From positions 1-64,000 of the forward strand of contig ONKD01000013.1 of the NCBI GenBank assembly GCA_900318345.1: DNA of 64,000 nucleotides, read 5' to 3'. Source of the stretch: an uncultured Prevotellaceae bacterium (GTDB taxonomy: Bacteria; Bacteroidota; Bacteroidia; Bacteroidales; Muribaculaceae). The translations under genes and the position numbers were made by a program. This document shows, in pieces, positions 1-64,000 of the stretch (position 1 is the stretch's first letter; every line of letters starts with the position of its first letter). The notes beneath the pieces are model-generated. The model was not told where the DNA came from, did no database searches, and worked only from the letters and a program-made list of their open reading frames with translations.

Positions 1-288
1 GATATGGTCATACAGTGAGCCAAACACCAGTTCCGGACCAATGACTTGGATCTGCCCGTTGCTGATGGAGCCAACGAAATCCTCGACCCGGTCATCCTCG
101 TCGCTGCCGAACAGACTCGGACCATTCAGAGAGTTGATGTACACACGCGCCTTGCGCTCAAGCGACAACAATTCAGCCTCAGTCCTGCCCGTGCCAAAAC
201 TCTTGATCACACGATATGAGCCGCGGCTTTTGTCAACAACCTGGACGCTAGTCGTGCCTGACTTGTTGGGTTTCCTGCGAACAAACAT
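1..288 (-). CDS. IS1634-like transposase, N-terminal part (cut by window edge)
   Basis: The minus-strand frame from ATG at 288 is open to base 1 and gives 96 residues. It begins MFVRRKPNKSGTTSVQVVDK and contains VIGPELVFGSLYDHI near the edge. This start (short basic N-terminus, VQVVDK, then a PEL-x-FG-x-YD motif) is the usual beginning of the IS1634 family of IS4-type DDE transposases found across Bacteroidales. The DDE catalytic residues would lie outside the window, so activity cannot be judged. A good Bacteroidetes promoter lies directly upstream, with its -7 box ending only 4 nt before the ATG, which suggests a leaderless message. The family call is by recognition of the N-terminus only. 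Confidence 0.72.
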   Translation of the reverse strand, partial: MFVRRKPNKSGTTSVQVVDKSRGSYRVIKSFGTGRTEAELLSLERKARVYINSLNGPSLFGSDEDDRVEDFVGSISNGQIQVIGPELVFGSLYDHI

Positions 289-292
289 GGTG

Positions 293-324
293 CAAATTTA
301 GCACGGGACACCCAATTTTCCAAA
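293..324 (-). promoter_or_regulatory. Promoter of the IS1634-like transposase
   Basis: On the minus strand TTTG (324-321) is followed after 20 nt by TAAATTTG (300-293), an exact match to the Bacteroidetes primary-sigma pattern TTTG-N19-21-TAnnTTTG. The -7 box ends 4 nt before the ATG at 288, so the transcript should begin at or next to the start codon. Confidence 0.6.
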
Positions 325-568
325 TCATCCGTTTATAATCTGCTGAAATTCAGACTATCAAAAATTATTCAAAAAACCGTGACGAAAACAGGAAATTTAA
401 TTTGCTTAATTTAAATACAAAATTTGTTTTAATTTCCCGCTCGTTAGAGCGGTTATTATTTCGGGCGAACATTTATGACACACCCTCCATGAACCATCCC
501 CCGCGTCAGCGTTGTCCATGTCTTGCGGGTTTCTTGTCTGCACCACCTTATAATATAATATAAAACAA

Positions 569-600
569 CTGTGCCGCGAGCCTCAACGCTCGCGGCACAG
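569..600 (-). terminator. Terminator of the C10 protease gene
   Basis: A perfect 13-bp stem (569-581 with 588-600, loop of 6) lies 31 nt past the stop codon. On the minus strand it is followed by TTGTTTTATATT, which fits an intrinsic terminator. Confidence 0.75.
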
Positions 601-631
601 TAATATCAATCGATCTCTAATCGATAGCCAA

Positions 632-2374
632 TCAACCCTCGGTGGTGTTGTTCAGCAGGTAGTCGATCAGGGCGGTTACATCAGCAATGCTGATTTCACC
701 ACTCTCGTTCATGTCAGCAGCGGGGCAGTCCTCAACGGAGGGAGTACCGTTCAGCAGCATGTCGATCAGGGCGGTAACGTCGGCGATGGTTACAAAGCCG
801 TCACCATTCACGTCACCAAGGACGAACTGAGGATCGGGAGGAGTTACCCAGTTACCAACGGTGAAGGGGATAGGATCGTTGAAGAACCAGTTCCAGTCAT
901 AGTTGTTGGGGAAGTAAGGTGACCAAACAACAACATAATACTGGGTGCCCTCGGTCAGGTAGTAAGAACCGCTGATGTCGATGGTAGCGGTCTCATTCTC
1001 CTGCAGATCCACCTGGGTGGTGTAAGCTGAAGTAGCTACGCTGTATTTACCATCATTGCCCTTAGTGGCGAGAGCCCAGCGGATGGTGCCCTGCCAGGGA
1101 CCGCTCAGAGCCTTAACCTCAAACGAACCACGTACGTCGTTGGCAGGCATAACCTCCTGCAGATAGGTGGTACCGGTCACAACCACACCACCGTTCTCAC
1201 CCTCTTCAGCGGGACGGATGCCCATGATGGCATACTGGTCGGCGTTGAAGCCTTCCTTGTACTCATCGTGCTCATAGGGGGTGTCACCGTAGATGCGCGG
1301 TGACAGCAGGTCAAAGCTGAACCAGCTGTTGTATTCCTCGGGCTGGAAACCCCAGATGATGCGAACCCTACCCTCTGAATCATAGCCGTCCATCACAAAG
1401 GCGTGACCAACGTGGGCATTCTCGGTACCATCGTTGAGGACAGTCCTGTAGCCAAAGTACAGAACGGGACGACCCTCGTCGAGCTCGGTGTAAACCATCT
1501 CGCGCCAGGTGGCGTCAGCATAATTGGCCTTCTGCAGGAACTGGACATTGGGGTTGTAGTTAAAGTAAGCAACCATACCCTTGACGATCTGATCATAGCT
1601 TACATTGGTGCTGCTGGTCGAGAACTTGGCTTGGAAGGCAACAGCAATGTCATAAACCATCTGTGCAACATCCTGCCAACCACTGGTATAGCCCTGATAA
1701 CCATTCTTCATGCTGCTATACTTGTAGGTGTGGTTGAAGTTGGCAGTAGCGGTTCTCTCTTGGTCGCCCAGCATGTAGTGGAAGGTGTTAGAGCCATTAC
1801 CATAAGACGGGTAACGCAAGCCTTTCATGATGTGAGCAAATGCGATGGGAACGCAACCGGCATAGCAGTGCTCTCCGTTATAGGTGGGGAAGTACTCGTT
1901 GTAGGGAGCAAACTGATGCCAGTGGGGACCCTCACCATATTCGTTCAAGAACATGGGAGCTACACCATTGGGATTCATCGTCAACGAGGGAGCCTTGGTT
2001 GCTTGAGGATTCTTGCGCATCATGTCCAAGCTCAGCTGATAGCGCTCAAGCATGATCTTCAAGGCCTCGGGAGCATCGTTGAGGTTAAACGAGCCATGGT
2101 CGCTGTAAGCCAGCACGGGATCGGTCATGTCGTCACCGGAAACGATCACGTAACCCTGACCGCCCTCACGGTTGAATACATAGTAGTCATTCTGACCCTT
2201 CAAGCTCATAGCGGTATAGCTCAAGGTCATCTTGGCGTTTGAAGCATTGAGTTTGGTCGGTTGAGCCAACTGCTGCTTAGCAATGGCCATAGCCTGGTCA
2301 ACACTCACACTTTTTGCATCGATGTTCTGCGAGAATAATGCGAACAGTGCAGTTAGTAATACGAATTTTTTCAT
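632..2374 (-). CDS. Secreted C10-family cysteine protease with C-terminal dockerin
   Basis: A 580-residue protein with an N-terminal signal peptide (about residues 1-20). Residues 21-130 resemble the Spi-type inhibitory propeptide found before streptopain-like proteases. The C10 peptidase domain follows: the nucleophile is Cys174 in AGCVPIAFAHIM and the general base His324 in GHAFVMDGYD, both set as in SpeB, PrtT and the Bacteroides Bfp proteases. A linker domain leads to a two-repeat dockerin at about 521-580 (GDVNGDGFVTIADVTALID and its partner MNESGEISIADVTALID), with calcium-loop Asp/Asn residues in place. It probably acts outside the outer membrane. The next gene upstream encodes an unrelated metalloprotease with the same kind of dockerin, so the pair may act together. 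No type IX sorting tail is seen. Confidence 0.88.
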   Translation of the reverse strand: MKKFVLLTALFALFSQNIDAKSVSVDQAMAIAKQQLAQPTKLNASNAKMTLSYTAMSLKGQNDYYVFNREGGQGYVIVSGDDMTDPVLAYSDHGSFNLNDAPEALKIMLERYQLSLDMMRKNPQATKAPSLTMNPNGVAPMFLNEYGEGPHWHQFAPYNEYFPTYNGEHCYAGCVPIAFAHIMKGLRYPSYGNGSNTFHYMLGDQERTATANFNHTYKYSSMKNGYQGYTSGWQDVAQMVYDIAVAFQAKFSTSSTNVSYDQIVKGMVAYFNYNPNVQFLQKANYADATWREMVYTELDEGRPVLYFGYRTVLNDGTENAHVGHAFVMDGYDSEGRVRIIWGFQPEEYNSWFSFDLLSPRIYGDTPYEHDEYKEGFNADQYAIMGIRPAEEGENGGVVVTGTTYLQEVMPANDVRGSFEVKALSGPWQGTIRWALATKGNDGKYSVATSAYTTQVDLQENETATIDISGSYYLTEGTQYYVVVWSPYFPNNYDWNWFFNDPIPFTVGNWVTPPDPQFVLGDVNGDGFVTIADVTALIDMLLNGTPSVEDCPAADMNESGEISIADVTALIDYLLNNTTEG

Positions 2375-2428
2375 GTTGAAATAATTAATAAATTAAATAT
2401 GAATATAATGTAGTGTTATTTTTGTTGC

Positions 2429-4675
2429 TTAGTTGTTGGTGCCCAGCAACATGTCAATCAGGGTTGTCACGTCGGCAATCGTCACCTCACCGTCAGCCTT
2501 CACGTCAGCGGCCAGCTCGTTGATGGTCACATCACCACCCAGCAGGTAGTCGATGAGCGTGGTCACGTCCTTGATGGTTACCTCACCGTCATCGTTCACA
2601 TCACCAGGGATGAATTCGGGAGTCCACGTGTTCTCGTAGCAAATCTCGATGTTGTCAAGGAAGCAGTAGTCTGTCGAGTTGCCCATGGTCTGCTTGATGC
2701 GCAACATGATGGGCTCATTGGTGGGCAGGGTGGTAACAGCTGCAGTAGCCGTTGACCCAGCAGGAACCTCCACATAACCGGGATATTCTGCCTCATACCA
2801 CCGTGACCCGCCATTCTTGGAGTAGTACACATAGAATACCGCCTTTGCGTCGGTCGGGTTGGTGACGGTAAAGCGTACCACCATCGGAATCTTGTTCAGG
2901 TTCTCGACAGTGTTGAGGTAGCTGCCGTTCCTCATGGCAACCGAGTGTCCGTTGTCCACTTGGGCAGTGTCAACAACAGCGCAGTTATAGAAGTCCCAGT
3001 TGGCATACACGCCAGCCACGCCGCGCTCGTTGAGTGTGGCGCCCACGGGCATCTTCTCAAAGTCCTCGATAGAGCTCTTGGAGTTGTCAACAACCACGTC
3101 AAGCGTGATGATGCTGTCGGCCTCAGTGATGTTAGTGAAGGCATAGTGGCTCATCTTGCCGTCCCATGTGCGCAGGCTGGGCATGGTGACGTTAGTAATC
3201 GATGTCACATTGGAAACACCGGGGAACGGGTCATTGTAACTGTCGCTAATTCCGCTGAATTTTGCACGCAGCAACTCATAGTACATGTGGGTGGGATTGG
3301 AGTTGACCAGATTGTTCTCCCACACGTCGACATTGGTCGAGTCAACACGCCAGATGAGCATGCCGGGACCGGCCAGGTTCTTGTCCCACTTCACGCGCTG
3401 GCGGTTCTCGATGATGAAGTATTCACCCTCGTTGGCGGTGTTCAGGCGGTAACCCGTGTTGCTCTTTTCAAGGGCAGGAATTGTGATGGTACCCACGCTA
3501 TCGATGAGGGTGGGCTGGGCAAAGCCCAGGGCATAGCGCTCAAACAGGCTGTAGCCGGCAGGGTTGCGGCCGTTGTTGCTCCTGAAACCGCTAGCCATGA
3601 CCGACCAGGTCATGGGATGCTTGCTGTTGACACCACCGCTGCCCTCGCCATCGGCGTCATAGAAGTCGGGCAATCCCAGGCAGTGGCTGAACTCGTGGCA
3701 GATGGTGCCGATGCCGGCAACGTTGTTGTAGTTGATGTAGTACTCGTTCTCTTCACCAGTCATGTTGGTCGAGCAAGCATAGAGCCTGAAGTTCACGCCG
3801 TCAAGCACGGGTGAATCCTCAAAGTTCTTCATGTGGGGCCACAGGTAGTCACGGTTATTGGCAGTGACATCCGAGCCGTGACCGGCAACCATGAAGAATA
3901 CCATGTCGGCTGTGCCATCCTCATCGGTGTCATACTGGCTGAAGTCCACATCGGGATCCAGCGCCTCAAGGGCGGCAAAGAAGATGGAGTCGCATCTGAA
4001 CTGATGGGCGTCGGTGCAGGCATAGGGGACATCCACTGGACCCAAGATGTCAAAGTGCGGGTCAAACTGCTGGAATGAGTTGTCATAGTAGTAATCTCTC
4101 ACACTGCCCATCGCGTCAATTTTGGTGCCAAAGGGCAGGGTGTAGCCCTGATAGTCGTGGCTATTGATCATAGCCTCGTAGAAGTCAATAGGCGTATAGT
4201 TACTGGGAACGTAATCATTAAAATTCCTGTCGGTGTAGTTAATCAGGATGATTAAGCCGCGGAACTTGCTGTAGTCCATGTGGCCACCGTGGCCAATGCC
4301 GCGCAGCAAATCGTTGCGGTGGCTCTTCATTCTCTTACCATTCTGCACCATGGCCTTGCTGATCAACCCCTTGGGTACGTTGGCGAGGAATGCACGGTCG
4401 GCAGCGCTGCGGTTGGCCTCGTCGCGGGCGATCAGGTCACTTGCAACCAGGCTGTTGCCGTCAAGGCGGGCATAGGTGTAGAAACCAGCCTTATTCTTGA
4501 CCACAGTATATCCGTCGATGGTTGTCATGTAGTTAAAGAACTCGTCACCATGCAGTACAAGGGTGAGCGATGTGCCGTCAGGTTGAGACACCTGGGCAGG
4601 AGTTGGATCGGCGGGAACTGCACGCGCAACTAGGCACATCAATCCCAGTGCAAATAATACCAAAAAGTTTCTCAT
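2429..4675 (-). CDS. Secreted M6-family (immune inhibitor A-like) metalloprotease with C-terminal dockerin
   Basis: A 748-residue protein with a signal peptide ending near ARAVPA. The zinc site is HEFSH (327-331) followed by CLGLPD with Asp337, which is the HExxHxxGxxD pattern of M6 peptidases such as immune inhibitor A. Residues 30-110 look like a propeptide. Residues about 540-680 form a carbohydrate-binding-like beta domain. The last 60 residues are a dockerin with two repeats (GDVNDDGEVTIKDVTTLID and DVKADGEVTIADVTTLID). It is followed on the same strand after 54 nt by the C10 protease, so the two are probably co-transcribed. A perfect 22-bp palindrome sits 22 nt before the start codon and could regulate both. 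Confidence 0.88.
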   Translation of the reverse strand: MRNFLVLFALGLMCLVARAVPADPTPAQVSQPDGTSLTLVLHGDEFFNYMTTIDGYTVVKNKAGFYTYARLDGNSLVASDLIARDEANRSAADRAFLANVPKGLISKAMVQNGKRMKSHRNDLLRGIGHGGHMDYSKFRGLIILINYTDRNFNDYVPSNYTPIDFYEAMINSHDYQGYTLPFGTKIDAMGSVRDYYYDNSFQQFDPHFDILGPVDVPYACTDAHQFRCDSIFFAALEALDPDVDFSQYDTDEDGTADMVFFMVAGHGSDVTANNRDYLWPHMKNFEDSPVLDGVNFRLYACSTNMTGEENEYYINYNNVAGIGTICHEFSHCLGLPDFYDADGEGSGGVNSKHPMTWSVMASGFRSNNGRNPAGYSLFERYALGFAQPTLIDSVGTITIPALEKSNTGYRLNTANEGEYFIIENRQRVKWDKNLAGPGMLIWRVDSTNVDVWENNLVNSNPTHMYYELLRAKFSGISDSYNDPFPGVSNVTSITNVTMPSLRTWDGKMSHYAFTNITEADSIITLDVVVDNSKSSIEDFEKMPVGATLNERGVAGVYANWDFYNCAVVDTAQVDNGHSVAMRNGSYLNTVENLNKIPMVVRFTVTNPTDAKAVFYVYYSKNGGSRWYEAEYPGYVEVPAGSTATAAVTTLPTNEPIMLRIKQTMGNSTDYCFLDNIEICYENTWTPEFIPGDVNDDGEVTIKDVTTLIDYLLGGDVTINELAADVKADGEVTIADVTTLIDMLLGTNN

Positions 4676-5026
4676 ACCTTAGTTAAAAAGTGTTATGTTT
4701 AATCCGTTAACGGATTAAAGGGTTGATAGATTAGTTTTATTTAATGTCGTTTCCAGCTCATTTCTAGTTGGTTACGTCTTCTCGTTGGCAGAGGCGGTTG
4801 GCTGGACTCCCATTTTTTGTGCAAATGTCGACATAATTCTCGAGGTTTGCAACTTTTTTCCAAAAATCTTGTAAATATTCAATTGACCCGTCGCCATTTA
4901 CGGCACTTTAACTAACAAACGTGAATTAGTGTAAAATTTGGTTTCATAATGCGCCTGTTTGCTCATTTTTGTGTAATTTCGCACTTCCTGCGGTCTAAAA
5001 AACTGCGGCAATTAAACTGGAATAAC
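4676..5026. other. Divergent intergenic region with palindrome
   Basis: This 351-bp spacer separates the divergent M6 protease and the small membrane protein. Its one clear element is the 22-bp palindrome at 4698-4719. I could not find a full consensus promoter for either gene. GTAAAATTTG at 4931-4940 resembles a -7 box, but its internal spacing is one base too long. Confidence 0.5.
4698..4719. promoter_or_regulatory. Perfect 22-bp palindrome before the M6 protease
   Basis: The half-site TTTAATCCGTT is followed immediately by its exact reverse complement AACGGATTAAA, with no loop bases. The lack of a loop argues for a dimeric regulator's DNA site rather than an RNA hairpin. It lies 22 nt upstream of the M6 protease start codon. 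Confidence 0.5.
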
Positions 5027-5683
5027 ATGAAACCGATTACAAATATACTGCTCGTGTTAGCCCTCATTTGCTACCTTTTCCTGCCGTTTTACGACATCTC
5101 GTTGCTCGGCACGGTAACTGGATTGGGCTTCACGGCTGGCACAATATCACAATCACTGTCATTAAACAACGTGCTGCTCGCGTTGCTCCCTTTCATCGCG
5201 ATTTTTGGGGCTATCGCCCTCAACTGCATGAAGAAACGCTGGTGGGTGTTGGGCGCTATTGCTCTGATACTCGTTGGCTTATGGTTCTTCAACCACACCA
5301 GCGGCCATCACGACATCCTGTTGCGGCATGATCCCGAGATCACGCCCGACAATGACCTGGGCGAGGGCTTCTCCATCACGGGAATCGGCATCGGTCACAC
5401 GCTATCGTTCATCCTCATGGGACTATCCCTCCTCTCGGCCATCATCTCGTTGCTCCCGTTCAAGTTCAACGAGACCATCGAGCGGGCCGTCGATGACACC
5501 TTCGAGGACGGCCGACGCCATGTGCGTGAGGAATTTAAGCGACTGGAGTCAGCCACCCGTTCCCACCACAAGTCAAGGGGTGCGACCAAGCATCAGCCCG
5601 AGCCGCCTCAACCACCCGTTGAGCCCACCCAAACACAGCAAGAGGACAAGGAAGACCCTGCCCGCTTCATGCCTAAAGAATAA
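5027..5683 (+). CDS. Four-helix membrane protein of unknown function
   Basis: The ATG at 5027 is preferred over the upstream one at 4949 because it puts a hydrophobic helix right at the N-terminus; the extra 26 residues are polar and basic. The 218-residue product has four predicted membrane helices at about 4-24, 45-65, 69-86 and 117-143. A long charged tail from 150 onward is rich in Arg, Glu, Pro and Gln. The loop between helices 3 and 4 contains HHDILLRHDPE. I do not recognise a family. It stands alone between two minus-strand neighbours, so context gives no hint of its role. Confidence 0.7.
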   Translation: MKPITNILLVLALICYLFLPFYDISLLGTVTGLGFTAGTISQSLSLNNVLLALLPFIAIFGAIALNCMKKRWWVLGAIALILVGLWFFNHTSGHHDILLRHDPEITPDNDLGEGFSITGIGIGHTLSFILMGLSLLSAIISLLPFKFNETIERAVDDTFEDGRRHVREEFKRLESATRSHHKSRGATKHQPEPPQPPVEPTQTQQEDKEDPARFMPKE

Positions 5684-5740
5684 AAAATAACTCCTAACTT
5701 CAAATGACTATTGCCTATCATCCTGTTGAAGAATGACAGG

Positions 5741-6265
5741 TCATTCATTAACGGGATGATGCATATCAATGCGCTTGAACGTCAGCGGTGTCGTCACCCT
5801 GAGCGTGTTCTTCGTTGCCCCATAGAACAACACGCGCCCTCCCAGTACATCATACCTTGCCAGCACACCATGCACGTTGTCAAAGACCATATCGCCCATA
5901 TAGATGTAATCGTGGTCCAGGTCCACACTGTGCAGCAGCGCCCATTTGCCCGCAAACGAACCCTGCCACAACAGCTGCCAATCAGGATCTTCACTTGATT
6001 CGGGTGCCATGTTGATCAGCTCGTTATAGTATCCCGTGAAAGTGCTGTCCTCGGTGTTGAAGGTATAGGACATCTCAATGTAGTGGATGCTGTCATCATA
6101 TTGATACTCCCATGTGCCGTTCATGTATTTGTTGTAGCGTTTCTGCAGCTCGACCGTCTCGAGCGTTGTCCAGTCGGTCTCGACGACCACATGGTCACTC
6201 TCACAAGCCGTCATCGCCAGCAGCGCCACGGCACACATCAGCAGCATTCTCGTCTTCTTCAGCAT
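5741..6265 (-). CDS. Small lipoprotein of unknown function
   Basis: A 174-residue product with a signal peptide and lipobox LLAMTAC (Cys about residue 21), followed by acidic ESDH. The sequence after the Cys is usual for Bacteroidetes surface lipoproteins. The mature part (NGTWEYQYDDS, then beta-strand-like stretches) resembles the small lipocalin-like lipoproteins of the phylum that start with a G-x-W motif, but I cannot assign a family. It converges with the membrane protein gene at 5027-5683 and follows the outer-membrane barrel gene on the same strand, from which a strong terminator separates it. Confidence 0.72.
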   Translation of the reverse strand: MLKKTRMLLMCAVALLAMTACESDHVVVETDWTTLETVELQKRYNKYMNGTWEYQYDDSIHYIEMSYTFNTEDSTFTGYYNELINMAPESSEDPDWQLLWQGSFAGKWALLHSVDLDHDYIYMGDMVFDNVHGVLARYDVLGGRVLFYGATKNTLRVTTPLTFKRIDMHHPVNE

Positions 6266-6310
6266 CTCTTGGTATAATTGATTGTGATTGACTGTTTTGT
6301 TTCTAAAACG

Positions 6311-6341
6311 GCGGGAGTGGCCTGATTATTGCCACTCCCGC
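6311..6341 (-). terminator. Terminator of the first barrel cluster
   Basis: An 11-bp perfect stem (6311-6321 with 6331-6341, loop of 9) lies 68 nt past the stop of the barrel gene. On the minus strand CGTTTTAG follows. It would end the long 14.9-to-6.4 kb transcript. Confidence 0.7.
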
Positions 6342-6408
6342 AAGAATAATCAACGATTATCCATCACTAATATCCATATGTTAAAGATATTACCTTTAAC
6401 CTTTAACC

Positions 6409-8982
6409 TTAATTTCCCCCCATTCCGCTGCCGTTAATGTTGCCAGCGCCGGTATTGCCCGACTGCTTGCCGCTGCCGATGAGGTCGTCGTTCTCGATGG
6501 TCTTGCTGGACTTCTTCACCGAAGACTTGAGTGAGCCGAAGCGGTAACTGATGTTGATGCCAAACCTGCGGGCCTGTTGCTCATAGCGTGTCCATCCCGT
6601 CACATCGCCCTGGGTCATGTACTGCTTCATGCTCATATACTTGCCACTGAAGGGAACTATTGCTTGCAACTGGACGGTCAGGCGATCCTCCTTGAGAAAC
6701 GAGCGCTGCAGGGAGAATCCGTGGAAGAACACGGTACCCATGCGGCCATACAAGTCGTTGATACCACCGCCCCACATGCCAGCGAAGCCCGATAGTTGCA
6801 GCTTCCACGGCAGGAACTGAGTGACGTTGGCAAAGAAGTTGCCACTCACGCGGTCATTCTTCAGGTTCAGTTCGTTGCTCTTGTAGTAATTGTAGCCAAT
6901 TGAACCGTTGAGCATGAAGTTGGTCTTTTGGCTCACCATCCACTGAACAAAGGCTGACAGCGTCGTCGAGTAGGTCTTGAGCGTGTTGGCATATGTCGAT
7001 ACCTGCACCAGGCCGTCGGCCCACTTCACGGCACCGATGCCGTTGTTGCTGAACTGGAACTGCGGCGTGACGTTAAATGTCAGCTTGGGACCCACGCGCA
7101 TGTAGGTCAAGCTCACCGAGTGGTAGTGCACACTACCCAGGTCGGTGTTACCATATGAACGGCTTGTCGGGGTCTCGATCACTGCCGGATTCAGGTAGCT
7201 GATGCCAGGACGGTTGATGCTGGCGGCGTATGACAGTTTGAGGCTGTTGGCAAAGTCAAACTGGTAGCGCACACTCGCACTAGGCACGAAGTCGTTCAAG
7301 TGAGCCTCATAGGCAGGCTGCTGGCCATCGGGATAGGTGGCGCGCAGGTAGCTGTGCTCATAGCGCAGGCCTGCACGGGCATCCCAACTTCCGCTATGGA
7401 AAGTGTAGCTCAAGTAGGCGGCACCCACCTGGGTCACATGCTTGTATCGCATGTCGGTGTCATCGTCAACGCCCAGATAGTCCAACACGTTGTGGCTGCG
7501 GTTCAGGCGATAGATGTACTTAGCGCCAGTCTCGATGGTGTGCCTCTTGGCGAGCGGACGGGTCCAGTCGAGCTGCACAGTGTGCTCGTTGAAGTTCTCC
7601 TTGCCGTCCTGGTCAATGCCATAGTATGCCACAGGCATGTTAACAAGGTCGGTATAGCGAGAGTTGTCCAAGTTCTTGTTACGGAAGGCCGAGAGCATAT
7701 AGCTCAACGTGATGGTCTCGCCCTTCAGGCCCGTGCGGCGCTGATAGTCCATGCGGGTATCAAAGTTGTAGCTGTCTGACTTGGTGTGATTGTTCATCCC
7801 GTAGCTGTAGAGAGGTTGGCCCCCTGCATCGCTCATCAGGTTGCTGTTCACGCCGTTGCCGGCATAATTGTAGGCAAATCCGCTTAACGACCACGCCAGG
7901 AGGTTCAGTGTATCGGGTTCCCAACTGGCACTCACGTCACCAAAGTGGACGGTTACCTTATCTGCATCAAAGGTCGTGTTGCCCTGCAGTTCTGCACCGC
8001 TTTGAGTATAGCGGTTAAGCATTGATGAGCGATAGCCCTGTCCGTTGTTACCATCGTGATGGATACCATAATCCACCGACAACACCACCTTGTCGAGCTG
8101 GCTCGTCAGGTTTAATGATCCGCCTATTGCCCCCTTGTGGTCGGCTCTGGCCGAGGCCATGCCCGAAACGCCCTTGAGCGTCGAGTTGTCGGCCATGACG
8201 ATGTTGAGGATCATGGTCGTGCCCTCGGCGTCATACTTGGCACCGGGCTCGGTAATGACCTCGATGCGCTTGACGCTGCTGGCAGGCATCGCCTTGAGGA
8301 TCTCCTTGGCATTGCGCGAGAGCGAGGGATCAGGGTGACCGTTGCGGAAAATCTTGAAGTTCGTCTGGCCATTGACACGGATCTCATCACTGGCGTCAAC
8401 GCTTACCATCGGCACCTTGCGCAGCATCGTCAACACGTTGTTGGTCTTGCTGTCGGCATCGTCAGCAACGCTGTAGCCGATGCGGTCCACCTCCTGCTTG
8501 ATGAGCTGGCGCTGGGCCGTCACGGTCACATCCTTCAGTTGGATGTTGTCAAACACGCTCAGCAGCGAGTCGTTCACCCAATCGTCATCGTCGTTGCTCA
8601 CACTGGCATGCTGGCGAACCATGATCAGCGGCAGCTCATAGCCCATCTGGGTGAATTTGCCATCCAGCGTGTCGCCGAGCAATGTGGCGTTATATGTCGC
8701 ATACATTTCAGGGAAGCCCACAGTCAGCTTGCCGCCCTTGAGTGAGGCTTTGGCTTCATAGTTGTTTAATCCCTGCTCGGGGATGTCAAGAAATGCGTTA
8801 ATACCTTTTTCTGTCTGCTCCAGGGTCAGCGTCATGTTTACGCTGAACTGCATTTGCTTTACCTCAAGGGTACCGTTCCACTTCCCGTTGAAGTCTTGCT
8901 GTTCCTGGGCCTGTGCTGTCATGCTGCAGGTCAACAGCAGCATTGTGGCGAGCATCAGGTGTTTTAAATTGACTCGTTTCAT
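6409..8982 (-). CDS. TonB-receptor-like outer-membrane beta-barrel protein (paralogue A)
   Basis: An 857-residue protein with a signal peptide (cleavage near AQAQ). Residues about 28-122 (GKWNGTLEV ... FTQMGYELPLIMV) resemble the small beta domain that precedes many Bacteroidetes alpha/beta hydrolases. An acidic linker DDDDWVNDSLLSVFD then leads into a plug domain (about 155-275, ending VIEVITEPGAKYDAEG-like) and a barrel up to NISYRFG, followed by a Gly/Asn-rich tail ending GMGGN. This is the OMP_b-brl_3 type of TonB-dependent receptor. It has no CarboxypepD_reg domain and no SusD neighbour, so it is not a classic SusC. From the linker onward it is closely similar to the protein at 19971-22313. 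It is the last gene of a run that includes five related membrane proteins and a GH31. Confidence 0.82.
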   Translation of the reverse strand: MKRVNLKHLMLATMLLLTCSMTAQAQEQQDFNGKWNGTLEVKQMQFSVNMTLTLEQTEKGINAFLDIPEQGLNNYEAKASLKGGKLTVGFPEMYATYNATLLGDTLDGKFTQMGYELPLIMVRQHASVSNDDDDWVNDSLLSVFDNIQLKDVTVTAQRQLIKQEVDRIGYSVADDADSKTNNVLTMLRKVPMVSVDASDEIRVNGQTNFKIFRNGHPDPSLSRNAKEILKAMPASSVKRIEVITEPGAKYDAEGTTMILNIVMADNSTLKGVSGMASARADHKGAIGGSLNLTSQLDKVVLSVDYGIHHDGNNGQGYRSSMLNRYTQSGAELQGNTTFDADKVTVHFGDVSASWEPDTLNLLAWSLSGFAYNYAGNGVNSNLMSDAGGQPLYSYGMNNHTKSDSYNFDTRMDYQRRTGLKGETITLSYMLSAFRNKNLDNSRYTDLVNMPVAYYGIDQDGKENFNEHTVQLDWTRPLAKRHTIETGAKYIYRLNRSHNVLDYLGVDDDTDMRYKHVTQVGAAYLSYTFHSGSWDARAGLRYEHSYLRATYPDGQQPAYEAHLNDFVPSASVRYQFDFANSLKLSYAASINRPGISYLNPAVIETPTSRSYGNTDLGSVHYHSVSLTYMRVGPKLTFNVTPQFQFSNNGIGAVKWADGLVQVSTYANTLKTYSTTLSAFVQWMVSQKTNFMLNGSIGYNYYKSNELNLKNDRVSGNFFANVTQFLPWKLQLSGFAGMWGGGINDLYGRMGTVFFHGFSLQRSFLKEDRLTVQLQAIVPFSGKYMSMKQYMTQGDVTGWTRYEQQARRFGINISYRFGSLKSSVKKSSKTIENDDLIGSGKQSGNTGAGNINGSGMGGN

Positions 8983-9063
8983 AATTATCTCTGGGTTTAA
9001 TTGTTTTTGTTGTCTGTTAGATGCATAAGCAACTCAAAAAGTTTCAATCATGGGACCTTTTTT

Positions 9064-9576
9064 TCATTTCTCTCCCATGAGTTCCTTGATTTCCCTCACC
9101 TCACGACAATCCCTAGAAGTAGTAATATAGCACATCACGCAAATCACGATCCACAGGATGGCAATGAAAATATTCGGTTTCATCGTACCATTTAGATATT
9201 CAAATCCAAAGATGATGGCAAAGAATGCCACCAACACTATTGTCAAATAGATAGCCAATTTCTTCCTGTCATTGTCATTCACTCTCAGGAGTTCATTTAC
9301 ATCACGGGCTTTGCTCATGCGGGAATTAAACCGGATCGTCAGCCAGGTTGAAATGAAATACAATAGTATGAAGCCAGCCGATTCACAGGCCTTAATAGCA
9401 ATAGGCAGGGTGGAGGTGGTCCATACTAAGAACAAGAAGCATGCAAGGGCGACGATACCCGGTATCATTACCATCTTTTTTGTCTTGGCTGCACGGTCAC
9501 ACTTTTCGATTGATTGTTCAAACAGCTCCTGGATGCGCTGTTCTTTCTCGTTGTTGTTGAATTGTGAAGTTTCCAT
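9064..9576 (-). CDS. Small membrane protein, ELL-linker family, member 1
   Basis: A 170-residue protein with an N-terminal amphipathic segment (EKEQRIQELFEQSIEKC) and membrane helices at about 36-52, 66-82, 107-125 and 135-152. A cytoplasmic linker carries A-R-D-V-N-E-L-L-R-V-N-D between helices 2 and 3, and the C-terminus is REIKELMGEK. The same plan (N-terminal helix, hairpin, x-ELL-xxx-D linker, hairpin, LREL-like tail) recurs in seven other genes of this window. I know no family name for it. It has its own promoter at 9639-9671 and lies 81 nt upstream of outer-membrane barrel A, so it may be expressed with the barrel separately from the rest of the cluster. Confidence 0.72.
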   Translation of the reverse strand: METSQFNNNEKEQRIQELFEQSIEKCDRAAKTKKMVMIPGIVALACFLFLVWTTSTLPIAIKACESAGFILLYFISTWLTIRFNSRMSKARDVNELLRVNDNDRKKLAIYLTIVLVAFFAIIFGFEYLNGTMKPNIFIAILWIVICVMCYITTSRDCREVREIKELMGEK

Positions 9577-9613
9577 AATGAAGAAGTATTTTAGAGTTGA
9601 ATTATACTTTTCT

Positions 9614-9671
9614 AGTGTACTACTTAACTAGTACACTGCAAAGGTATAACAACTCAATCCTATTTTCCAAA
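9614..9671 (-). promoter_or_regulatory. Promoter with overlapping inverted repeat before ELL member 1
   Basis: On the minus strand TTTG (9671-9668) is followed after 21 nt by TACCTTTG (9646-9639). The inverted repeat AGTGTAC/GTACACT (9614-9620 and 9631-9637) covers the expected transcription start, which makes it a candidate operator. Confidence 0.6.
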
Positions 9672-9747
9672 TTATTTAACATTTTTTAAAGATTTTCTTT
9701 GTTTCTATCTCTTTTTTGCTCTTTAGACGCACTGAGACATCAATTTG

Positions 9748-10353
9748 CTACACGCTAGCCTCACTTTTTTCATCTTCCTGCTCGACAAGCTCCCTCAACC
9801 GTTCGACGTGCTTAATGGCGTATGAGTTAGCTGAAAGGAATATTTTCCTGCGCAACTTAGGCGATAAGACATAGCAGGCAATGAACAAAGCTAACAATAT
9901 AAAGATGGGGATGAAAATATAGTCCAGAGTATCAAGATGAGCAAAATCGGTGTCTATAATCATAACGAAAAGGTAATAGCAAAAAATAAAAAACAAAATA
10001 GCTAAACCACTGATGATCAATTTTTTCTCCATGCCTGTCAATCGATCAATGGTCGACAGCAGTTCGCTGGCGTCATCAGTCCTACTTATTTTTCTGTAAT
10101 TCAAGTACCGGAGTAGGCCAAAAAAGCTAACTGCTGCAAATCCTAGTGGCAAGATCATGTCATCCATTGAACCCTTTAGATAGTTCCATATATACAATGC
10201 AGACATTAGGGCAAAAACGATAGCCTCGGTAAGTCTTTCATGGCCATGTTTTACAAAGTAATTCTTGATGTAATCAACGAGCTCTTTCTTACTCATCTCG
10301 TTCAAACCGTCCTGTTCCTTGCTCTGGGAATTGAATATTTGTTTTAGTTCCAT
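9748..10353 (-). CDS. Small membrane protein, ELL-linker family, member 2
   Basis: A 201-residue protein with helices at about 42-58, 66-84, 112-132 and 144-164. Between helices 2 and 3 lies TDDASELLSTIDRLTG. The C-terminus VERLRELVEQEDEKSEASV is almost identical to that of member 8 (23527-24069), and even the DNA beyond the stop codon (GCAAATTGATG) is shared. The 20 nt before the start codon (AAAACCTAGAGATT) are shared with member 6 at 22359-22916. The start was chosen because of that conserved leader. It has the general look of an inner-membrane protein with both ends in the cytoplasm. The function is unknown. Confidence 0.72.
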   Translation of the reverse strand: MELKQIFNSQSKEQDGLNEMSKKELVDYIKNYFVKHGHERLTEAIVFALMSALYIWNYLKGSMDDMILPLGFAAVSFFGLLRYLNYRKISRTDDASELLSTIDRLTGMEKKLIISGLAILFFIFCYYLFVMIIDTDFAHLDTLDYIFIPIFILLALFIACYVLSPKLRRKIFLSANSYAIKHVERLRELVEQEDEKSEASV

Positions 10354-10395
10354 AATCTCTAGGTTTTAATTGTTTTTTTACTCCTTAGACGCAAC

Positions 10396-10431
10396 AATAA
10401 TCGGGAAAACTACAAAATTCTTCCGATTATT
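10396..10431 (-). terminator. Possible hairpin after ELL member 3
   Basis: AATAATCGG (10396-10404) pairs with CCGATTATT (10423-10431) just past the stop codon of the gene ending at 10463. The loop is 18 nt and no strong U run follows, so this may be an attenuator or simply a stem in the message. Confidence 0.3.
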
Positions 10432-10462
10432 TTCAAAATTAACAAATTTGATGTTTGTCTTC

Positions 10463-11125
10463 CTACTTTAGAAGTTCGCGCAGTTGCTTGATTTCATTAT
10501 CGGGGCCATCGTTTTTGGGGTTATATCCGGTATATCTCCTATACAAGAAAGTGCCGATGCTCAAGACTATAAATATTATGCCATCGGTAATATCACCCAT
10601 TACTATCAGGCATATTGAAAGAACAATAGCCGCAAACCACCACAGCATGTCTTCGGTGTCCATTTTGGCAGACAAGAGCTCCCTAGCCAAGATAAGAATG
10701 TTGATGACTTTGATTTCCAATGTGCTAGCAGAGATGATCGCATAAGCTATCGCGCCAACTGAGGCAATAGCTATGAGGTACCATTTCACTTTGCGCTCTT
10801 GATCAAGTATTCTTATCAATTCCCGAGCATCACTTACTTTATTAATCCGTTTTCCTGTAATGTAGGGGGAAAAGGTTTGGAAGAGAATGAAGACGCCAAT
10901 TAAGGTCCATATGGCAATGACAGCCCACTTGGGTCCGTCTATGATACTGATGTCAACCATATCCTTCGCTTCTGGTGCGTTTGTGTAATGGCCAAAGCCA
11001 ACCAATAGAACAAAGACGATGATGAGAATAATGTTCACGATAAATTTGGTTTTCATGCGGGCATAGTCGCGCTTGATGCTTCCCATCAGCCACTCGATCT
11101 CATGTTTCTTTTCATTCTCATCCAT
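10463..11125 (-). CDS. Small membrane protein, ELL-linker family, member 3
   Basis: A 220-residue protein. Its first 23 residues (MDENEKKHEIEWLMGSIKRD and on) are identical to those of member 4, and its last residues (EIKQLRELLK) nearly so. Membrane helices fall at about 27-45, 66-84, 114-133, 160-177 and 181-195. The linker between helices 2 and 3 reads KVSDARELIRILDQERK. The nearby 3' flanks of members 3 and 4 also match, so the two are a recent tandem duplication. The extra helices in the second half set this pair apart from the four-helix members. No catalytic motif is visible. The function is unknown. Confidence 0.72.
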   Translation of the reverse strand: MDENEKKHEIEWLMGSIKRDYARMKTKFIVNIILIIVFVLLVGFGHYTNAPEAKDMVDISIIDGPKWAVIAIWTLIGVFILFQTFSPYITGKRINKVSDARELIRILDQERKVKWYLIAIASVGAIAYAIISASTLEIKVINILILARELLSAKMDTEDMLWWFAAIVLSICLIVMGDITDGIIFIVLSIGTFLYRRYTGYNPKNDGPDNEIKQLRELLK

Positions 11126-11170
11126 AATAGTAGTTTTTTGAATTATTGGCCGATTTTGATGTTTGTCTCG

Positions 11171-11800
11171 TTACTTTAGAAGCTCGCGCAGTTCCTTGAT
11201 TTCAGCTTCAGGACCATCATTTCTTGGTTCATATCCGATAAATCTTTTCACTAGGAATGTTACGACAATTATAATGAGCATGATGATTCCAAAGAATACC
11301 TCTCCCAGGATAATTATGCCGATTGCAGCTACACAAGCTACCAGCCAAGGTATCAATTTTTTAGTGTCCTCAGCAACTATAAACGCATAAATTAAACTGT
11401 AAAGGAATACTGCCGCCATCTCTCTCAAATCATCAGTAGAAAAATATAACAAAACCAATCCCGCCACTACAATAATGACTAGAAAAGGCAGATACAGTTT
11501 GCGGTTATTGTCATAAATCCGTAGCAACTCGCGGGCATCTTCAACTTTTTCAATCCGTTTCCCTGTTACGTAATCCATGAAGCCATAGCCAAGGCAAACA
11601 GCTCCAATGATGATACATAATACAGTATCGGCTAGTGACATCAGTTCATGATTGCTGAACAATAAGTATATGCACAAGCCCACAAACACACAGAAAATGA
11701 AAATGAGTGTAAAGATATTGTTTTTATTGATACGGGCATAGTCGCGCTTGATGCTACCCATCAGCCACTCAATCTCATGTTTTTTTTCATTCTCGTCCAT
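11171..11800 (-). CDS. Small membrane protein, ELL-linker family, member 4
   Basis: The ATG at 11800 is chosen over the one at 11809 because it reproduces exactly the N-terminus of member 3 (MDENEKKHEIEWLM). The 209-residue product has about five to six membrane helices, the linker KVEDARELLRIYDNNRK and the C-terminus EIKELRELLK. It begins 12 nt after the stop codon of the GH31 gene, which argues for translational coupling and a shared message. The function is unknown; the protein is an inner-membrane type with charged cytoplasmic ends. Confidence 0.74.
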   Translation of the reverse strand: MDENEKKHEIEWLMGSIKRDYARINKNNIFTLIFIFCVFVGLCIYLLFSNHELMSLADTVLCIIIGAVCLGYGFMDYVTGKRIEKVEDARELLRIYDNNRKLYLPFLVIIVVAGLVLLYFSTDDLREMAAVFLYSLIYAFIVAEDTKKLIPWLVACVAAIGIIILGEVFFGIIMLIIIVVTFLVKRFIGYEPRNDGPEAEIKELRELLK

Positions 11801-11812
11801 AAAGTTCATTTC

Positions 11813-14212
11813 TTAATATTTGTCGATTTCGATAATGGTCGTTTGGGCGATATCAGGAATCGATACGGGGATAGTGAGCGTTCTAGTTTGCTTATCATAA
11901 CCCACGCCCTTGGCTTTCTTGCCGTTGATTTTCACCTTCTTAGGCTTAGGGATGGAGGGAATCACCAGGCGATAGTCCTTGTTGGGCGTGTCTCCGTCGA
12001 TGTTGCCCCTGCCCTGGATGTTGATGTAACACGTCCTTCCCTGCGGTGTGGCGACAAATTGGATCTCGCGGTGCTTATCTCTATCGAGTGTGCCTGTGGA
12101 ATGCAGGTCGTCGTCAAACAGGGTATAGGTTGACGGCGTGTCACTGAGATAATAAATAAGGTCTAGCTTGTCGGGATTGTAATCGCCCACATTCTGCATC
12201 TCATAGTTGGCTTGAGGGATGAAAGATCCGGCGCGGACAAACAGTGGCAGCACCTCGATGGGTGCGTCATAGTTGATTGTGCTGTGACCCTCATAGCGGC
12301 GCTCGGGGTGGTTCATGTCAACCCATGTGCCGTCGGGGAAGGTGATCTGGCGGCTCACGGCACCCTGTTGCATCACGGGAGCCACCATCACGTTGCGGCC
12401 CCACAGGTACTGGTCATTGATGTGGTCATAGCGGGCGAAATTCATGTCGTCCTCATACATGCCCAGCGGCCTCACCAGGGGCAGTCCGTTGCGGGCGTTG
12501 TCATAGGCCAGCGTGTAGTTATAGGGCAGCCACCTGTAGCGCTCCTTGATGATGCGCAGCGTCAGGTCGCCAAACTCCTTGTAGTTGTAGGGCTCGGCCT
12601 GGTAGGTCGAGTGGGTGCGCAGCATGGGTGAGAACAGACCCAATTGCAGCCAGCGGATGTAGAGTTCGCCATCGCGCTTGTTAGCGGGATCAACAGCAAA
12701 TCCGCCCACGTCATGAGACATGTAGCCCAGTCCGCTCAGGCCCGTGTTGAGCATGATGGTCACCTGGGGCTGCATACCGCCCCACGAGCGGGAAACGTCG
12801 GTCGACCAGGGGAAAACAGAGTAGCGCTGCAGGCCAGCAGTGCCGGCGCGCATCATCACCATCGGGCGACGGTCGGGGTACTCCTCCTTGAACATATCAT
12901 AGATGATCTTGCTCCACTCGTTGCCGTAGTAGTTGTGATATTGCTCGGCGGTCAGACCGTTCCAGTGGCGGATTTCCAGAGGGTGCTTCTCGGGCTCGCC
13001 CAGGTCGCCCCACCAGCCGGTCACGCCCTCCTCGGTGAGCGATTTGTAGCGGTTGCGCATCCATTGGCGCGTGGCGGGGTTGGACACGTCAAACATGCCG
13101 CCCTGGCCCACCCAGATGGTCACCGTGTGGGTCGTGTCGGTGCCGTCGGTCTTGCAGAACAGGCCCTGCGGGTCTAGCAGGCGGTAGTTGTCGATGGCGC
13201 GCCCGTTGGTCAGCACATAGGGCTGTGAGATGGTCACCACGTTTACGCCTTTCTCCTTGAAGTCGCGCATCATCTGGCGGTGGTCAGGCCATTGGTCCTT
13301 GTCCCATTCCAGGCGGCCCATGTCTTCCTCCTTGCCATACCAGTACAGGTCAAACACGATGCCATCCAGCGGATAGCCCTCGCGCTTGAGCGTATCGACC
13401 ACGCCCTCGCTCTCGCGCTGGTCGTGGTAGCCATACTTCGAGGTGATATAACCCAGTGTCCATAGTGGCGGCAGCTCCTGACGGCCCGTGAGCCAGGTAT
13501 AGTTCTTGACCACGTTCTCGACACGGCCGTTGCCGTCGATGACGTAATAGGAGATGGGTTGCGGCGAGGTAGTGGTATATTCCAGTTGTCTGTCACCCAG
13601 GACGAGCGATGACTTGCAGAAGTCGTCAAACAACAGGCCGTAGCCTTTGGACGAAATCACCATCGGCATGGTGATGCCCATCAGCTTGGTGCGGGCTTCG
13701 CCCATCTGGTAGCCGTAGTTCTGGCTATTATAGTTGATGAGTGTGTCGCCTGCTAGGTTAAACGAGTAACCGCGCTCGCCAGCACCATAGAATGACTCTC
13801 CTGGTTTATGCATCAGCACCACCCGTGACGAGTCGCGTTTGCGCAGGTTATCCATAAAATAGTCGGTATTTCCATGATATGCCTCAATCAAGCCAGATGG
13901 CTTTGATAAGGACACGGTCAGGCCGTTTTCGGTGACTATTGAGCCCACTTGGCTGTTTTCGTTTATCTTCACCTTGGGGACGCGGCCGTTCAAGGCCTTG
14001 TCGCTGGCCAGGGTCTGTAACCGCGTGCCGTTCCATCCATCGGGCACCACATCCACCTTCACGATGTCATCGCTGATGGCGGTAAAGGTGATGGTCTGGT
14101 GACGCGTCGTGTCGTTGACTGTCAAACTCCTCTCTTGCCCCGTAGCAACCATCGCCATCATGGTCACAGTGACCAGGGTTATCATCCTGATAAGTCTCAT
14201 ATCTCTATTCAT
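11813..14212 (-). CDS. Glycoside hydrolase family 31 (alpha-glucosidase or transglucosylase)
   Basis: A 799-residue protein with a signal peptide (residues 1-25, cleaved near VATGQ). An N-terminal galactose-mutarotase-like beta domain is followed by a (beta/alpha)8 barrel. The nucleophile is Asp403 in GWWGDLGEPE and the probable acid/base Asp472 in FPWSTDVSRSW, 69 residues apart. The DLGEPE form resembles the oligosaccharide 4-alpha-glucosyltransferase branch of GH31 (Cellvibrio Agd31B) more than plain xylosidases. A C-terminal beta-sandwich closes the protein. It should act on alpha-glucans in the periplasm or at the surface. It is embedded in the membrane-protein run, overlapping member 5 upstream by 8 nt and preceding member 4 by 12 nt, which is unusual company for a GH31. 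The internal Met5 is an alternative start. Confidence 0.88.
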   Translation of the reverse strand: MNRDMRLIRMITLVTVTMMAMVATGQERSLTVNDTTRHQTITFTAISDDIVKVDVVPDGWNGTRLQTLASDKALNGRVPKVKINENSQVGSIVTENGLTVSLSKPSGLIEAYHGNTDYFMDNLRKRDSSRVVLMHKPGESFYGAGERGYSFNLAGDTLINYNSQNYGYQMGEARTKLMGITMPMVISSKGYGLLFDDFCKSSLVLGDRQLEYTTTSPQPISYYVIDGNGRVENVVKNYTWLTGRQELPPLWTLGYITSKYGYHDQRESEGVVDTLKREGYPLDGIVFDLYWYGKEEDMGRLEWDKDQWPDHRQMMRDFKEKGVNVVTISQPYVLTNGRAIDNYRLLDPQGLFCKTDGTDTTHTVTIWVGQGGMFDVSNPATRQWMRNRYKSLTEEGVTGWWGDLGEPEKHPLEIRHWNGLTAEQYHNYYGNEWSKIIYDMFKEEYPDRRPMVMMRAGTAGLQRYSVFPWSTDVSRSWGGMQPQVTIMLNTGLSGLGYMSHDVGGFAVDPANKRDGELYIRWLQLGLFSPMLRTHSTYQAEPYNYKEFGDLTLRIIKERYRWLPYNYTLAYDNARNGLPLVRPLGMYEDDMNFARYDHINDQYLWGRNVMVAPVMQQGAVSRQITFPDGTWVDMNHPERRYEGHSTINYDAPIEVLPLFVRAGSFIPQANYEMQNVGDYNPDKLDLIYYLSDTPSTYTLFDDDLHSTGTLDRDKHREIQFVATPQGRTCYINIQGRGNIDGDTPNKDYRLVIPSIPKPKKVKINGKKAKGVGYDKQTRTLTIPVSIPDIAQTTIIEIDKY

Positions 14213-14897
14213 TATTTTTTGTGTTTGTATTCATTTCAATCCTTGACTCGCTCTCTTTCACGAGTTCTCGCAAGCGCTTGAAATCTTGCTCGTCTTCTTC
14301 ATCCAAGCCTTCACTATCTTTATTTGCAAATAATGATTTTTCCCCTCTCATGATTGAAAGCATCGCTATAAGAAGGGACAATTCCACGAGAAGCCCAACT
14401 CGAGAGAAGTAGAGCAAGACACTCTCTACTATCAATAGAATGATACCTACCCATAACCTCAACCTTTGTTGCATGGCCAGCCATCCAGCGAGAATCAGCA
14501 ATAACCCGCTTAAGATTATGCATGCTTTAGACACAAAACCACCATCACCCCAAAAAGCCATGACAACAACAATAACCATAAAAATAGTTGACTGGATTTT
14601 CCACATCCGGTCATGGGCGGCCAACAATTCCTGGGGAGTCTCGGCACGGGCCATCCTTTTGTGAGAGACATAACTAATCAGTGCCGACAAGAGGAACACT
14701 CCCCCCAATAACAACATGAGAGGCACTACCGAAAAGTCATTAGCACCACCAAAGAAGAACATCATTATAAGGCCAAAGGCGATGAGTATAATGGACAAGA
14801 AAAGGAGCGTATAAGTCGTGCTACGCCCTCCGATAGCCGATCGTTTGATGCTTCTCATTAACCACTCTATCTCTTTGTTTCTTTCTTCTTCGGTCAT
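14205..14897 (-). CDS. Small membrane protein, ELL-linker family, member 5
   Basis: The ATG at 14897 is preferred over a GTG at 14906, because the resulting N-terminus MTEEERNKEIEWLMRSIKR lines up with members 3 and 4. The 230-residue protein has several membrane helices, the linker AETPQELLAAHDRMWK, and a C-terminal cytoplasmic region with FKRLRELVKESES followed by a polar tail. Its stop codon overlaps the GH31 start by 8 nt, so the two are translationally coupled. It is the first gene of the cluster and has its own promoter. The function is unknown. Confidence 0.72.
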   Translation of the reverse strand: MTEEERNKEIEWLMRSIKRSAIGGRSTTYTLLFLSIILIAFGLIMMFFFGGANDFSVVPLMLLLGGVFLLSALISYVSHKRMARAETPQELLAAHDRMWKIQSTIFMVIVVVMAFWGDGGFVSKACIILSGLLLILAGWLAMQQRLRLWVGIILLIVESVLLYFSRVGLLVELSLLIAMLSIMRGEKSLFANKDSEGLDEEDEQDFKRLRELVKESESRIEMNTNTKNNE

Positions 14898-14925
14898 AAC
14901 ATGCACTTATTTAATTACTTTGTTG

Positions 14926-14956
14926 CAAAATTACTAACTATTGTTGGAAAAATCAA
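14926..14956 (-). promoter_or_regulatory. Promoter of the first ELL cluster
   Basis: On the minus strand TTG (14956-14954) is followed after 20 nt by TAATTTTG (14933-14926), 28 nt before the ATG of member 5. It probably drives the whole run down to about 6.3 kb, since no strong terminator is seen inside it. Confidence 0.6.
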
Positions 14957-15042
14957 CAGTTCTCATTCAAAAAACTAAACTATGTCAACATTGTGTGAAT
15001 AGAATGTAAATAATCCCTGTGTGACATCCCAATGTTTTGTTG

Positions 15043-15050
15043 TACTTTTG
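15043..15050 (+). promoter_or_regulatory. Candidate -7 box for dnaB
   Basis: TACTTTTG matches the TAnnTTTG consensus. No clear TTTG lies 19-21 nt upstream, so this is only half of a promoter. If used, it gives a 5' leader of about 135 nt that contains the repeats at 15070-15162. Confidence 0.4.
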
Positions 15051-15069
15051 TCCTCGCAAAAAAACGAAT

Positions 15070-15162
15070 CGCGGATGCTCAATTCGATTAATTCGTGTAA
15101 TTCGTGGATTTAAGAAAGAACGCGGATGCTCAATTAGAATAATTCGCGCAATTCGTAGTTTT
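15070..15162 (+). repeat. Two imperfect 42-nt repeats in the dnaB leader
   Basis: Two copies (15070-15111 and 15121-15162, period 51) begin CGCGGATGCTCAATT and continue with ATTCG-rich sequence. A shorter degraded piece, GCGCAATTAGTAG, follows at about 15169. They lie directly before the dnaB start codon. Confidence 0.65.
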
Positions 15163-15190
15163 TAAAAAGCGCAATTAGTAGTTTTAAGAT

Positions 15191-16768
15191 ATGGAAGAAT
15201 TTGAAGTTGGCAAGCAGGCGCGTCGCCGCCCATCCCGTCCCACCCACGAGCCCGAAATCGTGGGCGAGTTTGGCAAACTGCCACCTCAGGACACCTCGCT
15301 CGAGGATGCCGTCCTGGGTGCCATCATGCTCGAGAAAGACGCTTACAACAACGTGTGCGAGATCCTCAAGCCCGAGGCGTTCTATAATCCCGCTAACCAA
15401 AAGATATATGAGGCCATCCAGTCACTGGCGGCTAACGGCAAGCCCATCGATATGCTCACCGTCACCGACCAGTTGCGCACCAACAAGGTGCTCGACGAGG
15501 TGGGTGGGGCAGTGCGCATCAGCGAGTTGACGGGCCTCGTCTCCAGCGCCGCCAATGTCGAGTTCCATGCCCGCATCGTCGCCCAGAAGTACATCGCCCG
15601 CGAGCTCATCAGCTACAGCAGCCAGGTGCAGTCGCTGGCCTTCGACGAGTCCATCGATGTCTATGACCTCATGCAGGAGGCCGAGGGAAAACTCTTCGAG
15701 ATTTCCAAGAATACCCTCAAGCGCGACGTCATCCCCATCGAGAACGCCTTGCAGGATGCCATCAAGAAGATAGAGGAGGCTGCTAACCGCGAGAGCGGAC
15801 TGAGCGGTCTGGAAACGGGTTACCACAAACTCGACAGTTTGACTGGCGGCTGGCAAAACAGCGACCTCATCATCATCGCGGCACGTCCCGCCATGGGTAA
15901 GACGGCTTTCGTCCTGTCGATGGCTAAGAATATGGCAGTCGATTACAACTACCCCGTGGCCGTTTTCTCGCTCGAGATGTCGAGCCTGCAGCTCGTTAAC
16001 CGTCTCATCAGCAACGTCTGTTCGCTCGAGGGTGAGAAAATCAAGAGCGGTCAGCTGGATCCACCCCAATGGGAGAACCTGATTACCCGCACCCGTAGCC
16101 TGAGCACGGCACCGCTGTATATCGACGACACGCCCTCACTCTCCATCTTTGAGCTGAGGACCAAGGCACGCCGACTCGTCCGTGAGAAGCAAGTGAAAAT
16201 CATCATCATCGACTACCTACAGCTCATGAACGCTACGGGCATGAAGTTCGGAAGCCGTGAGCAGGAGGTGAGCACCATCTCCCGTAACCTCAAGCAGCTC
16301 GCCAAGGAACTCGACATCCCCATCATCGCACTCTCGCAGCTCAATCGTAGCGTCGAGACGCGTTCTGCCGATGATAAGCTCGGCAAGCGCCCGCAATTGA
16401 GCGACTTGCGTGAGTCGGGAGCCATCGAGCAGGATGCCGACATTGTCTGCTTCATCCACCGCCCTGAGTACTACACCAAATCGGCCGTCGATGCCGAGGG
16501 CAACGACATCCGTGGCAAGGCTGAGTTCATTGTCGCTAAGCACCGTAGCGGTGCCACCGACACTATCCCCCTGCGATTTGTCAAGAAATATGCTCGATTC
16601 GATAACGATGACGACAGCTTCAACCTCACTGGCGAGACCACCTATGAGTCCAAGATGAACTCCAGTGACTCCACTGCTGGACCCTCAATGGCCAACGACG
16701 GCTTCACGCCGCCACCGCCCAACGTGGACTTCATGCAGGGCCCCGAGGAGCAGCCTTCCCCCTTCTAA
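15191..16768 (+). CDS. dnaB: Replicative DNA helicase DnaB
   Basis: A 525-residue protein, the ring helicase that unwinds DNA ahead of the replisome. An N-terminal helical domain (about 30-180, starting PPQDTSLEDAVLGAIMLEKD) binds primase. A RecA-like C-terminal domain follows, with Walker A ARPAMGKTAF (Lys237, Thr238), the Walker B region IIIIDYLQLM, and the conserved SGAIEQDAD and KHRSGATD stretches. The length is normal once a basic N-terminal extension (KQARRRPSRPTHE) and a Pro-rich tail (PPPPNVDF) are allowed for. No intein interrupts the ATP site, which is a frequent intein location in dnaB. Confidence 0.96.
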   Translation: MEEFEVGKQARRRPSRPTHEPEIVGEFGKLPPQDTSLEDAVLGAIMLEKDAYNNVCEILKPEAFYNPANQKIYEAIQSLAANGKPIDMLTVTDQLRTNKVLDEVGGAVRISELTGLVSSAANVEFHARIVAQKYIARELISYSSQVQSLAFDESIDVYDLMQEAEGKLFEISKNTLKRDVIPIENALQDAIKKIEEAANRESGLSGLETGYHKLDSLTGGWQNSDLIIIAARPAMGKTAFVLSMAKNMAVDYNYPVAVFSLEMSSLQLVNRLISNVCSLEGEKIKSGQLDPPQWENLITRTRSLSTAPLYIDDTPSLSIFELRTKARRLVREKQVKIIIIDYLQLMNATGMKFGSREQEVSTISRNLKQLAKELDIPIIALSQLNRSVETRSADDKLGKRPQLSDLRESGAIEQDADIVCFIHRPEYYTKSAVDAEGNDIRGKAEFIVAKHRSGATDTIPLRFVKKYARFDNDDDSFNLTGETTYESKMNSSDSTAGPSMANDGFTPPPPNVDFMQGPEEQPSPF

Positions 16769-16902
16769 CTCTTGTTTATTCAAGAAAGCGGATGCCTCTC
16801 TAACCTCTAACCTCTAAACTCTAAACTGCGAGCGCAGCGAGCTTAGGCTAGAAATTGGCATCATTTTTGCAGGAACATGTTCATGTAATACTAATTAATT
16901 AA

Positions 16903-17232
16903 ATGAATAAAGATATGTTACTATCAACAACTCCGCAAATCGAGGGTTACAACATCCGTGAGTATAAGGGCATTGTCACTGGCGAGACCATCATCGGCGC
17001 CAACTTCTTGAAAGACATCTTCGCTGGCATCCGCGACATCGTCGGCGGACGTTCGGCCAGTTACGAGAAAGTGCTCCGTCAGGCCAAGGACATCGCTATG
17101 AACGAGATGATTGAGCGAGCCCAAGAAATGGGGGCCAACGCCATCGTGGGCATCGACATCGACTACGAGACCATCGGCAAGGACAACTCCATGCTCATGG
17201 TAGCCACCAGCGGCACCGCAGTCGTGATCTAA
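16903..17232 (+). CDS. UPF0145 (YbjQ-like) protein
   Basis: A 109-residue protein matching the YbjQ family throughout: [20 protein letters not shown] at the start, then a central RSASYEKVL helix, [13 protein letters not shown] and a C-terminal strand ATSGTAVVI. Members form pentameric beta-barrel-like rings. They have been called heavy-metal-binding by homology, but no metal ligands such as paired Cys are visible here. It stands alone after dnaB, 134 nt downstream. The biological role is not established. Confidence 0.88.
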
Positions 17233-17694
17233 CCATCAGCCGAGGCTAGCAACACAGGGACGGTCGGTTCTCGCCCTCAAGGCGACCCCTCCGTCCCTTT
17301 CTTTGTGCGGTGGTGTTGCCACCGCCTCTCCTTTCCCTCCCGTTCTCTCCGTTTTCTCCATCTCGTTCTGTGTGCGGTGGCGTTGCCACCGCTGCTGCTT
17401 TTTGGCATGGCGCCCTCTAAAGGGCATCTCCTACCTTTGCGCCAGCATGGGGACAAAATCACCATTTAACATTCTTTATGAATCCCGCACCACCCCCTCA
17501 TAAAAACGCCAAAATGCCACCATTCTGATAAACAGTGAATTACAATTTTCTGCCCAAAACATCGTTCTGCCTTTTGACGTCAATCGTGCTGCCTTAGATA
17601 TGGCTTTTTTCCGTAAGAATATCGTGTGTTTTAGGGATTTTCCCTAAATTTGCCAGCTGAAACCAAAACATATACCTTATTAATTATTGATATA
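17233..17694. other. Intergenic region with two copies of a hairpin
   Basis: This 462-bp spacer between the UPF0145 and M13 genes has no credible gene. It holds two near-identical hairpins, GCGGTGG-TGTTG-CCACCGC (17307-17325) and GCGGTGG-CGTTG-CCACCGC (17374-17392), each preceded by TGT, on a pyrimidine-rich plus strand. TAAATTTG at 17645-17652 matches the -7 consensus and lies 42 nt before the M13 start. Confidence 0.55.
17645..17652 (+). promoter_or_regulatory. Candidate -7 box for the M13 peptidase
   Basis: TAAATTTG fits TAnnTTTG. The -33 element is weak (TGTTTT at the right distance). A small inverted repeat, TTAGGGATTTTCCCTAA, overlaps its 5' side and could be a regulatory site. Confidence 0.4.
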
Positions 17695-19647
17695 ATGAAA
17701 AAAATGATTTTAGCTATGGCCATATTGATGGCTGCTGTGCCTGGCGTGAAGGCACAAGTGACTCACGGCGTGAACCGCGCCGACATGGACCTGAGCGTCA
17801 AGCCGGGTGATGATTTCTATGAGTATGCCGGTGGTGGCTGGATGAAGGCCAACCCGCTGAGCAAGCATCCCGAGTATTCTTCCTATGGCGTCTTTAACGT
17901 GCTCGCCGAGGAGAACGAGAACCGCCTGCGCGACATGTTCCTGGAACTGGGCAAGACCGATCACAAGTTCGGCACTGTGGACCAGAAAGTAGCCGACCTG
18001 TACAAGATGGCGATGGACAGCGACCGCCTCAACAAGGAGGGTAAGCAGCCGCTGATGGCTGATCTGGCCAAGATCAAGGCTTTCAAGAAGGCTGACCTGA
18101 CACGCTTCATTGCCGACCAGCATCTGACGTTGAGCAATCCGTTCTTCAGCATCGGCGTCGAGACCGACCTCAAGAACAGTGACATGAATGTGATGTGGCT
18201 CGAGGCCGGTACCAGCGGTCTGCCCGACAGGGATTACTACCTCAACACCGACGCCGACAGCAAGAAAATCCAACAGGCCTACAAGGATTATCTCGTGAAG
18301 ATGTTCCAGCTCGCCGGTTACAGCAAGAAGGAAGCCAACCGCGCTAGCAAGACCATCTATGACATGGAGTACAAGTTCGCCCAGGCCAAGATGAGCCGCG
18401 CCGAGGCCCGTGACTACACCAAGCTCTACAACATCCGCACGCTGGACCAGCTCCAGGCCGACTATCCCGCCATCAACTGGAAGGAATACTTCAAACTGAT
18501 GGGCACGCCCCAAGTGGAGTGGGTCATCCTGACCGAGCCCAAAGTGATGGCTGTGGCTAACGAACTGATGACCAAGCTCAGCGAGCAGCAGATGCGCGAC
18601 TACATGGCTGGTCTGCTCATCCGTGGCTCTGCCAACTACCTGAGTGACGAGTTCGGTGAGACTGCATTTGACTTCTATGGCCGCACCCTGAGCGGACAGA
18701 AGGAGCGCAAGCCCCGCTGGAAACGTGCATTGGGATTCCCCAACAGCCTGCTCGGCGAAGCCGTCGGCGAGATCTACGTGAGCAAGTATTTCGCTCATGG
18801 CAGCAAGGAGAAGATGCTGAAGCTCATCGGCGAACTGCGCAAGTCATTGGCCGCTCACATCGCTGGCCTGACCTGGATGAGCGAGCAGACCAAGATCAAC
18901 GCCCTGGTGAAGCTCAACGCCTTCACCGTCAAGATCGGTTATCCCGACAAGTGGCGTGATTACAGTGGCTTGCAGGTTGATCCCAGCAAGAGCCTGTATG
19001 ACAACATCAAGGCCGCTAGCCTCTATGAGACCCGCCGCAACCTCGACAAGATGGGCAAGCCCGTTGACCGCGACGAGTGGGGCATGACACCTCAAACGGT
19101 GAATGCTTACTACAACCCCACGACCAACGAGATCTGCTTCCCTGCTGCCATCCTGCAACCGCCCTTCTTTGATGTTGATGCCGACGATGCCACCAACTTT
19201 GGCGCTATCGGCGTGGTGATTGGCCACGAGATGACCCACGGTTTTGACGACCAGGGCCGCATGTTCGACCAGTATGGCAACATGACCGACTGGTGGACCG
19301 AGGAGGACAGCAAGAAGTTCCAGGAGGCTGCCGAGAAGCTCGCTGCACAGTTCGACCAGATCGTTGTGGTGAAGGACCAGCATGCTAACGGCCACTTGAC
19401 CCTGGGCGAGAACATTGCCGACCAGGGTGGCCTGCGCATCGCCTATGATGCATTCAAGACCACGCAGCAGTTCCGCGAGGGCAAGTTGATTGACGGCTTC
19501 ACTCCCACTCAGCGCTTCTACCTGAGCTATGGCCGCATCTGGGCCGACAACATGACCGAGGAGGCCATCTTCCAGCAGACCAAGAGCGACCCCCACAGCA
19601 TCGGCCGCTACCTTCGGTATCAAGGCTGGCGACAAGATGTGGCTTGA
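17695..19647 (+). CDS. M13 (neprilysin/PepO-like) metallopeptidase, C-terminus lost by frameshift
   Basis: The start at 17695 gives a signal peptide ending VKAQ. The zinc site is intact: HEMTH (511-515) and ENIADQGG (Glu572, Asp576). The substrate-binding NAYYNPTTNEICFPA is present. The family continues after HSIGRY with about 15 residues including a conserved Arg, then FG-x-K-x-GDKMWLDP and a final Trp. Here HSIGRY is followed by LRYQGWRQDVA and a stop. The true last segment, FGIKAGDKMWLDPADRAIIW, is still present in another frame at 19613-19675. About 44 nt are therefore missing at 19611-19613. The lost Arg corresponds to the substrate-binding Arg717 of neprilysin, so activity is doubtful. 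Confidence 0.9.
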   Translation: MKKMILAMAILMAAVPGVKAQVTHGVNRADMDLSVKPGDDFYEYAGGGWMKANPLSKHPEYSSYGVFNVLAEENENRLRDMFLELGKTDHKFGTVDQKVADLYKMAMDSDRLNKEGKQPLMADLAKIKAFKKADLTRFIADQHLTLSNPFFSIGVETDLKNSDMNVMWLEAGTSGLPDRDYYLNTDADSKKIQQAYKDYLVKMFQLAGYSKKEANRASKTIYDMEYKFAQAKMSRAEARDYTKLYNIRTLDQLQADYPAINWKEYFKLMGTPQVEWVILTEPKVMAVANELMTKLSEQQMRDYMAGLLIRGSANYLSDEFGETAFDFYGRTLSGQKERKPRWKRALGFPNSLLGEAVGEIYVSKYFAHGSKEKMLKLIGELRKSLAAHIAGLTWMSEQTKINALVKLNAFTVKIGYPDKWRDYSGLQVDPSKSLYDNIKAASLYETRRNLDKMGKPVDRDEWGMTPQTVNAYYNPTTNEICFPAAILQPPFFDVDADDATNFGAIGVVIGHEMTHGFDDQGRMFDQYGNMTDWWTEEDSKKFQEAAEKLAAQFDQIVVVKDQHANGHLTLGENIADQGGLRIAYDAFKTTQQFREGKLIDGFTPTQRFYLSYGRIWADNMTEEAIFQQTKSDPHSIGRYLRYQGWRQDVA

Positions 19648-19693
19648 CCCCGCTGATCGCGCAATCATCTGGTAATCATTAATTTGAAATATC

Positions 19694-19735
19694 ATATACT
19701 AAGCCCGCAACCATACTGTTGCGGGCTTAGTATAT
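19694..19735 (+). terminator. Terminator of the M13 peptidase gene
   Basis: A perfect 18-bp stem (19694-19711 with 19718-19735, loop of 6) lies 19 nt after the ancestral stop codon at 19673-19675. That distance supports the view that 19675, not 19647, was the original gene end. Confidence 0.75.
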
Positions 19736-19789
19736 AATATCACTACGTGATTATCAGTTGGCATTAAGCGAATTAACTCACATTGCCCT

Positions 19790-19814
19790 GTAGAGACGCA
19801 AATCTTGCGTCTCC
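19790..19814. repeat. Single palindromic GAGACGCAA repeat
   Basis: The perfect palindrome GAGACGCAA-ATC-TTGCGTCTC, preceded by GTA, is the same unit as the array at 24204-24340. The two sites bracket the second barrel cluster. Confidence 0.7.
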
Positions 19815-19843
19815 ATGAGCCCCGTTGCAGCGTTGTTCTGTAT

Positions 19844-19862
19844 TGCGGGTTGTCAACCCGCA
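19844..19862 (-). terminator. Possible terminator of the second barrel cluster
   Basis: TGCGGGTTG and CAACCCGCA pair around a single base. A one-base loop is too tight, so two inner pairs would open in RNA. It lies past the stop of barrel B at 19971, but the U run is weak. Confidence 0.35.
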
Positions 19863-19970
19863 TCCCGCGTCAGCCGCGGCTCCGTTCGTCAATCATTTTT
19901 AAATCAAATTCGCTGCCCGCCTGTAGGGCGGTTATTATCCCAGCAAATGACTTTCTATCAGCCTCATCCG

Positions 19971-22313
19971 TCAATTGCCGCCACCCATGCCGCCGCTTGA
20001 GGAGCCACTGCCGCCTCCTGAGCCGCCACCGCCCATGAGGTCATCGTTCTGGATGGTCGTGTTGGCCTTTTTCACCGAGGCCTTGAGCGACCCGAAGCGG
20101 AAACTTACCGAGATGTTAAAACTGCGCTGAATATACCTGCTGCGAGACCAGCCGATCACATCGCCCTGGTCGATGTCACGCGTGTAACTGTGGTACTTGG
20201 TGAATGGGTTTTGGGCCGACAGCTGGACCGTCAGGCGATCATCGCTCAGGAACGAGCGCTGCAGGGCAAAACCATGGAAGAACGTCGAGCCATTGGGATG
20301 GCCATACACGTCATACACTCCTGAGAACCACGTGCCGCCATAGGCCGACAACTCAATGCTCCAGGGCAGGTATTGGGTCAGGTTTGCGAAGATACTGCCG
20401 TTCAAGCGGTCATTCTTCAAGTTCAGCATCTTGCTCTTGTAATTGTTATAGCCAATCGAGCCATTGAGCATGATGTTGGTCTTCTCCGATGCCATCCACT
20501 GCACGTATGCCGACAGGCGGGTGGAGTAACTCCTCAGGTTGTTGGCATAGGTTGATACCTGCACCAAGCCGTCGGCCCACTTGACGGCACCGATGCCGTT
20601 ATTGCTGAACATGAAACTGGGTGACAGGTTAAGGGTCAGTTTGGAACCCACGCGCATGTATGTCAGGCTCATTGAGTGATAATGCACGCTGCCCAGGTCG
20701 CCATTGCCATAGCTACGGCTGGTGGGGCTCTCGACCACGACGGGGTTCAGGTAGTAGATGCTCGGGCGGTTGATGCTGGTAGCGTATGAGAACTTGAGGC
20801 TGTTGGCATCGTTGATCTGGTAACGCACGTTGGCGCTGGGCACCAGATCGTTGAGATGGGTCTCATAGGGCTCCTGAGTGCCGCCTGGATAGGTCGCGCG
20901 CATGTAACTGTGCTCATAGCGCAGGCCGGCACGCACCGACCACGGCCCGTTATGGTAGGTATACCTCGCATAGGCCGCTCCCACCTGGGTCACGTGCTTG
21001 TAGCGCGTGTCCATGTCGTTGTCGATGCCCAGGTAGTCGATCATGCTGTGGCTGCGGTTCATGCGGTACATGTATTTGACGCCGGTCTCGACGACATGTT
21101 TCTTCTCGGCAAAGGGGCGCGTCCAGTCGAGCTGGACAGTCTGCTCGCCGAAGTCTTCTTTACCGTCTTGATTGACACCGTCATAAGGCACGGGCATATT
21201 GAACTGGTCGCTGTATTGTGAATATTGCTTGTCCTTGCTGTGCGATGTCGTGAACATGTAGCTCAGCGTGATGGCCTCGCCCTTGCGGCGGGTCAGGCGC
21301 TGGTAGTCAATGCGGCTGTCCAGACTGTAGCCTTTCATCTTGGAGCGGTCGTCCATGTTATAGCTATATAGGGTTTCCCCGACCGCATCTCGCATCAAAC
21401 TGCTGGAAAAACCGTTATACCTATAGTTGTATAGATATCCGCCCAGTGACAACGACACGAGGTTCAGCGTGTCAGGTTCCCAACTGGCATTCAGATAAAC
21501 GTAGTTGGACGTCGATTTGCCCGCATCAGAGACACCCTCCTCAAGCAGTTCAGCGCCCCTCTCCCGATATTGGCTCAGCGCCGTGCTGGTGCTCTTTTGA
21601 TTATGTCCGTCACTGTAATAGGTGCCATAATCCACCGACATTACCACTTTATCGACCTGGGTGGTCAAGTCCAGCGAGCCGCTATAGTTGCCCATGTCAT
21701 CAGCACCGCCTCTGACCATGCCCGATACGCCCTTGAGGGTGGAGTTGTCGGCCATGACGATATTCAGGATAATGCTCGTCCCCTCAGCGTCATACTTGGC
21801 CCCCGGCTCGGTGATGACCTCGATGCGCTTGATGCTGCTGGCGGGCATCGACTTGAGCAGGTCCTTGGCGTTGCGCGAGAGCGTCGGGTCTGGGTGACCG
21901 TTGCGGAAAATCTTGAAGTCGGTCTGTCCATTCACGCGTATCTCATCGTTGGCGTCAACGGTCACCAGCGGCACCTTGCGCAGCATGGTTAGCACATTAT
22001 TGGTCTTGCTGTCAGGATCGGCCTCCACATTGTAGCCGATGCGGTCCACCTCCTGCTTGATGAGTTGACGTTGCGCTGTCACCTCCACATCCTTCAACTG
22101 GATGTTGTCAAACACGCTCAGCAGCGAGTCGTTTACCCAATCATCGTCATCACCACTGGTGGGAGCGGCCTGACGCGTCACCGAGGTCGTGTCATTCATC
22201 TGCTTAGTTGAGCAATTCAACGTATCTGTGCCATTGTTCTGTGCAAAAGCTGTCATGCCACACATCAACGCGGCGATGACACATAATAGCTTTGATATCA
22301 AAAAAGGTTTCAT
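19971..22313 (-). CDS. TonB-receptor-like outer-membrane beta-barrel protein (paralogue B)
   Basis: The ATG at 22313 gives a clean signal peptide (MKPFLISKLLCVIAALMCG to AFAQ); the start at 22334 adds seven residues. The 780-residue product has a short spacer, the acidic linker DDDDWVNDSLLSVFDNIQLK, a plug domain and an OMP_b-brl_3 barrel ending NISVSFRFG, then a Gly/Ser tail ending GMGGGN. From the linker onward it matches paralogue A closely, including long identical plug segments, but it lacks the approximately 95-residue N-terminal beta domain of A. It follows three ELL-linker membrane proteins, the same arrangement as cluster A. No SusD homologue is adjacent. Confidence 0.82.
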   Translation of the reverse strand: MKPFLISKLLCVIAALMCGMTAFAQNNGTDTLNCSTKQMNDTTSVTRQAAPTSGDDDDWVNDSLLSVFDNIQLKDVEVTAQRQLIKQEVDRIGYNVEADPDSKTNNVLTMLRKVPLVTVDANDEIRVNGQTDFKIFRNGHPDPTLSRNAKDLLKSMPASSIKRIEVITEPGAKYDAEGTSIILNIVMADNSTLKGVSGMVRGGADDMGNYSGSLDLTTQVDKVVMSVDYGTYYSDGHNQKSTSTALSQYRERGAELLEEGVSDAGKSTSNYVYLNASWEPDTLNLVSLSLGGYLYNYRYNGFSSSLMRDAVGETLYSYNMDDRSKMKGYSLDSRIDYQRLTRRKGEAITLSYMFTTSHSKDKQYSQYSDQFNMPVPYDGVNQDGKEDFGEQTVQLDWTRPFAEKKHVVETGVKYMYRMNRSHSMIDYLGIDNDMDTRYKHVTQVGAAYARYTYHNGPWSVRAGLRYEHSYMRATYPGGTQEPYETHLNDLVPSANVRYQINDANSLKFSYATSINRPSIYYLNPVVVESPTSRSYGNGDLGSVHYHSMSLTYMRVGSKLTLNLSPSFMFSNNGIGAVKWADGLVQVSTYANNLRSYSTRLSAYVQWMASEKTNIMLNGSIGYNNYKSKMLNLKNDRLNGSIFANLTQYLPWSIELSAYGGTWFSGVYDVYGHPNGSTFFHGFALQRSFLSDDRLTVQLSAQNPFTKYHSYTRDIDQGDVIGWSRSRYIQRSFNISVSFRFGSLKASVKKANTTIQNDDLMGGGGSGGGSGSSSGGMGGGN

Positions 22314-22358
22314 GATACTTGTCGGGTTAAGCAAAAGGCTTCATTATCTCTTCTTGAT

Positions 22359-22916
22359 TTATTGTTCTCTCTTTGCCAATTCGCGGACATCGTCCTCCAA
22401 ATCTGCAGCGCTCTTGTAGACTGACGATTTATCATATGTCACCCAGTATACAAACACAAAGATAGCAAAGAGGATCGCGGCAAACACTATCCTGCCGATG
22501 CCACTTGTGTCATAAATGATATCCACTAATATATAGAGGTAAAAAAAGAACAGTGCCAATAAGCTGGCAACTCTCCCACGCTTCCTATAGCGCAAAACCC
22601 CTTCAAGCTGTTCTTGTCGGGTCGCATGCTTGAACTTACCGACCCAGAGCTGGTCGATTACCGATAGGATCATGTACACAAGAGCAAAGACCGAAACAAT
22701 AATCATCTTGTAGCCCATTTGAGGCTCAATGGGGCGTCCATAGAGTGACAGCCACAGGTAATAAGTGATCAATGCAAGAGCGAACACCACACTCCATCTT
22801 GAAGTTTTCATAATCTTGGCAAGAGCTTGGTCAACACGCTCGCTCAACTCTTGCTTTGTATCGATGGCACCCTGATTATCACCACGGGCACCGACATTCA
22901 TCTTATCCTGTTCCAT
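22359..22916 (-). CDS. Small membrane protein, ELL-linker family, member 6 (divergent)
   Basis: A 185-residue protein with an N-terminal polar segment and amphipathic helix (ELSERVDQALAKIM), helices at about 42-58, 69-87, 114-134 and 142-159, and the C-terminus LEDDVRELAKREQ. The central linker (ATRQEQLEGVLRYRKRG) keeps the position but not the exact ELL...D motif, so this is the most diverged copy. Its 5' leader (AAAACCTAGAGATT before ATG) matches that of member 2, 13 kb away. It lies 45 nt upstream of barrel B, the same place that member 1 holds before barrel A. The function is unknown. Confidence 0.7.
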   Translation of the reverse strand: MEQDKMNVGARGDNQGAIDTKQELSERVDQALAKIMKTSRWSVVFALALITYYLWLSLYGRPIEPQMGYKMIIVSVFALVYMILSVIDQLWVGKFKHATRQEQLEGVLRYRKRGRVASLLALFFFYLYILVDIIYDTSGIGRIVFAAILFAIFVFVYWVTYDKSSVYKSAADLEDDVRELAKREQ

Positions 22917-22983
22917 AATCTCTAGGTTTTATTTGTCCTTATATATTTAACGCGCGATGGCATCAATTTGCAACACGCTAGCC

Positions 22984-23472
22984 TCATTTTTTTTCATCTT
23001 CCTGCTTGACAAGTTTCCGCAACCGATCAATTTCTTTATTCTGAAACCCGCTAAATATCAAGCCGAACAAAAACGCTATGGCTATAGCAATGGCGGCTTT
23101 CACGATTAGGAAATAATTGTGTTCCAAGGCTAAACGGATGGCCTGAATGGCAGCGAAAATAAGAATGGCGATTATACCCTTATATGTCGCCTTATCATAT
23201 AGGTGCAATAATTCCTTGGCATCTTCAATAGGCTCAACTGATTTAATGTAGATGTAATTGATGAGAATAATCGCCGTTAACAACATGATCACCAATAAAG
23301 TGGTGAGGTCCTCAATGACTGTACCATTAATCACCTTCCATGCTAGCTCAGCAATGAACACGCCTAAACCAAAGCCACAAAGCCATTTGTTTAAGTTTAG
23401 CTTTGAGTGATAATCGTCTTTGATGCGCTTCACTAGCTCTCGCTTCTCGATATTGATTTCATTCTGTTCCAT
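22984..23472 (-). CDS. Small membrane protein, ELL-linker family, member 7
   Basis: The ATG at 23472 (MEQNEINIEKRELVKRIKDD) is chosen by comparison with member 8; a start at 23511 is possible. The 162-residue protein has four helices (about 30-46, 56-76, 99-117, 122-141), the linker PIEDAKELLHLYDKATYK and the C-terminus IDRLRKLVKQEDEKK. Members 2 and 8 continue SEASV after EDEK. Here the A run is 8 long instead of 6, the frame ends at once, and the homologous SEASV-coding DNA survives unread after the stop. The function is unknown. Confidence 0.7.
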   Translation of the reverse strand: MEQNEINIEKRELVKRIKDDYHSKLNLNKWLCGFGLGVFIAELAWKVINGTVIEDLTTLLVIMLLTAIILINYIYIKSVEPIEDAKELLHLYDKATYKGIIAILIFAAIQAIRLALEHNYFLIVKAAIAIAIAFLFGLIFSGFQNKEIDRLRKLVKQEDEKK

Positions 23473-23526
23473 AATCTTCAGGTTTTTATAGCTTTTATCC
23501 TTTAGACGCACGCGGGCGTCAATTTG

Positions 23527-24069
23527 CTACACGCTGGCCTCACTTTTTTCTTCATCCTGCTTGACAAGTTCCCGCAACCGATTGATATCCTTGCCTTGGC
23601 GGGGCTTGACAAATATCATGAGAGCAATCAAGGCGACAGCCAAAGCCGCTACAATCACAGCCCACATCATCTCATGATTGATAATCAGTTTGGACAGAAC
23701 AAATACGGCTATGATGACTAGCATCACACTAACACACACCTTATTCTCTCTGGTGTCTCTATCGGTAGCTTCAAGCAAATCTTGAGCGGTCTCGGCATGC
23801 AGTACCCGCTTACTCCAATAAAATCTCCTGTAGTCGACTGCGATTAGCAAAATGGCATATATAATACAGAACGCCAAATAAATGGATTGTTCCAGTCCGA
23901 ACGTTCCTTCGGTGATTTTATCGTATAGAATCACAAAAGGGAAAAACGCTAGAAAAATGGTCTGGGCAATTCTCCACCACTTGTTTTTGGGCCAAATGGC
24001 GTTTTCATATACCTCCTTGATGCGCTCCATCAACTCCTGCTTCTCGATATTGATTTCTTTCTGTTCCAT
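23527..24069 (-). CDS. Small membrane protein, ELL-linker family, member 8
   Basis: The ATG at 24069 (MEQKEINIEKQELMERIKEV) is preferred over 24108 because the preceding AAACTTGAAGATT leader is conserved with other members. The 180-residue protein has four membrane helices, the linker AETAQDLLEATDRDTRE (close to the AETPQELLAAHDR of member 5) and the C-terminus INRLRELVKQDEEKSEASV. It is the first gene of the second cluster; its upstream region contains the 55-bp tandem repeat. The function is unknown. Confidence 0.72.
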   Translation of the reverse strand: MEQKEINIEKQELMERIKEVYENAIWPKNKWWRIAQTIFLAFFPFVILYDKITEGTFGLEQSIYLAFCIIYAILLIAVDYRRFYWSKRVLHAETAQDLLEATDRDTRENKVCVSVMLVIIAVFVLSKLIINHEMMWAVIVAALAVALIALMIFVKPRQGKDINRLRELVKQDEEKSEASV

Positions 24070-24203
24070 AATCTTCAAGTTTTTATAGTTTTTGCTCCTT
24101 AGACGCAAACACTCTCACAAAAACTACATCAATATCAAACTTTTTCCCAAAAATAAATTGGTCCTATATGCTCCTAAAGTCCTTATCGCCCCTTCAGCCG
24201 CCT

Positions 24204-24340
24204 GTAGAGACGCAAAATCTTGCGCCTCCAAGAGGTGTATTGTGGCGACTTCTAACGAGTAGAGACGCAAAATCTTGCGCCTCCAAGAGGTGTATTGTGG
24301 CGACTTCTAACGAGTAGAGACGCAAAATCTTGCGCCTCCA
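24204..24340. repeat. 55-bp tandem repeat, two and a half copies
   Basis: The unit starts GTAGAGACGCAAAATCTTGC and is repeated exactly at 24204, 24259 and 24314; the third copy stops after 27 nt. Each unit opens with the imperfect palindrome GAGACGCAA/TTGCGCCTC. It lies between the second membrane cluster and the symporter gene. Confidence 0.8.
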
Positions 24341-24370
24341 ACCATGAGGCATTATCAAAAACTTGATTGT

Positions 24371-25738
24371 TTATTCTTCGTCTACCTCCTTCTCGTGATG
24401 GTCGAGACGGCCACCGTACAGGTAATGGCGTGTCTCGCGGGAGATGACGTTGCTCAACAGCAGCAGTGCCACGAGGTTAGGAATGGCCATGAGCGCGTTC
24501 ATGCAGTCGGCGGCGTTCCAAACCACGTCAAGGCTGATGATGCTGCCCACAAAGACCATGGCGACAAACAGGATGCGGTAACCCAGCATCCAGCGTTTGC
24601 CCTTGAGGTATTCAACGGCGCGTTCGCCATAATAACACCAGCCCAGGATCGTGGTGAACGCAAAAGTCAACAGGCCGAAGGTCAACAACGGCGTGCCGAC
24701 GTAGGGAATCTTGGAAAATGCGGCCTTGGTCAGGGCTGCGCCGTCGGTGCTGCTGATGTCGGGGTAGGCGAGGATAGAGCTCACAATAACCAGTCCTGTG
24801 AAGGCACAGATAACGACCGTGTCCCAGAATGTGCCGGTCGATGATACAAGGGCCTGGCGCACGGGATTGCGAGTCTGGGCAGCTGCAGCGACGATGGGCG
24901 CTGAACCTAGACCCGACTCGTTGCTGAACAGGCCTCGGGCAATACCCATGCGGGCAGCAACGATCACCGTGGCGCCCACAAAGCCGCCGCCAGCAGCCTG
25001 AGGCGTGAATGCCGACTCACAGATGAGCTTGATGGCGGGCCAAACGTACTGGCCGTTGGCAAACAGGATATAGATGCAACCGATGACATAGAAGAACGCC
25101 ATGAACGGCACCAGAGCGCCACACACGCGGGCGATGCTCTTGATACCGCCCAGCAGAACAAGTGCTGTGAGCAGGCACACGATACCGCCTGTGATCCAGG
25201 TGGGAATGTTATAGGACTCGTTGGCAATCGTCGAGATGGCATTGGCCTGAACTGTGTTGCCGATGCCAAACGACGCCAGCGCGGTGAACAGGGCAAACAG
25301 CACGGCGAGCCATTTCCAGCCCAGGCCGCGCTCCAGCGCGTACATCGGGCCGCCCAGCATGCGGCCATCAGCCGCTTTCACGCGGTACTTGATCGCTAGC
25401 AAGCCCTCGCTGTACTTGGTAGCCATGCCAAACACGCCCGATAGCCAGCACCACAGCACTGCGCCAGGACCGCCCAGCGCTACAGCCGTGGCGACACCCA
25501 CGATATTACCCGTGCCGATGGTGGCCGCTAGTGCCGTAGCCAATGCGCCGAACTGCGACACGTCGCCCGTCGAGTCTTTGTCTTTACTGATTGACAGGCG
25601 GATGGCAGTAAGCAACTTGCGTTGTGGCACGCCAAGCCTGAAGGTGAGATAGATGTGGGTTCCTAACAGCAATATAATCATGGGCCAACCCCACAGGTAG
25701 CCGCTCAATTCTGCAAAAAAGTCATTCAAGGTCTCCAT
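24371..25738 (-). CDS. Sodium/alanine (AGCS-family) symporter
   Basis: The ATG at 25738 is used; a TTG one codon earlier is less likely. The 455-residue inner-membrane protein matches the AGCS family (AlsT, GlyP, CycA-like alanine/glycine carriers): FGALATALAATIGTGNIVGV in the first third, GGPGAVLWCWLSG, and a later stretch ARGLFSNESGLGSAPIVAA that carries the family signature. About 10-11 membrane helices are visible. It should take up alanine or glycine with sodium. The C-terminus is a short acidic tail. It is divergent from the secreted protein gene at 25877 and probably monocistronic. Confidence 0.9.
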   Translation of the reverse strand: METLNDFFAELSGYLWGWPMIILLLGTHIYLTFRLGVPQRKLLTAIRLSISKDKDSTGDVSQFGALATALAATIGTGNIVGVATAVALGGPGAVLWCWLSGVFGMATKYSEGLLAIKYRVKAADGRMLGGPMYALERGLGWKWLAVLFALFTALASFGIGNTVQANAISTIANESYNIPTWITGGIVCLLTALVLLGGIKSIARVCGALVPFMAFFYVIGCIYILFANGQYVWPAIKLICESAFTPQAAGGGFVGATVIVAARMGIARGLFSNESGLGSAPIVAAAAQTRNPVRQALVSSTGTFWDTVVICAFTGLVIVSSILAYPDISSTDGAALTKAAFSKIPYVGTPLLTFGLLTFAFTTILGWCYYGERAVEYLKGKRWMLGYRILFVAMVFVGSIISLDVVWNAADCMNALMAIPNLVALLLLSNVISRETRHYLYGGRLDHHEKEVDEE

Positions 25739-25786
25739 CAATGCATGATCGTTTTAAGGTTGAAAGTGCAAAGATAGTGATTTTAG

Positions 25787-25817
25787 TTGTAAGTTTTTGG
25801 TTTTATTATTATTTTTG
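25787..25817 (+). promoter_or_regulatory. Promoter of the secreted protein gene at 25877
   Basis: TTG (25787-25789) is followed after 20 nt by TATTTTTG (25810-25817), leaving a leader of about 55 nt. Confidence 0.55.
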
Positions 25818-25876
25818 CGCTTTGAGTCTTTAAACCGTTAATAGTTATTATATAAACCTCTTAAAAAAGTAACTTT

Positions 25877-27106
25877 ATGAAGAAATTAGCTTTACTCATT
25901 ACGTGTGTGGCTGTTGCGCTCTCAGCCTCGGCCATCGTTCAGTCATCGGGCAACGCCTATCGCCCGATGGACAAGTTGCAGCATGCTGGCAAGATGAAAG
26001 CCCCGTCGCGTGTGGACATCATCACTGAGCAACCCGAGGGCACCGTTGTGAACTATACCCGTGGCGGTGAGTATATGACAGTGAGCCTCTATGGCTATGA
26101 ATCCGCTTATCAGACGGGTCGCGTGAAGTTGGTTTATGCCGATGACGGCCAGACTGTTTACATCCAGGATCCCTTGTGCTATGGTGAGGGCGTTGGTGCC
26201 TGGGTTCAAGGTCAGTTGAGTGATGATGGCTTGACCATCAGTGTGCCGCTGGGACAGTATGTCGCCTATAACGATGAATATGATTATGGTTTGGTTCTCG
26301 CTTGGGGCTCAACTATGGTCATCGACTTGGGTGATGACTTCTACTGGCTCGATTTCTATGCCGATGAGACCAAGACCGAGGTGTGCTATGCCGTTGACCC
26401 TGAAAACGGCACCATCACGATGCTGGACAGCGAGGGAAGCGTGGATAACCCTTATCCCTATGATTGCGAGGCTACGGGCCTGGCTGGCGTGTGGAGCGAT
26501 GACGGTACGGTGGCAACCATCGAGTGGGGTTCGACATGGACTGTGATGGGAGAGACCGTTCCTGCCGTTCCGGCTAACCCCGAGGTCACCGATTTCTTTG
26601 ATAGCGGCCGTGAGGACGGTTTCACCCGTCTTGACTTCAACATCAACCTGTTTGACGTTGAAGGCAATCCGCTGAACTCCGATTATCTGACCTATAGCAT
26701 CTATGTCGATAACGATGAGTTGTTCACTTTTGATTATGACACCTATGGCGCAAACAACGGTTTCGACACCGACATGACCGAGATACCTTACGGCTACAGC
26801 GGTTATGACTTCTACTTGCGCCGAGTTTACTTCTACCGCACCAATGAGGGTGATAATCCCTTCTTCACATGGCGCATCGGTATCCAGGTGCACTATACGG
26901 TAGAGGGTGTGCGCAACTCGTCAGATATCGTTTATCTTGAGGTGTACGAGCCGTCTGCAGTCAGCGAGATGGCTGGTGGCAAGGAGGTGAGCGCCGTGCG
27001 CTACTTCAACATGGCCGGTCAAGAGCTCTCACAGCCCCAAGGCTTGACCATCAAGGTAACCACCTTTACCGACGGCACCACAATGGCGACCAAGGTCATC
27101 AAGTAA
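25877..27106 (+). CDS. Secreted protein with type IX-like C-terminal tail, function unknown
   Basis: A 409-residue protein with a signal peptide (to ALSASA). The mature part is rich in Tyr, Asp and Gly and predicted to be all beta, with no catalytic motif that I recognise. The last 45 residues (VRYFNMAGQELSQPQ then TIKVTTFTDGTTMATKVIK) are the short C-terminal domain common on secreted proteins of Prevotella-like bacteria and similar to type IX sorting domains. The LRR protein at 49307-54406 ends the same way. Such proteins are usually taken to the cell surface. A terminator follows at 27129. Confidence 0.75.
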   Translation: MKKLALLITCVAVALSASAIVQSSGNAYRPMDKLQHAGKMKAPSRVDIITEQPEGTVVNYTRGGEYMTVSLYGYESAYQTGRVKLVYADDGQTVYIQDPLCYGEGVGAWVQGQLSDDGLTISVPLGQYVAYNDEYDYGLVLAWGSTMVIDLGDDFYWLDFYADETKTEVCYAVDPENGTITMLDSEGSVDNPYPYDCEATGLAGVWSDDGTVATIEWGSTWTVMGETVPAVPANPEVTDFFDSGREDGFTRLDFNINLFDVEGNPLNSDYLTYSIYVDNDELFTFDYDTYGANNGFDTDMTEIPYGYSGYDFYLRRVYFYRTNEGDNPFFTWRIGIQVHYTVEGVRNSSDIVYLEVYEPSAVSEMAGGKEVSAVRYFNMAGQELSQPQGLTIKVTTFTDGTTMATKVIK

Positions 27107-27128
27107 TCATCCTGATTGAATAACGATG

Positions 27129-27162
27129 GCGGCGCGACCCGAATGAACATGGGCCGCGCCGC
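27129..27162 (+). terminator. Terminator of the secreted protein gene
   Basis: A 12-bp stem (27129-27140 with 27151-27162, one G-T pair, loop of 10), very GC-rich, lies 22 nt after the stop. Confidence 0.6.
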
Positions 27163-27311
27163 TCGTATTCTGATATTTGTCCTCAAAATGTATCTAAGAT
27201 AGTATCAACGCCCCCGCCGCTCTCGCGGCACCCCCTCTTATCCAAGAGGGGGAGTAGCTAACGCCCTGATCGACAAACGACAAATTATCGAACTTACGTT
27301 TATATACAAAC

Positions 27312-27349
27312 CAATCCCGCCTGGCCCAATCGCGGGTGAGGCGGGATTG
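27312..27349 (-). terminator. Terminator of the glycerol-3-phosphate operon
   Basis: An 11-bp perfect stem (27312-27322 with 27339-27349) lies 75 nt past the porin stop codon on the minus strand and is followed there by GTTTGTATATAAA. Confidence 0.55.
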
Positions 27350-27423
27350 CAGTGATTGATAGGAAAATTCTATGATGGTAATAAGAAGTTAATCATATCT
27401 TTTCCAAACGGATTCCTTTTCGG

Positions 27424-28767
27424 TTAGAACGTGAACTGCACGCGGGCCTGAGCCACGTGGATGTTCTTGTCATTGGGCAAGAAGGGCTTGTCAAGCTTGT
27501 GCCAGGTGTAGTCAAACATGCACAGGACATACTTGTTGAACGCATAGTTCAAACCCACGGTCACGCTGTGAACGTCACCACCGCCAACGCTGGTAGCGCC
27601 GGTGCCGGGCCAATCCTCCATGTAACCGTTAGCATAGTAGTGGCCACGGCCAGCGTTGTAGTATTCGCCGTCGGTGAGGTTGTTCAGGCCAGTGTAGTTG
27701 TAGCGGGCCACGAGTTCGAGTGACTTGCCGTCCATGCCGCCCAGCAGACCTTCCTGGCGGTTGTACTTGTAGCCGTTGCCCAGGAGCTGGACACCAGCCT
27801 CTACATAACCACCAAAGAAGTTGTTGTTCTTCAGCTTGTTGGCATTCTCCCACCATTCGATGTCGCCCCAGCCGTCGATGTTGTTTTGGGCATCGATGTA
27901 GAGCGAGTAGCTGTCGCGCTTCTTGGTGACATGCTTGTAGAAGAACTCACCACGGGCAAAGAACTTTTCGTTCTGGTACAGAGCCTCAGCGCCCACGTTT
28001 ACCACGTTGTTGGCCCAGTCGAGGTCAGCGTTAACAAACTGCTCATCCTCATCAACCAGGGTCTCCATAGCCTGTCCCAGATGCAGGGTCTTCTTCAGCA
28101 CGTTGTTATAAACGGTGCCACCACCCAGGTGTGCGAAGCGTGCGCTCACGCCCACGTGCAGGGTCTGGACGTCATCGGTGATGGGACGGAACAAGTAGCG
28201 ACCAGCAACGGTAACACCGTTGAAACCAGCCTCAATCTTGTTATAGGCGTTCTCGGTGAACACACCCTGATAAGCCATGAAGCGGTCATTGTTGAACTTG
28301 TAGCTGATACCCAGCTCGCGGCCCTCGCCCAGGGCGTAGGATGAACCGGGACGGCTGATGAAGTGGTAGCTGCCCAGCGAGGTGTTGCGGGCCATCGAGC
28401 CAGCGGGGTCGTTATAATAACCCACCTTCACGGCATGCATGTTGTCGTTGTTGTCAAAGTTGCTGTACTGCAGGAAGATGTTCTTCTGTGCGAACTTGCC
28501 GCCGCCAAAACCGAAGTCGGCATAGAAATACCAGTTCTTGTAGGTCATCGAGGTGCGGATGCGGGCATCGGTGATTGAGGCACCGCTCTGCAGCGGAGTG
28601 AAGTCGCTGTGATAGTAAGCGGCATCGGCCATCATGCGGGCACCAACGGTGAATTTCACTTCCTTCTCAGCGTTCTCGAGCTCCAGAGTGGGATCGGTAT
28701 CAAAATCCTGGGCTGCTGCTGTCAGTGCGAAGATTGCCAAAAGAGGCATCAAAATATATTTTTTCAT
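27424..28767 (-). CDS. OprP/OprO-like outer-membrane porin
   Basis: The ATG at 28767 (MKKYILMPLLAIFAL to AAAQ) gives a proper signal peptide. The 447-residue product is a barrel of the phosphate-selective porin O/P family: VKFTVGARMMADAAYYH early, RIRTSMTYKNWYFYADFGFG, and a final strand ending in Phe (VQARVQFTF). It is the last gene of the glp operon, 50 nt after glpQ, so it probably lets glycerophosphodiesters or glycerol-3-phosphate cross the outer membrane. Anion selectivity is an inference from the family and the context. Confidence 0.82.
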   Translation of the reverse strand: MKKYILMPLLAIFALTAAAQDFDTDPTLELENAEKEVKFTVGARMMADAAYYHSDFTPLQSGASITDARIRTSMTYKNWYFYADFGFGGGKFAQKNIFLQYSNFDNNDNMHAVKVGYYNDPAGSMARNTSLGSYHFISRPGSSYALGEGRELGISYKFNNDRFMAYQGVFTENAYNKIEAGFNGVTVAGRYLFRPITDDVQTLHVGVSARFAHLGGGTVYNNVLKKTLHLGQAMETLVDEDEQFVNADLDWANNVVNVGAEALYQNEKFFARGEFFYKHVTKKRDSYSLYIDAQNNIDGWGDIEWWENANKLKNNNFFGGYVEAGVQLLGNGYKYNRQEGLLGGMDGKSLELVARYNYTGLNNLTDGEYYNAGRGHYYANGYMEDWPGTGATSVGGGDVHSVTVGLNYAFNKYVLCMFDYTWHKLDKPFLPNDKNIHVAQARVQFTF

Positions 28768-28817
28768 ACTGAATTGTTTCAATTTAATGTTGTTAATGTT
28801 ATTACACCAATAGCGGA

Positions 28818-30440
28818 TTAGTAACCCAGACGATCCAGGGTAGCAGCGGCGTCGGGAACAACGACGTTGGCCTGTGAGTTGTCATATTTCTGTCCGGCAT
28901 GGAAGGGGTTAGGCAGCTGGGAGTTGCCACGGAAACCGTTCTCAATCATGTAGCGCAACGACATCTCGGTGCGGTTGGTGAAGAAGCCGTCCATATAGAC
29001 GGGTACACTGCTGGGATAGCTGGTGGTGCAGTAAGGCGTGGCAGGAATCTCCAGACGCAGCAAGTCGTCAAACTCGGTTTCCCATCCATAGTTGTAGTAG
29101 CCCATGTACTTGCACATCTGTGCCCAGCTGTCGAAGCTGTAGGGATGGTTGATCATCTGGGCACGGCGAATCATGTAAGCCTGCCAGGGAGCGTTCATCT
29201 CAGGATAGTTGTTGGGAGCACCGCTGATGGCCGGGCCAATGATGTGTGCGCCATTGTCCTGAGCCCACTTGATAAAGGCAGCATAGCCGGTGGGGGTGTC
29301 ATAGGCGATGTCGGTAGCATAGGCCGGCTCGCTGATCCACAGCAGGTAGCACATGGGGATGCGGCCCTTGAAGACGTCGTTGGCACGACGCAGTGCATCA
29401 AACGAGAAGGTCTGCAGGATGACGCGACCGCGGGTGTTACCCACGTTTACCTTGCCATTCCTGTAGAAGGGCTGCTCGCCGGGATCGTTGGTGATGATGT
29501 TCCAGCCACACTCGGCCAGAGCGTCATACACACGCTGCTCCATGTTGCCGGGGTTCAGCCAGCTCTCCTTGAACTCGACATAGATGCCGGGACGGTTGCC
29601 GGTATCCTCAGGGTCTGCCTCATAAGCGTTGGCGAAGTCGTACTCGATGAAGTCCATGTACTTGGCGTTGTACTCGCCCTTGGCCTTGATGGCATCGTAA
29701 ATCTGCTGCAGGGTCATGCCTTGATACTCGTCCTTGATTTTGTAGGTGAGTACGCGGCGACCATTGGCGTCACGCACCAGGCGCTTGCCCTGTGCATAGG
29801 CGATCTGGTCCTGGATGGCACTGATGTAGAGGCCATTGCTGTAAACGATGTGACCGTTCTCAAAGCGGCCGTTCTCGGTAGCCTTGAAGGTGGGACGAGC
29901 CTGTTCCAGTGAGCTCTCGTTGAACCAGCTGCCGGCATCGAGCATGAGCAGCTCAGCATAGTAGTAGCTCAGGGTGTAGAACGGACGGAAGGCGGCCATG
30001 TCGCGGCCATACTGTGCCTCGGCATCGGCACGAGTGAAGCCCAGACTCATGTAGAAGTCAACACGGCTGGCGGGGACGTTCTCGCTGAAGACGTTCTCGA
30101 TATTGGTGGTGCGCTTCAGGTTCTCATCGTGGTTAGCAAGCACGATACCGTCCTTGGTGCACTGCACGTCGCTCTCCAGGTAGTCAGCACCCATCTCACG
30201 GGCCCAACGCCACGATGCCTCGGTCTCCTCGGGAGCCCAGAAGGTGGAGCCGCGGTGCGCGATAACTGCGTACAAGGGCACATAGTCACGAACCTTGGCC
30301 AACTCGTTGTTCAGCACCTGAACTTCAACACGCTTGGCATCAAGTTTCTCATTGGTGAACTGCTGTTCTTCCTCACATGAGGTGAAGGCTGCAAGCACAA
30401 TGGCGCTCAACAAGCCTACTCTTAAGAGTTTTTTAAACAT
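28818..30440 (-). CDS. glpQ: Glycerophosphodiester phosphodiesterase lipoprotein
   Basis: The ATG at 30440 gives a signal peptide with lipobox LAAFTSC; the longer frame from 30506 adds a polar leader with no signal. The 540-residue product has the GDPD domain: AHRGSTFWAPEET for the catalytic His and metal-binding Glu, then ADYLESDVQCTKDGIVLANHD for the second Glu/Asp pair and catalytic His, then LKRTT. It splits glycerophosphodiesters into glycerol-3-phosphate and an alcohol. A long insert follows the first third (about 130-200), so it is larger than E. coli GlpQ (about 350 residues). It lies between glpT and the porin. Confidence 0.88.
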   Translation of the reverse strand: MFKKLLRVGLLSAIVLAAFTSCEEEQQFTNEKLDAKRVEVQVLNNELAKVRDYVPLYAVIAHRGSTFWAPEETEASWRWAREMGADYLESDVQCTKDGIVLANHDENLKRTTNIENVFSENVPASRVDFYMSLGFTRADAEAQYGRDMAAFRPFYTLSYYYAELLMLDAGSWFNESSLEQARPTFKATENGRFENGHIVYSNGLYISAIQDQIAYAQGKRLVRDANGRRVLTYKIKDEYQGMTLQQIYDAIKAKGEYNAKYMDFIEYDFANAYEADPEDTGNRPGIYVEFKESWLNPGNMEQRVYDALAECGWNIITNDPGEQPFYRNGKVNVGNTRGRVILQTFSFDALRRANDVFKGRIPMCYLLWISEPAYATDIAYDTPTGYAAFIKWAQDNGAHIIGPAISGAPNNYPEMNAPWQAYMIRRAQMINHPYSFDSWAQMCKYMGYYNYGWETEFDDLLRLEIPATPYCTTSYPSSVPVYMDGFFTNRTEMSLRYMIENGFRGNSQLPNPFHAGQKYDNSQANVVVPDAAATLDRLGY

Positions 30441-30480
30441 AAGTAGTTTGGTTTTAATGAATATAATATTGAATGATTGA

Positions 30481-31908
30481 TTATTTCTTTTCTTCGATGT
30501 GCTCACCCTTGCGGTCAGCTACGAGGTATTGCTCCTCCTTGTAGGTCAATGCCATGAAGAAGATAGCAAGCAAGCAACCCACGATAAGCAGGATAAACGG
30601 CATATCCCAGCCGCCAGTGCTCTCGGCAACATAACCCAGTACCGAGTTGGCCAGGATGGCTGTACCCAGCACGTAGCCCATGAAGCCAGTCAAACCGGCT
30701 GCGGTACCTGCTGCATTCTTGGGTGCCAGGTCAAGTGCCTGCACGCCGATGAGCATCACGGGACCGTAAATCAGGAAGCCGATGGCAATCAGGCAGCCGA
30801 TGACAACGCTCAGGTTAGTCATGTTCTGCCAGTAAATCACAATAGCGATGATGATGAGTGCCATGAAGATCATCGTGGGCAGCGCGCGGCGGCCATTGAA
30901 GACCTTGTCGCTCAACCAGCCGCAGAAGATGGTACCCGGGATGGCAGCGATCTCATAGGCGAAGTAAGCCCAACCGGCGTTCTTGATGTCAACGCCCTGC
31001 TCGCTCAGGATGGTGGGGGCCCAGTCCAGGCAGCCATAGCGCACCATGTAAATAAACGAGTTGGCCAGTGCGATGTACCACAGGAACTTGTTGCTGAGCA
31101 CGGTCTTGAAGATTTGACCCACGCTGAGCGACTGCTCGCTCTTCTTCTCGTCATAGTTCTTGGAAGCGCTTCCGCTCCATTTCTCAATCGAGGGCAGACC
31201 ACAGGACTGAGGCGTGTCGCGAATCAGAATGTAGGCAATAATCGCAATTAGGATAGCTACAGCAGCGGGGAAGGCATAGGTGCCAATGAGGAAGTACATC
31301 TTCTCATCATTGCCATAGAACCATGAGCCGAACCACATCGCGCCATAAGCAGCCATGGGACCCACTAGGGCGCCGCCCACGTTGTGGGCGCAATTCCACA
31401 CGCTCATCCAGGTACCGCGTTCCTTGATTGAGAACCAGCGTGTCATCACACGGCCGCACGGAGGCCAGCCCATGCCCTGGAACCAACCCACAAGGAAGTT
31501 AAATGCTCCCATCAGGAACACAGCGAGGCCTTTGCGCTCGGGGTGACCAATGGGATCGAGCATCGTGATGGGAACCATCATGAACAGCATGGCAATGGCT
31601 GACAAAATCAGGCCTAGCGGCAGGAAGCGACGGGCGTTGCTGCGATCGCTGATGCTGGCCATGACAAACTTGGAGAAGCCATAGGCCACGGCATTCATTG
31701 CCAAGGCAGTACCCAGCATACCCTTGGTAAAGCCAAAGGGCTCGAGCATGGGAATCGCCATGGAGAAATTCTTTCTCACCAGGTAGAAGCCGGCATAGCC
31801 GATGAAGATGCCGATAAAGACTTGCCAACGCAGTCTCTTGTACTTGGCATCGGCCTCGGGGCCGGTCTGTTCCGGCTTATAGGCCGGGGGCGCTAAAAAA
31901 CTTGCCAT
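30481..31908 (-). CDS. glpT: Glycerol-3-phosphate transporter (MFS)
   Basis: A 475-residue, 12-helix protein of the organophosphate:phosphate antiporter family. YLVRKNFSMAIPML matches E. coli GlpT around substrate Arg45, and MVRYGCLDWAPTILSE matches the region of Arg269. The WPPCGRVMTRWFSIKERG stretch has Arg where E. coli GlpT has His165, as in UhpT. The genes on both sides (glpC, glpQ) support glycerol-3-phosphate as substrate. It exchanges G3P for phosphate across the inner membrane and is the only inner-membrane carrier in this operon. Confidence 0.92.
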   Translation of the reverse strand: MASFLAPPAYKPEQTGPEADAKYKRLRWQVFIGIFIGYAGFYLVRKNFSMAIPMLEPFGFTKGMLGTALAMNAVAYGFSKFVMASISDRSNARRFLPLGLILSAIAMLFMMVPITMLDPIGHPERKGLAVFLMGAFNFLVGWFQGMGWPPCGRVMTRWFSIKERGTWMSVWNCAHNVGGALVGPMAAYGAMWFGSWFYGNDEKMYFLIGTYAFPAAVAILIAIIAYILIRDTPQSCGLPSIEKWSGSASKNYDEKKSEQSLSVGQIFKTVLSNKFLWYIALANSFIYMVRYGCLDWAPTILSEQGVDIKNAGWAYFAYEIAAIPGTIFCGWLSDKVFNGRRALPTMIFMALIIIAIVIYWQNMTNLSVVIGCLIAIGFLIYGPVMLIGVQALDLAPKNAAGTAAGLTGFMGYVLGTAILANSVLGYVAESTGGWDMPFILLIVGCLLAIFFMALTYKEEQYLVADRKGEHIEEKK

Positions 31909-31961
31909 AATTCTTTTGAAGTTTTAAGTTGTTGATTTATATAATGTTATTAAAAGTCTCA

Positions 31962-33221
31962 TTAAATTGAATTAGCCCGGCGGGTGGCATCCACATCGAG
32001 GGCGTCAGCGAGGACGCTGATGGGGTTCTCGACAGGCAGGCCTGTTGACATCTCGATCTGCCACTTGCAGGTCTCACAATCGGTCGTGACCGCCTCGACC
32101 TTGGCATCCTCGATGTGCTTGAACAGTACACTGCCGATGGCTTGGGAACGCTCATAGTTCTCTTTCTTGAAACCATAGGTGCCCGAGATGCCGCAGCATT
32201 CCTGTTCCAGCTCCACCAGGTCGAGTCCTGGAATCATGCGCAGCAGCTCAATGCTGTACAGTTGCCAGCCCATGCGCTGCATGTGGCAGGCGGTGTGATA
32301 AGCCATGCGTCGCTTGTAGTCTTGCCTAAAGACGAGTTTCACTTTCTCCTCATCCACAAGATTGTAGATAAAACGTGTTGCGAGCATGATGCCGTCGCGC
32401 ACGTCGCTCGTGTCAACGTCCAGTAACGAGGGGTACTCGTCACGCAGGTTGAACGTGCAGCTCGAGCTCGTGGTCAGCACCGTGCGGTGGGCAATATTCA
32501 CCGATTGGCGGATGCTCGCGGCATTGGTGCGCGCCTGACGCTTAGCTTGCTTGTATAACCCGTTGGCGATGAGGGCGACACCGCAGCATTGCTCCTTGTC
32601 TAGCATGTGTACGCCATATCCAATGGCATTCATTAGCTTAACCAGGTCTTGGCCCAGTTTAGGAAAGTTGTAATTGACGTAGCAGCCATGGAAATAACTC
32701 ACGTGATTGCTGAACGCGTCTTGCTGCTTGGCGGCATGGCGCTTGAACCAGGTCGTGAACTTCTGTCGGCTATAGGCTGGGAAGGTGCGGTGTTTGTCAA
32801 TGGCCATCACGCTATCCATCACCAGCTTGGTGGGCGACAGGCCCAGCGTGGCATTGGCTATGGGTGCTACAAGGTTGGCCACCTTGCCCAGCAGATCGGT
32901 ATTGGCAAGCATCGTGTCGCGCAGGCTGGCACGCTGTCCTTCTCCTGCTCTCATGCGTGCGTGTTGTATGATGTCGGCAATGTGTACGCCACTCGGGCAA
33001 GCCACTTCGCAACGCTTGCAGTTCAGGCACAGCTTCAGTGCCTTGTCATAATAGGCAGGGTCCTTCAAGCGATACCGCTCACCGTCGGGACCAGCCTGCT
33101 TGGGACCGGGATAGTCGGTAGTTACAGCGGTAACAGGACACACGGTGGTGCAGATGCTGCACTTGGTGCATTCTTCAAAATTGTTGTCGCTGATGTTGCA
33201 CAGTTGCATTCTTTCAGCCAT
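31962..33221 (-). CDS. glpC: Anaerobic glycerol-3-phosphate dehydrogenase subunit C
   Basis: A 419-residue protein. Two 4Fe-4S motifs lie near the N-terminus, CTKCSICTTVCPV and CLNCKRCEVACP. Two CCG domains follow (HGCYVNYNFPKLG ... EQCCG and CHMQRMGWQL ... QECCGISGTYG), which hold a further cluster and pass electrons to menaquinone. It anchors the GlpAB dimer to the membrane. It follows glpB after 96 nt and precedes glpT by 53 nt on the same strand. The length is normal for GlpC. Confidence 0.94.
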   Translation of the reverse strand: MAERMQLCNISDNNFEECTKCSICTTVCPVTAVTTDYPGPKQAGPDGERYRLKDPAYYDKALKLCLNCKRCEVACPSGVHIADIIQHARMRAGEGQRASLRDTMLANTDLLGKVANLVAPIANATLGLSPTKLVMDSVMAIDKHRTFPAYSRQKFTTWFKRHAAKQQDAFSNHVSYFHGCYVNYNFPKLGQDLVKLMNAIGYGVHMLDKEQCCGVALIANGLYKQAKRQARTNAASIRQSVNIAHRTVLTTSSSCTFNLRDEYPSLLDVDTSDVRDGIMLATRFIYNLVDEEKVKLVFRQDYKRRMAYHTACHMQRMGWQLYSIELLRMIPGLDLVELEQECCGISGTYGFKKENYERSQAIGSVLFKHIEDAKVEAVTTDCETCKWQIEMSTGLPVENPISVLADALDVDATRRANSI

Positions 33222-33317
33222 AATATCCCATTAAAAAATCATCAATCAAATCGTTATCTTGTCTATCTCAAATCGTTGTTGAGGCTGGGGTGCCTCGATT
33301 AGCGGCCGTTATTTGCT

Positions 33318-34565
33318 TTATTTGCCGCTAAGAATATTTTTTGCTGCGGCTAGTGCCGTCAACAGGGATACGCCGGTGCCGTCACCCATTTTAATTGCGT
33401 CATGGCCGCTCAATACCGAGCCGATGGCATGCAGATTCTGGATGGGCTTGCCCTGCTTCATGCAACGCAGGTCACCGTCGGTTGCAACGCCATAGCGTGA
33501 ATAGGCCTGTGGCTCCAGCACGTCAAAGCGGGTCCATTGCTCGCGGTCGCCGTCGGCATCCACATCAAGGTCAAACACGGGCTCATAGACGCGTTCATAA
33601 TCCGCAACGAGGCCTCGGCTGATAAATGAACCGGTGGCAAGCACATAGTTGTTTGCCCTCAATGGCATGTCTCCCAATTTGGCAGTCGTGACACTCAACA
33701 GCCTGTCGCCATCAAACTGGCCGCTCACGGCACTATCGCCCATCAGGTAGTTACCTCCCAGCATTTTAAAGTAGTGGCGCAACAGGGTCTGCATCCTGCC
33801 GCCGGCCACTGATGGGGGCAACGTGGCTACGAGGCGCAACGGCTTCTTCACCAGCGATTGCAAGGTTTGGAAATCGGTGCTATCGGTTTGGCCAAACACG
33901 CTGGGCAGCAGCACCATTTCGGCTTCTCCCGCCAGGTTGTTGATTTGGTCGGCTATGCGTTGCAAGGCGTTGTGGCTCACGAGTCGCTTGGTCAGCGTTG
34001 TGGCGCGCATCTCGCTGGGACTACGGCGCAGGGCCGTGATATCGTCGGTAGTGAATTCGACGGTCTTCACCTCAAAGCCCAGTTCGCGCAGGCCCTGTGC
34101 CAGCATGCCGTTGGGCTGGTCAAAGAAGCCCCTGATGCACATCAGTACCAGATGCTTCGCGGGCAGTTTACCAAGGCTGTCGATGCGCATGTTCTCATTC
34201 AGTGTGAGCCATGCGGGCTTGGCGACACCCATCGGCGTGATGCGCCAATGGTTGACTGCCGCGCTTCCTTCCATGTCGATGCCTGCGTCGGCCAGCAGTT
34301 GCTTGGCCTCGTCAGCGAGTGCAGCAATGTTGTCGGCTCCTATCTTGCTGTAGGGATGGCTTTGGGGTAGGGTGCCGATGGCCTCTAGTGGGGCAGTGAC
34401 GGCTTTCCCCTCAATGTGGCCCAGCAACTCCATCGATCCGCCGTTGAACAGCAGCGTGCTCTGGCCGCTGGCAACGATGGTGACGCGCTGTCCGCGCTTG
34501 GCAAGCGCGATGCCGCAGGTGAGGCCGCTCAGGCCTCCGCCCATGATGACGGTATCCATTCTCAT
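33318..34565 (-). CDS. glpB: Anaerobic glycerol-3-phosphate dehydrogenase subunit B
   Basis: A 415-residue flavoprotein subunit. The dinucleotide-binding start MDTVIMGGGLSGLTCGIALA is typical. NGGSMELLG follows, and GSFISRGLVADYERVYEPVFDL late in the protein is a GlpB signature. Its start codon overlaps the glpA stop as ATGA, so translation is coupled. With GlpA and GlpC it oxidises glycerol-3-phosphate to dihydroxyacetone phosphate when oxygen is absent. Confidence 0.92.
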   Translation of the reverse strand: MRMDTVIMGGGLSGLTCGIALAKRGQRVTIVASGQSTLLFNGGSMELLGHIEGKAVTAPLEAIGTLPQSHPYSKIGADNIAALADEAKQLLADAGIDMEGSAAVNHWRITPMGVAKPAWLTLNENMRIDSLGKLPAKHLVLMCIRGFFDQPNGMLAQGLRELGFEVKTVEFTTDDITALRRSPSEMRATTLTKRLVSHNALQRIADQINNLAGEAEMVLLPSVFGQTDSTDFQTLQSLVKKPLRLVATLPPSVAGGRMQTLLRHYFKMLGGNYLMGDSAVSGQFDGDRLLSVTTAKLGDMPLRANNYVLATGSFISRGLVADYERVYEPVFDLDVDADGDREQWTRFDVLEPQAYSRYGVATDGDLRCMKQGKPIQNLHAIGSVLSGHDAIKMGDGTGVSLLTALAAAKNILSGK

Positions 34566-36205
34566 TGCTCGTCCTCCTTTCTTTGGGTGTTAACTGCTTG
34601 GTCCAGTCCGCACAGCCCCTCATAGATGGCGGCGGTGAGTTGCGCCTCACGCAGGGTGTCGCCCCATGCAACGGGCCTCATGCCTTTCCAGCGCTCGTCG
34701 AGGAACGTGGCCAGGTCTTTCTGGGCACTTTTCACGTCGTGGTTCAGTTCGCCCATGAGCGATGCGGCACGGCAGGAGCAGAGCTTGCCTTGACAAGTGC
34801 CCATGCCCACGCGTGTGCGGCGGCGCAGGTTCACCAGGTTGTGAACGTGCAACTGGTGTACGGCATATTTGATTTCTCCCACGGTAACGCCTTCACACTC
34901 GCACACCAGGGCGTTGTCGATATCGTTGTCTTTCTCGATGCGGGCAGCCAGGGAACCGTGGCGCCCGATGGCGGCACGTTCGCCGAAACTGTAGCGCTTG
35001 GTCGTGTCGCTCTGGCTGGGTGCGTCTTCTTCCGAGCCCGGCAGGGGCAGCGTGGCGGTGACACAGGGCTTGGTATTGCCCAACTTGGCACACACGGCAT
35101 TGGTAGCGATCTCGCCCATGAGGCGATAGGTCATCATCTTGCCACCGGTGATGGTGATGAAGCCCTCCAGTCCGTCGCGTTTGGCATGGTCCAGACACAC
35201 GATGCCTCGACTGATGCTGCGGCCACTGGGGTCGTCGTCACTGGCTACCAGCGGGCGCACACCGGCATAGGCGCGGATGACTCTCGTGGTGGCAAGCGAC
35301 GGAGCAATCTTGATGCCCTCCTTGAGCAGCACGTCAACCTCCTCGCGTGTCACGCGCATGTCATCAACGGTCTCGATGGGGATGCGGTCGCTTGTCGTGC
35401 CGATAACGCACACGGTGTCGTCAGGTACCAGGATGTCGGCGTTGGCAGGCTTGCGGCAGCGGTTGATGACCATGCGGTTCACTCGGTGACCAAAGATGAG
35501 CAACGCGCCGCGGGCAGGGAACATCGAGATGTTCACCCCGGCCAACTTGGCGATGCGTTGGCCCCAAATGCCGGCAGCGTTAACCACGACCTTGCAGCGC
35601 ACCTCGACGTGTTCACCATTGAGTTTGTTGTGCAGTTTCACACCCTCAACACGGCCTTGGTTGATGATCATCCCCTCCACCTCGTGGTGATTGAGTGTCT
35701 CAGCACCATTGATGCGCGCGTCAAGCAGGTTGGCCACAGTGAGACGGAACGGGTCGATTGACGCGTCGGGGACACGCACGGCACCGATGAGGTCGGGGTT
35801 CACCGATGGCTCGATGACACGCGCCTCGTCAGGGGCGATGATGTCGGCACGGATGCCGGCACGTCCACAGGCCTCGACAAATGTCTGCTGATAAGCCAGG
35901 TCGTCTTCAGGTAAAGTGATAAATAGGCCATCGGTCTCCTCGACGCAATGGCGTGCGATGCGGCGCAGGATCATGTTCTCCTTGATGCACTCGGCAGCGC
36001 TCTCGCCGTCGGTCACGGCATAGCGCGCTCCACTGTGCATCAGGCCGTGGTTGCGACCCGTGGCGCCGGTGCTGTAGTCGTCGCGCTCCACGAGCAACAC
36101 GTTCAGCCCTCGCAATGCGCAATCCCTCGCCGTGCCGGCACCTGTGGCGCCGCCGCCCACGATGATCACGTCATATTCCTTCTTATATATGTCATTTGTT
36201 GCCAT
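34562..36205 (-). CDS. glpA: Anaerobic glycerol-3-phosphate dehydrogenase subunit A
   Basis: A 547-residue protein. The FAD-binding fold begins YDVIIVGGGATGAGTARDCA, and GATGRNHGLMHSGARY is the next conserved motif. The substrate domain follows. At the C-terminus a BFD-like 2Fe-2S domain has CECEGVTVGE and GTCQGKLCSCR. It is the catalytic subunit, oxidising glycerol-3-phosphate. It is the first gene of the glpABCTQ-porin operon, has a consensus promoter, and shares a 359-bp regulatory region with the divergent DeoR-type gene. Confidence 0.95.
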   Translation of the reverse strand: MATNDIYKKEYDVIIVGGGATGAGTARDCALRGLNVLLVERDDYSTGATGRNHGLMHSGARYAVTDGESAAECIKENMILRRIARHCVEETDGLFITLPEDDLAYQQTFVEACGRAGIRADIIAPDEARVIEPSVNPDLIGAVRVPDASIDPFRLTVANLLDARINGAETLNHHEVEGMIINQGRVEGVKLHNKLNGEHVEVRCKVVVNAAGIWGQRIAKLAGVNISMFPARGALLIFGHRVNRMVINRCRKPANADILVPDDTVCVIGTTSDRIPIETVDDMRVTREEVDVLLKEGIKIAPSLATTRVIRAYAGVRPLVASDDDPSGRSISRGIVCLDHAKRDGLEGFITITGGKMMTYRLMGEIATNAVCAKLGNTKPCVTATLPLPGSEEDAPSQSDTTKRYSFGERAAIGRHGSLAARIEKDNDIDNALVCECEGVTVGEIKYAVHQLHVHNLVNLRRRTRVGMGTCQGKLCSCRAASLMGELNHDVKSAQKDLATFLDERWKGMRPVAWGDTLREAQLTAAIYEGLCGLDQAVNTQRKEDEQ

Positions 36206-36252
36206 TAACTCAGTTTTTAAGCTAGCATAACTGTTGTTTACTGGTTTCGCTG

Positions 36253-36283
36253 CAAAGGTATAGTAAGTTTTTGAAATGACAAA
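36253..36283 (-). promoter_or_regulatory. Promoter of the glpABCTQ operon
   Basis: On the minus strand TTTG (36283-36280) is followed after 19 nt by TACCTTTG (36260-36253), 47 nt before the glpA start codon. Confidence 0.7.
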
Positions 36284-36286
36284 ATA

Positions 36287-36488
36287 ATTTCATGTCTTTT
36301 TTATGAAACCTCAGTAAGGATTTATCTAGTTATCTAGAAATCAATATAATATAAATATTTTCAACAAAATAAGTCACCAAAAACAATATTTCATTTCTTT
36401 TTAAAAAAGTTTCATTTAATGATAAAAACGAAACTAAACAATAGAAAATATAATCCAAATTCTATTTCGTTTTGATGAAAAATGAAAG
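36287..36488. promoter_or_regulatory. Cluster of TTTCAT/TTTCGT sites between the divergent glp promoters
   Basis: Repeated TTTC(A/G)TTT or its complement occurs at 36288-36293, 36303-36308, 36389-36396, 36410-36417 (21 bp from the previous one), 36430-36435, 36465-36472 and 36474-36488. Direct repeats of a TTTC core are known operators for several DeoR-family regulators. The adjacent regulator gene makes it the likely binder, but this is inference. Confidence 0.45.
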
Positions 36489-36503
36489 ATTTTTGCGTTT
36501 TTT

Positions 36504-36535
36504 TTTGGTCGGTAATTATCTTTTATCTACTTTTG
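36504..36535 (+). promoter_or_regulatory. Promoter of the DeoR-family regulator gene
   Basis: TTTG (36504-36507) is followed after 20 nt by TACTTTTG (36528-36535), 29 nt before the ATG. Confidence 0.7.
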
Positions 36536-36564
36536 CCACATCAAAATAAAAATCAAATGCCATC

Positions 36565-37329
36565 ATGACGAAAGAACAACGCCACGAAACGATCATGGAG
36601 GAACTCATCAAGCACGGTTCAGTGCTGGTGACCGATTTGGTGCGTCTGCTTGACGTGTCGGCTGTAACGGTGCGTAAGGACCTCACCGAGCTGGAGAAAG
36701 GTGACAAACTCTACCGCAGCCACGGCAAGGCAGTGCTCGTTAATCCCTATATCAATAACAGGCCGGTAAACGAGAAGGAAAAGCTGGCCACCGACGAGAA
36801 GCACGCCATTGGACGTGAAGCGGCACGGCTGATTACGCGCAACGACAGCATCTGCATCGCATCGGGCACCACCGTTCATGCCCTGGCACGCAACATCGTG
36901 CCCATCCACAAACTGACGGTTGTTTCGGCTTCGCTCCCTGTGAGCAACATCCTCTCGGCGCATGAGAACATCGACATTTACCAGTTGGGTGGCTTGATGC
37001 GACACAGCAGTCTCTCGGTGGTGGGAGAGTATGCTGCGCGGTTCATGGCAGAGTGTTCGTTCAGTAAGCTCTACCTGGGTGTTGATGGCATCGACATCGA
37101 CTATGGCATTACCACTACCGAGATTAGAGAGGCAACCTTGAACAAAATGATGATCGCTGCCGCCCAAAAGACCATCGTGCTGGCCGACAGCAGCAAGTTC
37201 GGGAGGCGGGGCTTTGCCAAGATCGCCGACATCGACGCTGTTGACGTCATCATCACCGATGCTGGCATCTCCCCCAAAACGATAAAAAAGATTGAAGACT
37301 TGGGCATTGAGCTCATCATCGCTGGATAA
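36565..37329 (+). CDS. DeoR-family transcriptional regulator, probable GlpR
   Basis: A 254-residue protein. The N-terminal winged helix has RHETIMEELIKHGSV and the recognition helix SAVTVRKDLTELE, the DeoR hallmark. The C-terminal sugar-phosphate sensor domain shows ASGTTVHAL, LGVDGIDIDYGITTTE and VLADSSKFGRRGFAKI. It is divergent from glpABCTQ, so it most likely represses that operon and is released by glycerol-3-phosphate or a related phosphate ester. The assignment to glycerol is by position, since DeoR sensors look alike. Confidence 0.88.
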   Translation: MTKEQRHETIMEELIKHGSVLVTDLVRLLDVSAVTVRKDLTELEKGDKLYRSHGKAVLVNPYINNRPVNEKEKLATDEKHAIGREAARLITRNDSICIASGTTVHALARNIVPIHKLTVVSASLPVSNILSAHENIDIYQLGGLMRHSSLSVVGEYAARFMAECSFSKLYLGVDGIDIDYGITTTEIREATLNKMMIAAAQKTIVLADSSKFGRRGFAKIADIDAVDVIITDAGISPKTIKKIEDLGIELIIAG

Positions 37330-37357
37330 CGACGATTCCCATGAAACTCTAGCTACT

Positions 37358-38368
37358 CTATTTTACATTGACTTTTTCGGCAAAAGGTGTGTTGCTCCAC
37401 ACAACCAGTGCGCCGTTCACGGTGTCGGCACTGATGGTCATCACGCCCAGGTCTGTGCAGCCCTTCATCAGCGCGCGGGTTGCGCTGTCTCCCATCGCCA
37501 TGCAAGCCGTGGCCCATGCGTCGGCAGTCATGCAGTCGCGGGCGGTTACCGTCACGCTCAGCAGGGTGCCGGCGCGGCTGTCACCGGTTAGTGGGTCAAT
37601 AATGTGTGATAGCTTGTTGCCGCCTTCCATGCGCCACTTGCGGTAATTGCCGCTGGTAGCGACGGCTCCGCTGTCCAGGGCCAATGTCATGGCCGACTCG
37701 TGTGTCACTTCTTCCTGCTCGTCGGTGGGCATATCGACCGACACTTGCCACGCTGTGCCGCGCTTGTTCACGCCGCTTGCCATCACCTCACCGCCAATCT
37801 CGACAAGCCAGTTGCGAGCACCGTTGCGAGCGAGCATCCTTCCTATTTCGTCACAGGCCAACCCCTTGGCAATGCTGCTGAAGTCCAGCATGACCCTCGG
37901 GTCGCGCTTCACCAGCGTGTCGCCGTGCAGGGCCAGTTTGTCCATGCCCACAAAACCGAGGATGCTGTCAAGCTGTGCGCGAGAGGGTAGGGTGCCGCTC
38001 TTGTAGCCAAATCCCCATGCGTTAACCAGTGGCATCACGGTCGGGTCAAAGGCTCCGCCGCTCTCATGGTTGACAGTCCACGAGGCCTTGAGCAGGCGGC
38101 AGATGTAGCCGTCGGCTTGTGTGGAAGTGTTATTGTTCAGGGCTGTAATGAGTGAGGCATTATTGTAAGGCGACACACTGTTGTCGAGATGGTTAAAGAT
38201 GATCTGGATGCTGTCGCCCAGGTCATGGGTGGCCTCATATGTGATGTGGTACTCGGTTGTCCACACCACACCCTCGTGAGAGTAGAAATGCTTGCGGTCG
38301 CGCATCACAAACACTCCCACCAATGCCACCACCAGTGCGATTAATATGGCAGCATAGCGTTTGGTCAC
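37358..38368 (-). CDS. apbE: FAD:protein FMN transferase (ApbE)
   Basis: A 336-residue protein with one N-terminal membrane anchor or signal (AAILIALVVALVGVFVM). ApbE motifs are in order: GGAFDPTVMPLVNAWGFG, LDFSSIAKGLACDEI, VEIGGEVMASG, SHIIDPLTGDS and the metal-binding TARDCMTADAWATACM. It moves FMN from FAD to Thr in proteins such as NqrB, NqrC or RnfG, outside the inner membrane. None of these targets is in the window. It overlaps the upstream barrel gene by 4 nt, so the two are co-translated. Confidence 0.92.
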   Translation of the reverse strand: MTKRYAAILIALVVALVGVFVMRDRKHFYSHEGVVWTTEYHITYEATHDLGDSIQIIFNHLDNSVSPYNNASLITALNNNTSTQADGYICRLLKASWTVNHESGGAFDPTVMPLVNAWGFGYKSGTLPSRAQLDSILGFVGMDKLALHGDTLVKRDPRVMLDFSSIAKGLACDEIGRMLARNGARNWLVEIGGEVMASGVNKRGTAWQVSVDMPTDEQEEVTHESAMTLALDSGAVATSGNYRKWRMEGGNKLSHIIDPLTGDSRAGTLLSVTVTARDCMTADAWATACMAMGDSATRALMKGCTDLGVMTISADTVNGALVVWSNTPFAEKVNVK

Positions 38369-38988
38369 TTCAAGAAATAGGTCAAGCTGAAATACCAGTT
38401 GCGGTTCTTGGCGACGTTGTCGTCAAGGAGCTTAGTGTGCAGGGACTGGCCGACAGAGAATTTGTAACCTCCCCTTACTTGCCAGCGCTCAAACAGCTCA
38501 AAGCCAGCGCCCATGTCCAGATACACATTCACAAAGGGGTAAGAGTTGAGATTGCTGTGGCTGCCATGTACAAGAAATGAGAATTGAGGACCAACGTAGG
38601 CCAGCGGCATGAAGGTGGTCTCCATGCCTCCCAGGCGGCGGAATTGGAACTTGAGATGCAACGGCACGTCAAGATAATGCATCGCCACGGTCTCGTTGCC
38701 AGCACCTAACGATGACCATGCAACGCGTTCGCCGTAGTTGAGCTTACCCTGCCTCATGCTGTAGAGCAGTGATCCGTCCACACCGAAGCCCAGACCGCTG
38801 AAGTTCATCTCGCCCATGACACCCGCTTGAGGGCCCCAGCAGCTCTTGCTGGGCATGATGTCACTCTGTTTGAAGTGGATGCTGTTGATATTGGCTCCTA
38901 ATGTCACGCCCCAGCGCGAGGAACTTTGTGCCATCGCTGTGGTGACAAGAAACAGCATGACGGTCATCAATAAGGCTATTCTTTTCAT
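38365..38988 (-). CDS. Outer-membrane beta-barrel (porin-family) protein
   Basis: A 207-residue protein with signal peptide (to AMAQ). Alternating strands (WGVTLGANINSIHF, FGVDGSLLYSM, VPLHLKFQF, PLAYVGPQFSFL, RNWYFSLTYFLK) fit the eight-stranded OMP_b-brl_2 / PorT-like family of Bacteroidetes. It has a promoter at 39020-39051 and overlaps apbE by 4 nt. The gene order suggests work near the cell envelope, but no specific role can be given. Confidence 0.75.
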   Translation of the reverse strand: MKRIALLMTVMLFLVTTAMAQSSSRWGVTLGANINSIHFKQSDIMPSKSCWGPQAGVMGEMNFSGLGFGVDGSLLYSMRQGKLNYGERVAWSSLGAGNETVAMHYLDVPLHLKFQFRRLGGMETTFMPLAYVGPQFSFLVHGSHSNLNSYPFVNVYLDMGAGFELFERWQVRGGYKFSVGQSLHTKLLDDNVAKNRNWYFSLTYFLK

Positions 38989-39019
38989 TGTATTTGTCGT
39001 CTTTTTGTCGTTTGTGGCG

Positions 39020-39051
39020 CAAAGTTACACAAAAAATCTGATTGCCCTCAA
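39020..39051 (-). promoter_or_regulatory. Promoter of the barrel-apbE pair
   Basis: On the minus strand TTG (39051-39049) is followed after 21 nt by TAACTTTG (39027-39020), 31 nt before the start codon. Confidence 0.6.
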
Positions 39052-39068
39052 TGATTGTGTTAAAAAAC

Positions 39069-39100
39069 CAGGAGCCCTGGCTTTGTTCAGGACTCCTGGC
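39069..39100 (-). terminator. Terminator of the porin-family gene at 39141
   Basis: A 12-bp stem with one mismatch (39069-39080 with 39089-39100) is followed on the minus strand by TTTTTTAAC. It is a strong intrinsic terminator. Confidence 0.8.
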
Positions 39101-39140
39101 TTCAGTTTTCAAGTATGTGATAATTCTGTTATGAGGGCTT

Positions 39141-39818
39141 CTAGAACATCCATGCGGCGCTCACTGTCCAGTGCTTGTCTTTACCGGTCACCGTCTCGCC
39201 TGTGTAGTCGCGGTCGATGTACTCCATGGCTTTAGACATGCCTATGCCGTAGGTGGCCGACACGCGCAGGTGCTTGAGCAGGTCCACACCGAGGCCCACG
39301 TCCCATGATGTGCTGGTCTTGCTGTTCTTGATGCTGGTGGGGGCATCGTCCTTAAACAGGAAAGAGAAGTTGGGGCCAGTGAATACATAGGGTGCGATAA
39401 TCTTCTCGACAGCGGGGATGGCCAGGCGGTAGCGGGCATACACGGGAACCTCGATGTAGTGGCGCTTGTAGGTGTGGTTGTCGTCGTGGAGTTTGTTGTC
39501 GCGGTGCGTGTACATCGCCGACGCTTCCACTCCGAGGCCTGTAACAGGGATGTTGATGTCTAAAACCAGACCGGCCGAATAACCGATGCGGTTGTCGCTG
39601 TTGATGACTTCGCGGTCAAAGTGCATCTTGTTCAGCGTGAAGCCTCCCCTTACACCCAGGCTCACTTGGGCGGCAGCGGGCAATGCTGCGGTGATAGCGA
39701 TGATGGCTACCATTGTGGCGAGCTTGAAAGACTTAACTATTGAGCGCTTGCTGCTGCTCTTCATTTCACTCTGCTGGTTCAGGGCAGCGCCCTGGTTGTT
39801 GATTGTAAAGTTTGTCAT
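39141..39818 (-). CDS. Outer-membrane beta-barrel (porin-family) protein
   Basis: A 225-residue protein. The signal segment (KLATMVAIIAITAALPAAAQ) is preceded by about 31 mostly polar residues, so Met19 (39764) could be the true start. After the signal come SLGVRGGFTLNKMHFD, VEASAMYTH, HYIEVPVYARYRL, APYVFTGPNFSFLF and a final strand ending in Phe (WTVSAAWMF): an eight-stranded OMP_b-brl_2 barrel. It is related in plan to the barrel at 38365-38988 but is a separate transcription unit with its own promoter and terminator. The role is unknown. Confidence 0.76.
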   Translation of the reverse strand: MTNFTINNQGAALNQQSEMKSSSKRSIVKSFKLATMVAIIAITAALPAAAQVSLGVRGGFTLNKMHFDREVINSDNRIGYSAGLVLDINIPVTGLGVEASAMYTHRDNKLHDDNHTYKRHYIEVPVYARYRLAIPAVEKIIAPYVFTGPNFSFLFKDDAPTSIKNSKTSTSWDVGLGVDLLKHLRVSATYGIGMSKAMEYIDRDYTGETVTGKDKHWTVSAAWMF

Positions 39819-39859
39819 AATTTCTGTAGTTTTAATAGTGATTAATCGTTTTGTTGATG

Positions 39860-39892
39860 CAAAGTTAAGAGCGAAAAATCACCATTACCAAA
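39860..39892 (-). promoter_or_regulatory. Promoter of the porin-family gene at 39141
   Basis: On the minus strand TTTG (39892-39889) is followed after 21 nt by TAACTTTG (39867-39860), 41 nt before the ATG at 39818. Confidence 0.65.
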
Positions 39893-40128
39893 TGTTTCAA
39901 GCCATATTGGACGAAAGGTAGGGATTAATGTATGAAATGCTCAGCACGTCATAATTTGTCACTGAAAATTGATGGTGTGAACCATGATGTCTGGACTGAT
40001 ATGAACCTTCTCCATCCACCTGTAGCTTGATTTAGCGCCTCAAAGCTACACATATTTTCCCATTCACGCGTCCATTTTCACATTATTTATTTAATAAGTA
40101 CACCCCGCCAAGGGTTCTGATGGGATAA
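39893..40128. other. Intergenic stretch between porin-family gene and tRNA
   Basis: About 236 bp upstream of the promoter at 39860. I see no open frame of note, no repeat and no further promoter. Confidence 0.4.
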
Positions 40129-40155
40129 CAAAAAAAGCCTTGCACATCGTGCAAG
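40129..40155 (-). terminator. Terminator of tRNA-Val
   Basis: CTTGCAC-ATC-GTGCAAG (40139-40155) is followed on the minus strand by GCTTTTTTT. It begins 9 nt after the tRNA CCA end. Confidence 0.85.
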
Positions 40156-40163
40156 ACTCTTGT

Positions 40164-40241
40164 TGGTGGGCAGTGAGGGATTCGAACCCCCGACCCTCTG
40201 CTTGTAAGGCAGATGCTCTGAACCAACTGCGCTAACTGCCC
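40164..40241 (-). tRNA. tRNA-Val (anticodon UAC), CCA encoded
   Basis: The minus strand folds as a tRNA: acceptor stem GGGCAGT/ACTGCCC, D arm with AGTTGGTTCAGAGC, anticodon stem TCTGC/GCAGA with loop CTTACAA (anticodon TAC, reading GUA), and T arm GGGGGTTCGAATCCCTC. The discriminator is A, and CCA is present in the DNA (40166-40164). A consensus promoter lies 22 nt upstream and a terminator just downstream, so it is a single-tRNA transcription unit. Confidence 0.95.
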
Positions 40242-40262
40242 ATGTTGCTGTCAAAAGCGATG

Positions 40263-40293
40263 CAAAGGTACTGCTTTTTTTTGAACCACCAAA
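40263..40293 (-). promoter_or_regulatory. Promoter of tRNA-Val
   Basis: On the minus strand TTTG (40293-40290) is followed after 19 nt by TACCTTTG (40270-40263). Confidence 0.7.
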
Positions 40294-40450
40294 TAAAAAT
40301 CGGATTTTTTTCAAAAAAAAGATGATTTTTTCCAAAAATGGGCCATTTTTTGAGGAAAAACCCCTATCTTCGCTCTCTCGAGACCCATTCATTCACATGG
40401 TGGGCAGTGCGCAGGACAATAATACTAACATTAATATATTTGAGAGAATC

Positions 40451-41005
40451 ATGAAAGAGACTTATGTTTTTTTTGCTGACGGCTTCGAGGAGATTGAAGC
40501 CCTGACCTGTGTGGACGTTTTGCGCCGTGCAGGCATGCCGGTCACAACAGTGTCGATTAACCCTGGCTTGGAGGTAAAGGGTGCCCATGGCGTGACTGTG
40601 CTTGCCGACAGCCTCTTTGACGACAACGATTACAACGATGCCGAGTGGCTCGTGTTGCCCGGTGGTATTCCTGGCGCTCCCAATCTGGCGGCTCACGAGG
40701 GCGTGTGTGATGCCCTTTCAGCCCAGGATGAACGTGGTGGCAAGCTCGCCGCCATTTGTGCTTCGCCAGCGATGGTGCTAGGGCCTCTAGGCATCCTCAT
40801 GGATCGCGAGGCTGTGTGCTATCCCGGTCTTGAAGATACCGTCGAGGGTGTCCGCTGGGCCAAGACTCCTGTCGCTGTTGATGGCAACGTCGTTACTGGC
40901 AACGGTCCTGCTGCCGCAGCTCCTTTCGCCCTGACCATCGTCGCTCAAACCTTGGGTCATGCTGCCGCTGCCGAGGTGGCTGCCGGTATGCTTCACACCT
41001 TCTGA
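40451..41005 (+). CDS. DJ-1/PfpI-family protein
   Basis: The ATG at 40451 is taken as the start because the DJ-1 fold begins at once (ETYVFFADGFEEIEAL). The 43 codons before it in the same frame are low-complexity and unlike the family. The 184-residue product has the elbow Cys in AAICASPAMVLG and the partner Glu in GFEEIE. It resembles the YajL/ThiJ group more than the PfpI proteases. Members are linked to protection against glyoxal or oxidative damage, although the true reaction is debated. TATCTTCG at 40375-40382 is an imperfect -7 box. It is a single gene facing the glycogen cluster. Confidence 0.88.
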   Translation: MKETYVFFADGFEEIEALTCVDVLRRAGMPVTTVSINPGLEVKGAHGVTVLADSLFDDNDYNDAEWLVLPGGIPGAPNLAAHEGVCDALSAQDERGGKLAAICASPAMVLGPLGILMDREAVCYPGLEDTVEGVRWAKTPVAVDGNVVTGNGPAAAAPFALTIVAQTLGHAAAAEVAAGMLHTF

Positions 41006-41010
41006 AAAAA

Positions 41011-41040
41011 CAGTTCTGACAGATGAATCTGCCAGAACTG
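41011..41040. terminator. Hairpin after the DJ-1 gene
   Basis: A 13-bp stem with one mismatch (41011-41023 with 41028-41040) starts 6 nt after the stop codon. It is flanked by AAAAAA on its left, so the U run is on the minus strand. It may serve both convergent units. Confidence 0.6.
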
Positions 41041-41059
41041 TAGTTAGTATCATCTACTG

Positions 41060-41095
41060 CTGTCCCCTCATGTTTATCTCATCATGAGGGGGCAG
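41060..41095 (-). terminator. Terminator of the glycogen cluster
   Basis: A 13-bp stem with one mismatch (41060-41072 with 41083-41095) lies 15 nt past the GH57 stop codon on the minus strand. Confidence 0.6.
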
Positions 41096-41110
41096 TTGTA
41101 GTTTTACACA

Positions 41111-42604
41111 TCATTTCTCCTTCTTTGCGGTAGCCTTTTTAGCTGCAGGCTTCTTAGCTGCGGCTTTCTTCTCCGCTGGCTTCTTAGCAGCAGCCTTCTT
41201 GGCCGGAGCTTTCTTCTTGGCCGGTGCCTCTTTTTCGGGAGCGGGAGCCGGTTTTTCCTCGGGAAGGGGTGCCTCCACGTCAACGGGGAAGTCGCCAGTG
41301 GTGTCCTTAACGATATTGTTGCGCATCATTTCAACCTCGCGGTGCAGTTTCTCAATTTCCTGCTCCTGGTTGCGGATGGTGAGCAGCAGTGAGTTCAGCT
41401 CCTCGTTGTCGATGCTGGTGGGGTACTGCTCCTCAACGCGCGTCATGAAGTCGCTCAACACGTTCATGTAGTTGGTGAACGCGGTATAGGGCGAGTCATA
41501 CGGGCTGTAGTGGCTATGTACCGACCCGTCATCGTTGTGCTTGGTGCACATGTAGAAGAAGTGGTCGCTTCCCTGCAGGTAGTTCCAGTCCTGCTTAATA
41601 CGGCGGTCGTTGCACAGGCGCACGCGCTCACCAATCGAGTAGAGCTTCCTGACGGCCTCTTGCTGCAACGTGTTGCCAAGCCATGCGCTGGTGTCGCGGG
41701 CTTCGTCGGTCCATGACATGGGATAGGGCACGGCGAGCTCGGCAACGGGTTTGAACTTTGAAACCACCTCGCTGGGTGTCCAGAACTGGATGTCGTTTTC
41801 GGCGGCAAATCGGGGCAGCGCTTTCATGAACTCAAAGATACCGCTCTCGCGGGGTTGCAACTCTCCCAGGGTATCATAATTCATGAACAGGTTCACCAAC
41901 TGTTCCTCTTGAGGCAACTCATTAATCCATTTGATGTATTTGTCGGCGGTCAACGGATAGGATGCCCACTCTGGATTACTGAAACGGAAGGCAATGTCAT
42001 CGCTCAGCTTGCCATTTTTCAATAGCAGTTTGAGCTTTGGTGCCGAGGCCGAACTGTACAGGAAGTTAGGCGAGCGCCAGCCCAGCACGTGCTTGGCATC
42101 GGCAGTGATGGCCGCCTTGAATCCCATGGCATAAACCATCGAGGCAATGTCATCGTCATAAATCAGCTCGGTGTTGCGGAACACCTTGGGACGCTGGCCA
42201 AAGAGCTGGTAAATCTTCTCGTCGTGGGCCTTCACCTGGGCTGCGAACTCTTCAGGGTCATAGAGCGCCGACAGGCTGTGGGCGTAGGTCTCGCTAAGGA
42301 ACTCCACACATCCTGTTGCGGCCAGGTCCTTCATCGAGTCGATGAATTCGGGCACATACTGCTCGAGTTGCTCCAGCGCGGTACCGCTTATCGAGAAAGC
42401 CACCTTAAACTTCTTGCCGTTCTCCTTGATCATGTCGAGCAGCATCTGGTTAGCGGGCAGATAGGACCGCTGAGCGATGCGCGTGATGATGTCGTCGTCG
42501 GCAAAGTCATCATAATAGTAGTGGTCGTTACCGATGTCAAAGAAACGGTAATGTTTCAAGCGGAACGGCTGATGAATCTGAAAATAAAAACAAATCGCTT
42601 TCAT
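41111..42604 (-). CDS. GH57 alpha-amylase/glucanotransferase with coiled coil and Lys/Ala-rich tail
   Basis: A 497-residue cytoplasmic protein with no signal. The GH57 domain begins ICFYFQIHQPFRLKHYRFFD. The nucleophile is Glu146 in FRNTELIYDDD and the acid/base is probably Asp244 in FMNYDTLGE. Residues about 385-430 form a coiled coil (NSLLLTIRNQEQEIEKLHRE). The last about 60 residues are Pro/Glu-rich and then PAKKKAPAKKAAAKKP-like, resembling histone H1 tails. With the next two genes it forms the cytoplasmic alpha-glucan cluster also known in Bacteroides (debranching enzyme, glycosyltransferase, GH57). The start follows immediately on the family motif. Confidence 0.9.
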   Translation of the reverse strand: MKAICFYFQIHQPFRLKHYRFFDIGNDHYYYDDFADDDIITRIAQRSYLPANQMLLDMIKENGKKFKVAFSISGTALEQLEQYVPEFIDSMKDLAATGCVEFLSETYAHSLSALYDPEEFAAQVKAHDEKIYQLFGQRPKVFRNTELIYDDDIASMVYAMGFKAAITADAKHVLGWRSPNFLYSSASAPKLKLLLKNGKLSDDIAFRFSNPEWASYPLTADKYIKWINELPQEEQLVNLFMNYDTLGELQPRESGIFEFMKALPRFAAENDIQFWTPSEVVSKFKPVAELAVPYPMSWTDEARDTSAWLGNTLQQEAVRKLYSIGERVRLCNDRRIKQDWNYLQGSDHFFYMCTKHNDDGSVHSHYSPYDSPYTAFTNYMNVLSDFMTRVEEQYPTSIDNEELNSLLLTIRNQEQEIEKLHREVEMMRNNIVKDTTGDFPVDVEAPLPEEKPAPAPEKEAPAKKKAPAKKAAAKKPAEKKAAAKKPAAKKATAKKEK

Positions 42605-42670
42605 ATTTATATTGTCGTTTTATTGTTTGTTTTCTTTGTTTTTCTAGATGATCTAGATTCTCTAGAGAGG

Positions 42671-43933
42671 TTACCGATTGATGAGGTTGCGGTAGATGTT
42701 GATGACCTTGGCGCCAGCCTTGTCCCAGGTGATCTGGTTCACCTCGGCAAGGCCCTGGTCACGCAACTCCTTGAACATCGCGGGATACTTGATGATGCTG
42801 TAGATGGCGTCGGCCATGGCATTGATGTCCCAATAGTCGATCTTGATCACATTGTCAAGAATCTCGGCACAGCCGCTCTGTTTACTGATAATCGACGGCA
42901 CACCCATCTGCATCGCCTCGAGCGGCGAGATGCCAAACGGCTCGCTCACCGAGGGCATGATATACACATCGCTGGCGGCCAGCATCTCATACACCTGCTT
43001 GCCCTTCAGGAAGCCCGTGAAGTGGAAACGGTCGGCGATGCCGCGCTTGGCGGCAAGGCGTATCATCTTGTCCATCATGTCACCACTGCCTGCCATGACA
43101 AACTGTGCGTTATGCACCTTGTGAAGCACCTGGGCGGCAGCCTCAACAAAGTACTCGGGACCCTTCTGCATGGTGATGCGTCCCAGGAAGGTCACAACCT
43201 TGCTCGTCTTGCCGGGAGGCGCCTCCAGGTTGAGCAACTCCTCGTTAAGCGGCTCCACTGCGTTGTGGACAGTGGTCACCTTGTCGGGACTGATACCGTA
43301 TTTCTCGATGACGGTGCGGCGCGTGAGGTTGCTCACGGTGATGATGTGGTCGGCATTGTTCATGCCATCCTTCTCGATGCTGAATACCGTGGGATTGACG
43401 TTGCCGCGGCTGCGGTCAAAGTCAGTGGCATGCACGTGGATCACCAGTGGCTTGCCCGTCACCTGCTTGGCGTGGATGCCGGCAGGATAGGTGAGCCAGT
43501 CGTGGGAGTGGATGACGTCGCAATCGATGGTTCGTGCGATCACGCCCGCCACAATGCTGTAATTGTTGATCTCCTCGAGCAGGTTCTCAGGGTAACGGCC
43601 CGAGAACTCGATGCATCCCAGGTCGTTGGTGCTCATGTAGTTAAAGTCGCCGTAAATGTGGTCGCGCAGGTTGAAGTACATCTGCGGGTCCATCACTTTG
43701 CCTATGCGGCTCTCCACATAATCCCAGTTCACGTCGCGCCAGGCCACGGGTGTGCTGTTGGCGCCGATGATGTTAGCAAAATCTTTGGGCTCGTCGCCCC
43801 AGGGCTTGGGAATGACAAACGTGATGTCCATGTCGCCATTCTCCCACATGCCCTTGGTGAGGCCGTAACTCGCTGTTCCCAGTCCTCCCAGGATGTGAGG
43901 AGGAAATTCCCAGCCAAACATTAATGCTTTCAT
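42671..43933 (-). CDS. Glycogen synthase-type glycosyltransferase
   Basis: The start at 43933 gives MKALMFGWEFPPHILGGLGT, the exact beginning of the family; a longer frame to 44059 overlaps the debranching gene and is rejected. The 420-residue product has a GT-B fold: the N-terminal domain with VIHSHDWLTYPAG and a C-terminal domain with FLGRITMQKGPEYF and the donor-site PSVSEPFGISPLEAMQMG (E-x7-E motif). It should extend alpha-1,4-glucan chains from a sugar nucleotide. It lies 13 nt after the debranching gene and 66 nt before GH57, one operon. The precise donor (UDP- or ADP-glucose) cannot be told. Confidence 0.88.
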   Translation of the reverse strand: MKALMFGWEFPPHILGGLGTASYGLTKGMWENGDMDITFVIPKPWGDEPKDFANIIGANSTPVAWRDVNWDYVESRIGKVMDPQMYFNLRDHIYGDFNYMSTNDLGCIEFSGRYPENLLEEINNYSIVAGVIARTIDCDVIHSHDWLTYPAGIHAKQVTGKPLVIHVHATDFDRSRGNVNPTVFSIEKDGMNNADHIITVSNLTRRTVIEKYGISPDKVTTVHNAVEPLNEELLNLEAPPGKTSKVVTFLGRITMQKGPEYFVEAAAQVLHKVHNAQFVMAGSGDMMDKMIRLAAKRGIADRFHFTGFLKGKQVYEMLAASDVYIMPSVSEPFGISPLEAMQMGVPSIISKQSGCAEILDNVIKIDYWDINAMADAIYSIIKYPAMFKELRDQGLAEVNQITWDKAGAKVINIYRNLINR

Positions 43934-43946
43934 ATAGTTATTGGTT

Positions 43947-45905
43947 TTATTCGTCAATGATGTGAAGGTTCTTGAATGTGCGTAGCACGCGCAGGATGCC
44001 ACCAACGTTGGGGGCGAAGCTAACGGCGCCGCGGCCGATGAATGGCGGGTTGCCGTCATAGAGCTCGCTCAGCGACCCGATGCAGCCCTCCTTCATCTCG
44101 TCCTCAAAGCCGATCATCATGCGCTCGATAAACGAGATGCTGTTCAGCCCGAACACGCGGATGTAGGCCTTGCTGTAGAAGTCCATCAACCAGGGACGAG
44201 CGCTGCCGGCATAATAGGCCGTTTGGCGCTCCTCGGGGGTGCCGAGATACCAGGGTATGTAACCGTAGCTGTTGGGACTCAAGGTGCGCAGACCCTTAGG
44301 CGTGAGTAGCTCTCTTGTGGCGATGTCCAGCACGCGTTTGCGCTGGCGGCGGTCCAGCGGACTATAGTCGGTACCCACAGCGATAATCATGTTGGGACGA
44401 ACGCTCAGGTCGGTGTAATCACCGTTTACATAGTCATACAGGTAGCCATAGTCGTTCAAGAACGTCTCGATAAACGAGGGCTTGCACTTAGTGGCGATGT
44501 CGTTGCACCGCTCAATAAAGGCCTTCTCCTCGTCTTGGCCTGCAAACAACTCTTCAACTGCAAAACGTAGGGCATTATACCACAGGGCATTAAATTCCAC
44601 CAGGTAACCCGTGCGCGGAATGAGCGGTGTGCCGTTGGGGTGGGTGCTATTCATCCACGATACGGGACGCAGCGTGCCATCGGTGCTCAGCATGCCGTTG
44701 TCATGCAAGGTCAGGCCAGGATGCTTGCCGTCGGCAATAAAGGTGATGAGGTCCTTGACGAGAGCCCCATAGCGCTCTCTTGCTGCATCAGCATTCAGGT
44801 CATGGGCATAGCGTTGCACGGCCCAGATGGCCCACAGTGGCACATCAGGCAGGTCAAGTCCGTCGAGGTGCTTGTCCAGCTTCCCGTCGCGCATCCAGTC
44901 GTTAAGGGCGCGCATGGCGGTATCCATGATGAGCTCAAAGTCTTGACGGTGGTGAACCGACAACGTACAACCCGGCAACGCGATAAACTCGTCGCGGGCT
45001 CGGATTTTGAACCAGGGATAGCCGGCGAGCAGGTAATGACCGTCCTCGTTGGTGATATAGAACTGCTTGGCGCTGTTCTTCATGCAGTTGTAGAAACTGG
45101 TGCGCGGGGTGCGTGGCTTGATCTCGTCCTCATACATCTTGGTCAACGTGCGGGTGTTCACCTCCTCGATGCCGGCCGAGAAGATGAGCGGCTCGCCCTT
45201 CTTGATCTCGACTTCAAAGTAGCCGGGCACATACAGGTCCTCACTGTAGGGAATGCCGCGCTCCTGGTCCTTGGTATACTCGATGTTCTTATACCAGTGC
45301 GGGTCAAACACAAACTTGGGCTTGTGGTTCATCTGCATGTACAGGGTGGGGTAGCCTTCATACATGCATGTGGCGATGCCGTTGGCCACCTCATGATAGT
45401 CGCGGCTGGCGACTGCGTTCTCAACACACAGGTCATTGGCGTTGCGGAAGGCCAGGAACGGCCTGAACTGCAATGTGGTCACCGAGTGGGCATCCACCAG
45501 GGTGTAACGGATGAGGATGCGATTCTCATGAGTGATGAAAATCTTCTCTTTTTTCAGGATTACGCCGCCAACGCGGTAAGTGGTTGTGGGTACGCGCTCA
45601 CAGTCATACTCGCGGATGTACTTGTGCCCATTGGGACTATAGGTGTTACCCTTGTAGCGGTGCAACCCCAGGTTGAACGGTGCACCATGCTGGATAACGG
45701 TCTCGTCGAGCGAGGACAGTAGCACATGGTTGTTGTCATCAAGTTCGGGAACGGGTATCACCAGCAGGCCATGCTGTTTGCGGGTGTTACATCCCACAAT
45801 GGTGGTGCAGTGATAGGCGCCCGATTGATTGGTTCGCAACATCTCCTTGGGCAGTGATTGCTCAAGGTTAATCATCAGGTTTTTATCAAATTTCAGATAA
45901 CTCAT
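43947..45905 (-). CDS. Glycogen debranching enzyme (amylo-alpha-1,6-glucosidase type)
   Basis: A 652-residue cytoplasmic protein. The N-terminal beta domain starts SGAYHCTTIVGCNTRKQHGLLV, the GDE_N motif. The C-terminal (alpha/alpha)6 domain contains AGYPWFKIRARDEFIALPG (WF-x-x-RDxF catalytic region) and RPVSWMNSTHPNGTPLIPRTGYLVEFNALWYNAL, with the D/E pair of GH133/GDE_C. It removes alpha-1,6 branches from glycogen. It is the first gene of the cluster, followed after 13 nt by the synthase-like gene. Confidence 0.9.
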   Translation of the reverse strand: MSYLKFDKNLMINLEQSLPKEMLRTNQSGAYHCTTIVGCNTRKQHGLLVIPVPELDDNNHVLLSSLDETVIQHGAPFNLGLHRYKGNTYSPNGHKYIREYDCERVPTTTYRVGGVILKKEKIFITHENRILIRYTLVDAHSVTTLQFRPFLAFRNANDLCVENAVASRDYHEVANGIATCMYEGYPTLYMQMNHKPKFVFDPHWYKNIEYTKDQERGIPYSEDLYVPGYFEVEIKKGEPLIFSAGIEEVNTRTLTKMYEDEIKPRTPRTSFYNCMKNSAKQFYITNEDGHYLLAGYPWFKIRARDEFIALPGCTLSVHHRQDFELIMDTAMRALNDWMRDGKLDKHLDGLDLPDVPLWAIWAVQRYAHDLNADAARERYGALVKDLITFIADGKHPGLTLHDNGMLSTDGTLRPVSWMNSTHPNGTPLIPRTGYLVEFNALWYNALRFAVEELFAGQDEEKAFIERCNDIATKCKPSFIETFLNDYGYLYDYVNGDYTDLSVRPNMIIAVGTDYSPLDRRQRKRVLDIATRELLTPKGLRTLSPNSYGYIPWYLGTPEERQTAYYAGSARPWLMDFYSKAYIRVFGLNSISFIERMMIGFEDEMKEGCIGSLSELYDGNPPFIGRGAVSFAPNVGGILRVLRTFKNLHIIDE

Positions 45906-45970
45906 TGCTATTCTGTATAGGGTTATTTATGTTTTGGTAATTCTTTTCGGATAATACTGGTTGTAATGGG

Positions 45971-46873
45971 CTAAACATCATCAGGCAGTGACTGTGGCAC
46001 TAGTATGCGTATGCCCTTTCTCACGTTCTCGATGACGACTCTTGCCGGCATCATGACCGGGTCGCCATCGATGTGGATGACATCGTCGTGACGGCGCTCG
46101 ATGGCCACATGCTTACCGCGAAAGATGCTCACGTGGTTGTCGATGTTGAGTTGCCGCAAGAATAACCTGGCACCAAGCAGCGGGCTGGCAACAGGACTGA
46201 AAGGATGCATCACGGTCACGTCGATGAGTCCGTCCTGCATCGTCGCACGCGGGGCGATATAGGCATTGTTGCCATATTGGGCCGCATTGCAGCATGCGAT
46301 GACAAAAGCCTTGTCGGTCATGCTCTTGTCATCGATATCAATTTTGTAGGCCTGAGGCTTGTAGTTGATGTACTCGGTGAGTGCCGTCTTGATATAGGTG
46401 ATAAAACCTCGTGTGCCCTCGTGGGAGAACTTGTCGCTGACGGCAGCGTCAAATCCCATGCCGCAAACACAGAAGAAAGGTTTGCCGTTGACGGTGCAGT
46501 AGTCAAACTCGCCCACCACACCGTTGTTGAGCACCTGCAGGGCGCGACTGGCGTTCATGGAGATGCGCAGGTGGCGTGCCAGGCCGTTACCCGAGCCCAC
46601 GGGGACAATGGCGAGGGCCGTCTTGCTCTTGCACAGGGCGCTGCCCACCTCGTTGACTGTGCCATCGCCGCCCACGGCGACCACCACATCGGCATGGTCG
46701 CTGACAGCTTGTGCCGCCAACTCGCGGGCATGACCTGGACGCTCGCTCATGACGACATGCACATCGTTCTTCTCGTGGTCAACCACCGTGTCAATCAGGC
46801 GGGGAATCTTATCCTTGTTCCCCGTGCCCGACACGGGATTGATAATGGCGACTATGTGCTTGCGCTCTTCCAT
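45971..46873 (-). CDS. Diacylglycerol/lipid kinase family protein (YegS/DagK-like)
   Basis: The ATG at 46873 starts MEERKHIVAIINPVSGTGNK, the normal beginning of the family; the frame upstream to 46957 is basic and unlike it. The 300-residue product has the ATP site VVAVGGDGTVNEVG and the motif IVPVGSGNGLARHL. It should phosphorylate diacylglycerol or another lipid. The gene is divergent from the membrane protein at 46982. TAACTTTG lies only 6 nt before the ATG, so the message may be leaderless if this is the -7 box. No good -33 partner is seen. Confidence 0.88.
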   Translation of the reverse strand: MEERKHIVAIINPVSGTGNKDKIPRLIDTVVDHEKNDVHVVMSERPGHARELAAQAVSDHADVVVAVGGDGTVNEVGSALCKSKTALAIVPVGSGNGLARHLRISMNASRALQVLNNGVVGEFDYCTVNGKPFFCVCGMGFDAAVSDKFSHEGTRGFITYIKTALTEYINYKPQAYKIDIDDKSMTDKAFVIACCNAAQYGNNAYIAPRATMQDGLIDVTVMHPFSPVASPLLGARLFLRQLNIDNHVSIFRGKHVAIERRHDDVIHIDGDPVMMPARVVIENVRKGIRILVPQSLPDDV

Positions 46874-46981
46874 TAAGCGCAAAGTTACAAACTTTTTGTG
46901 GAATATTTTTTGATGATAGTGATTTTTAAAATATTTTTGTGGAAAAATTATTAACAACTTTTGTTTTACTTATTGTTTTCG

Positions 46982-47593
46982 ATGAAAAAGCTCAGTATAA
47001 ACCTCCTTACTAACGTGATTTTGCTGCTTGCCGGCATCACGCTCATTGTGTTTCATACCGTGCCTAATATCCTCTTGTGGGGCTCACGTGTCATCGGGGC
47101 GATGTTCCTGCTTCCTGCCATTGCCTATCTGGTCATGGTGGCCATGCGCCATGCCGATGCTCGCACCAGTGTAGATTACATGGGTGTACTGCCCGCCGTG
47201 GGAGGACTGTGCTTCGGCATCGTGATGATGATCAAAGCCTCCCTGTTTGATGGTATCCTGCAACTGTTGATGGGTGTCCTGCTCATTGTGTTGGGGTTGT
47301 TCCACATCATTTATCTGCTATTGTCCCGCAATAGCTTGAACATCAAGGGTTGGTATTTCTTGTGTCCGATTGTTGTGACATTGTGCGGCATGCTGTCGCT
47401 CATGGTGACATCGTTGCGCGAGAATATCCCGATGGTGGTGCTCATGACAGGCATTTGCCTGCTGCTGTTCAACTTCACCAGCCTGCAGGAATATCTGGCC
47501 GAGCGCCGCGTGCGCCGTGCCCTCACCCAACCTGTCGAGACCGTTCCGGTCCCTCAAGACGACACGATCTCTAAGTCCGAAGAACTTTCGTAA
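46982..47593 (+). CDS. DUF308/HdeD-like membrane protein
   Basis: The start at 46982 (MKKLSINLLTNVILLLAG) is preferred over 46961, which adds a hydrophobic 7-residue stub. The 203-residue product has six membrane helices in three hairpins, with GLFHIIYLLLSRNSLNIKGW in the middle and a polar C-terminus (PVETVPVPQDD). The arrangement resembles HdeD/DUF308 proteins, linked in E. coli to acid resistance, but the similarity seen here is only general. It ends 14 nt before the DUF3667 gene, so the two form an operon. Confidence 0.68.
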   Translation: MKKLSINLLTNVILLLAGITLIVFHTVPNILLWGSRVIGAMFLLPAIAYLVMVAMRHADARTSVDYMGVLPAVGGLCFGIVMMIKASLFDGILQLLMGVLLIVLGLFHIIYLLLSRNSLNIKGWYFLCPIVVTLCGMLSLMVTSLRENIPMVVLMTGICLLLFNFTSLQEYLAERRVRRALTQPVETVPVPQDDTISKSEELS

Positions 47594-47607
47594 TAACCCA
47601 CCATTTG

Positions 47608-48672
47608 ATGAACCTGAAGCGGCTATACCGGCGATTCGTTGATTGGCAGCACAATCCGCGTCAATACGAGGAATTAGGCAGTGAAATGCACTGCTGCTGC
47701 AACTGTGGCCAAGAGTATGCTGGTGCCTTCTGTCCGCGTTGTGGACAAAAGTCAAGGGCTGGGCGCATCACGTGGAAAACCGTTAGAGACGGACTGATGG
47801 ACCTGTTCGGCTTGGGTAGCCGCTCGTTGCCCTATTCGGTGTGGCAGCTGCTGTGGAGGCCGGGCTATTTTATCAGCGATTACATTAACGGAAAGTGGCA
47901 GGTGAGTTTCCCTCCCGTGAAGATGCTGGTGATTGTAACATTGCTTGTCTATTTCATCGGCCGGTTTTTGTTTCCGGATTATTGGGGAGATGACGTAAAC
48001 GATCTGCCGGAAGCAATCACATCAACGGGTGTGTCGTATTATGTGGATAGTGCTATCAGCTGGCTGGCAACCCATGCCGAGTGGGGCGTCCTGTTCCTTT
48101 TCTCGTTTTTGATATTGCCCACCTGGTTTATCTTCAGGCATGCTCCACGCAATCCTCGCCATACTTTGCCCCAGGGCTTCTTCGTCCAGGTGTTCACGAG
48201 CATACAGTTCTTCATCTGGAATTTTGTCTTATCACTTGCCCTGCTTTGGATCGGTATGAATGGCCAGCAGGCATGGGCGATTTCGGCATGCTTTCTGCCT
48301 CTAATGGTGGTTTTGGATTACAAGCAACTGTTCGGTTATAGCAGGCGGGGAACTCTTTGGCGTGTGGCCGCTGTTGTGGCCACTATTGTTTTGTCGTTTC
48401 TCATGTTGGTTATGATTGTTGTTGCTATCCAGAAGCCTGACGGTTTTATCATCGAACGTCATTACCGTCCGATTTTTGTTTTAATGGAGTTTGCCGCTGT
48501 ACTTGGCACATTGCTGTCGTTGACCGATGCCATTAACCGCAGGAGCTGGAAGGAACGAGGTGTGTGGCGGTCGATGTTGCTGCCCTTGCTGTTTTTCATG
48601 GCGATGATGATTTGTTTGATAGTTCTTGAGGTTCAGAGACCCGGTGCGTTTATTGAGGCTCTGTTGAAATGA
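47608..48672 (+). CDS. DUF3667 zinc-ribbon membrane protein
   Basis: The ATG at 47608 is used; the TTG before it is less likely. The 354-residue product has an N-terminal zinc ribbon (CNCGQEYAGAFCPRCGQKS, four Cys in CxC/CxxC pairs), then ITWKTVRDGLMDLFGLGSRS and LLWRPGYFISDYINGKWQVS, the DUF3667 signature. Five to six membrane helices follow. The family is common in Bacteroidetes. Its function is not known. A zinc-binding head at the cytoplasmic side is the clearest feature. Confidence 0.82.
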   Translation: MNLKRLYRRFVDWQHNPRQYEELGSEMHCCCNCGQEYAGAFCPRCGQKSRAGRITWKTVRDGLMDLFGLGSRSLPYSVWQLLWRPGYFISDYINGKWQVSFPPVKMLVIVTLLVYFIGRFLFPDYWGDDVNDLPEAITSTGVSYYVDSAISWLATHAEWGVLFLFSFLILPTWFIFRHAPRNPRHTLPQGFFVQVFTSIQFFIWNFVLSLALLWIGMNGQQAWAISACFLPLMVVLDYKQLFGYSRRGTLWRVAAVVATIVLSFLMLVMIVVAIQKPDGFIIERHYRPIFVLMEFAAVLGTLLSLTDAINRRSWKERGVWRSMLLPLLFFMAMMICLIVLEVQRPGAFIEALLK

Positions 48673-48799
48673 CGTCATGAGTTATATTGTTGGACACTTT
48701 GTTTGGACGTTGAACCATCGGTGAAATAACAAAATGACTGTGTCATCATTCCCTAGTGATTCATAAAACCGACCTAAAAGGTGAAGAATATAACAAGTA

Positions 48800-48829
48800 G
48801 CGCGCCCTCCTCGATTGGGAAGGGCGCGC
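48800..48829 (-). terminator. Terminator of the L31 gene
   Basis: A 9-bp GC stem (48800-48808 with 48821-48829) lies 59 nt past the ancestral stop at 48888. On the minus strand TACTTGTTATATT follows. Confidence 0.55.
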
Positions 48830-48887
48830 CGCTGTGTCTTGTAGTAACTGCCGCGAGCGCTCACGACAGTGATGCTGTCTTGTCTTC

Positions 48888-49095
48888 TTATTTCTTCTTG
48901 CGGTTGCCGTAGCGCTGCATGAACTTGTCCACGCGACCTGCGGTGTCGACGAGGCTTAACCAGGGGATAGGTGGTACCGTCGATTTCGATGGTCTCCTTG
49001 GTGTTCACAGTGCTGCGAGTGATGAAAACCTCCTCGTTAGACATGTCCTTGAAAGCAACCTCGCGATAGTTGCTGGGATGGATATCCTTCTTCAT
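48888..49095 (-). pseudogene. rpmE2: 50S ribosomal protein L31 type B, broken by a frameshifting deletion
   Basis: The first 47 residues ([20 protein letters not shown] to YPLVK) and the last 21 ([20 protein letters not shown] and K) are typical type B L31, but they are in different frames. The family has about 16 residues between them (I-E-I-S-x-T-S-H-P-F-Y-T-G-K-x-x). Here only one base, C at 48954, separates Lys47 from the Leu codon at 48953-48951. About 47 nt are missing. Read literally, the frame continues to 48682 and gives a 137-residue chimera. L31 type B lacks the zinc Cys residues of type A. Whether the cell has another L31 copy cannot be seen here. The break may be an assembly error. 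Confidence 0.85.
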
Positions 49096-49306
49096 TTTTT
49101 CGATATATCTTTAAAATGTTAAACAATACAATTTTGTGGCGGTGGTAAACGCCCAATTTTTGTAATGGCGCGCAAAGGTACAACGTTTTTTTGAACTGGA
49201 AAAACTTTTTCTGCCTTTTTTCAAAAAAATCAGCTCAAAATCAATTAACAAGGGCGCTCGTGGATTGACGGGCGCCCTCGTTATTTAATGTGGCCAACGC
49301 CAGCCG
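49096..49306. other. Spacer between L31 and the LRR gene
   Basis: CAAAGGTA at 49173-49180 reads TACCTTTG on the minus strand and fits the -7 box for L31, but no TTG partner is at the right distance. The stem AGGGCGC/GCGCCCT (49251-49257 with 49272-49278) after the LRR stop codon is probably its terminator. Confidence 0.45.
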
Positions 49307-52300
49307 CTACTTGACGATTTTGATGGTTTGGGTCGAGCCGTCGCTCATCTGGCGAACAACGATGTTCACGCCGTCGATGAGCTCGCTGTGCTCAACACCC
49401 CCTATGTCATAATAGCGCTCGCTCACCACAGTGACCTCGGTCAAGCCGTCCTCGGTGATTTCCTTGACATCAGTTGGGTCTTGTGGAGCCATCCACACCA
49501 TGTAGAACGTGGATGTCTCGCCCTGGCTGCGTGTGGATGCGTTCCTGCCATCATAGTACTTGTACTCGATGTACTGGTGATTGGGGAAATCGGTGTTGTC
49601 ATACATGTCGAGGAATGCGACTTTGCCATAGATCTTGCTGGGATCGGGCTCGGTGTCCGAGCCGCAAACCACATCTTCCCTTCGGGGCGCCGAGGTGCGT
49701 GTGCCTTGGTGGGGACCACTGGCATTAACAGTGAAGGATTGGACCATGTCGGGATCAAAACCGTCGGCGTCGAAGACGCGCACGCGGTTGTTGTCACTGA
49801 TGCCCGCAATCGAGTCATAACCGGCCTTGTACCCCAGGAATGAGTCATAATACTGGTCAATCTCATCACCCGCGTCAGGATCGAGCTGCAGGTAATAGAG
49901 ATGGTAGGTGTCTAAATCAGTCCCATCAGGCTGGCGTTGGGTCCACCTCGAGTATTCTGACTCAAAGTATCCGCGCCCGTTGTGCGTGCAGTCATAGGTT
50001 GTGATGTTGTCACATCCGTTCAGGTCAATGGCGTTGATGTGGTTGTGGGCATAGGTCAGTACCTTCAAGTTGCTGTTCCCGTCAAGTCCTTTCATGCAAT
50101 ACAAGTCATTGTTGTCGGCCTTCACGGTTTGCAGGTTCTTGCTCGAGAAATTCAGGTCGGCGATACTGTTCTTGCCGGGCTCGTTGATGGCCGTGGGGAC
50201 AGCACCCGGGAACTCATAGCCATACTTGGTGTAGCTTGGCCAAATCGATTGCTGGGTGTCATGGTTGATACTGTCCATGTTGCAGCAGTTAAAGTCGATG
50301 AGCATCGGGTTGTGGCTCACATCCAGGTTGCGCACCATGCAGTTGTGCAGGTCAAACCGCCTCAGCCGCTCGTTGGCCGTCACATCCAGCTGGGCCAATT
50401 CGGGATTTTGCCAAATCCACAGCGTGTCGAGGGTGATGGCCTGGTTGGTGAAGGCCTTCAGGTTCGAGTTAGATACCCATGAGCAGATGAGTTTGTCGTT
50501 GGGAATCAGGTTCATACCACTGGTGCCCAGTGCGTCACCCAGTGCCTTGTCGTTATAGGCGTGCAGATACTTCAGGTTGTCGTTTTTGCTCAGGTTGAGT
50601 TCAATGAGCGAGTAATCGTCATTGACCCAAACGAGGTTCAGCGAGTCAGCGTCAGCACCATAACCTAGCGCTAAGTCCACCGAGTCCTTGGGGTAGGCCA
50701 GGTCGTCAAATCCGGTAATCTTTGTCAGCTTGGGATCAAAGTGGCAGTACACATCGGTCAGGGCATTACTGTTGTTGACCAGCAGCGTCGTCAGTTTGGG
50801 CCGGTGGTGGGCCCTGATGCTCCGCAGTCCGCTATATGGCGTCGTGATATTGCCGCTGTATTGGCCGTTGTCTCGTGCTCCGTTCATCGTGATGAGCTGG
50901 ACCGAGTCTATGGTAACAGGAGGATTCACATTATAATATGTCCATTTAAATACCTGAGTAAGTGTGTCGGGGATGGCAACGGTTCTGTTGGTCTCGGGAT
51001 CATAGCCTCGCTGCTTGAAAGCGCACTCACGGGCATCAATGTAGGTGATGTTATCAACCTTCTGCACATTGAGGTGATGGATCGGGTTGCCGCGGATGAT
51101 GAGCGTGTCGATGCTTGGGTTCTCAACACCGATGGAGTCATAATCAGAATAAGAGATGTTGACATAGTGGAGATTAGGACACCGGCCATTGTTCAGGAAG
51201 TTCATGGAGCCCTGCATCGTAGTGATGTCGGCACCGCGCATGCCGATGACCGACAGCCTCTCGAGCGACTTGAGTGCCTCCTTGTGATGCTTGCCGTTAC
51301 GGGTGCCGATACCCATGGAGCGCATGCCGTTGTAGTCGGCATAGAAATACTTCAGGTTGTGCAAGTCCTGAATCCAGATGAAGCGGGCGTTGGAGACGTG
51401 GCAATGGGTCAAGGCCGTTTGCTCGATGCCCGTGTAACTGATGTCGAGGTACTCCAGCTTGTCGTTGTCCATCAGGTCAAGGATATACAAGCCAGTGGTG
51501 TCGTTATAGTCCATGGTGTAGTACTCCTGGTCATAGGCCTCTTGCCTGTAGGGGTACCTGCGCTGGGTGTTGGCCAACCACAAGTATTTCTTGTAGTCAG
51601 GATAATTGCGGTTAGTGACAGTAGTGCTGCCGCCCGAGTCGCGATAGCCCTTACCCTTGTCCTGTGACGTGGTGTAGCGGGCAATGGTACGGTTGTGGCT
51701 CACGTCAAGGTAGCGCAACTCGGTGTTCTTGTGCAAATAGACCGAGTCTTTCAACTGGCAGTGGCTCAAGTCCAGATACTCTAGCCTAGGCAACTGTTCC
51801 AGCGAGGCACTGTCAGGACATGCTGCCATGGTCGGCCAGTAAGCCGAGTAATAGTTCGCTGGATTGGGCAGGGTGTCAGATAGGCTGTATTCATAAGTGA
51901 CCCTCCTGCTGACCTCATAGATGTCACCAGGCACGGTCGTCAGGTTCCTGAATGTATAGAACTTGTTGTACTGTCCCTTGATGGTGTCGATGGGTACATT
52001 CTCGAGAGAGAAGTTGTTGCCGATGCGCTGGAAATAGTTGCATTGGGTGCTGTCACCACTGATGTCCATGTAGGTTAAGGCGGTGTTTCCCAGCAGATAC
52101 AGACCGCTGCCATCACTCATGACGGCGTCAGAGGTCATCTTGGTAATGCCAGGATTGTTGTGCATCTCCAGGCGTGTCATGTTGGGATTATCACCCAGCA
52201 TCAGGGCGGTCAAGGTGCTGGGCAAACTGGGAGCGCTGAAACTCGTGAAACCGTTATTGCCTAGGTCAATGCCCGAGAGATTGCCGCAGTCGGTGGGGCC

Positions 52301-54406
52301 CATAGTCAACGGACCACCGAGGAATCCGCTGTTACTCTGCAGATACAGGAACGCCAGGTTGGGGATACTGTTAAAGTCCTGGGTGGCGCCGGCAACCGAT
52401 GAATAGTTGTTGCCGTTCAGGTACAGGCTACGCAGTGCCGTGCAATCTTCGCTGCCCACCAGGCTGAAGTCAGTTCGTGGCAGGTTGTCGTTGTTCAGTT
52501 TCAGGTAGGTGAGTTCGCTATCGCCGCTGATGTCCAGCGTCTCCAGCAACGGACTGCCGTTTACCCAAAATTGGGTCATATCAATGGTGCCACTTGTGAC
52601 ATTATTTGATACGTCAACTGTTTTCAGGTTGGGGAAACCGTCAAGACCCTCGGTCCTCGTGCCAAGCCTTGAGTTGCTGCACAACAAGGTTTCCAAGTTG
52701 GGGTTATTGCTCGGCGTGAGGTAGTCAAGCAAGCCGCCCGTGCGGAAGAAGATATCACAGTTGCTGATGTCCAAATATTTGAGGCCGCTCAGGTACTGGA
52801 TGCTACTGCTGTAGCCAAAACTGCTGTTACCCCTCAGGATGAGCGTATCCAAGTTGGTGTGTGAAGAGGTCAGTCCTAAACTACTGGTTTGGGCTTGACC
52901 CGTGTTGCCCAGGTTCAGATAAGTCAAATCCGTCAAATTGCTAAGCGCGGTCACGTCCAACGGGCTGCTGATGCTCTCAAGGTCGAGGTGAGTTAACGCC
53001 GTGTTACCAAGCAGGTACAGTCCCACATTGCCTCCAAGGCCATTGGTGGTACCTAGGCTAGTAAGGCCAGGCGCATTGTGGATCTCCACGCTCTCCAGTG
53101 TCGTGCTGTTCCCTAGGAGCAATGTCGTTAACGTGGAAGGGAGGGCATCGGCCTTAAAACTCTTGAAGTTGTTTCGCCCGAGGTCCAATCCATGCAAACC
53201 GCCACACTCGCTAGCGCTCAACGTGTAGTCCAGTCCATCAAAGCCGCTATTGCTCTCCAAGTACAGGTTTACCAGTGAGTTAATGCCACTGAGGTCGCTC
53301 ATCGCATCGCCCACCGAACCATACCGGTTGCCGTTGAGTGAAGCGGTCGTCAGCGATGTGTAGTTGGTCGACCCGGTTTCAAGTGTGAATCCGCTGCTGG
53401 GGGGCAACTGGTCTTCAATCAGGTTCAGGTAGGTGAGACCCGTGCACCCCGTGATGTCCACTTTCTCAAGCATGGGACACTGGTTAACCCAGAATTGGGT
53501 CGCATTGGGATTATTAGATATGTCCACAACTTTCAGCTTCGGGAAATTGCTCAAGCCTTCGGTGTTGCCGCCGAGTTTGGAGTTTCCCACAAGCAGCGTC
53601 TCCAGGTTCGGATTATTGGTCGGGGTCAGGTAATGCAATAAATAGTAGGTAGAGGATCCCTCGCGGAAATAGATATCACAATTGCTGATATCCAGATACT
53701 TGAGTGCGCTCAGGTACTGGAAACAACTGCTGTAGCCAAAACTGCTGTTTCCTTTGAGAATCAGCGTTTCCAGCTTGTTGTGACTTGCTGTGAAGGCGAG
53801 ACTGGTCGATGTCTGAGCGGTATTGCTCAAGTCACAGTATTCCAGCCCCGTTTGAACAGCAATGCCATCTGACCAGCCGTGCATCGCAGGATTGTTGGCA
53901 AGGCTCAGCCATGTTAGAGAGGTGACATGGTAGCCATTATAAATAGCTACAAAATAACCGATGTTGCAATTGGACAAATCCAAGTGCTTTAAGGGCATGT
54001 TATTGGTCAGCGTGATCCAGTGGTTAGATGCCGTTCCACTTCCTAATGTGGAGTTAAAACCTCGCAAATCATCATTGTAGCTCAAATCGAGCCACTCCAG
54101 GTGAGGGTTGTTGGTGAAGTTTGCAAACTGGATGTCGTTATGGGCAGCAACAAACTTCGTTAGAGCTCTGAGCAATTCAACACCCACGATACTCTGGATG
54201 TTTTTGCCCGACACGTCAAGCGTGGTGAGCGTGCTCTCGTCAAACGTGTCTCCCACGCTGACGCCAGTAGCGGCGGCCACGGCGTTCCTGAAACTCTCGT
54301 CAGGGAAATTGGTGGTGCTGAGTGTAACATTGGCCACTGCATGGCTTGTGCCCAGGAGCGCAAGCAGCATGGCCAAACAAACTCGTGTTAGTAATAGTTT
54401 TTTCAT
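49307..54406 (-). CDS. Giant leucine-rich-repeat surface protein with type IX-like tail
   Basis: A 1699-residue protein with a signal peptide (to AVANV). Residues about 34-85 (FPDESFRNAVAAATG ... LRALTKF) are the cap that often begins bacterial LRR proteins. Degenerate repeats of the type L-x-x-L-D-L-S-x-N fill residues about 100-1450. Two large blocks, about 195-480 and 501-785, are clear copies of each other with a period near 306. The end (EHSELIDGVNIVVRQMSDG, then STQTIKIVK) is a sorting-like C-terminal domain as in the protein at 25877. No catalytic domain is visible. It is probably displayed on the cell surface, for adhesion or protein binding. Confidence 0.85.
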   Translation of the reverse strand: MKKLLLTRVCLAMLLALLGTSHAVANVTLSTTNFPDESFRNAVAAATGVSVGDTFDESTLTTLDVSGKNIQSIVGVELLRALTKFVAAHNDIQFANFTNNPHLEWLDLSYNDDLRGFNSTLGSGTASNHWITLTNNMPLKHLDLSNCNIGYFVAIYNGYHVTSLTWLSLANNPAMHGWSDGIAVQTGLEYCDLSNTAQTSTSLAFTASHNKLETLILKGNSSFGYSSCFQYLSALKYLDISNCDIYFREGSSTYYLLHYLTPTNNPNLETLLVGNSKLGGNTEGLSNFPKLKVVDISNNPNATQFWVNQCPMLEKVDITGCTGLTYLNLIEDQLPPSSGFTLETGSTNYTSLTTASLNGNRYGSVGDAMSDLSGINSLVNLYLESNSGFDGLDYTLSASECGGLHGLDLGRNNFKSFKADALPSTLTTLLLGNSTTLESVEIHNAPGLTSLGTTNGLGGNVGLYLLGNTALTHLDLESISSPLDVTALSNLTDLTYLNLGNTGQAQTSSLGLTSSHTNLDTLILRGNSSFGYSSSIQYLSGLKYLDISNCDIFFRTGGLLDYLTPSNNPNLETLLCSNSRLGTRTEGLDGFPNLKTVDVSNNVTSGTIDMTQFWVNGSPLLETLDISGDSELTYLKLNNDNLPRTDFSLVGSEDCTALRSLYLNGNNYSSVAGATQDFNSIPNLAFLYLQSNSGFLGGPLTMGPTDCGNLSGIDLGNNGFTSFSAPSLPSTLTALMLGDNPNMTRLEMHNNPGITKMTSDAVMSDGSGLYLLGNTALTYMDISGDSTQCNYFQRIGNNFSLENVPIDTIKGQYNKFYTFRNLTTVPGDIYEVSRRVTYEYSLSDTLPNPANYYSAYWPTMAACPDSASLEQLPRLEYLDLSHCQLKDSVYLHKNTELRYLDVSHNRTIARYTTSQDKGKGYRDSGGSTTVTNRNYPDYKKYLWLANTQRRYPYRQEAYDQEYYTMDYNDTTGLYILDLMDNDKLEYLDISYTGIEQTALTHCHVSNARFIWIQDLHNLKYFYADYNGMRSMGIGTRNGKHHKEALKSLERLSVIGMRGADITTMQGSMNFLNNGRCPNLHYVNISYSDYDSIGVENPSIDTLIIRGNPIHHLNVQKVDNITYIDARECAFKQRGYDPETNRTVAIPDTLTQVFKWTYYNVNPPVTIDSVQLITMNGARDNGQYSGNITTPYSGLRSIRAHHRPKLTTLLVNNSNALTDVYCHFDPKLTKITGFDDLAYPKDSVDLALGYGADADSLNLVWVNDDYSLIELNLSKNDNLKYLHAYNDKALGDALGTSGMNLIPNDKLICSWVSNSNLKAFTNQAITLDTLWIWQNPELAQLDVTANERLRRFDLHNCMVRNLDVSHNPMLIDFNCCNMDSINHDTQQSIWPSYTKYGYEFPGAVPTAINEPGKNSIADLNFSSKNLQTVKADNNDLYCMKGLDGNSNLKVLTYAHNHINAIDLNGCDNITTYDCTHNGRGYFESEYSRWTQRQPDGTDLDTYHLYYLQLDPDAGDEIDQYYDSFLGYKAGYDSIAGISDNNRVRVFDADGFDPDMVQSFTVNASGPHQGTRTSAPRREDVVCGSDTEPDPSKIYGKVAFLDMYDNTDFPNHQYIEYKYYDGRNASTRSQGETSTFYMVWMAPQDPTDVKEITEDGLTEVTVVSERYYDIGGVEHSELIDGVNIVVRQMSDGSTQTIKIVK

Positions 54407-55066
54407 AATAATAAGAATTATTTAAATTAGAATCAAAATTCAATTTGGTTAAAGTGCACTTTCTGAAAGAAAACAATGTGAGAAATGCTCAACTTGAATG
54501 GTTGGCTCTCTCATTAATTTCAACTTGCAAAAATAAAAACACATTAATAAAATCGATAAAAAATAGTGTTAAAAATCACAATTTCGACCAAAATTTAATT
54601 AAATCCTTACAATCCATCTTCGAAATGGTGACTGCTTTTTGTGAAGACGGCGCATTCTCACTGGTGGAAAATAGTAATTGTTCCCATGCTTCGACTCGTG
54701 GTCTCAACTTCTAAATATATGATAAAGATTTGCTTCGTCTGTATGTTTATGACATGGTGCGGGCGCCTTGAGACGCGGTGTCCTTGGTGGTGATGCCTCT
54801 GCTGGGAGAGATTTTCTCAGAATTTTGACCGTGTTTTTTGCGTACCTCAGAGAAAAAACGTAATTTTGCAATTTCATAATAGAAGGCTTTACGTGCGCGT
54901 GAAATGGCGCATCAGCCGTTATATGATTTTGGACATATACAGGTAACTCGCTGATAATGACTACTGTGATAGTGTCTACAGCTTTACCCGCTCTCCACTT
55001 GTTCACTGGTTCCCCAAGGATTGGTGACCCTTGTTATATCCTGTGATGTAAACACCCTGAACGCGA
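54407..55066. other. Divergent intergenic region upstream of the polysaccharide operon
   Basis: This 660-bp spacer separates the LRR gene and the first glycosyltransferase. The LRR side (54407-54620) is very AT-rich; TATTTTTG on the minus strand (54535-54528) is a candidate -7 box without a partner. The polysaccharide promoter is at 54837-54868. Between 54874 and 55066 there is a long leader with only a 16-codon frame (from 54903), which I do not call. Confidence 0.5.
54837..54868 (+). promoter_or_regulatory. Promoter of the polysaccharide operon
   Basis: TTTG (54837-54840) is followed after 20 nt by TAATTTTG (54861-54868). The leader would be about 190 nt long, room for an antitermination or attenuation element. 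No UpxY/NusG-like gene precedes the operon. Confidence 0.65.
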
Positions 55067-56059
55067 ATGATTTCAGTCATCGTTACCGTCTATAACATCG
55101 AGAAATTTCTTGGTCCTTGCATCAAGAGCATCTTGGGCTCAACCTATCAGGACCTCGAGGTGATTTTGGTCGATGACGGGTCAAGGGATAGTTCGGGTGA
55201 GATCTGTGACCAGTTTGCCCAGGCCGATGGGCGAGTCAAGGTCATTCACAAGGTTAACGCCGGGGTTTCACAGGCTAGAAACACTGGACTGGAAGCGGCT
55301 ACTGGCGATTATATCACTTTTGTTGATGGCGATGACGTGATCCATCCTAATACGCTCGCCGTGCTCATGGATGCTCTTGCTGGTGGTGACTATGATGTGT
55401 CAATGGTTTACGGCATTCAAGTCCCCGATGGCGGACAGGACAAATTCATTGCCAACAAAGAGCTGGGCCTGTCAGCTAGCCGCAAAGTGGTCTCACAAAG
55501 TGAGATGATTAGAGGACTGTTTGGCACCAGCGTGGACGAGTTCCAGTATATCGTCGTATGGAACAAGCTGTACAAGAGCCATCTGGCTCAAGACTTGCGC
55601 TTCAAGGACACGGGGAGCGAGGACCTGGAGTGGTCATTGCAGATGAGCCTCAGGATGAACAAGGCGGTGTGTGTCGAGGAGGAGATGTACTACTGGATAC
55701 AACACCAGTCCTCAATGACTCATCAGGAGATTAACCACACCCAGGTTGATCGAATGAACTCCTATGTCTTGTGTCTCAACGATATCCCTCAAGACAAAAC
55801 CGATTACCGGGCTTGGTGTCTGGTGAAGATGTACAAAGTGCTCCTTCACACGAGGTATAATGCCCGTAACACCCGGTTTGACGATCAGGTGAAATCCATC
55901 AGCAAGTCCATCTACAAGAACACCATCGGTGAGTATATGGCTAGCGTTAAGGCTGGCACCATGAAGTATGGCTTGCTGTGCTTCTATCACTTGCCCTGGG
56001 TATATAACAGGTTCATGGACAGGCAGGTGGCCCGGTTGAAAAAGAGCCGAAACGCTTAA
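55067..56059 (+). CDS. Family 2 glycosyltransferase
   Basis: A 330-residue GT-A protein. It begins ISVIVTVYNIEKFLGPCIKS, with VILVDDGSRDSSGEICD and the metal site FVDGDDVIHP (DxD-like). The C-terminal half is mixed helical with WIQHQSS. It should transfer a sugar from a nucleotide donor onto the polysaccharide repeat unit on the lipid carrier, in the cytoplasm. It is the first gene of the plus-strand operon that runs to the window edge. The sugar cannot be predicted. Confidence 0.88.
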   Translation: MISVIVTVYNIEKFLGPCIKSILGSTYQDLEVILVDDGSRDSSGEICDQFAQADGRVKVIHKVNAGVSQARNTGLEAATGDYITFVDGDDVIHPNTLAVLMDALAGGDYDVSMVYGIQVPDGGQDKFIANKELGLSASRKVVSQSEMIRGLFGTSVDEFQYIVVWNKLYKSHLAQDLRFKDTGSEDLEWSLQMSLRMNKAVCVEEEMYYWIQHQSSMTHQEINHTQVDRMNSYVLCLNDIPQDKTDYRAWCLVKMYKVLLHTRYNARNTRFDDQVKSISKSIYKNTIGEYMASVKAGTMKYGLLCFYHLPWVYNRFMDRQVARLKKSRNA

Positions 56060-56124
56060 GGCTGCATGCCGACTGATTATTGGCAAGCAGTCACAACGAC
56101 AAGGATCTTAATTCTTGTGGCAAG

Positions 56125-57243
56125 ATGAAGAAAAAGAAAATTTTAATTTTCCATTATAACCTGCAAGGTGGGGGCGCTGAACGTGTGTTGGTGAACCTGC
56201 TCAAGTACTTGAACCTCAACAAGTATGACGTCACTTTAAAGACTATTTTCGGGACTGGCCCCTATGTCAAGGACGTTCCCGATGGCGTGAAATATAGTTG
56301 CGTGTTCAAGCGTGAGTTCAAGGGCTTTAACACGATGATGAAGGCCTTGCCGGGACGCTTTTGGCACTGGTTGTTTGTTAGGGGGCATTATGATATAGAA
56401 ATTGCCTATCTGGAGAACTCTCCAACGCGCATCGTTGCGGCATGCCCTCACAAGGACACAAAAAAAGTGGGTTGGGTGCATATCGAGTTTGACGAGCGTT
56501 CGACGCCTTGCGCCGGTTTCCGCGACGAAGTCGAGATGGTGACGGCCTACAATAAACTCGATAGAGTGGTGTTCGTGGCTCAGCGCACAAGGGAGAACTT
56601 CGTGAACTTGTTCCCCGAAATCAAGGTCCCTGTTCAGGTTATCCACAACGTCAATGATTTTGACAAAATCAAGAGAATGTCCCAAGAGGACATTTCCATT
56701 GATTTGTCCGAGAAGGCATTAAACTTGTGTGCTGTGAACAGGCTGTTTGCCCACAAGGGCTTCCATCGATTGATCAAGGCGTTTAAGCGTTTAGAGAACA
56801 CAGGCTTGATCGATGATGTGAGGCTGCATATTCTGGGTGACGGACCTGAACGTAACAACCTGGAGCAACTTGTTGCCGACAATGGCCTGTCTGACCATGT
56901 CAAGTTGCTGGGATTTGACCCTAATCCTTACAAGTATGTCTCCAAGATGGACTTGTTCCTTTGCTCATCCTATCGCGAGGGTTATAGCACCGCGACAACC
57001 GAGGCCATTGCCCTTGGTGTTCCTGTGTTTACGACCGACTGCTCGGGAATGGAGGAAATCCTCGAGGATGGCAAATTTGGCATGATCGTGCCCAACGATG
57101 ATGAGGCTATTTACCAGGGCCTCAAGGACCTGCTGTCACATCGGGAAAGAATTGCCCAGTATAGGACAGCAATCCAGGCGGCACCACCGCTTACAACCCA
57201 GTCACTGGTAGATAAATATGAAGAATTCTTTGACTCACTTTAA
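56125..57243 (+). CDS. Family 4 glycosyltransferase
   Basis: The start at 56125 (MKKKKILIFHYNLQGGGAER) is preferred over 56080, as the fold begins there. The 372-residue GT-B protein has GGGAERVLVNLLKYLNL near the start and the C-terminal donor domain with LCAVNRLFAHKGFHRLIKAF, LHILGDGPERNNLEQLV and the E-x7-E stretch YREGYSTATTEAIALGVP. It adds one sugar to the growing repeat unit. It lies 65 nt after the first glycosyltransferase and 19 nt before rfbF. Confidence 0.88.
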   Translation: MKKKKILIFHYNLQGGGAERVLVNLLKYLNLNKYDVTLKTIFGTGPYVKDVPDGVKYSCVFKREFKGFNTMMKALPGRFWHWLFVRGHYDIEIAYLENSPTRIVAACPHKDTKKVGWVHIEFDERSTPCAGFRDEVEMVTAYNKLDRVVFVAQRTRENFVNLFPEIKVPVQVIHNVNDFDKIKRMSQEDISIDLSEKALNLCAVNRLFAHKGFHRLIKAFKRLENTGLIDDVRLHILGDGPERNNLEQLVADNGLSDHVKLLGFDPNPYKYVSKMDLFLCSSYREGYSTATTEAIALGVPVFTTDCSGMEEILEDGKFGMIVPNDDEAIYQGLKDLLSHRERIAQYRTAIQAAPPLTTQSLVDKYEEFFDSL

Positions 57244-57262
57244 ACCCTAAAACCTAAAGAGC

Positions 57263-58039
57263 ATGAAAGTCGTGATCCTTGCGGGCGGTTTCGGTACCCG
57301 CATTTCCGAGGAGTCTCAATTCCGTCCGAAACCTATGGTGGAAATTGGTGGTATGCCCATCTTGTGGCACATCATGAAAGTGTATTCCCATTATGGTTTC
57401 AATGATTTCATTATATGCGCCGGCTATCGGCAGCACGTGATCAAGGAGTGGTTTGCCGACTACTTCCTGCACACCTCTGACGTGACCTTTGACTTCACTC
57501 GGGGCAATGAGCTGATTGTTCATCGCAAGCATGTAGAACCATGGCGGGTTACGATTATCGACACTGGACTGAATACACAGACTGGCGGTCGCGTGAAGCG
57601 CATCAAGGATTACGTGGGTAACGAGACCTTCATGTTGACCTATGGCGACGCCGTTGGTGACATCAATGTCAAGGAGTTGCTCGAGTACCACAAGGCTCAC
57701 AAGAAATTAGGCACTGTATCGGTGTACAATTTCAGCCAAAATAAGGGTGTACTTGAGCTCTCGGGAAATGGCGATGTGGAGGCCTTCCGTGAAAAGAGCG
57801 ACCAGGACGATGATATGATCAACATCGGTTTCATGGTGTTTGAGCCTGCGCTGTTTGATTACATCTCGGGTGATGACATCATCTTTGAGAAAGAGCCGAT
57901 GAACGGATTGGTTCGTGACCATCAGCTGATGGGATATGTCCACAAGGGCTTCTGGCAGTGTATGGACACCCTGCGAGAGAAAGAGAAGCTCGAGCGCTTG
58001 TGGGCTTCAGGCCAGGCACCCTGGAAACTTTGGGATTGA
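57263..58039 (+). CDS. rfbF: Glucose-1-phosphate cytidylyltransferase
   Basis: A 258-residue protein that makes CDP-glucose from CTP and glucose-1-phosphate. The nucleotide site is ILAGGFGTRISEES followed by RPKPMVEIGGMPILWHIMK. YGDAVGDINVKELLEYH and FWQCMDTLREKEKLE are as in RfbF/DdhA. The length matches the family (about 257). It starts the CDP-6-deoxyhexose part of the operon and is followed after 15 nt by rfbG. Confidence 0.95.
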   Translation: MKVVILAGGFGTRISEESQFRPKPMVEIGGMPILWHIMKVYSHYGFNDFIICAGYRQHVIKEWFADYFLHTSDVTFDFTRGNELIVHRKHVEPWRVTIIDTGLNTQTGGRVKRIKDYVGNETFMLTYGDAVGDINVKELLEYHKAHKKLGTVSVYNFSQNKGVLELSGNGDVEAFREKSDQDDDMINIGFMVFEPALFDYISGDDIIFEKEPMNGLVRDHQLMGYVHKGFWQCMDTLREKEKLERLWASGQAPWKLWD

Positions 58040-58054
58040 TCAGGTAAAAATATC

Positions 58055-59116
58055 ATGGAGTTTGATCTGAACTTTTATCGCGGCAAGAGAGTGCTTGTAA
58101 CCGGTCACACTGGTTTCAAGGGCTCATGGCTGTGTCTACTACTTCACAGGCTCGGAGCCGATGTCACGGGCTACTCACTGGCACCAACAACCAATCCCGC
58201 TCTATTTGAGATTGCCGGAATTGATAAAGTCTGCCATTCGGTGATTGGCGATATCCGTGACTTTGACCACTTGAAGCAGACCTTTGAAGAGGCTTGCCCT
58301 GAGATTGTCCTTCATTTGGCGGCTCAACCCATAGTCCGTGACAGCTATAAGGAGCCTCGTTACACCTATGAGACCAATGTCATGGGAACGGTCAATGTGC
58401 TGGAGTGCTTGAGGCAGAGCGCGTCGGTGCGGTCATTCCTTAATGTGACCACCGACAAGGTGTATCTCAATCGTGAGTGGCCATGGGGCTATCGCGAGGA
58501 CGAAATGCTCGATGGCTTTGACCCTTATTCCAACTCTAAATCGTGCTCCGAATTGGTGACTCACAGCTACAAGAGCAGTTTTTTTGCTGATGGTGAAATA
58601 GCAATTTCGACCGCTCGCGCCGGCAATGTGATTGGCGGTGGCGATTTTGCCAATGACCGCATCGTGCCCGATTGCGTGCGTGCGGCAATTGCCCATCAGG
58701 AGATTATCGTGCGTAATCCTCATTCAACGAGACCCTATCAGCATGTGCTTGAACCGCTGTTTGCCTATCTGATGATTTGCGCCAAGCAGTTCGAGGATGG
58801 TAAGTATGCCGGTTGGTATAACGTCGGGCCTGATGATCAGGATTGTTTCAAGACCGGAGCATTGGTCGATACCTTTGTCAAGCATTGGGGTGAAGGTCTG
58901 TCATGGACCACGCCTGCGACCAGTGAGGGACCTCATGAGGCTAATTTCCTGAAACTTGACTGCTCAAAGATAAAGTCCATATTTGGGTGGTCACCACGCT
59001 GGAATTTGGACACGGCTATCGATAAAGTCGTTGAATGGAGCAAATGCTGGCAAGCTGGTGGCGATGTGAATGCTTGTATGGACAAGCAGATTGAAGATTA
59101 TCTAAATACCCTTTAA
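58055..59116 (+). CDS. rfbG: CDP-glucose 4,6-dehydratase
   Basis: A 353-residue short-chain dehydrogenase-type enzyme. The NAD site is VTGHTGFKGSWLCLLL, and the catalytic stretch is VTTDKVYLN then DPYSNSKSCSELV (Tyr-x3-Lys). ARAGNVIGGGDFANDRIVPD is the substrate loop. It turns CDP-glucose into CDP-4-keto-6-deoxy-D-glucose. The length is as in RfbG/DdhB. It is followed after 3 nt by the reductase-like gene. Confidence 0.94.
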   Translation: MEFDLNFYRGKRVLVTGHTGFKGSWLCLLLHRLGADVTGYSLAPTTNPALFEIAGIDKVCHSVIGDIRDFDHLKQTFEEACPEIVLHLAAQPIVRDSYKEPRYTYETNVMGTVNVLECLRQSASVRSFLNVTTDKVYLNREWPWGYREDEMLDGFDPYSNSKSCSELVTHSYKSSFFADGEIAISTARAGNVIGGGDFANDRIVPDCVRAAIAHQEIIVRNPHSTRPYQHVLEPLFAYLMICAKQFEDGKYAGWYNVGPDDQDCFKTGALVDTFVKHWGEGLSWTTPATSEGPHEANFLKLDCSKIKSIFGWSPRWNLDTAIDKVVEWSKCWQAGGDVNACMDKQIEDYLNTL

Positions 59117-59119
59117 TCG

Positions 59120-60031
59120 ATGAAAAGAGCTATTATTACTGGTGCCGATGGCTTTGTTGGGAGTAACACTGTCAAGTGTTTCCTAGATCACGGCATTGAG
59201 GTACTCGCAATAGATATCGTTGACAATCCGCGCCGATTGCAACCTCAGGATGGGTTGAAATATAAATGCCTGGACATCAGTGACGTGTCGTTGTTGAGTC
59301 AAGTGGCAGGCGTTGGAGAATATGATACTTTTGTGCATTTCGCGTGGGCTGGTTCGGCTGGCCCCCAAAGGACTGATTACAACCTGCAGATGCAAAATGC
59401 ACTCACCACTGTAGAGTGCATGAAGGCGGCCAAGCAACTTGGTTGCGAGCGATTTGTGTGTGCGGGTAGTATCATGGAGCGTGAGGTTGAGGCGGCTATA
59501 CATACTCAGGGCAGCCGCCCTGGAATGGGTTACATCTATGGCATGGGTAAACACATTGCCCATTGCATGTGTAAAGCGGTAGCTGCTAACATTGGCATTG
59601 ATTTGCTATGGCCCATGATCACTAATGCCTATGGGGTGGGGGAACTTTCCCCCAGGTTTGTGAATACAACCCTGCGCAAAATCATCAATGGTGAGCCGTT
59701 GCAGTTCACTGCAGGTACCCAGAATTATGATTTTGTGTATGTGACCGACGTAGCGAGAGCCTTTTATGCGGTAGCTCAAGATGGAGTGCCGTTCAAGGAA
59801 TACATCATTGGTAGTGGTAATGCGCGCCCTCTCAGGGAGTTTATTCTTGAGATGCAGCAAGCTTTGGCACCCGATGCTGTTCCGTTGTTTGGCGATGTGC
59901 CGTTCACGGGCACTAACCTGCCGCTGTCGGCTTTTGACACTTCTGAGTTAGAACAGGATTGTTCATTTAAACCACAGGTGCCTTTTGCCGAGGGTACGAG
60001 AATGACAATGGAGTGGCTCAAAACCATCTAA
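59120..60031 (+). CDS. NAD-dependent epimerase/dehydratase, probable CDP-4-keto-6-deoxyhexose reductase
   Basis: A 303-residue SDR protein. The Rossmann start is IITGADGFVGSNTVKCFLDH; the active-site region has CAGSIMERE (Ser) and YIYGMGKHIAH (Tyr-x3-Lys). LWPMITNAYGVGE follows. The fold fits 4-ketoreductases such as RfbJ/AscF. Its place right after rfbG and before an RmlC-like epimerase suggests it reduces C4 of a CDP-4-keto-6-deoxyhexose. It could instead be a C4 epimerase of another nucleotide sugar. The stereochemistry of the product is not predictable from sequence. Confidence 0.78.
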   Translation: MKRAIITGADGFVGSNTVKCFLDHGIEVLAIDIVDNPRRLQPQDGLKYKCLDISDVSLLSQVAGVGEYDTFVHFAWAGSAGPQRTDYNLQMQNALTTVECMKAAKQLGCERFVCAGSIMEREVEAAIHTQGSRPGMGYIYGMGKHIAHCMCKAVAANIGIDLLWPMITNAYGVGELSPRFVNTTLRKIINGEPLQFTAGTQNYDFVYVTDVARAFYAVAQDGVPFKEYIIGSGNARPLREFILEMQQALAPDAVPLFGDVPFTGTNLPLSAFDTSELEQDCSFKPQVPFAEGTRMTMEWLKTI

Positions 60032-60044
60032 AGGTGACAAGAGA

Positions 60045-60608
60045 ATGATACAGAAGTTTGAATTCCAGGAACTGGACCTGAAGGGCGCTTACTTGATTAA
60101 GCCTTTCCATGCTACTGATGAGCGTGGCGGGTTCATCAAGGATTACAATATCGACACTTTTAAGTCCAACGGCATTGATTACGACTTAAAGGAAGTGTTT
60201 TACACGGTGTCAAAACGCGGCGTGATCCGCGCCTTGCATTTCCAATTGGTGAAACAACAGGCTAAACTTGTTCGCTGTGTGAGCGGCCACGTGTATGACG
60301 TGATAGCCGACCTGCGTCCTGATTCACCCACGTTCGGACAGTGGAGAGGCTTCCATCTGACGGGCGAGAATACGCTGTCATTGCTTGTGCCCGAGTTTTT
60401 CGGTCATGGGTATCTCGTAATTGATGATTCGATAGTCAGTTACAAGTGTGGCGAGGTATTCTATGGTGAGGGCGACTCAGGTATCATGTACAACGACCCT
60501 GACCTGAATATCGAGTGGCCATTTGAAGCCATTGGAGGAGAAGAGAACCTCATTATCAGCGACAAGGACAGGAACCTGATGTCCTTTCAGGACTATAAAG
60601 CATTATAA
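60045..60608 (+). CDS. RmlC-like sugar nucleotide 3,5- or 5-epimerase
   Basis: A 187-residue cupin of the dTDP-4-dehydrorhamnose 3,5-epimerase family. The start LKGAYLIKPFHATDERGGFIKDYN is typical; the catalytic His is in GVIRALHFQ, with the KLVRCVSGHVYDVIADLRPD stretch and PEFFGHGYLV. In CDP pathways such as ascarylose, a member of this family (AscE) epimerises C5 of the 4-keto sugar. Here it likely acts on CDP-4-keto-6-deoxyglucose before or together with the neighbouring reductase. No rmlA, rmlB or rmlD is in the window. Confidence 0.82.
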   Translation: MIQKFEFQELDLKGAYLIKPFHATDERGGFIKDYNIDTFKSNGIDYDLKEVFYTVSKRGVIRALHFQLVKQQAKLVRCVSGHVYDVIADLRPDSPTFGQWRGFHLTGENTLSLLVPEFFGHGYLVIDDSIVSYKCGEVFYGEGDSGIMYNDPDLNIEWPFEAIGGEENLIISDKDRNLMSFQDYKAL

Positions 60609-60620
60609 TCGACCTGTGCG

Positions 60621-61643
60621 GTGAGAATTAGCATTGTAACAACCATATATAAGGCCGAGAAAGACCTTCCGCGCTTGCTGGATTCCATGATGGCATTGAG
60701 GAATCCTGACCTGGAGTTCTACCTGATCGACAATGGCTCTCCTGATCGTTGCGGCGAGATCTGTGCCGAATACGCGAGGAAAGACAGCCGTTTTTTTGTT
60801 CTTACGCTCAAGGAGAACATAGGTTATATCCGTGCCCGCATGTTAGGACTCAAAGAGTGCCATGGTGATTATGTGGGCTTTTGTGACTCTGATGATTATC
60901 TGGAACCTAATGGATATGACCATGCCGCTCAGGTGATTTCAGAGCAGAATTGTGACCTGTACATAACAGCACACATGGTTCACATGGGTGGTGGCGAATT
61001 GTTGATGAAGCCTCCCTATAAGACCGGGCTGTATCAAGATGAATCCATTAATCAAACCATTCTTCCTCAAGCATTTGGCTTCTTGAAGAATAGGGACAGG
61101 CTGCATGGGTACATGTGGAAACAAGTGGTCAGGAAGGATCTTGTCCTTAATGCCGGTATTTCTCTTATTGAGAATTTGAAACCGTGGGAGGATCAAGTTT
61201 TTAACATCGATGTGATAAAACGCTGCCAACGTGTTTATATCGATGATCATGTGATTTATCATTACTTCGCCAATACTGGATCGGTAACGGCCAGTATGAT
61301 TAAAAACTTTGATGCTCACGACTTTTGGCAGAAGACGAGGTCGCTTTATCAAGAAAAGATTAGAAGAGCATCCAAACCGATAGAGCGTCGTGCTACGGCT
61401 AATTCAGCTTTGTTTAATATAGACTTGCTGGTAGTTAGCTTGTGCAGAAAGCATATCACTGCATCACATGAGGTTAAAAATACTTTATCCGCATTGTTCA
61501 ACGGTGATGAAGTGTGGCATCAGATATGTTCTGAATCCAACAATGAGGATTTGAGCAAACGCTTGCTGATTGTCAAGTATTGTTTGAAAGCAAAATTGTA
61601 TCGTCCCCTGTTCTACATCGTTAAGCATAAATTGAGGGGATAA
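60621..61643 (+). CDS. Family 2 glycosyltransferase (GTG start)
   Basis: The start is GTG at 60621, because the fold begins there (RISIVTTIYKAEKDLPRLLD) and no ATG is near. The 340-residue protein has FYLIDNGSPDRCGEICAEYA and the metal site GFCDSDDYLEP (DSDD). The C-terminal half is helical and binds the acceptor. It should add a sugar to the lipid-linked repeat unit. It lies 12 nt after the epimerase and 14 nt before the flippase. Confidence 0.86.
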   Translation: MRISIVTTIYKAEKDLPRLLDSMMALRNPDLEFYLIDNGSPDRCGEICAEYARKDSRFFVLTLKENIGYIRARMLGLKECHGDYVGFCDSDDYLEPNGYDHAAQVISEQNCDLYITAHMVHMGGGELLMKPPYKTGLYQDESINQTILPQAFGFLKNRDRLHGYMWKQVVRKDLVLNAGISLIENLKPWEDQVFNIDVIKRCQRVYIDDHVIYHYFANTGSVTASMIKNFDAHDFWQKTRSLYQEKIRRASKPIERRATANSALFNIDLLVVSLCRKHITASHEVKNTLSALFNGDEVWHQICSESNNEDLSKRLLIVKYCLKAKLYRPLFYIVKHKLRG

Positions 61644-61657
61644 TACTACGATAGCAG

Positions 61658-63184
61658 ATGCAGCCCAGTCGTCAATTCGCAGTAAATACAGTTGCTACCG
61701 CATTGAATCTCGTGATTCAATTTGGTATTAATTTCTTCCTCACTTCTTATCTGGTGAGGACTGTGGGTTCGACGACATTTGGTTTCTGGGGATTGGCTAA
61801 CAGCATTGTGAACTATGCATTAATCGTAACAACTGCACTGAATTCGATGGCAGCGCGGTATATCGGCATCGATTACCATCGGGGTAACATGTCAAAGGCG
61901 AGCGGCTATTTCTCTTCAGTCTTTGTGGCCGATTTACTGTTCGCTTTAATCATCTTATTGCCCAGTTGCATTGCTATCCATTATATTGACAGGCTGATAT
62001 CAGTACCAGCCGATATCGTAACTGAGGTAAAGACATTGTTTTATATTGTTTTCTTCAACATGTGCTGCAATGTCATCTTTGCTGTCTTTGGTTGCGTTTT
62101 TATCATCAAGAATCGACTGGATTTGTCATCGGTGATAACCATCATCTCCAATATCATCAAGGCAACAATATTAATCTTATTATACTGGCTGCTTCGCCCA
62201 TCGATTGTTTATCTTGGCACCGCGACATTGTGCGCGACTATTCTTATTGCGATATCGGGTATCATTTATACTAGGAGACTGACGCCAGAGGTCAAACTAA
62301 ACTATCATTACTCTTCGTTTAAATCAGTTAAGACAATCGTGGCCTCTGGAGTTTGGAATTCATTGAATCAGCTGAGTATAGTTCTATTGCAGGGGCTGGA
62401 TCTGTTAATTGCAAACCTGTTTGTGAGTGCAGCAGCAATGGGCTTGATTTCTGTTGCAGTGATGATTCCGGGAGTGATCTCCACGTGCATCTTCACTCTT
62501 GCCAATGTGTTTACGCCTCGGTTCCTTGAGCTTTATTCGTTGGATAAGTTTGATGATTTATTCCATGAGTTGAAGAATAGCATCAAGTTTTTGACAATTA
62601 TATCCTGTATCCCCATTGGTTTTTTGGTCGCTTTTGGATTGCCTTTCTATCAATTATGGACACCTACAACTGATGTGAAGACAGTTTACTACTTGTCGAT
62701 ATTGGTACTGCTGCCCTTGTTTTCAGGTGGCGCGATTAGCTCTACCAATTATCTTTACACGGTTGCCGATAAAGTGAAGTGGCAAGCTATGGCCTTGATT
62801 TTGACAGGCATTATGAATGTGACAATAGTCTTCATATTGTTGAAAACCACAAATCTTGGTATATATGCGATTGTGGGTGTTAGCGCTGTCATGGGGTTCA
62901 TTCGTAATATCTTCTTTAATGCTCCCCTTGGTGCTTATTGCGTTCATCGTAAATATACGGCACTATGGCCTGAGATGTTCAAGTCCTATATATGCTTAAT
63001 GATCTGCATTGGCATTGGGATGGTTGTAAACCATTTCTTTGATTTAGGAACGTGGCCAAGGCTGATTTTGATAGGAGGTGCTACTGCAATAGTGTCAACC
63101 TATTTTATTTCATTGTTGCTCTTGTCGGCATCTCAACGCAAGCAAATGTTTGCTGGAGCGAAGGCAATTTTGAATAGAAGATAA
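61658..63184 (+). CDS. Polysaccharide repeat-unit flippase (Wzx-like)
   Basis: A 508-residue protein with about 14 membrane helices of the MOP superfamily. The N-terminus FAVNTVATALNLVIQFGINF and the stretch TVGSTTFGFWGLANSIVNY are as in RfbX/Wzx. It should flip lipid-linked repeat units across the inner membrane. Its substrate is the unit built by the glycosyltransferases around it. No Wzy-type polymerase gene is yet seen before the window ends. Confidence 0.88.
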   Translation: MQPSRQFAVNTVATALNLVIQFGINFFLTSYLVRTVGSTTFGFWGLANSIVNYALIVTTALNSMAARYIGIDYHRGNMSKASGYFSSVFVADLLFALIILLPSCIAIHYIDRLISVPADIVTEVKTLFYIVFFNMCCNVIFAVFGCVFIIKNRLDLSSVITIISNIIKATILILLYWLLRPSIVYLGTATLCATILIAISGIIYTRRLTPEVKLNYHYSSFKSVKTIVASGVWNSLNQLSIVLLQGLDLLIANLFVSAAAMGLISVAVMIPGVISTCIFTLANVFTPRFLELYSLDKFDDLFHELKNSIKFLTIISCIPIGFLVAFGLPFYQLWTPTTDVKTVYYLSILVLLPLFSGGAISSTNYLYTVADKVKWQAMALILTGIMNVTIVFILLKTTNLGIYAIVGVSAVMGFIRNIFFNAPLGAYCVHRKYTALWPEMFKSYICLMICIGIGMVVNHFFDLGTWPRLILIGGATAIVSTYFISLLLLSASQRKQMFAGAKAILNRR

Positions 63185-63252
63185 ATTCTCAATTATTTCT
63201 AGTGTCGTCCTTTTTGGAGTGGTTGACTAGAGCCATAATGTGATATTAGTTG

Positions 63253-64000
63253 ATGAAACAGAACAAAAGTCGTGTGCTCTGGATTGATGTTGCAAGAGGC
63301 ATCGGATTGTTGTCCGTGTTTATTGCGCATCTGAGAATCCCTTTCGCTTCTGCTTGGATGCACACGTTTGCAATGCCTCTGTTTTTCTTCTTGAGCGGTC
63401 TGCTTTATCCCGGTTGTGAGAAGTATTCATTCAAGGTGTTTGCTTGGCTGAGGTTTAAAAGACTGGTAATCCCTTATTTCTCTCTTGGTGGGGGTATTGC
63501 TTTGTTCTACTGTTTTGTGTATGCGTGGTATAATGAGCCGGCATCGACTTATCTTGATATGCTCCGTTCTTTCTTAATTCAAGAGCATTATTGGACTGTT
63601 TGGTTTTTAGCGGCACTTTATCTGGTGCAATTGATTTATTATGCCATTGACTGGTGCTTTAACCGATGGCGCGGTGCGGTGACGATTGCTTCACTGGCTT
63701 TGTGCCTATTTGGCTTTTTGAGATATCGTTTAGGATATGGTTCGCTTCCGTGGAATCTTGACGTAGCATTTGTGGCACAATTCTTCTTCCATTTAGGGCA
63801 TCGATTCATGCACATGGAAAAAGTTCGAGACTGGTTTGTGGAACCCATGTCTAATATTAAGTTGGCGACCATTTTGCTGGTCTGCCTACTCGCTAATACT
63901 ATAGCAGCCAAAGCATGCATTATGCTTTCGGGATGTTCACTGGATATGTCAATGGGCCTTTATGGCAATGAGTTAATGACAATGATTGCCGCTGTTGCAG
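63253..64000 (+). CDS. Acyltransferase family 3 membrane protein (partial, runs off the window)
   Basis: The frame is open from ATG at 63253 to the last base (about 249 residues). It starts MKQNKSRVLWIDVARGIGLL, then LRIPFASAWMHTFAMPLFFF followed by LSG, the normal opening of acyltransferase-3 proteins (an Asp-x-x-R-G motif and the helix with F-F-x-L-S-G). Further membrane helices follow, with WTVWFLAALYLVQL. It should O-acetylate (or succinylate) a sugar of the polysaccharide. It lies 68 nt after the flippase in the same operon. The C-terminal part is outside the window. Confidence 0.82.
   Translation, partial: MKQNKSRVLWIDVARGIGLLSVFIAHLRIPFASAWMHTFAMPLFFFLSGLLYPGCEKYSFKVFAWLRFKRLVIPYFSLGGGIALFYCFVYAWYNEPASTYLDMLRSFLIQEHYWTVWFLAALYLVQLIYYAIDWCFNRWRGAVTIASLALCLFGFLRYRLGYGSLPWNLDVAFVAQFFFHLGHRFMHMEKVRDWFVEPMSNIKLATILLVCLLANTIAAKACIMLSGCSLDMSMGLYGNELMTMIAAVA

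Follow-up and report, generated by a model that had tools for sequence, protein, structure and literature searches.

What do tandem arrays of small, fast-diverging inner-membrane proteins do, and why do their genes stand ahead of an outer-membrane barrel? Such arrays are carried by a group of rumen bacteria, and the window analysed here, a stretch of 64,000 nt, contains two of them. An earlier note had described eight small membrane proteins (here called ELL proteins and named by their first position in the window), arranged in two runs that each end in one of two closely paralogous barrels. This arrangement was confirmed: the eight ORFs are all present, every one on the minus strand, with five ELL genes in run 1 and three in run 2. 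Across 756 columns the two barrels share 65% identity (Table 1).

Members and anatomy of the ELL family

Profiles built from seven of the proteins recovered the eighth with 27.1 to 92.7 bits, and in the eight tests none of the 200 topology-preserving shuffles scored as high as the observed protein (the top shuffle score was 27.3, for 9748, with 42.6 observed). At the sequence level the eight are homologous beyond chance, with identities to the first sequence of only 14-24%. The motifs that had been proposed as common to all hold in part. The linker motif x-A-x-E-L-L-x-x-x-D is exact in three of the eight (9748, 11171 and 22984), relaxed in four (9064, 10463, 14205 and 23527) and was not found in 22359; the C-terminal LREL(V/L) is exact in five (9748, 10463, 11171, 14205 and 23527), and varies to LRKLV in 22984, IKELM in 9064 and VRELA in 22359. 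At least three further members are present in the same genome, on contigs C82, C57 and C46, where no PF14905 match was found.

The view that no known family matches also stood. No Pfam or NCBIfam family was over cut-off for the eight proteins, and a set of 48 ELL members gave only weak matches among the families listed (25 of 32, and all 17 in a second search). An anti-sigma domain was found neither in the eight nor, among those same listed matches, in the 48, and no solved structure matched the ELL proteins at E<=0.001.

The structural model of 23527 has four TM-length helices, and that of 11171 (built on a 212-aa ORF; pLDDT 80, pTM 0.73) has six possible TM helices, the middle ones less confident, with both ends of the protein probably cytosolic. 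Lysine and arginine are found in three cytosolic elements, the N-helix, the linker and the C-helix, which both models predict with some of their highest confidence and which show mean identities of 30%, 24% and 34%, respectively, against 14-19% in the TM helices. The TM domains are divergent, and they are amplified in tandem. The periplasmic loops of the 23527 model have 3 and 5 residues, and are longer in some other members. The start of 23527 was set at 24069 and that of 22984 at 23472, because the promoter element described below falls within the longer ORF.

Table 1. Features of the two ELL runs in the window.
Feature	Position	Strand	Evidence
Long barrel, 857 aa, OMP_b-brl_3, end of run 1	6409..8982	-	PF14905 E=1.2e-61
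ECF-type promoter element of barrel 1, TGAAACTTTTTGAGTTGCTTATGCATCTAA	9017..9046	-	PWM 21.4
ELL protein, 170 aa	9064..9576	-	Leave-one-out 37.4 bits, 0/200 shuffles as high
ECF-type element, ~150 nt before 9064	9723..9752	-	GCGTCTAA match
ELL protein, 201 aa	9748..10353	-	Leave-one-out 42.6 bits
ECF-type promoter element of 9748	10385..10414	-	1 mismatch to consensus, PWM 28.0
ELL protein, 220 aa, long form	10463..11125	-	Leave-one-out 78.7 bits
ELL protein, 209 aa, long form, follows GH31 gene	11171..11800	-	Leave-one-out 92.7 bits
GH31 glycosidase gene	11813..14212	-	PF01055 E=3.2e-84
ELL protein, 230 aa, long form, first of run 1	14205..14897	-	Leave-one-out 49.9 bits
Short barrel, OMP_b-brl_3, end of run 2	19971..22310	-	PF14905 E=3.7e-61
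ELL protein, 185 aa	22359..22916	-	Leave-one-out 27.1 bits, 0/200 shuffles as high
Decayed ECF-type element before 22359	22946..22975	-	PWM 2.5 only, register kept
ELL protein, 162 aa	22984..23472	-	Leave-one-out 49.0 bits
ECF-type promoter element of 22984	23502..23531	-	PWM 14.7
ELL protein, 180 aa, 4-TM form	23527..24069	-	Model pLDDT 85, pTM 0.70
ECF-type promoter element of 23527, perfect consensus	24099..24128	-	0 mismatches, PWM 30.4

A promoter-like element in common with the barrel

What organises the short-form arrays most strongly is a common ECF-type promoter, a recurring promoter-like element of the form TGTAGTTTTT-N12-GCGTCTAA. A PWM built from 11 sites of the same genome, all outside the window, scored at or above the threshold of 12 before 27 of 51 ELL genes and 22 of 34 barrel genes, and before none of the 265 other genes that served as controls. 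The genome itself contains 15 sites at up to three mismatches, against none for reversed-pattern controls. Within the genus, 29 of 43 genomes contain the pattern with at most one mismatch (130 sites, control 0); of 28 genomes outside it, none does (control 1). The same element also precedes two ECF sigma operons (contigs C49 and C33) and envelope genes: it lies about 50-60 nt before both ECF genes, scoring 30.0 and 21.3 with a PWM built without these two sites, and genes of the regulon include NfeD, Band_7, two M16 proteases, an ABC-2 exporter, a Rce1-like protein, DUF3667, DUF2807 and DUF805. Before a related ECF gene in another family (L168) the score was 29.0, with 15.7, 13.1 and 10.7 in L169, L166 and L165; the element was not clear before the sigma gene of L167 (5.4) or the second one of L168 (6.1), nor was it found near the start of six type-2 sigma genes. 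Both the barrel and the short-form arrays therefore appear to belong to an ECF regulon, a membership that is well supported by sequence evidence.

At a score of 12, 24 of the 51 ELL genes are without this element, and part of the family therefore probably lies outside the regulon. Of these genes, ten are inside runs and one comes after the GH31 gene; in the remaining 13, which include 9064 and all six long forms located ahead of a GH31 gene, a housekeeping-like TAnnTTTG word takes its place. All six of the latter carry TAnnTTTG and none the ECF-type element (scores -1.7 to 6.8); judged by the element of the first gene, the long forms at the GH31 gene appear not to be in the ECF regulon. In the window, the GH31 gene lies within run 1 between 14205 and 11171, and overlaps the end of 14205, which has a housekeeping-type element (TTG..TAatTTTG) without an ECF-type one. 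The nearest promoter-like element of 9064 is also of the housekeeping type (TTG..TAccTTTG), the ECF-type copy farther upstream having the same spacing as other copies and overlapping the end of the 9748 gene. No promoter element of its own was found for 10463. The ECF-type element had not been noticed in the earlier note.

Both barrels match PF14905 far over the cut-off of 27 bits (209.5 and 207.8), the long one having an additional N-terminal ~100 aa that is missing from barrel 2; no STN domain was found on either, considering Pfam matches up to E=1. The link between ELL genes and the barrel extends beyond this genome: among 25 long-barrel orthologues an ELL gene is directly upstream in 18, ELL genes are behind a second barrel in three, and four have none. 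At ten ELL loci (L065-L072, L074 and L076) no barrel was found within 6-11 kb, and the barrel is therefore a frequent, not obligate, partner. Some barrels that lack an ELL gene retain two tandem elements. Of the 25 long-barrel loci, 21 have, upstream of the barrel, an orthologue of the GH31 gene that is 77-92% identical in its best segment, and three of the four loci without it end upstream at a contig end.

Similarity to proteins encoded after ECF sigma genes

No ECF gene was found beside any of the eight ELL genes of the window. Outside the genus, the ELL profile found its two best matches, with per-genome E values of 1.1e-8 and 2.1e-7, in genes that lie directly after sigma genes, and four further orthologues keep this place (their sigma genes checked at L185-L187 and L189); L140, a match of similar score (26.3 bits), does not follow a sigma gene directly. 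With hhalign, the ELL family matched type-1 partners at 93.7% (score 50.5), whereas 100 column shuffles reached at most 34.9 and three other membrane families scored 14.7-26.2; type-2 partners were matched at 89.2% (score 42.4), against at most 26.6 for 60 shuffles. Eight type-1 partners outside the profile's own choice outscored 34 other small membrane ORFs, many of which are orthologous to one another (p=3e-5). An initial comparison of profiles that used just two partner sequences reached 1.8%, and in a single-sequence shuffle test four of ten partners were not significant (shuffles as high, of 300: L165, 157; L024, 23; L168b, 23; L169, 27). Compared with each other, type-1 and type-2 partners gave 6.2% and 31.8% and are not confidently related.

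The ELL proteins are likely to be distant homologues of these 4-TM ECF-partner proteins, which are unnamed putative anti-sigmas of Bacteroidales and for which no Pfam or NCBIfam match over cut-off was found. Both have the 4-TM plan with a cytosolic N-helix, linker and C-helix, and in this genome they have the same promoter element. In contrast to the partner genes, the window ELL genes are not beside a sigma gene, are amplified and are placed before a barrel. Type-1 partners also have an extra first N-terminal helix that is absent from the ELL proteins (the alignment begins at partner column 33), so that sigma binding may have been lost, although a comparably short N-terminus is seen in type-2 partners such as those of L184-L187.

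Proposed role and alternatives

The reading we prefer, with a probability of about 40% for the explanation as a whole, is that the ELL proteins are orphan anti-sigma-like inner-membrane modules, many of them induced alongside the barrel. The short-form arrays and the barrel would belong to the regulon of an ECF sigma reading the element, likely the product of the C49 gene, with a paralogue at C33, both operons carrying the element themselves. The ELL proteins would lie in the inner membrane with four or six TM helices and both ends in the cytosol, as relatives of the 4-TM protein encoded in the anti-sigma position, right after ECF sigma genes. Short forms would have multiplied largely as promoter-gene units ahead of the co-regulated barrel, and expression of the long forms at the GH31 gene appears to be constitutive. 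N-helix, ELL linker and C-helix may form a cytosolic bundle that docks a common partner, probably the sigma or its regulator, and the fast-diverging membrane domains could sense differing envelope conditions. When the response has been switched on, the arrays would provide numerous anti-sigma-like modules, anchored in the membrane, to damp or tune the response, and the barrel and other regulon members would repair or protect the envelope. Of this picture, the common element, the likely homology, the pattern of topology and the link to the barrel are supported by the analysis; we infer an anti-sigma function for the 4-TM partner, binding of sigma by the ELL proteins, and envelope stress as the trigger. 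It is conceivable, if doubtful, that the whole is an array of orphan anti-sigma homologues that induces itself, can expand and is wired to an outer-membrane barrel, with a constant cytosolic docking bundle and many membrane sensors, some constitutive and many driven by the ECF promoter. If so, a cell would tune one envelope-stress sigma by gain and loss of promoter-sensor cassettes; sigma control by expandable cassette arrays was not found described in those parts of the literature that the search covered.

A tentative but serious alternative is that the ELL proteins are stress-induced membrane effectors, which kept the ECF-partner scaffold but no longer bind sigma, and which act directly in protecting the inner membrane from membrane-active peptides, bile or toxins. 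Such a role is attributed to many small TM proteins of the Bacillus SigW regulon, and the ELL genes are found among protective-type regulon members (NfeD/SPFH, proteases, exporter); the missing type-1 helix, the divergent, tandemly amplified TM domains and the housekeeping-like elements on some members would also fit. However, conservation peaks in the three cytosolic elements and not in the membrane domain, which suits a common cytosolic partner, and the short N-terminus is also found in the L184-L187 kind of type-2 partners. It seems rather improbable that the similarity to ECF partners reflects the helix plan only, the ELL proteins being an orphan family partly in the regulon. Transmembrane similarity inflates scores, and the partners that failed the shuffle control, the low two-sequence hhalign value and the lack of a clear match between type-1 and type-2 partners point that way, but column shuffles and the three other membrane families score far lower, and the two independent best matches both sit after sigma genes.

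The proposal of the earlier note, a hetero-oligomeric inner-membrane motor or signalling complex acting directly on the barrel, is unlikely. Repeated adjacency and the promoter element in common are consistent with it, but several ELL members have no nearby barrel, the periplasmic loops of the 23527 model are too short for outer-membrane contact (even if those of some other members are longer), and the two-element barrels without an ELL gene fit co-regulation better. Of the suggestion that the proteins signal to or energise the barrel, the signalling flavour remains, through the ECF-type promoter and the ECF-partner homology; energising found no support, and the STN, FecR and TonB/ExbBD families were absent from the Pfam and NCBIfam listings for the window proteins. 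We give little credence to immunity or toxin-type membrane proteins (DUF443/TsaI-like tandem 5-TM proteins, or SLATT/4-TM defence effectors), to which the tandem arrays and several matches in the 48-member set could be related: Gpos_tandem_5TM in two members (best E=0.0015), SLATT_1 in two (best E 0.007), the PADLOC models SAVED_CHAT and RTasSLATT in one each (0.00045 and 0.0064), and two PADLOC 4TM effector models with one member each (0.0028 and 0.0092). All of these are weak, many unrelated membrane families score equally, and in NCBIfam the window proteins stay far under cut-off (TIGR01218, DUF443 / Gpos_tandem_5TM, 12 bits against 35). Nor was a toxin, nucleotidyltransferase or defence partner found in eight neighbour genes searched with Pfam, which gave DnaB helicase, YbjQ, M13 and M6 peptidases, GH31 and a sodium:alanine symporter, with two genes lacking a confident family. 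A glycan-use locus, with barrel, GH31 and ELL proteins serving sugar uptake and breakdown, is highly improbable. The recurrent GH31 orthologue upstream of the barrel would suit it, but a conserved neighbourhood by itself could produce this link, the first gene of the GH31 operon has a housekeeping-like element where the barrel has an ECF-type one, and no GH31 was recognised by eye beside the three solitary ELL genes of the genome.

The anti-sigma-like reading places the ELL proteins near several known systems. The position of their relatives suggests a role like that of class I anti-sigma factors (RseA, ZAS, RskA type), whose domain is associated with only 6% of Bacteroidetes ECFs according to PMC7406223. 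The present analysis directs attention to a 4-TM partner class and provides the promoter element of one branch. It also indicates that one genus multiplied relatives of the partner next to an outer-membrane barrel, in many cases in the form of promoter-borne cassettes. The dual-membrane-spanning anti-sigmas Dma/Reo of Bacteroides and Phocaeicola provide envelope-linked ECF control from cytosol to outer membrane, as the ELL system may do. As described in PMC13088901, each is a single chain comprising one TM helix, a tether and, at the C-terminus, a barrel, whereas the ELL system has small polytopic proteins and a separate, receptor-size barrel; a single chain of that type was rejected for the ELL proteins, whose models are all-helical with several membrane helices. 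FecIRA-type cell-surface signalling also combines an ECF sigma, an inner-membrane regulator and a TonB-type barrel, but here no STN domain was found on the barrel, no FecR was found and the sigma is encoded elsewhere. In Bacillus subtilis, the SigW regulon, also under an ECF sigma, contains many small membrane proteins along with NfeD/flotillin-type genes. Although it belongs to a different phylum, and the sigmas match SigW models below cut-off only, the ELL regulon resembles it in both kinds of gene.

Two runs of ELL genes and their outer-membrane barrels

The two runs lie on the minus strand and contain eight ORFs in all, each encoding a small polytopic protein (ELL protein, named by coordinate). 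Profiles built from seven of these proteins scored the eighth at 27.1-92.7 bits, and in 8/8 of these leave-one-out tests none of 200 topology-preserving shuffles was as high as the observed score. By this profile evidence the eight are homologous beyond chance, at a low identity of 14-24% to the first sequence. The linker and C-terminal motifs proposed for them in the earlier note are exact in 3/8 and 5/8 proteins, respectively; that description stands for part of the set and was too strict for the rest. None of the eight exceeded any Pfam or NCBIfam cut-off, in agreement with the view that no known family can be recognised, and searches of Pfam, NCBIfam and PADLOC gave weak, scattered matches only. 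The family, its arrays and the promoter element were not described in the available parts of the matches listed in the literature (including PMC12596196, PMC8103513 and PMC8999054; largely without subscription papers). More members are encoded on three other contigs of the same genome (C82, C57 and C46), on none of which a PF14905 match was found.

In the predicted structure of 23527 (pLDDT 85, pTM 0.70), four TM-length helices stand between an N-terminal and a C-terminal helix. For 11171 (pLDDT 80, pTM 0.73) the model contains six helices that may be TM helices, the later ones less confident (55-76 per block). Foldseek searches of both models against the PDB gave no match at E<=0.001. Mean identity is 30% in the N-helix, 24% in the linker and 34% in the C-helix, versus 14-19% in the TM helices. 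Most of the Lys and Arg residues sit in the N-helix, linker and C-helix, which for this reason are expected to face the cytosol and should lie on that side of the membrane.

As had been claimed, both runs terminate in an OMP_b-brl_3 barrel, and the two barrels are 65% identical. Patterns derived from the window barrel, which find close relatives, detected 29 loci (L numbers), comprising 25 long-barrel orthologues and four shorter barrels (L125, L126, L128 and L130). The expected recurrence of the ELL-barrel link outside this genome was borne out: among the 25 long-barrel loci, which are not independent of an earlier ELL locus set because six appear to recur from it (L104, L105, L107-L109 and L122), the barrel is immediately preceded by a co-oriented ELL gene in 18 (in L119, L123 and L127 the adjacent gene was detected by iterated profile only, with another ELL gene just before it), and in three more (L104, L105 and L112) the ELL gene stands ahead of an intervening second barrel. 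Four (L103, L111, L116 and L121) are without an ELL gene. Short barrels had one on the same strand in 0/4 cases, and L130 has one on the opposite strand. The L102 barrel shares 98% identity with the window barrel. Assemblies of the genus come from rumen and other gut samples and are labelled Muribaculaceae, Prevotellaceae, Porphyromonadaceae or Bacteroidales.

Of the 25 long-barrel loci, 21 (within L102-L124 and L129) have a GH31 gene upstream of the barrel, as does the window. In 5 of these 21, as in the window, an ELL gene of the long form (the form found in the GH31 operon) with a housekeeping-like element stands before GH31.

Features of the window and of other loci, with coordinates
Location	Coordinates	Feature
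Window	2429-4675	Secreted M6-type peptidase, type I dockerin at the C-terminus
Window	6409-8982	Long barrel, end of run 1 (14205, 11171, 10463, 9748, 9064); its N-terminal ~100 aa (NGKWNGTLEV...) are absent from the short barrel
Window	11813-14212	GH31 gene, inside run 1
Window	15070-15169	Pair of 49-bp direct repeats (84% alike) ahead of 14205, the ELL gene that opens run 1
Window	19971-22310	Short barrel, end of run 2 (23527, 22984, 22359)
Window	24204-24368	55-bp tandem repeat (GTAGAGACGCAAAATCTTGCGCCTCC...) shortly before run 2, in two identical full copies and one incomplete copy
L096, same genome	8726-10126	466-aa ORF that begins like the extra N-terminus of the long barrel (by eye)
L055	2030-2632	Solitary ELL gene, N-terminus near-identical to those in L130 and L161 (three genomes)
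L130	6974-7507	Solitary ELL gene, as in L055
L161	4246-4800	Solitary ELL gene, as in L055
L161	5075-5512	Small lipoprotein-like ORF adjoining the solitary ELL gene
L103	2-244	Cut ELL ORF
L168	4206-6868	Tandem pair of ECF sigma genes; a separate polytopic partner is encoded after each, and one of these partners carries a long soluble C-terminal part; TGTAGTTTTT/GCGTCTAA element at the first sigma gene only

A promoter-like element shared with ECF sigma genes

An ECF-type promoter-like element, TGTAGTTTTT-N12-GCGTCTAA or a variant, precedes several ELL genes and the barrel; in the window it lies directly before 9748, 22984, 23527 and the barrel of run 1. The whole genome contains 15 sites with up to three mismatches, versus 0 for the reversed control. 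A weight matrix (PWM) was built from 11 of the 13 sites outside the window. Two of the four 3-mismatch sites were left out, namely C33:182420, which adjoins a sigma gene of opposite orientation, and C43:146848, which has a 209-aa membrane ORF behind it. With the cut ELL ORF of L103 removed, sites scoring >=12 were found at 27/51 ELL genes, 22/34 barrel genes and 0/265 other genes of the same loci (29/51, 22/34 and 1/265 at >=10). Of the 12 barrels without the element, four are the short barrels, four are second barrels that an ELL gene directly precedes, and the remainder belong to L108, L109, L110 and L127.

The element is absent before 24 ELL genes, ten of which lie inside runs and one of which follows the window GH31 gene. 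The other 13, including 6/6 long forms preceding GH31 and window gene 9064, have within 160 nt the word TAnnTTTG, which is absent from the former 11 in counts made without a formal control. This word is the housekeeping promoter consensus as given in the accessible part of PMC9723704. Judged from these promoter words, 14205-GH31-11171-10463 looks like one constitutive operon. Membership of all ELL genes in the ECF regulon was rejected on the basis of the 13 genes with TAnnTTTG.

Upstream of three of the four ELL-less long barrels (L111, L116 and L121) two tandem elements are kept with no ELL gene between them (by eye), and L103 has one. The tandem elements fit the loss of a promoter-ELL unit and disfavour the alternative that the four barrels simply never had an ELL gene, which suggests that promoter-ELL cassettes are gained and lost as units.

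The genus has sites with up to one mismatch in 29 of its 43 genomes (130 sites; control 0); 28 genomes outside it have none (control 1). With kinship ignored, 12 of 25 genus genomes are ELL-positive and carry 2-10 sites, while the 13 ELL-negative ones carry 0-1. Removal of sites <6 kb from an ELL match and of one contig-end copy left 1-8 remote sites in the 12 ELL-positive versus 0-1 in the 13 ELL-negative genomes, again with kinship ignored; the idea that ELL promoters alone explain the extra sites was rejected on these counts.

Two non-window elements precede ECF sigma operons, on contigs C49 and C33, in which a 4-TM protein is encoded after each sigma gene. A PWM from which both sites had been removed scored 30.0 and 21.3 at these genes, ~50-60 nt before them. 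It also scored 30.0 before an orthologue that another genus member carries (L049), 29.0 before a related ECF gene from another family (L168), and 15.7, 13.1 and 10.7 in L169, L166 and L165; at L167 and the second L168 sigma gene the scores fell to 5.4 and 6.1. With the same reduced PWM the element was not found near the starts of six sigma genes with type-2 partners. ECF sigma factors are usually autoregulated, their genes being transcribed from the promoter that they themselves recognise. Other genes behind the element encode an NfeD protein with a Band_7/SPFH gene, two M16 proteases, an ABC-2 exporter, a Rce1-like protein, DUF3667, DUF2807 and DUF805 proteins and small TM proteins, a gene content from which we infer an envelope-stress regulon. 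A census of the own genome gave 14 sigma-70 region-2 matches, with partners given for part of them (L171, L181 and L182 excluded).

Similarity to the partners of ECF sigma factors

The partners, 4-TM proteins encoded directly after ECF sigma genes, are putative anti-sigma factors. In a search of 344 genomes with a 48-member ELL profile, the two best matches outside the genus (E=1.1e-8 and 2.1e-7, per genome) were both genes directly after a sigma gene. Sigma-70 domains were confirmed at both, at L157 for region 4 only, with both regions in its orthologue L189. Four further orthologues (three of one type and one of the other) also directly follow a sigma gene. No sigma gene lies immediately ahead of the third and fourth best extra-genus matches (L159 and L160). 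This survey scored up to nine candidates per genome and matched 60 genomes; surroundings were inspected for the four best extra-genus matches and for one genome, G233, and the remaining matches were treated as noise.

Among 93 non-redundant small membrane ORFs, partners rank next after the ELL family (35.1, 34.0, 26.3, 23.4, 22.4 and 21.0 bits), with the exception of L140 (26.3 bits), which is not positioned directly after a sigma gene; this rank is partly selected, since L138, L139, L140 and L049 were originally fetched by ELL profiles. Of the remainder, a regulon gene reaches 13.7 and a partner 11.7 bits, and no other ORF exceeds 7.1 bits. Eight partners not selected by ELL profiles (28.6 to 1.8 bits) outrank 34 other ORFs (p=3e-5, L140 excluded; many of the 34 are mutual orthologues).

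Profile-profile comparison of the ELL family with eight type-1 partners gave 93.7% and a score of 50.5. Three other membrane families scored 14.7-26.2, and 100 column shuffles did not exceed 34.9. Type-2 partners gave 89.2% and 42.4, versus <=26.6 in 60 shuffles. Comparison with two partner sequences only was negative (1.8%), 4/10 partners do not clearly beat their own shuffles, and type-1 and type-2 partners compared with each other reach only 6.2-31.8%. Taken on sequence comparison, distant homology between ELL proteins and ECF partners is likely.

Possible role of the ELL proteins

We regard the system as an ECF regulon in which a set of partner-like membrane proteins has been amplified. 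Class I anti-sigma domains accompany only 6% of Bacteroidetes ECFs, according to the accessible part of PMC7406223, and in the Dma/Reo anti-sigmas both membranes are spanned by a single chain (PMC13088901 and PMC13114119, available parts).

A constant cytosolic part joined to a variable membrane part points to one shared cytosolic partner and to many membrane inputs. Since relatives of the ELL proteins sit in the anti-sigma position, this shared partner would most simply be either the sigma factor or its regulator; the short-form arrays (the ELL genes other than those of the GH31 operon) would be induced feedback modules. We give this explanation, an ECF regulon with anti-sigma-like feedback, a tentative probability of about 0.4, lowered slightly to this value because part of the ELL genes, those of the long-form/GH31 operon among them, are without the element. 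Its main rival is that the ELL family kept the partner scaffold and became protective effectors, a reading favoured by the fact that ELL proteins lack the first helix of the type-1 partner.
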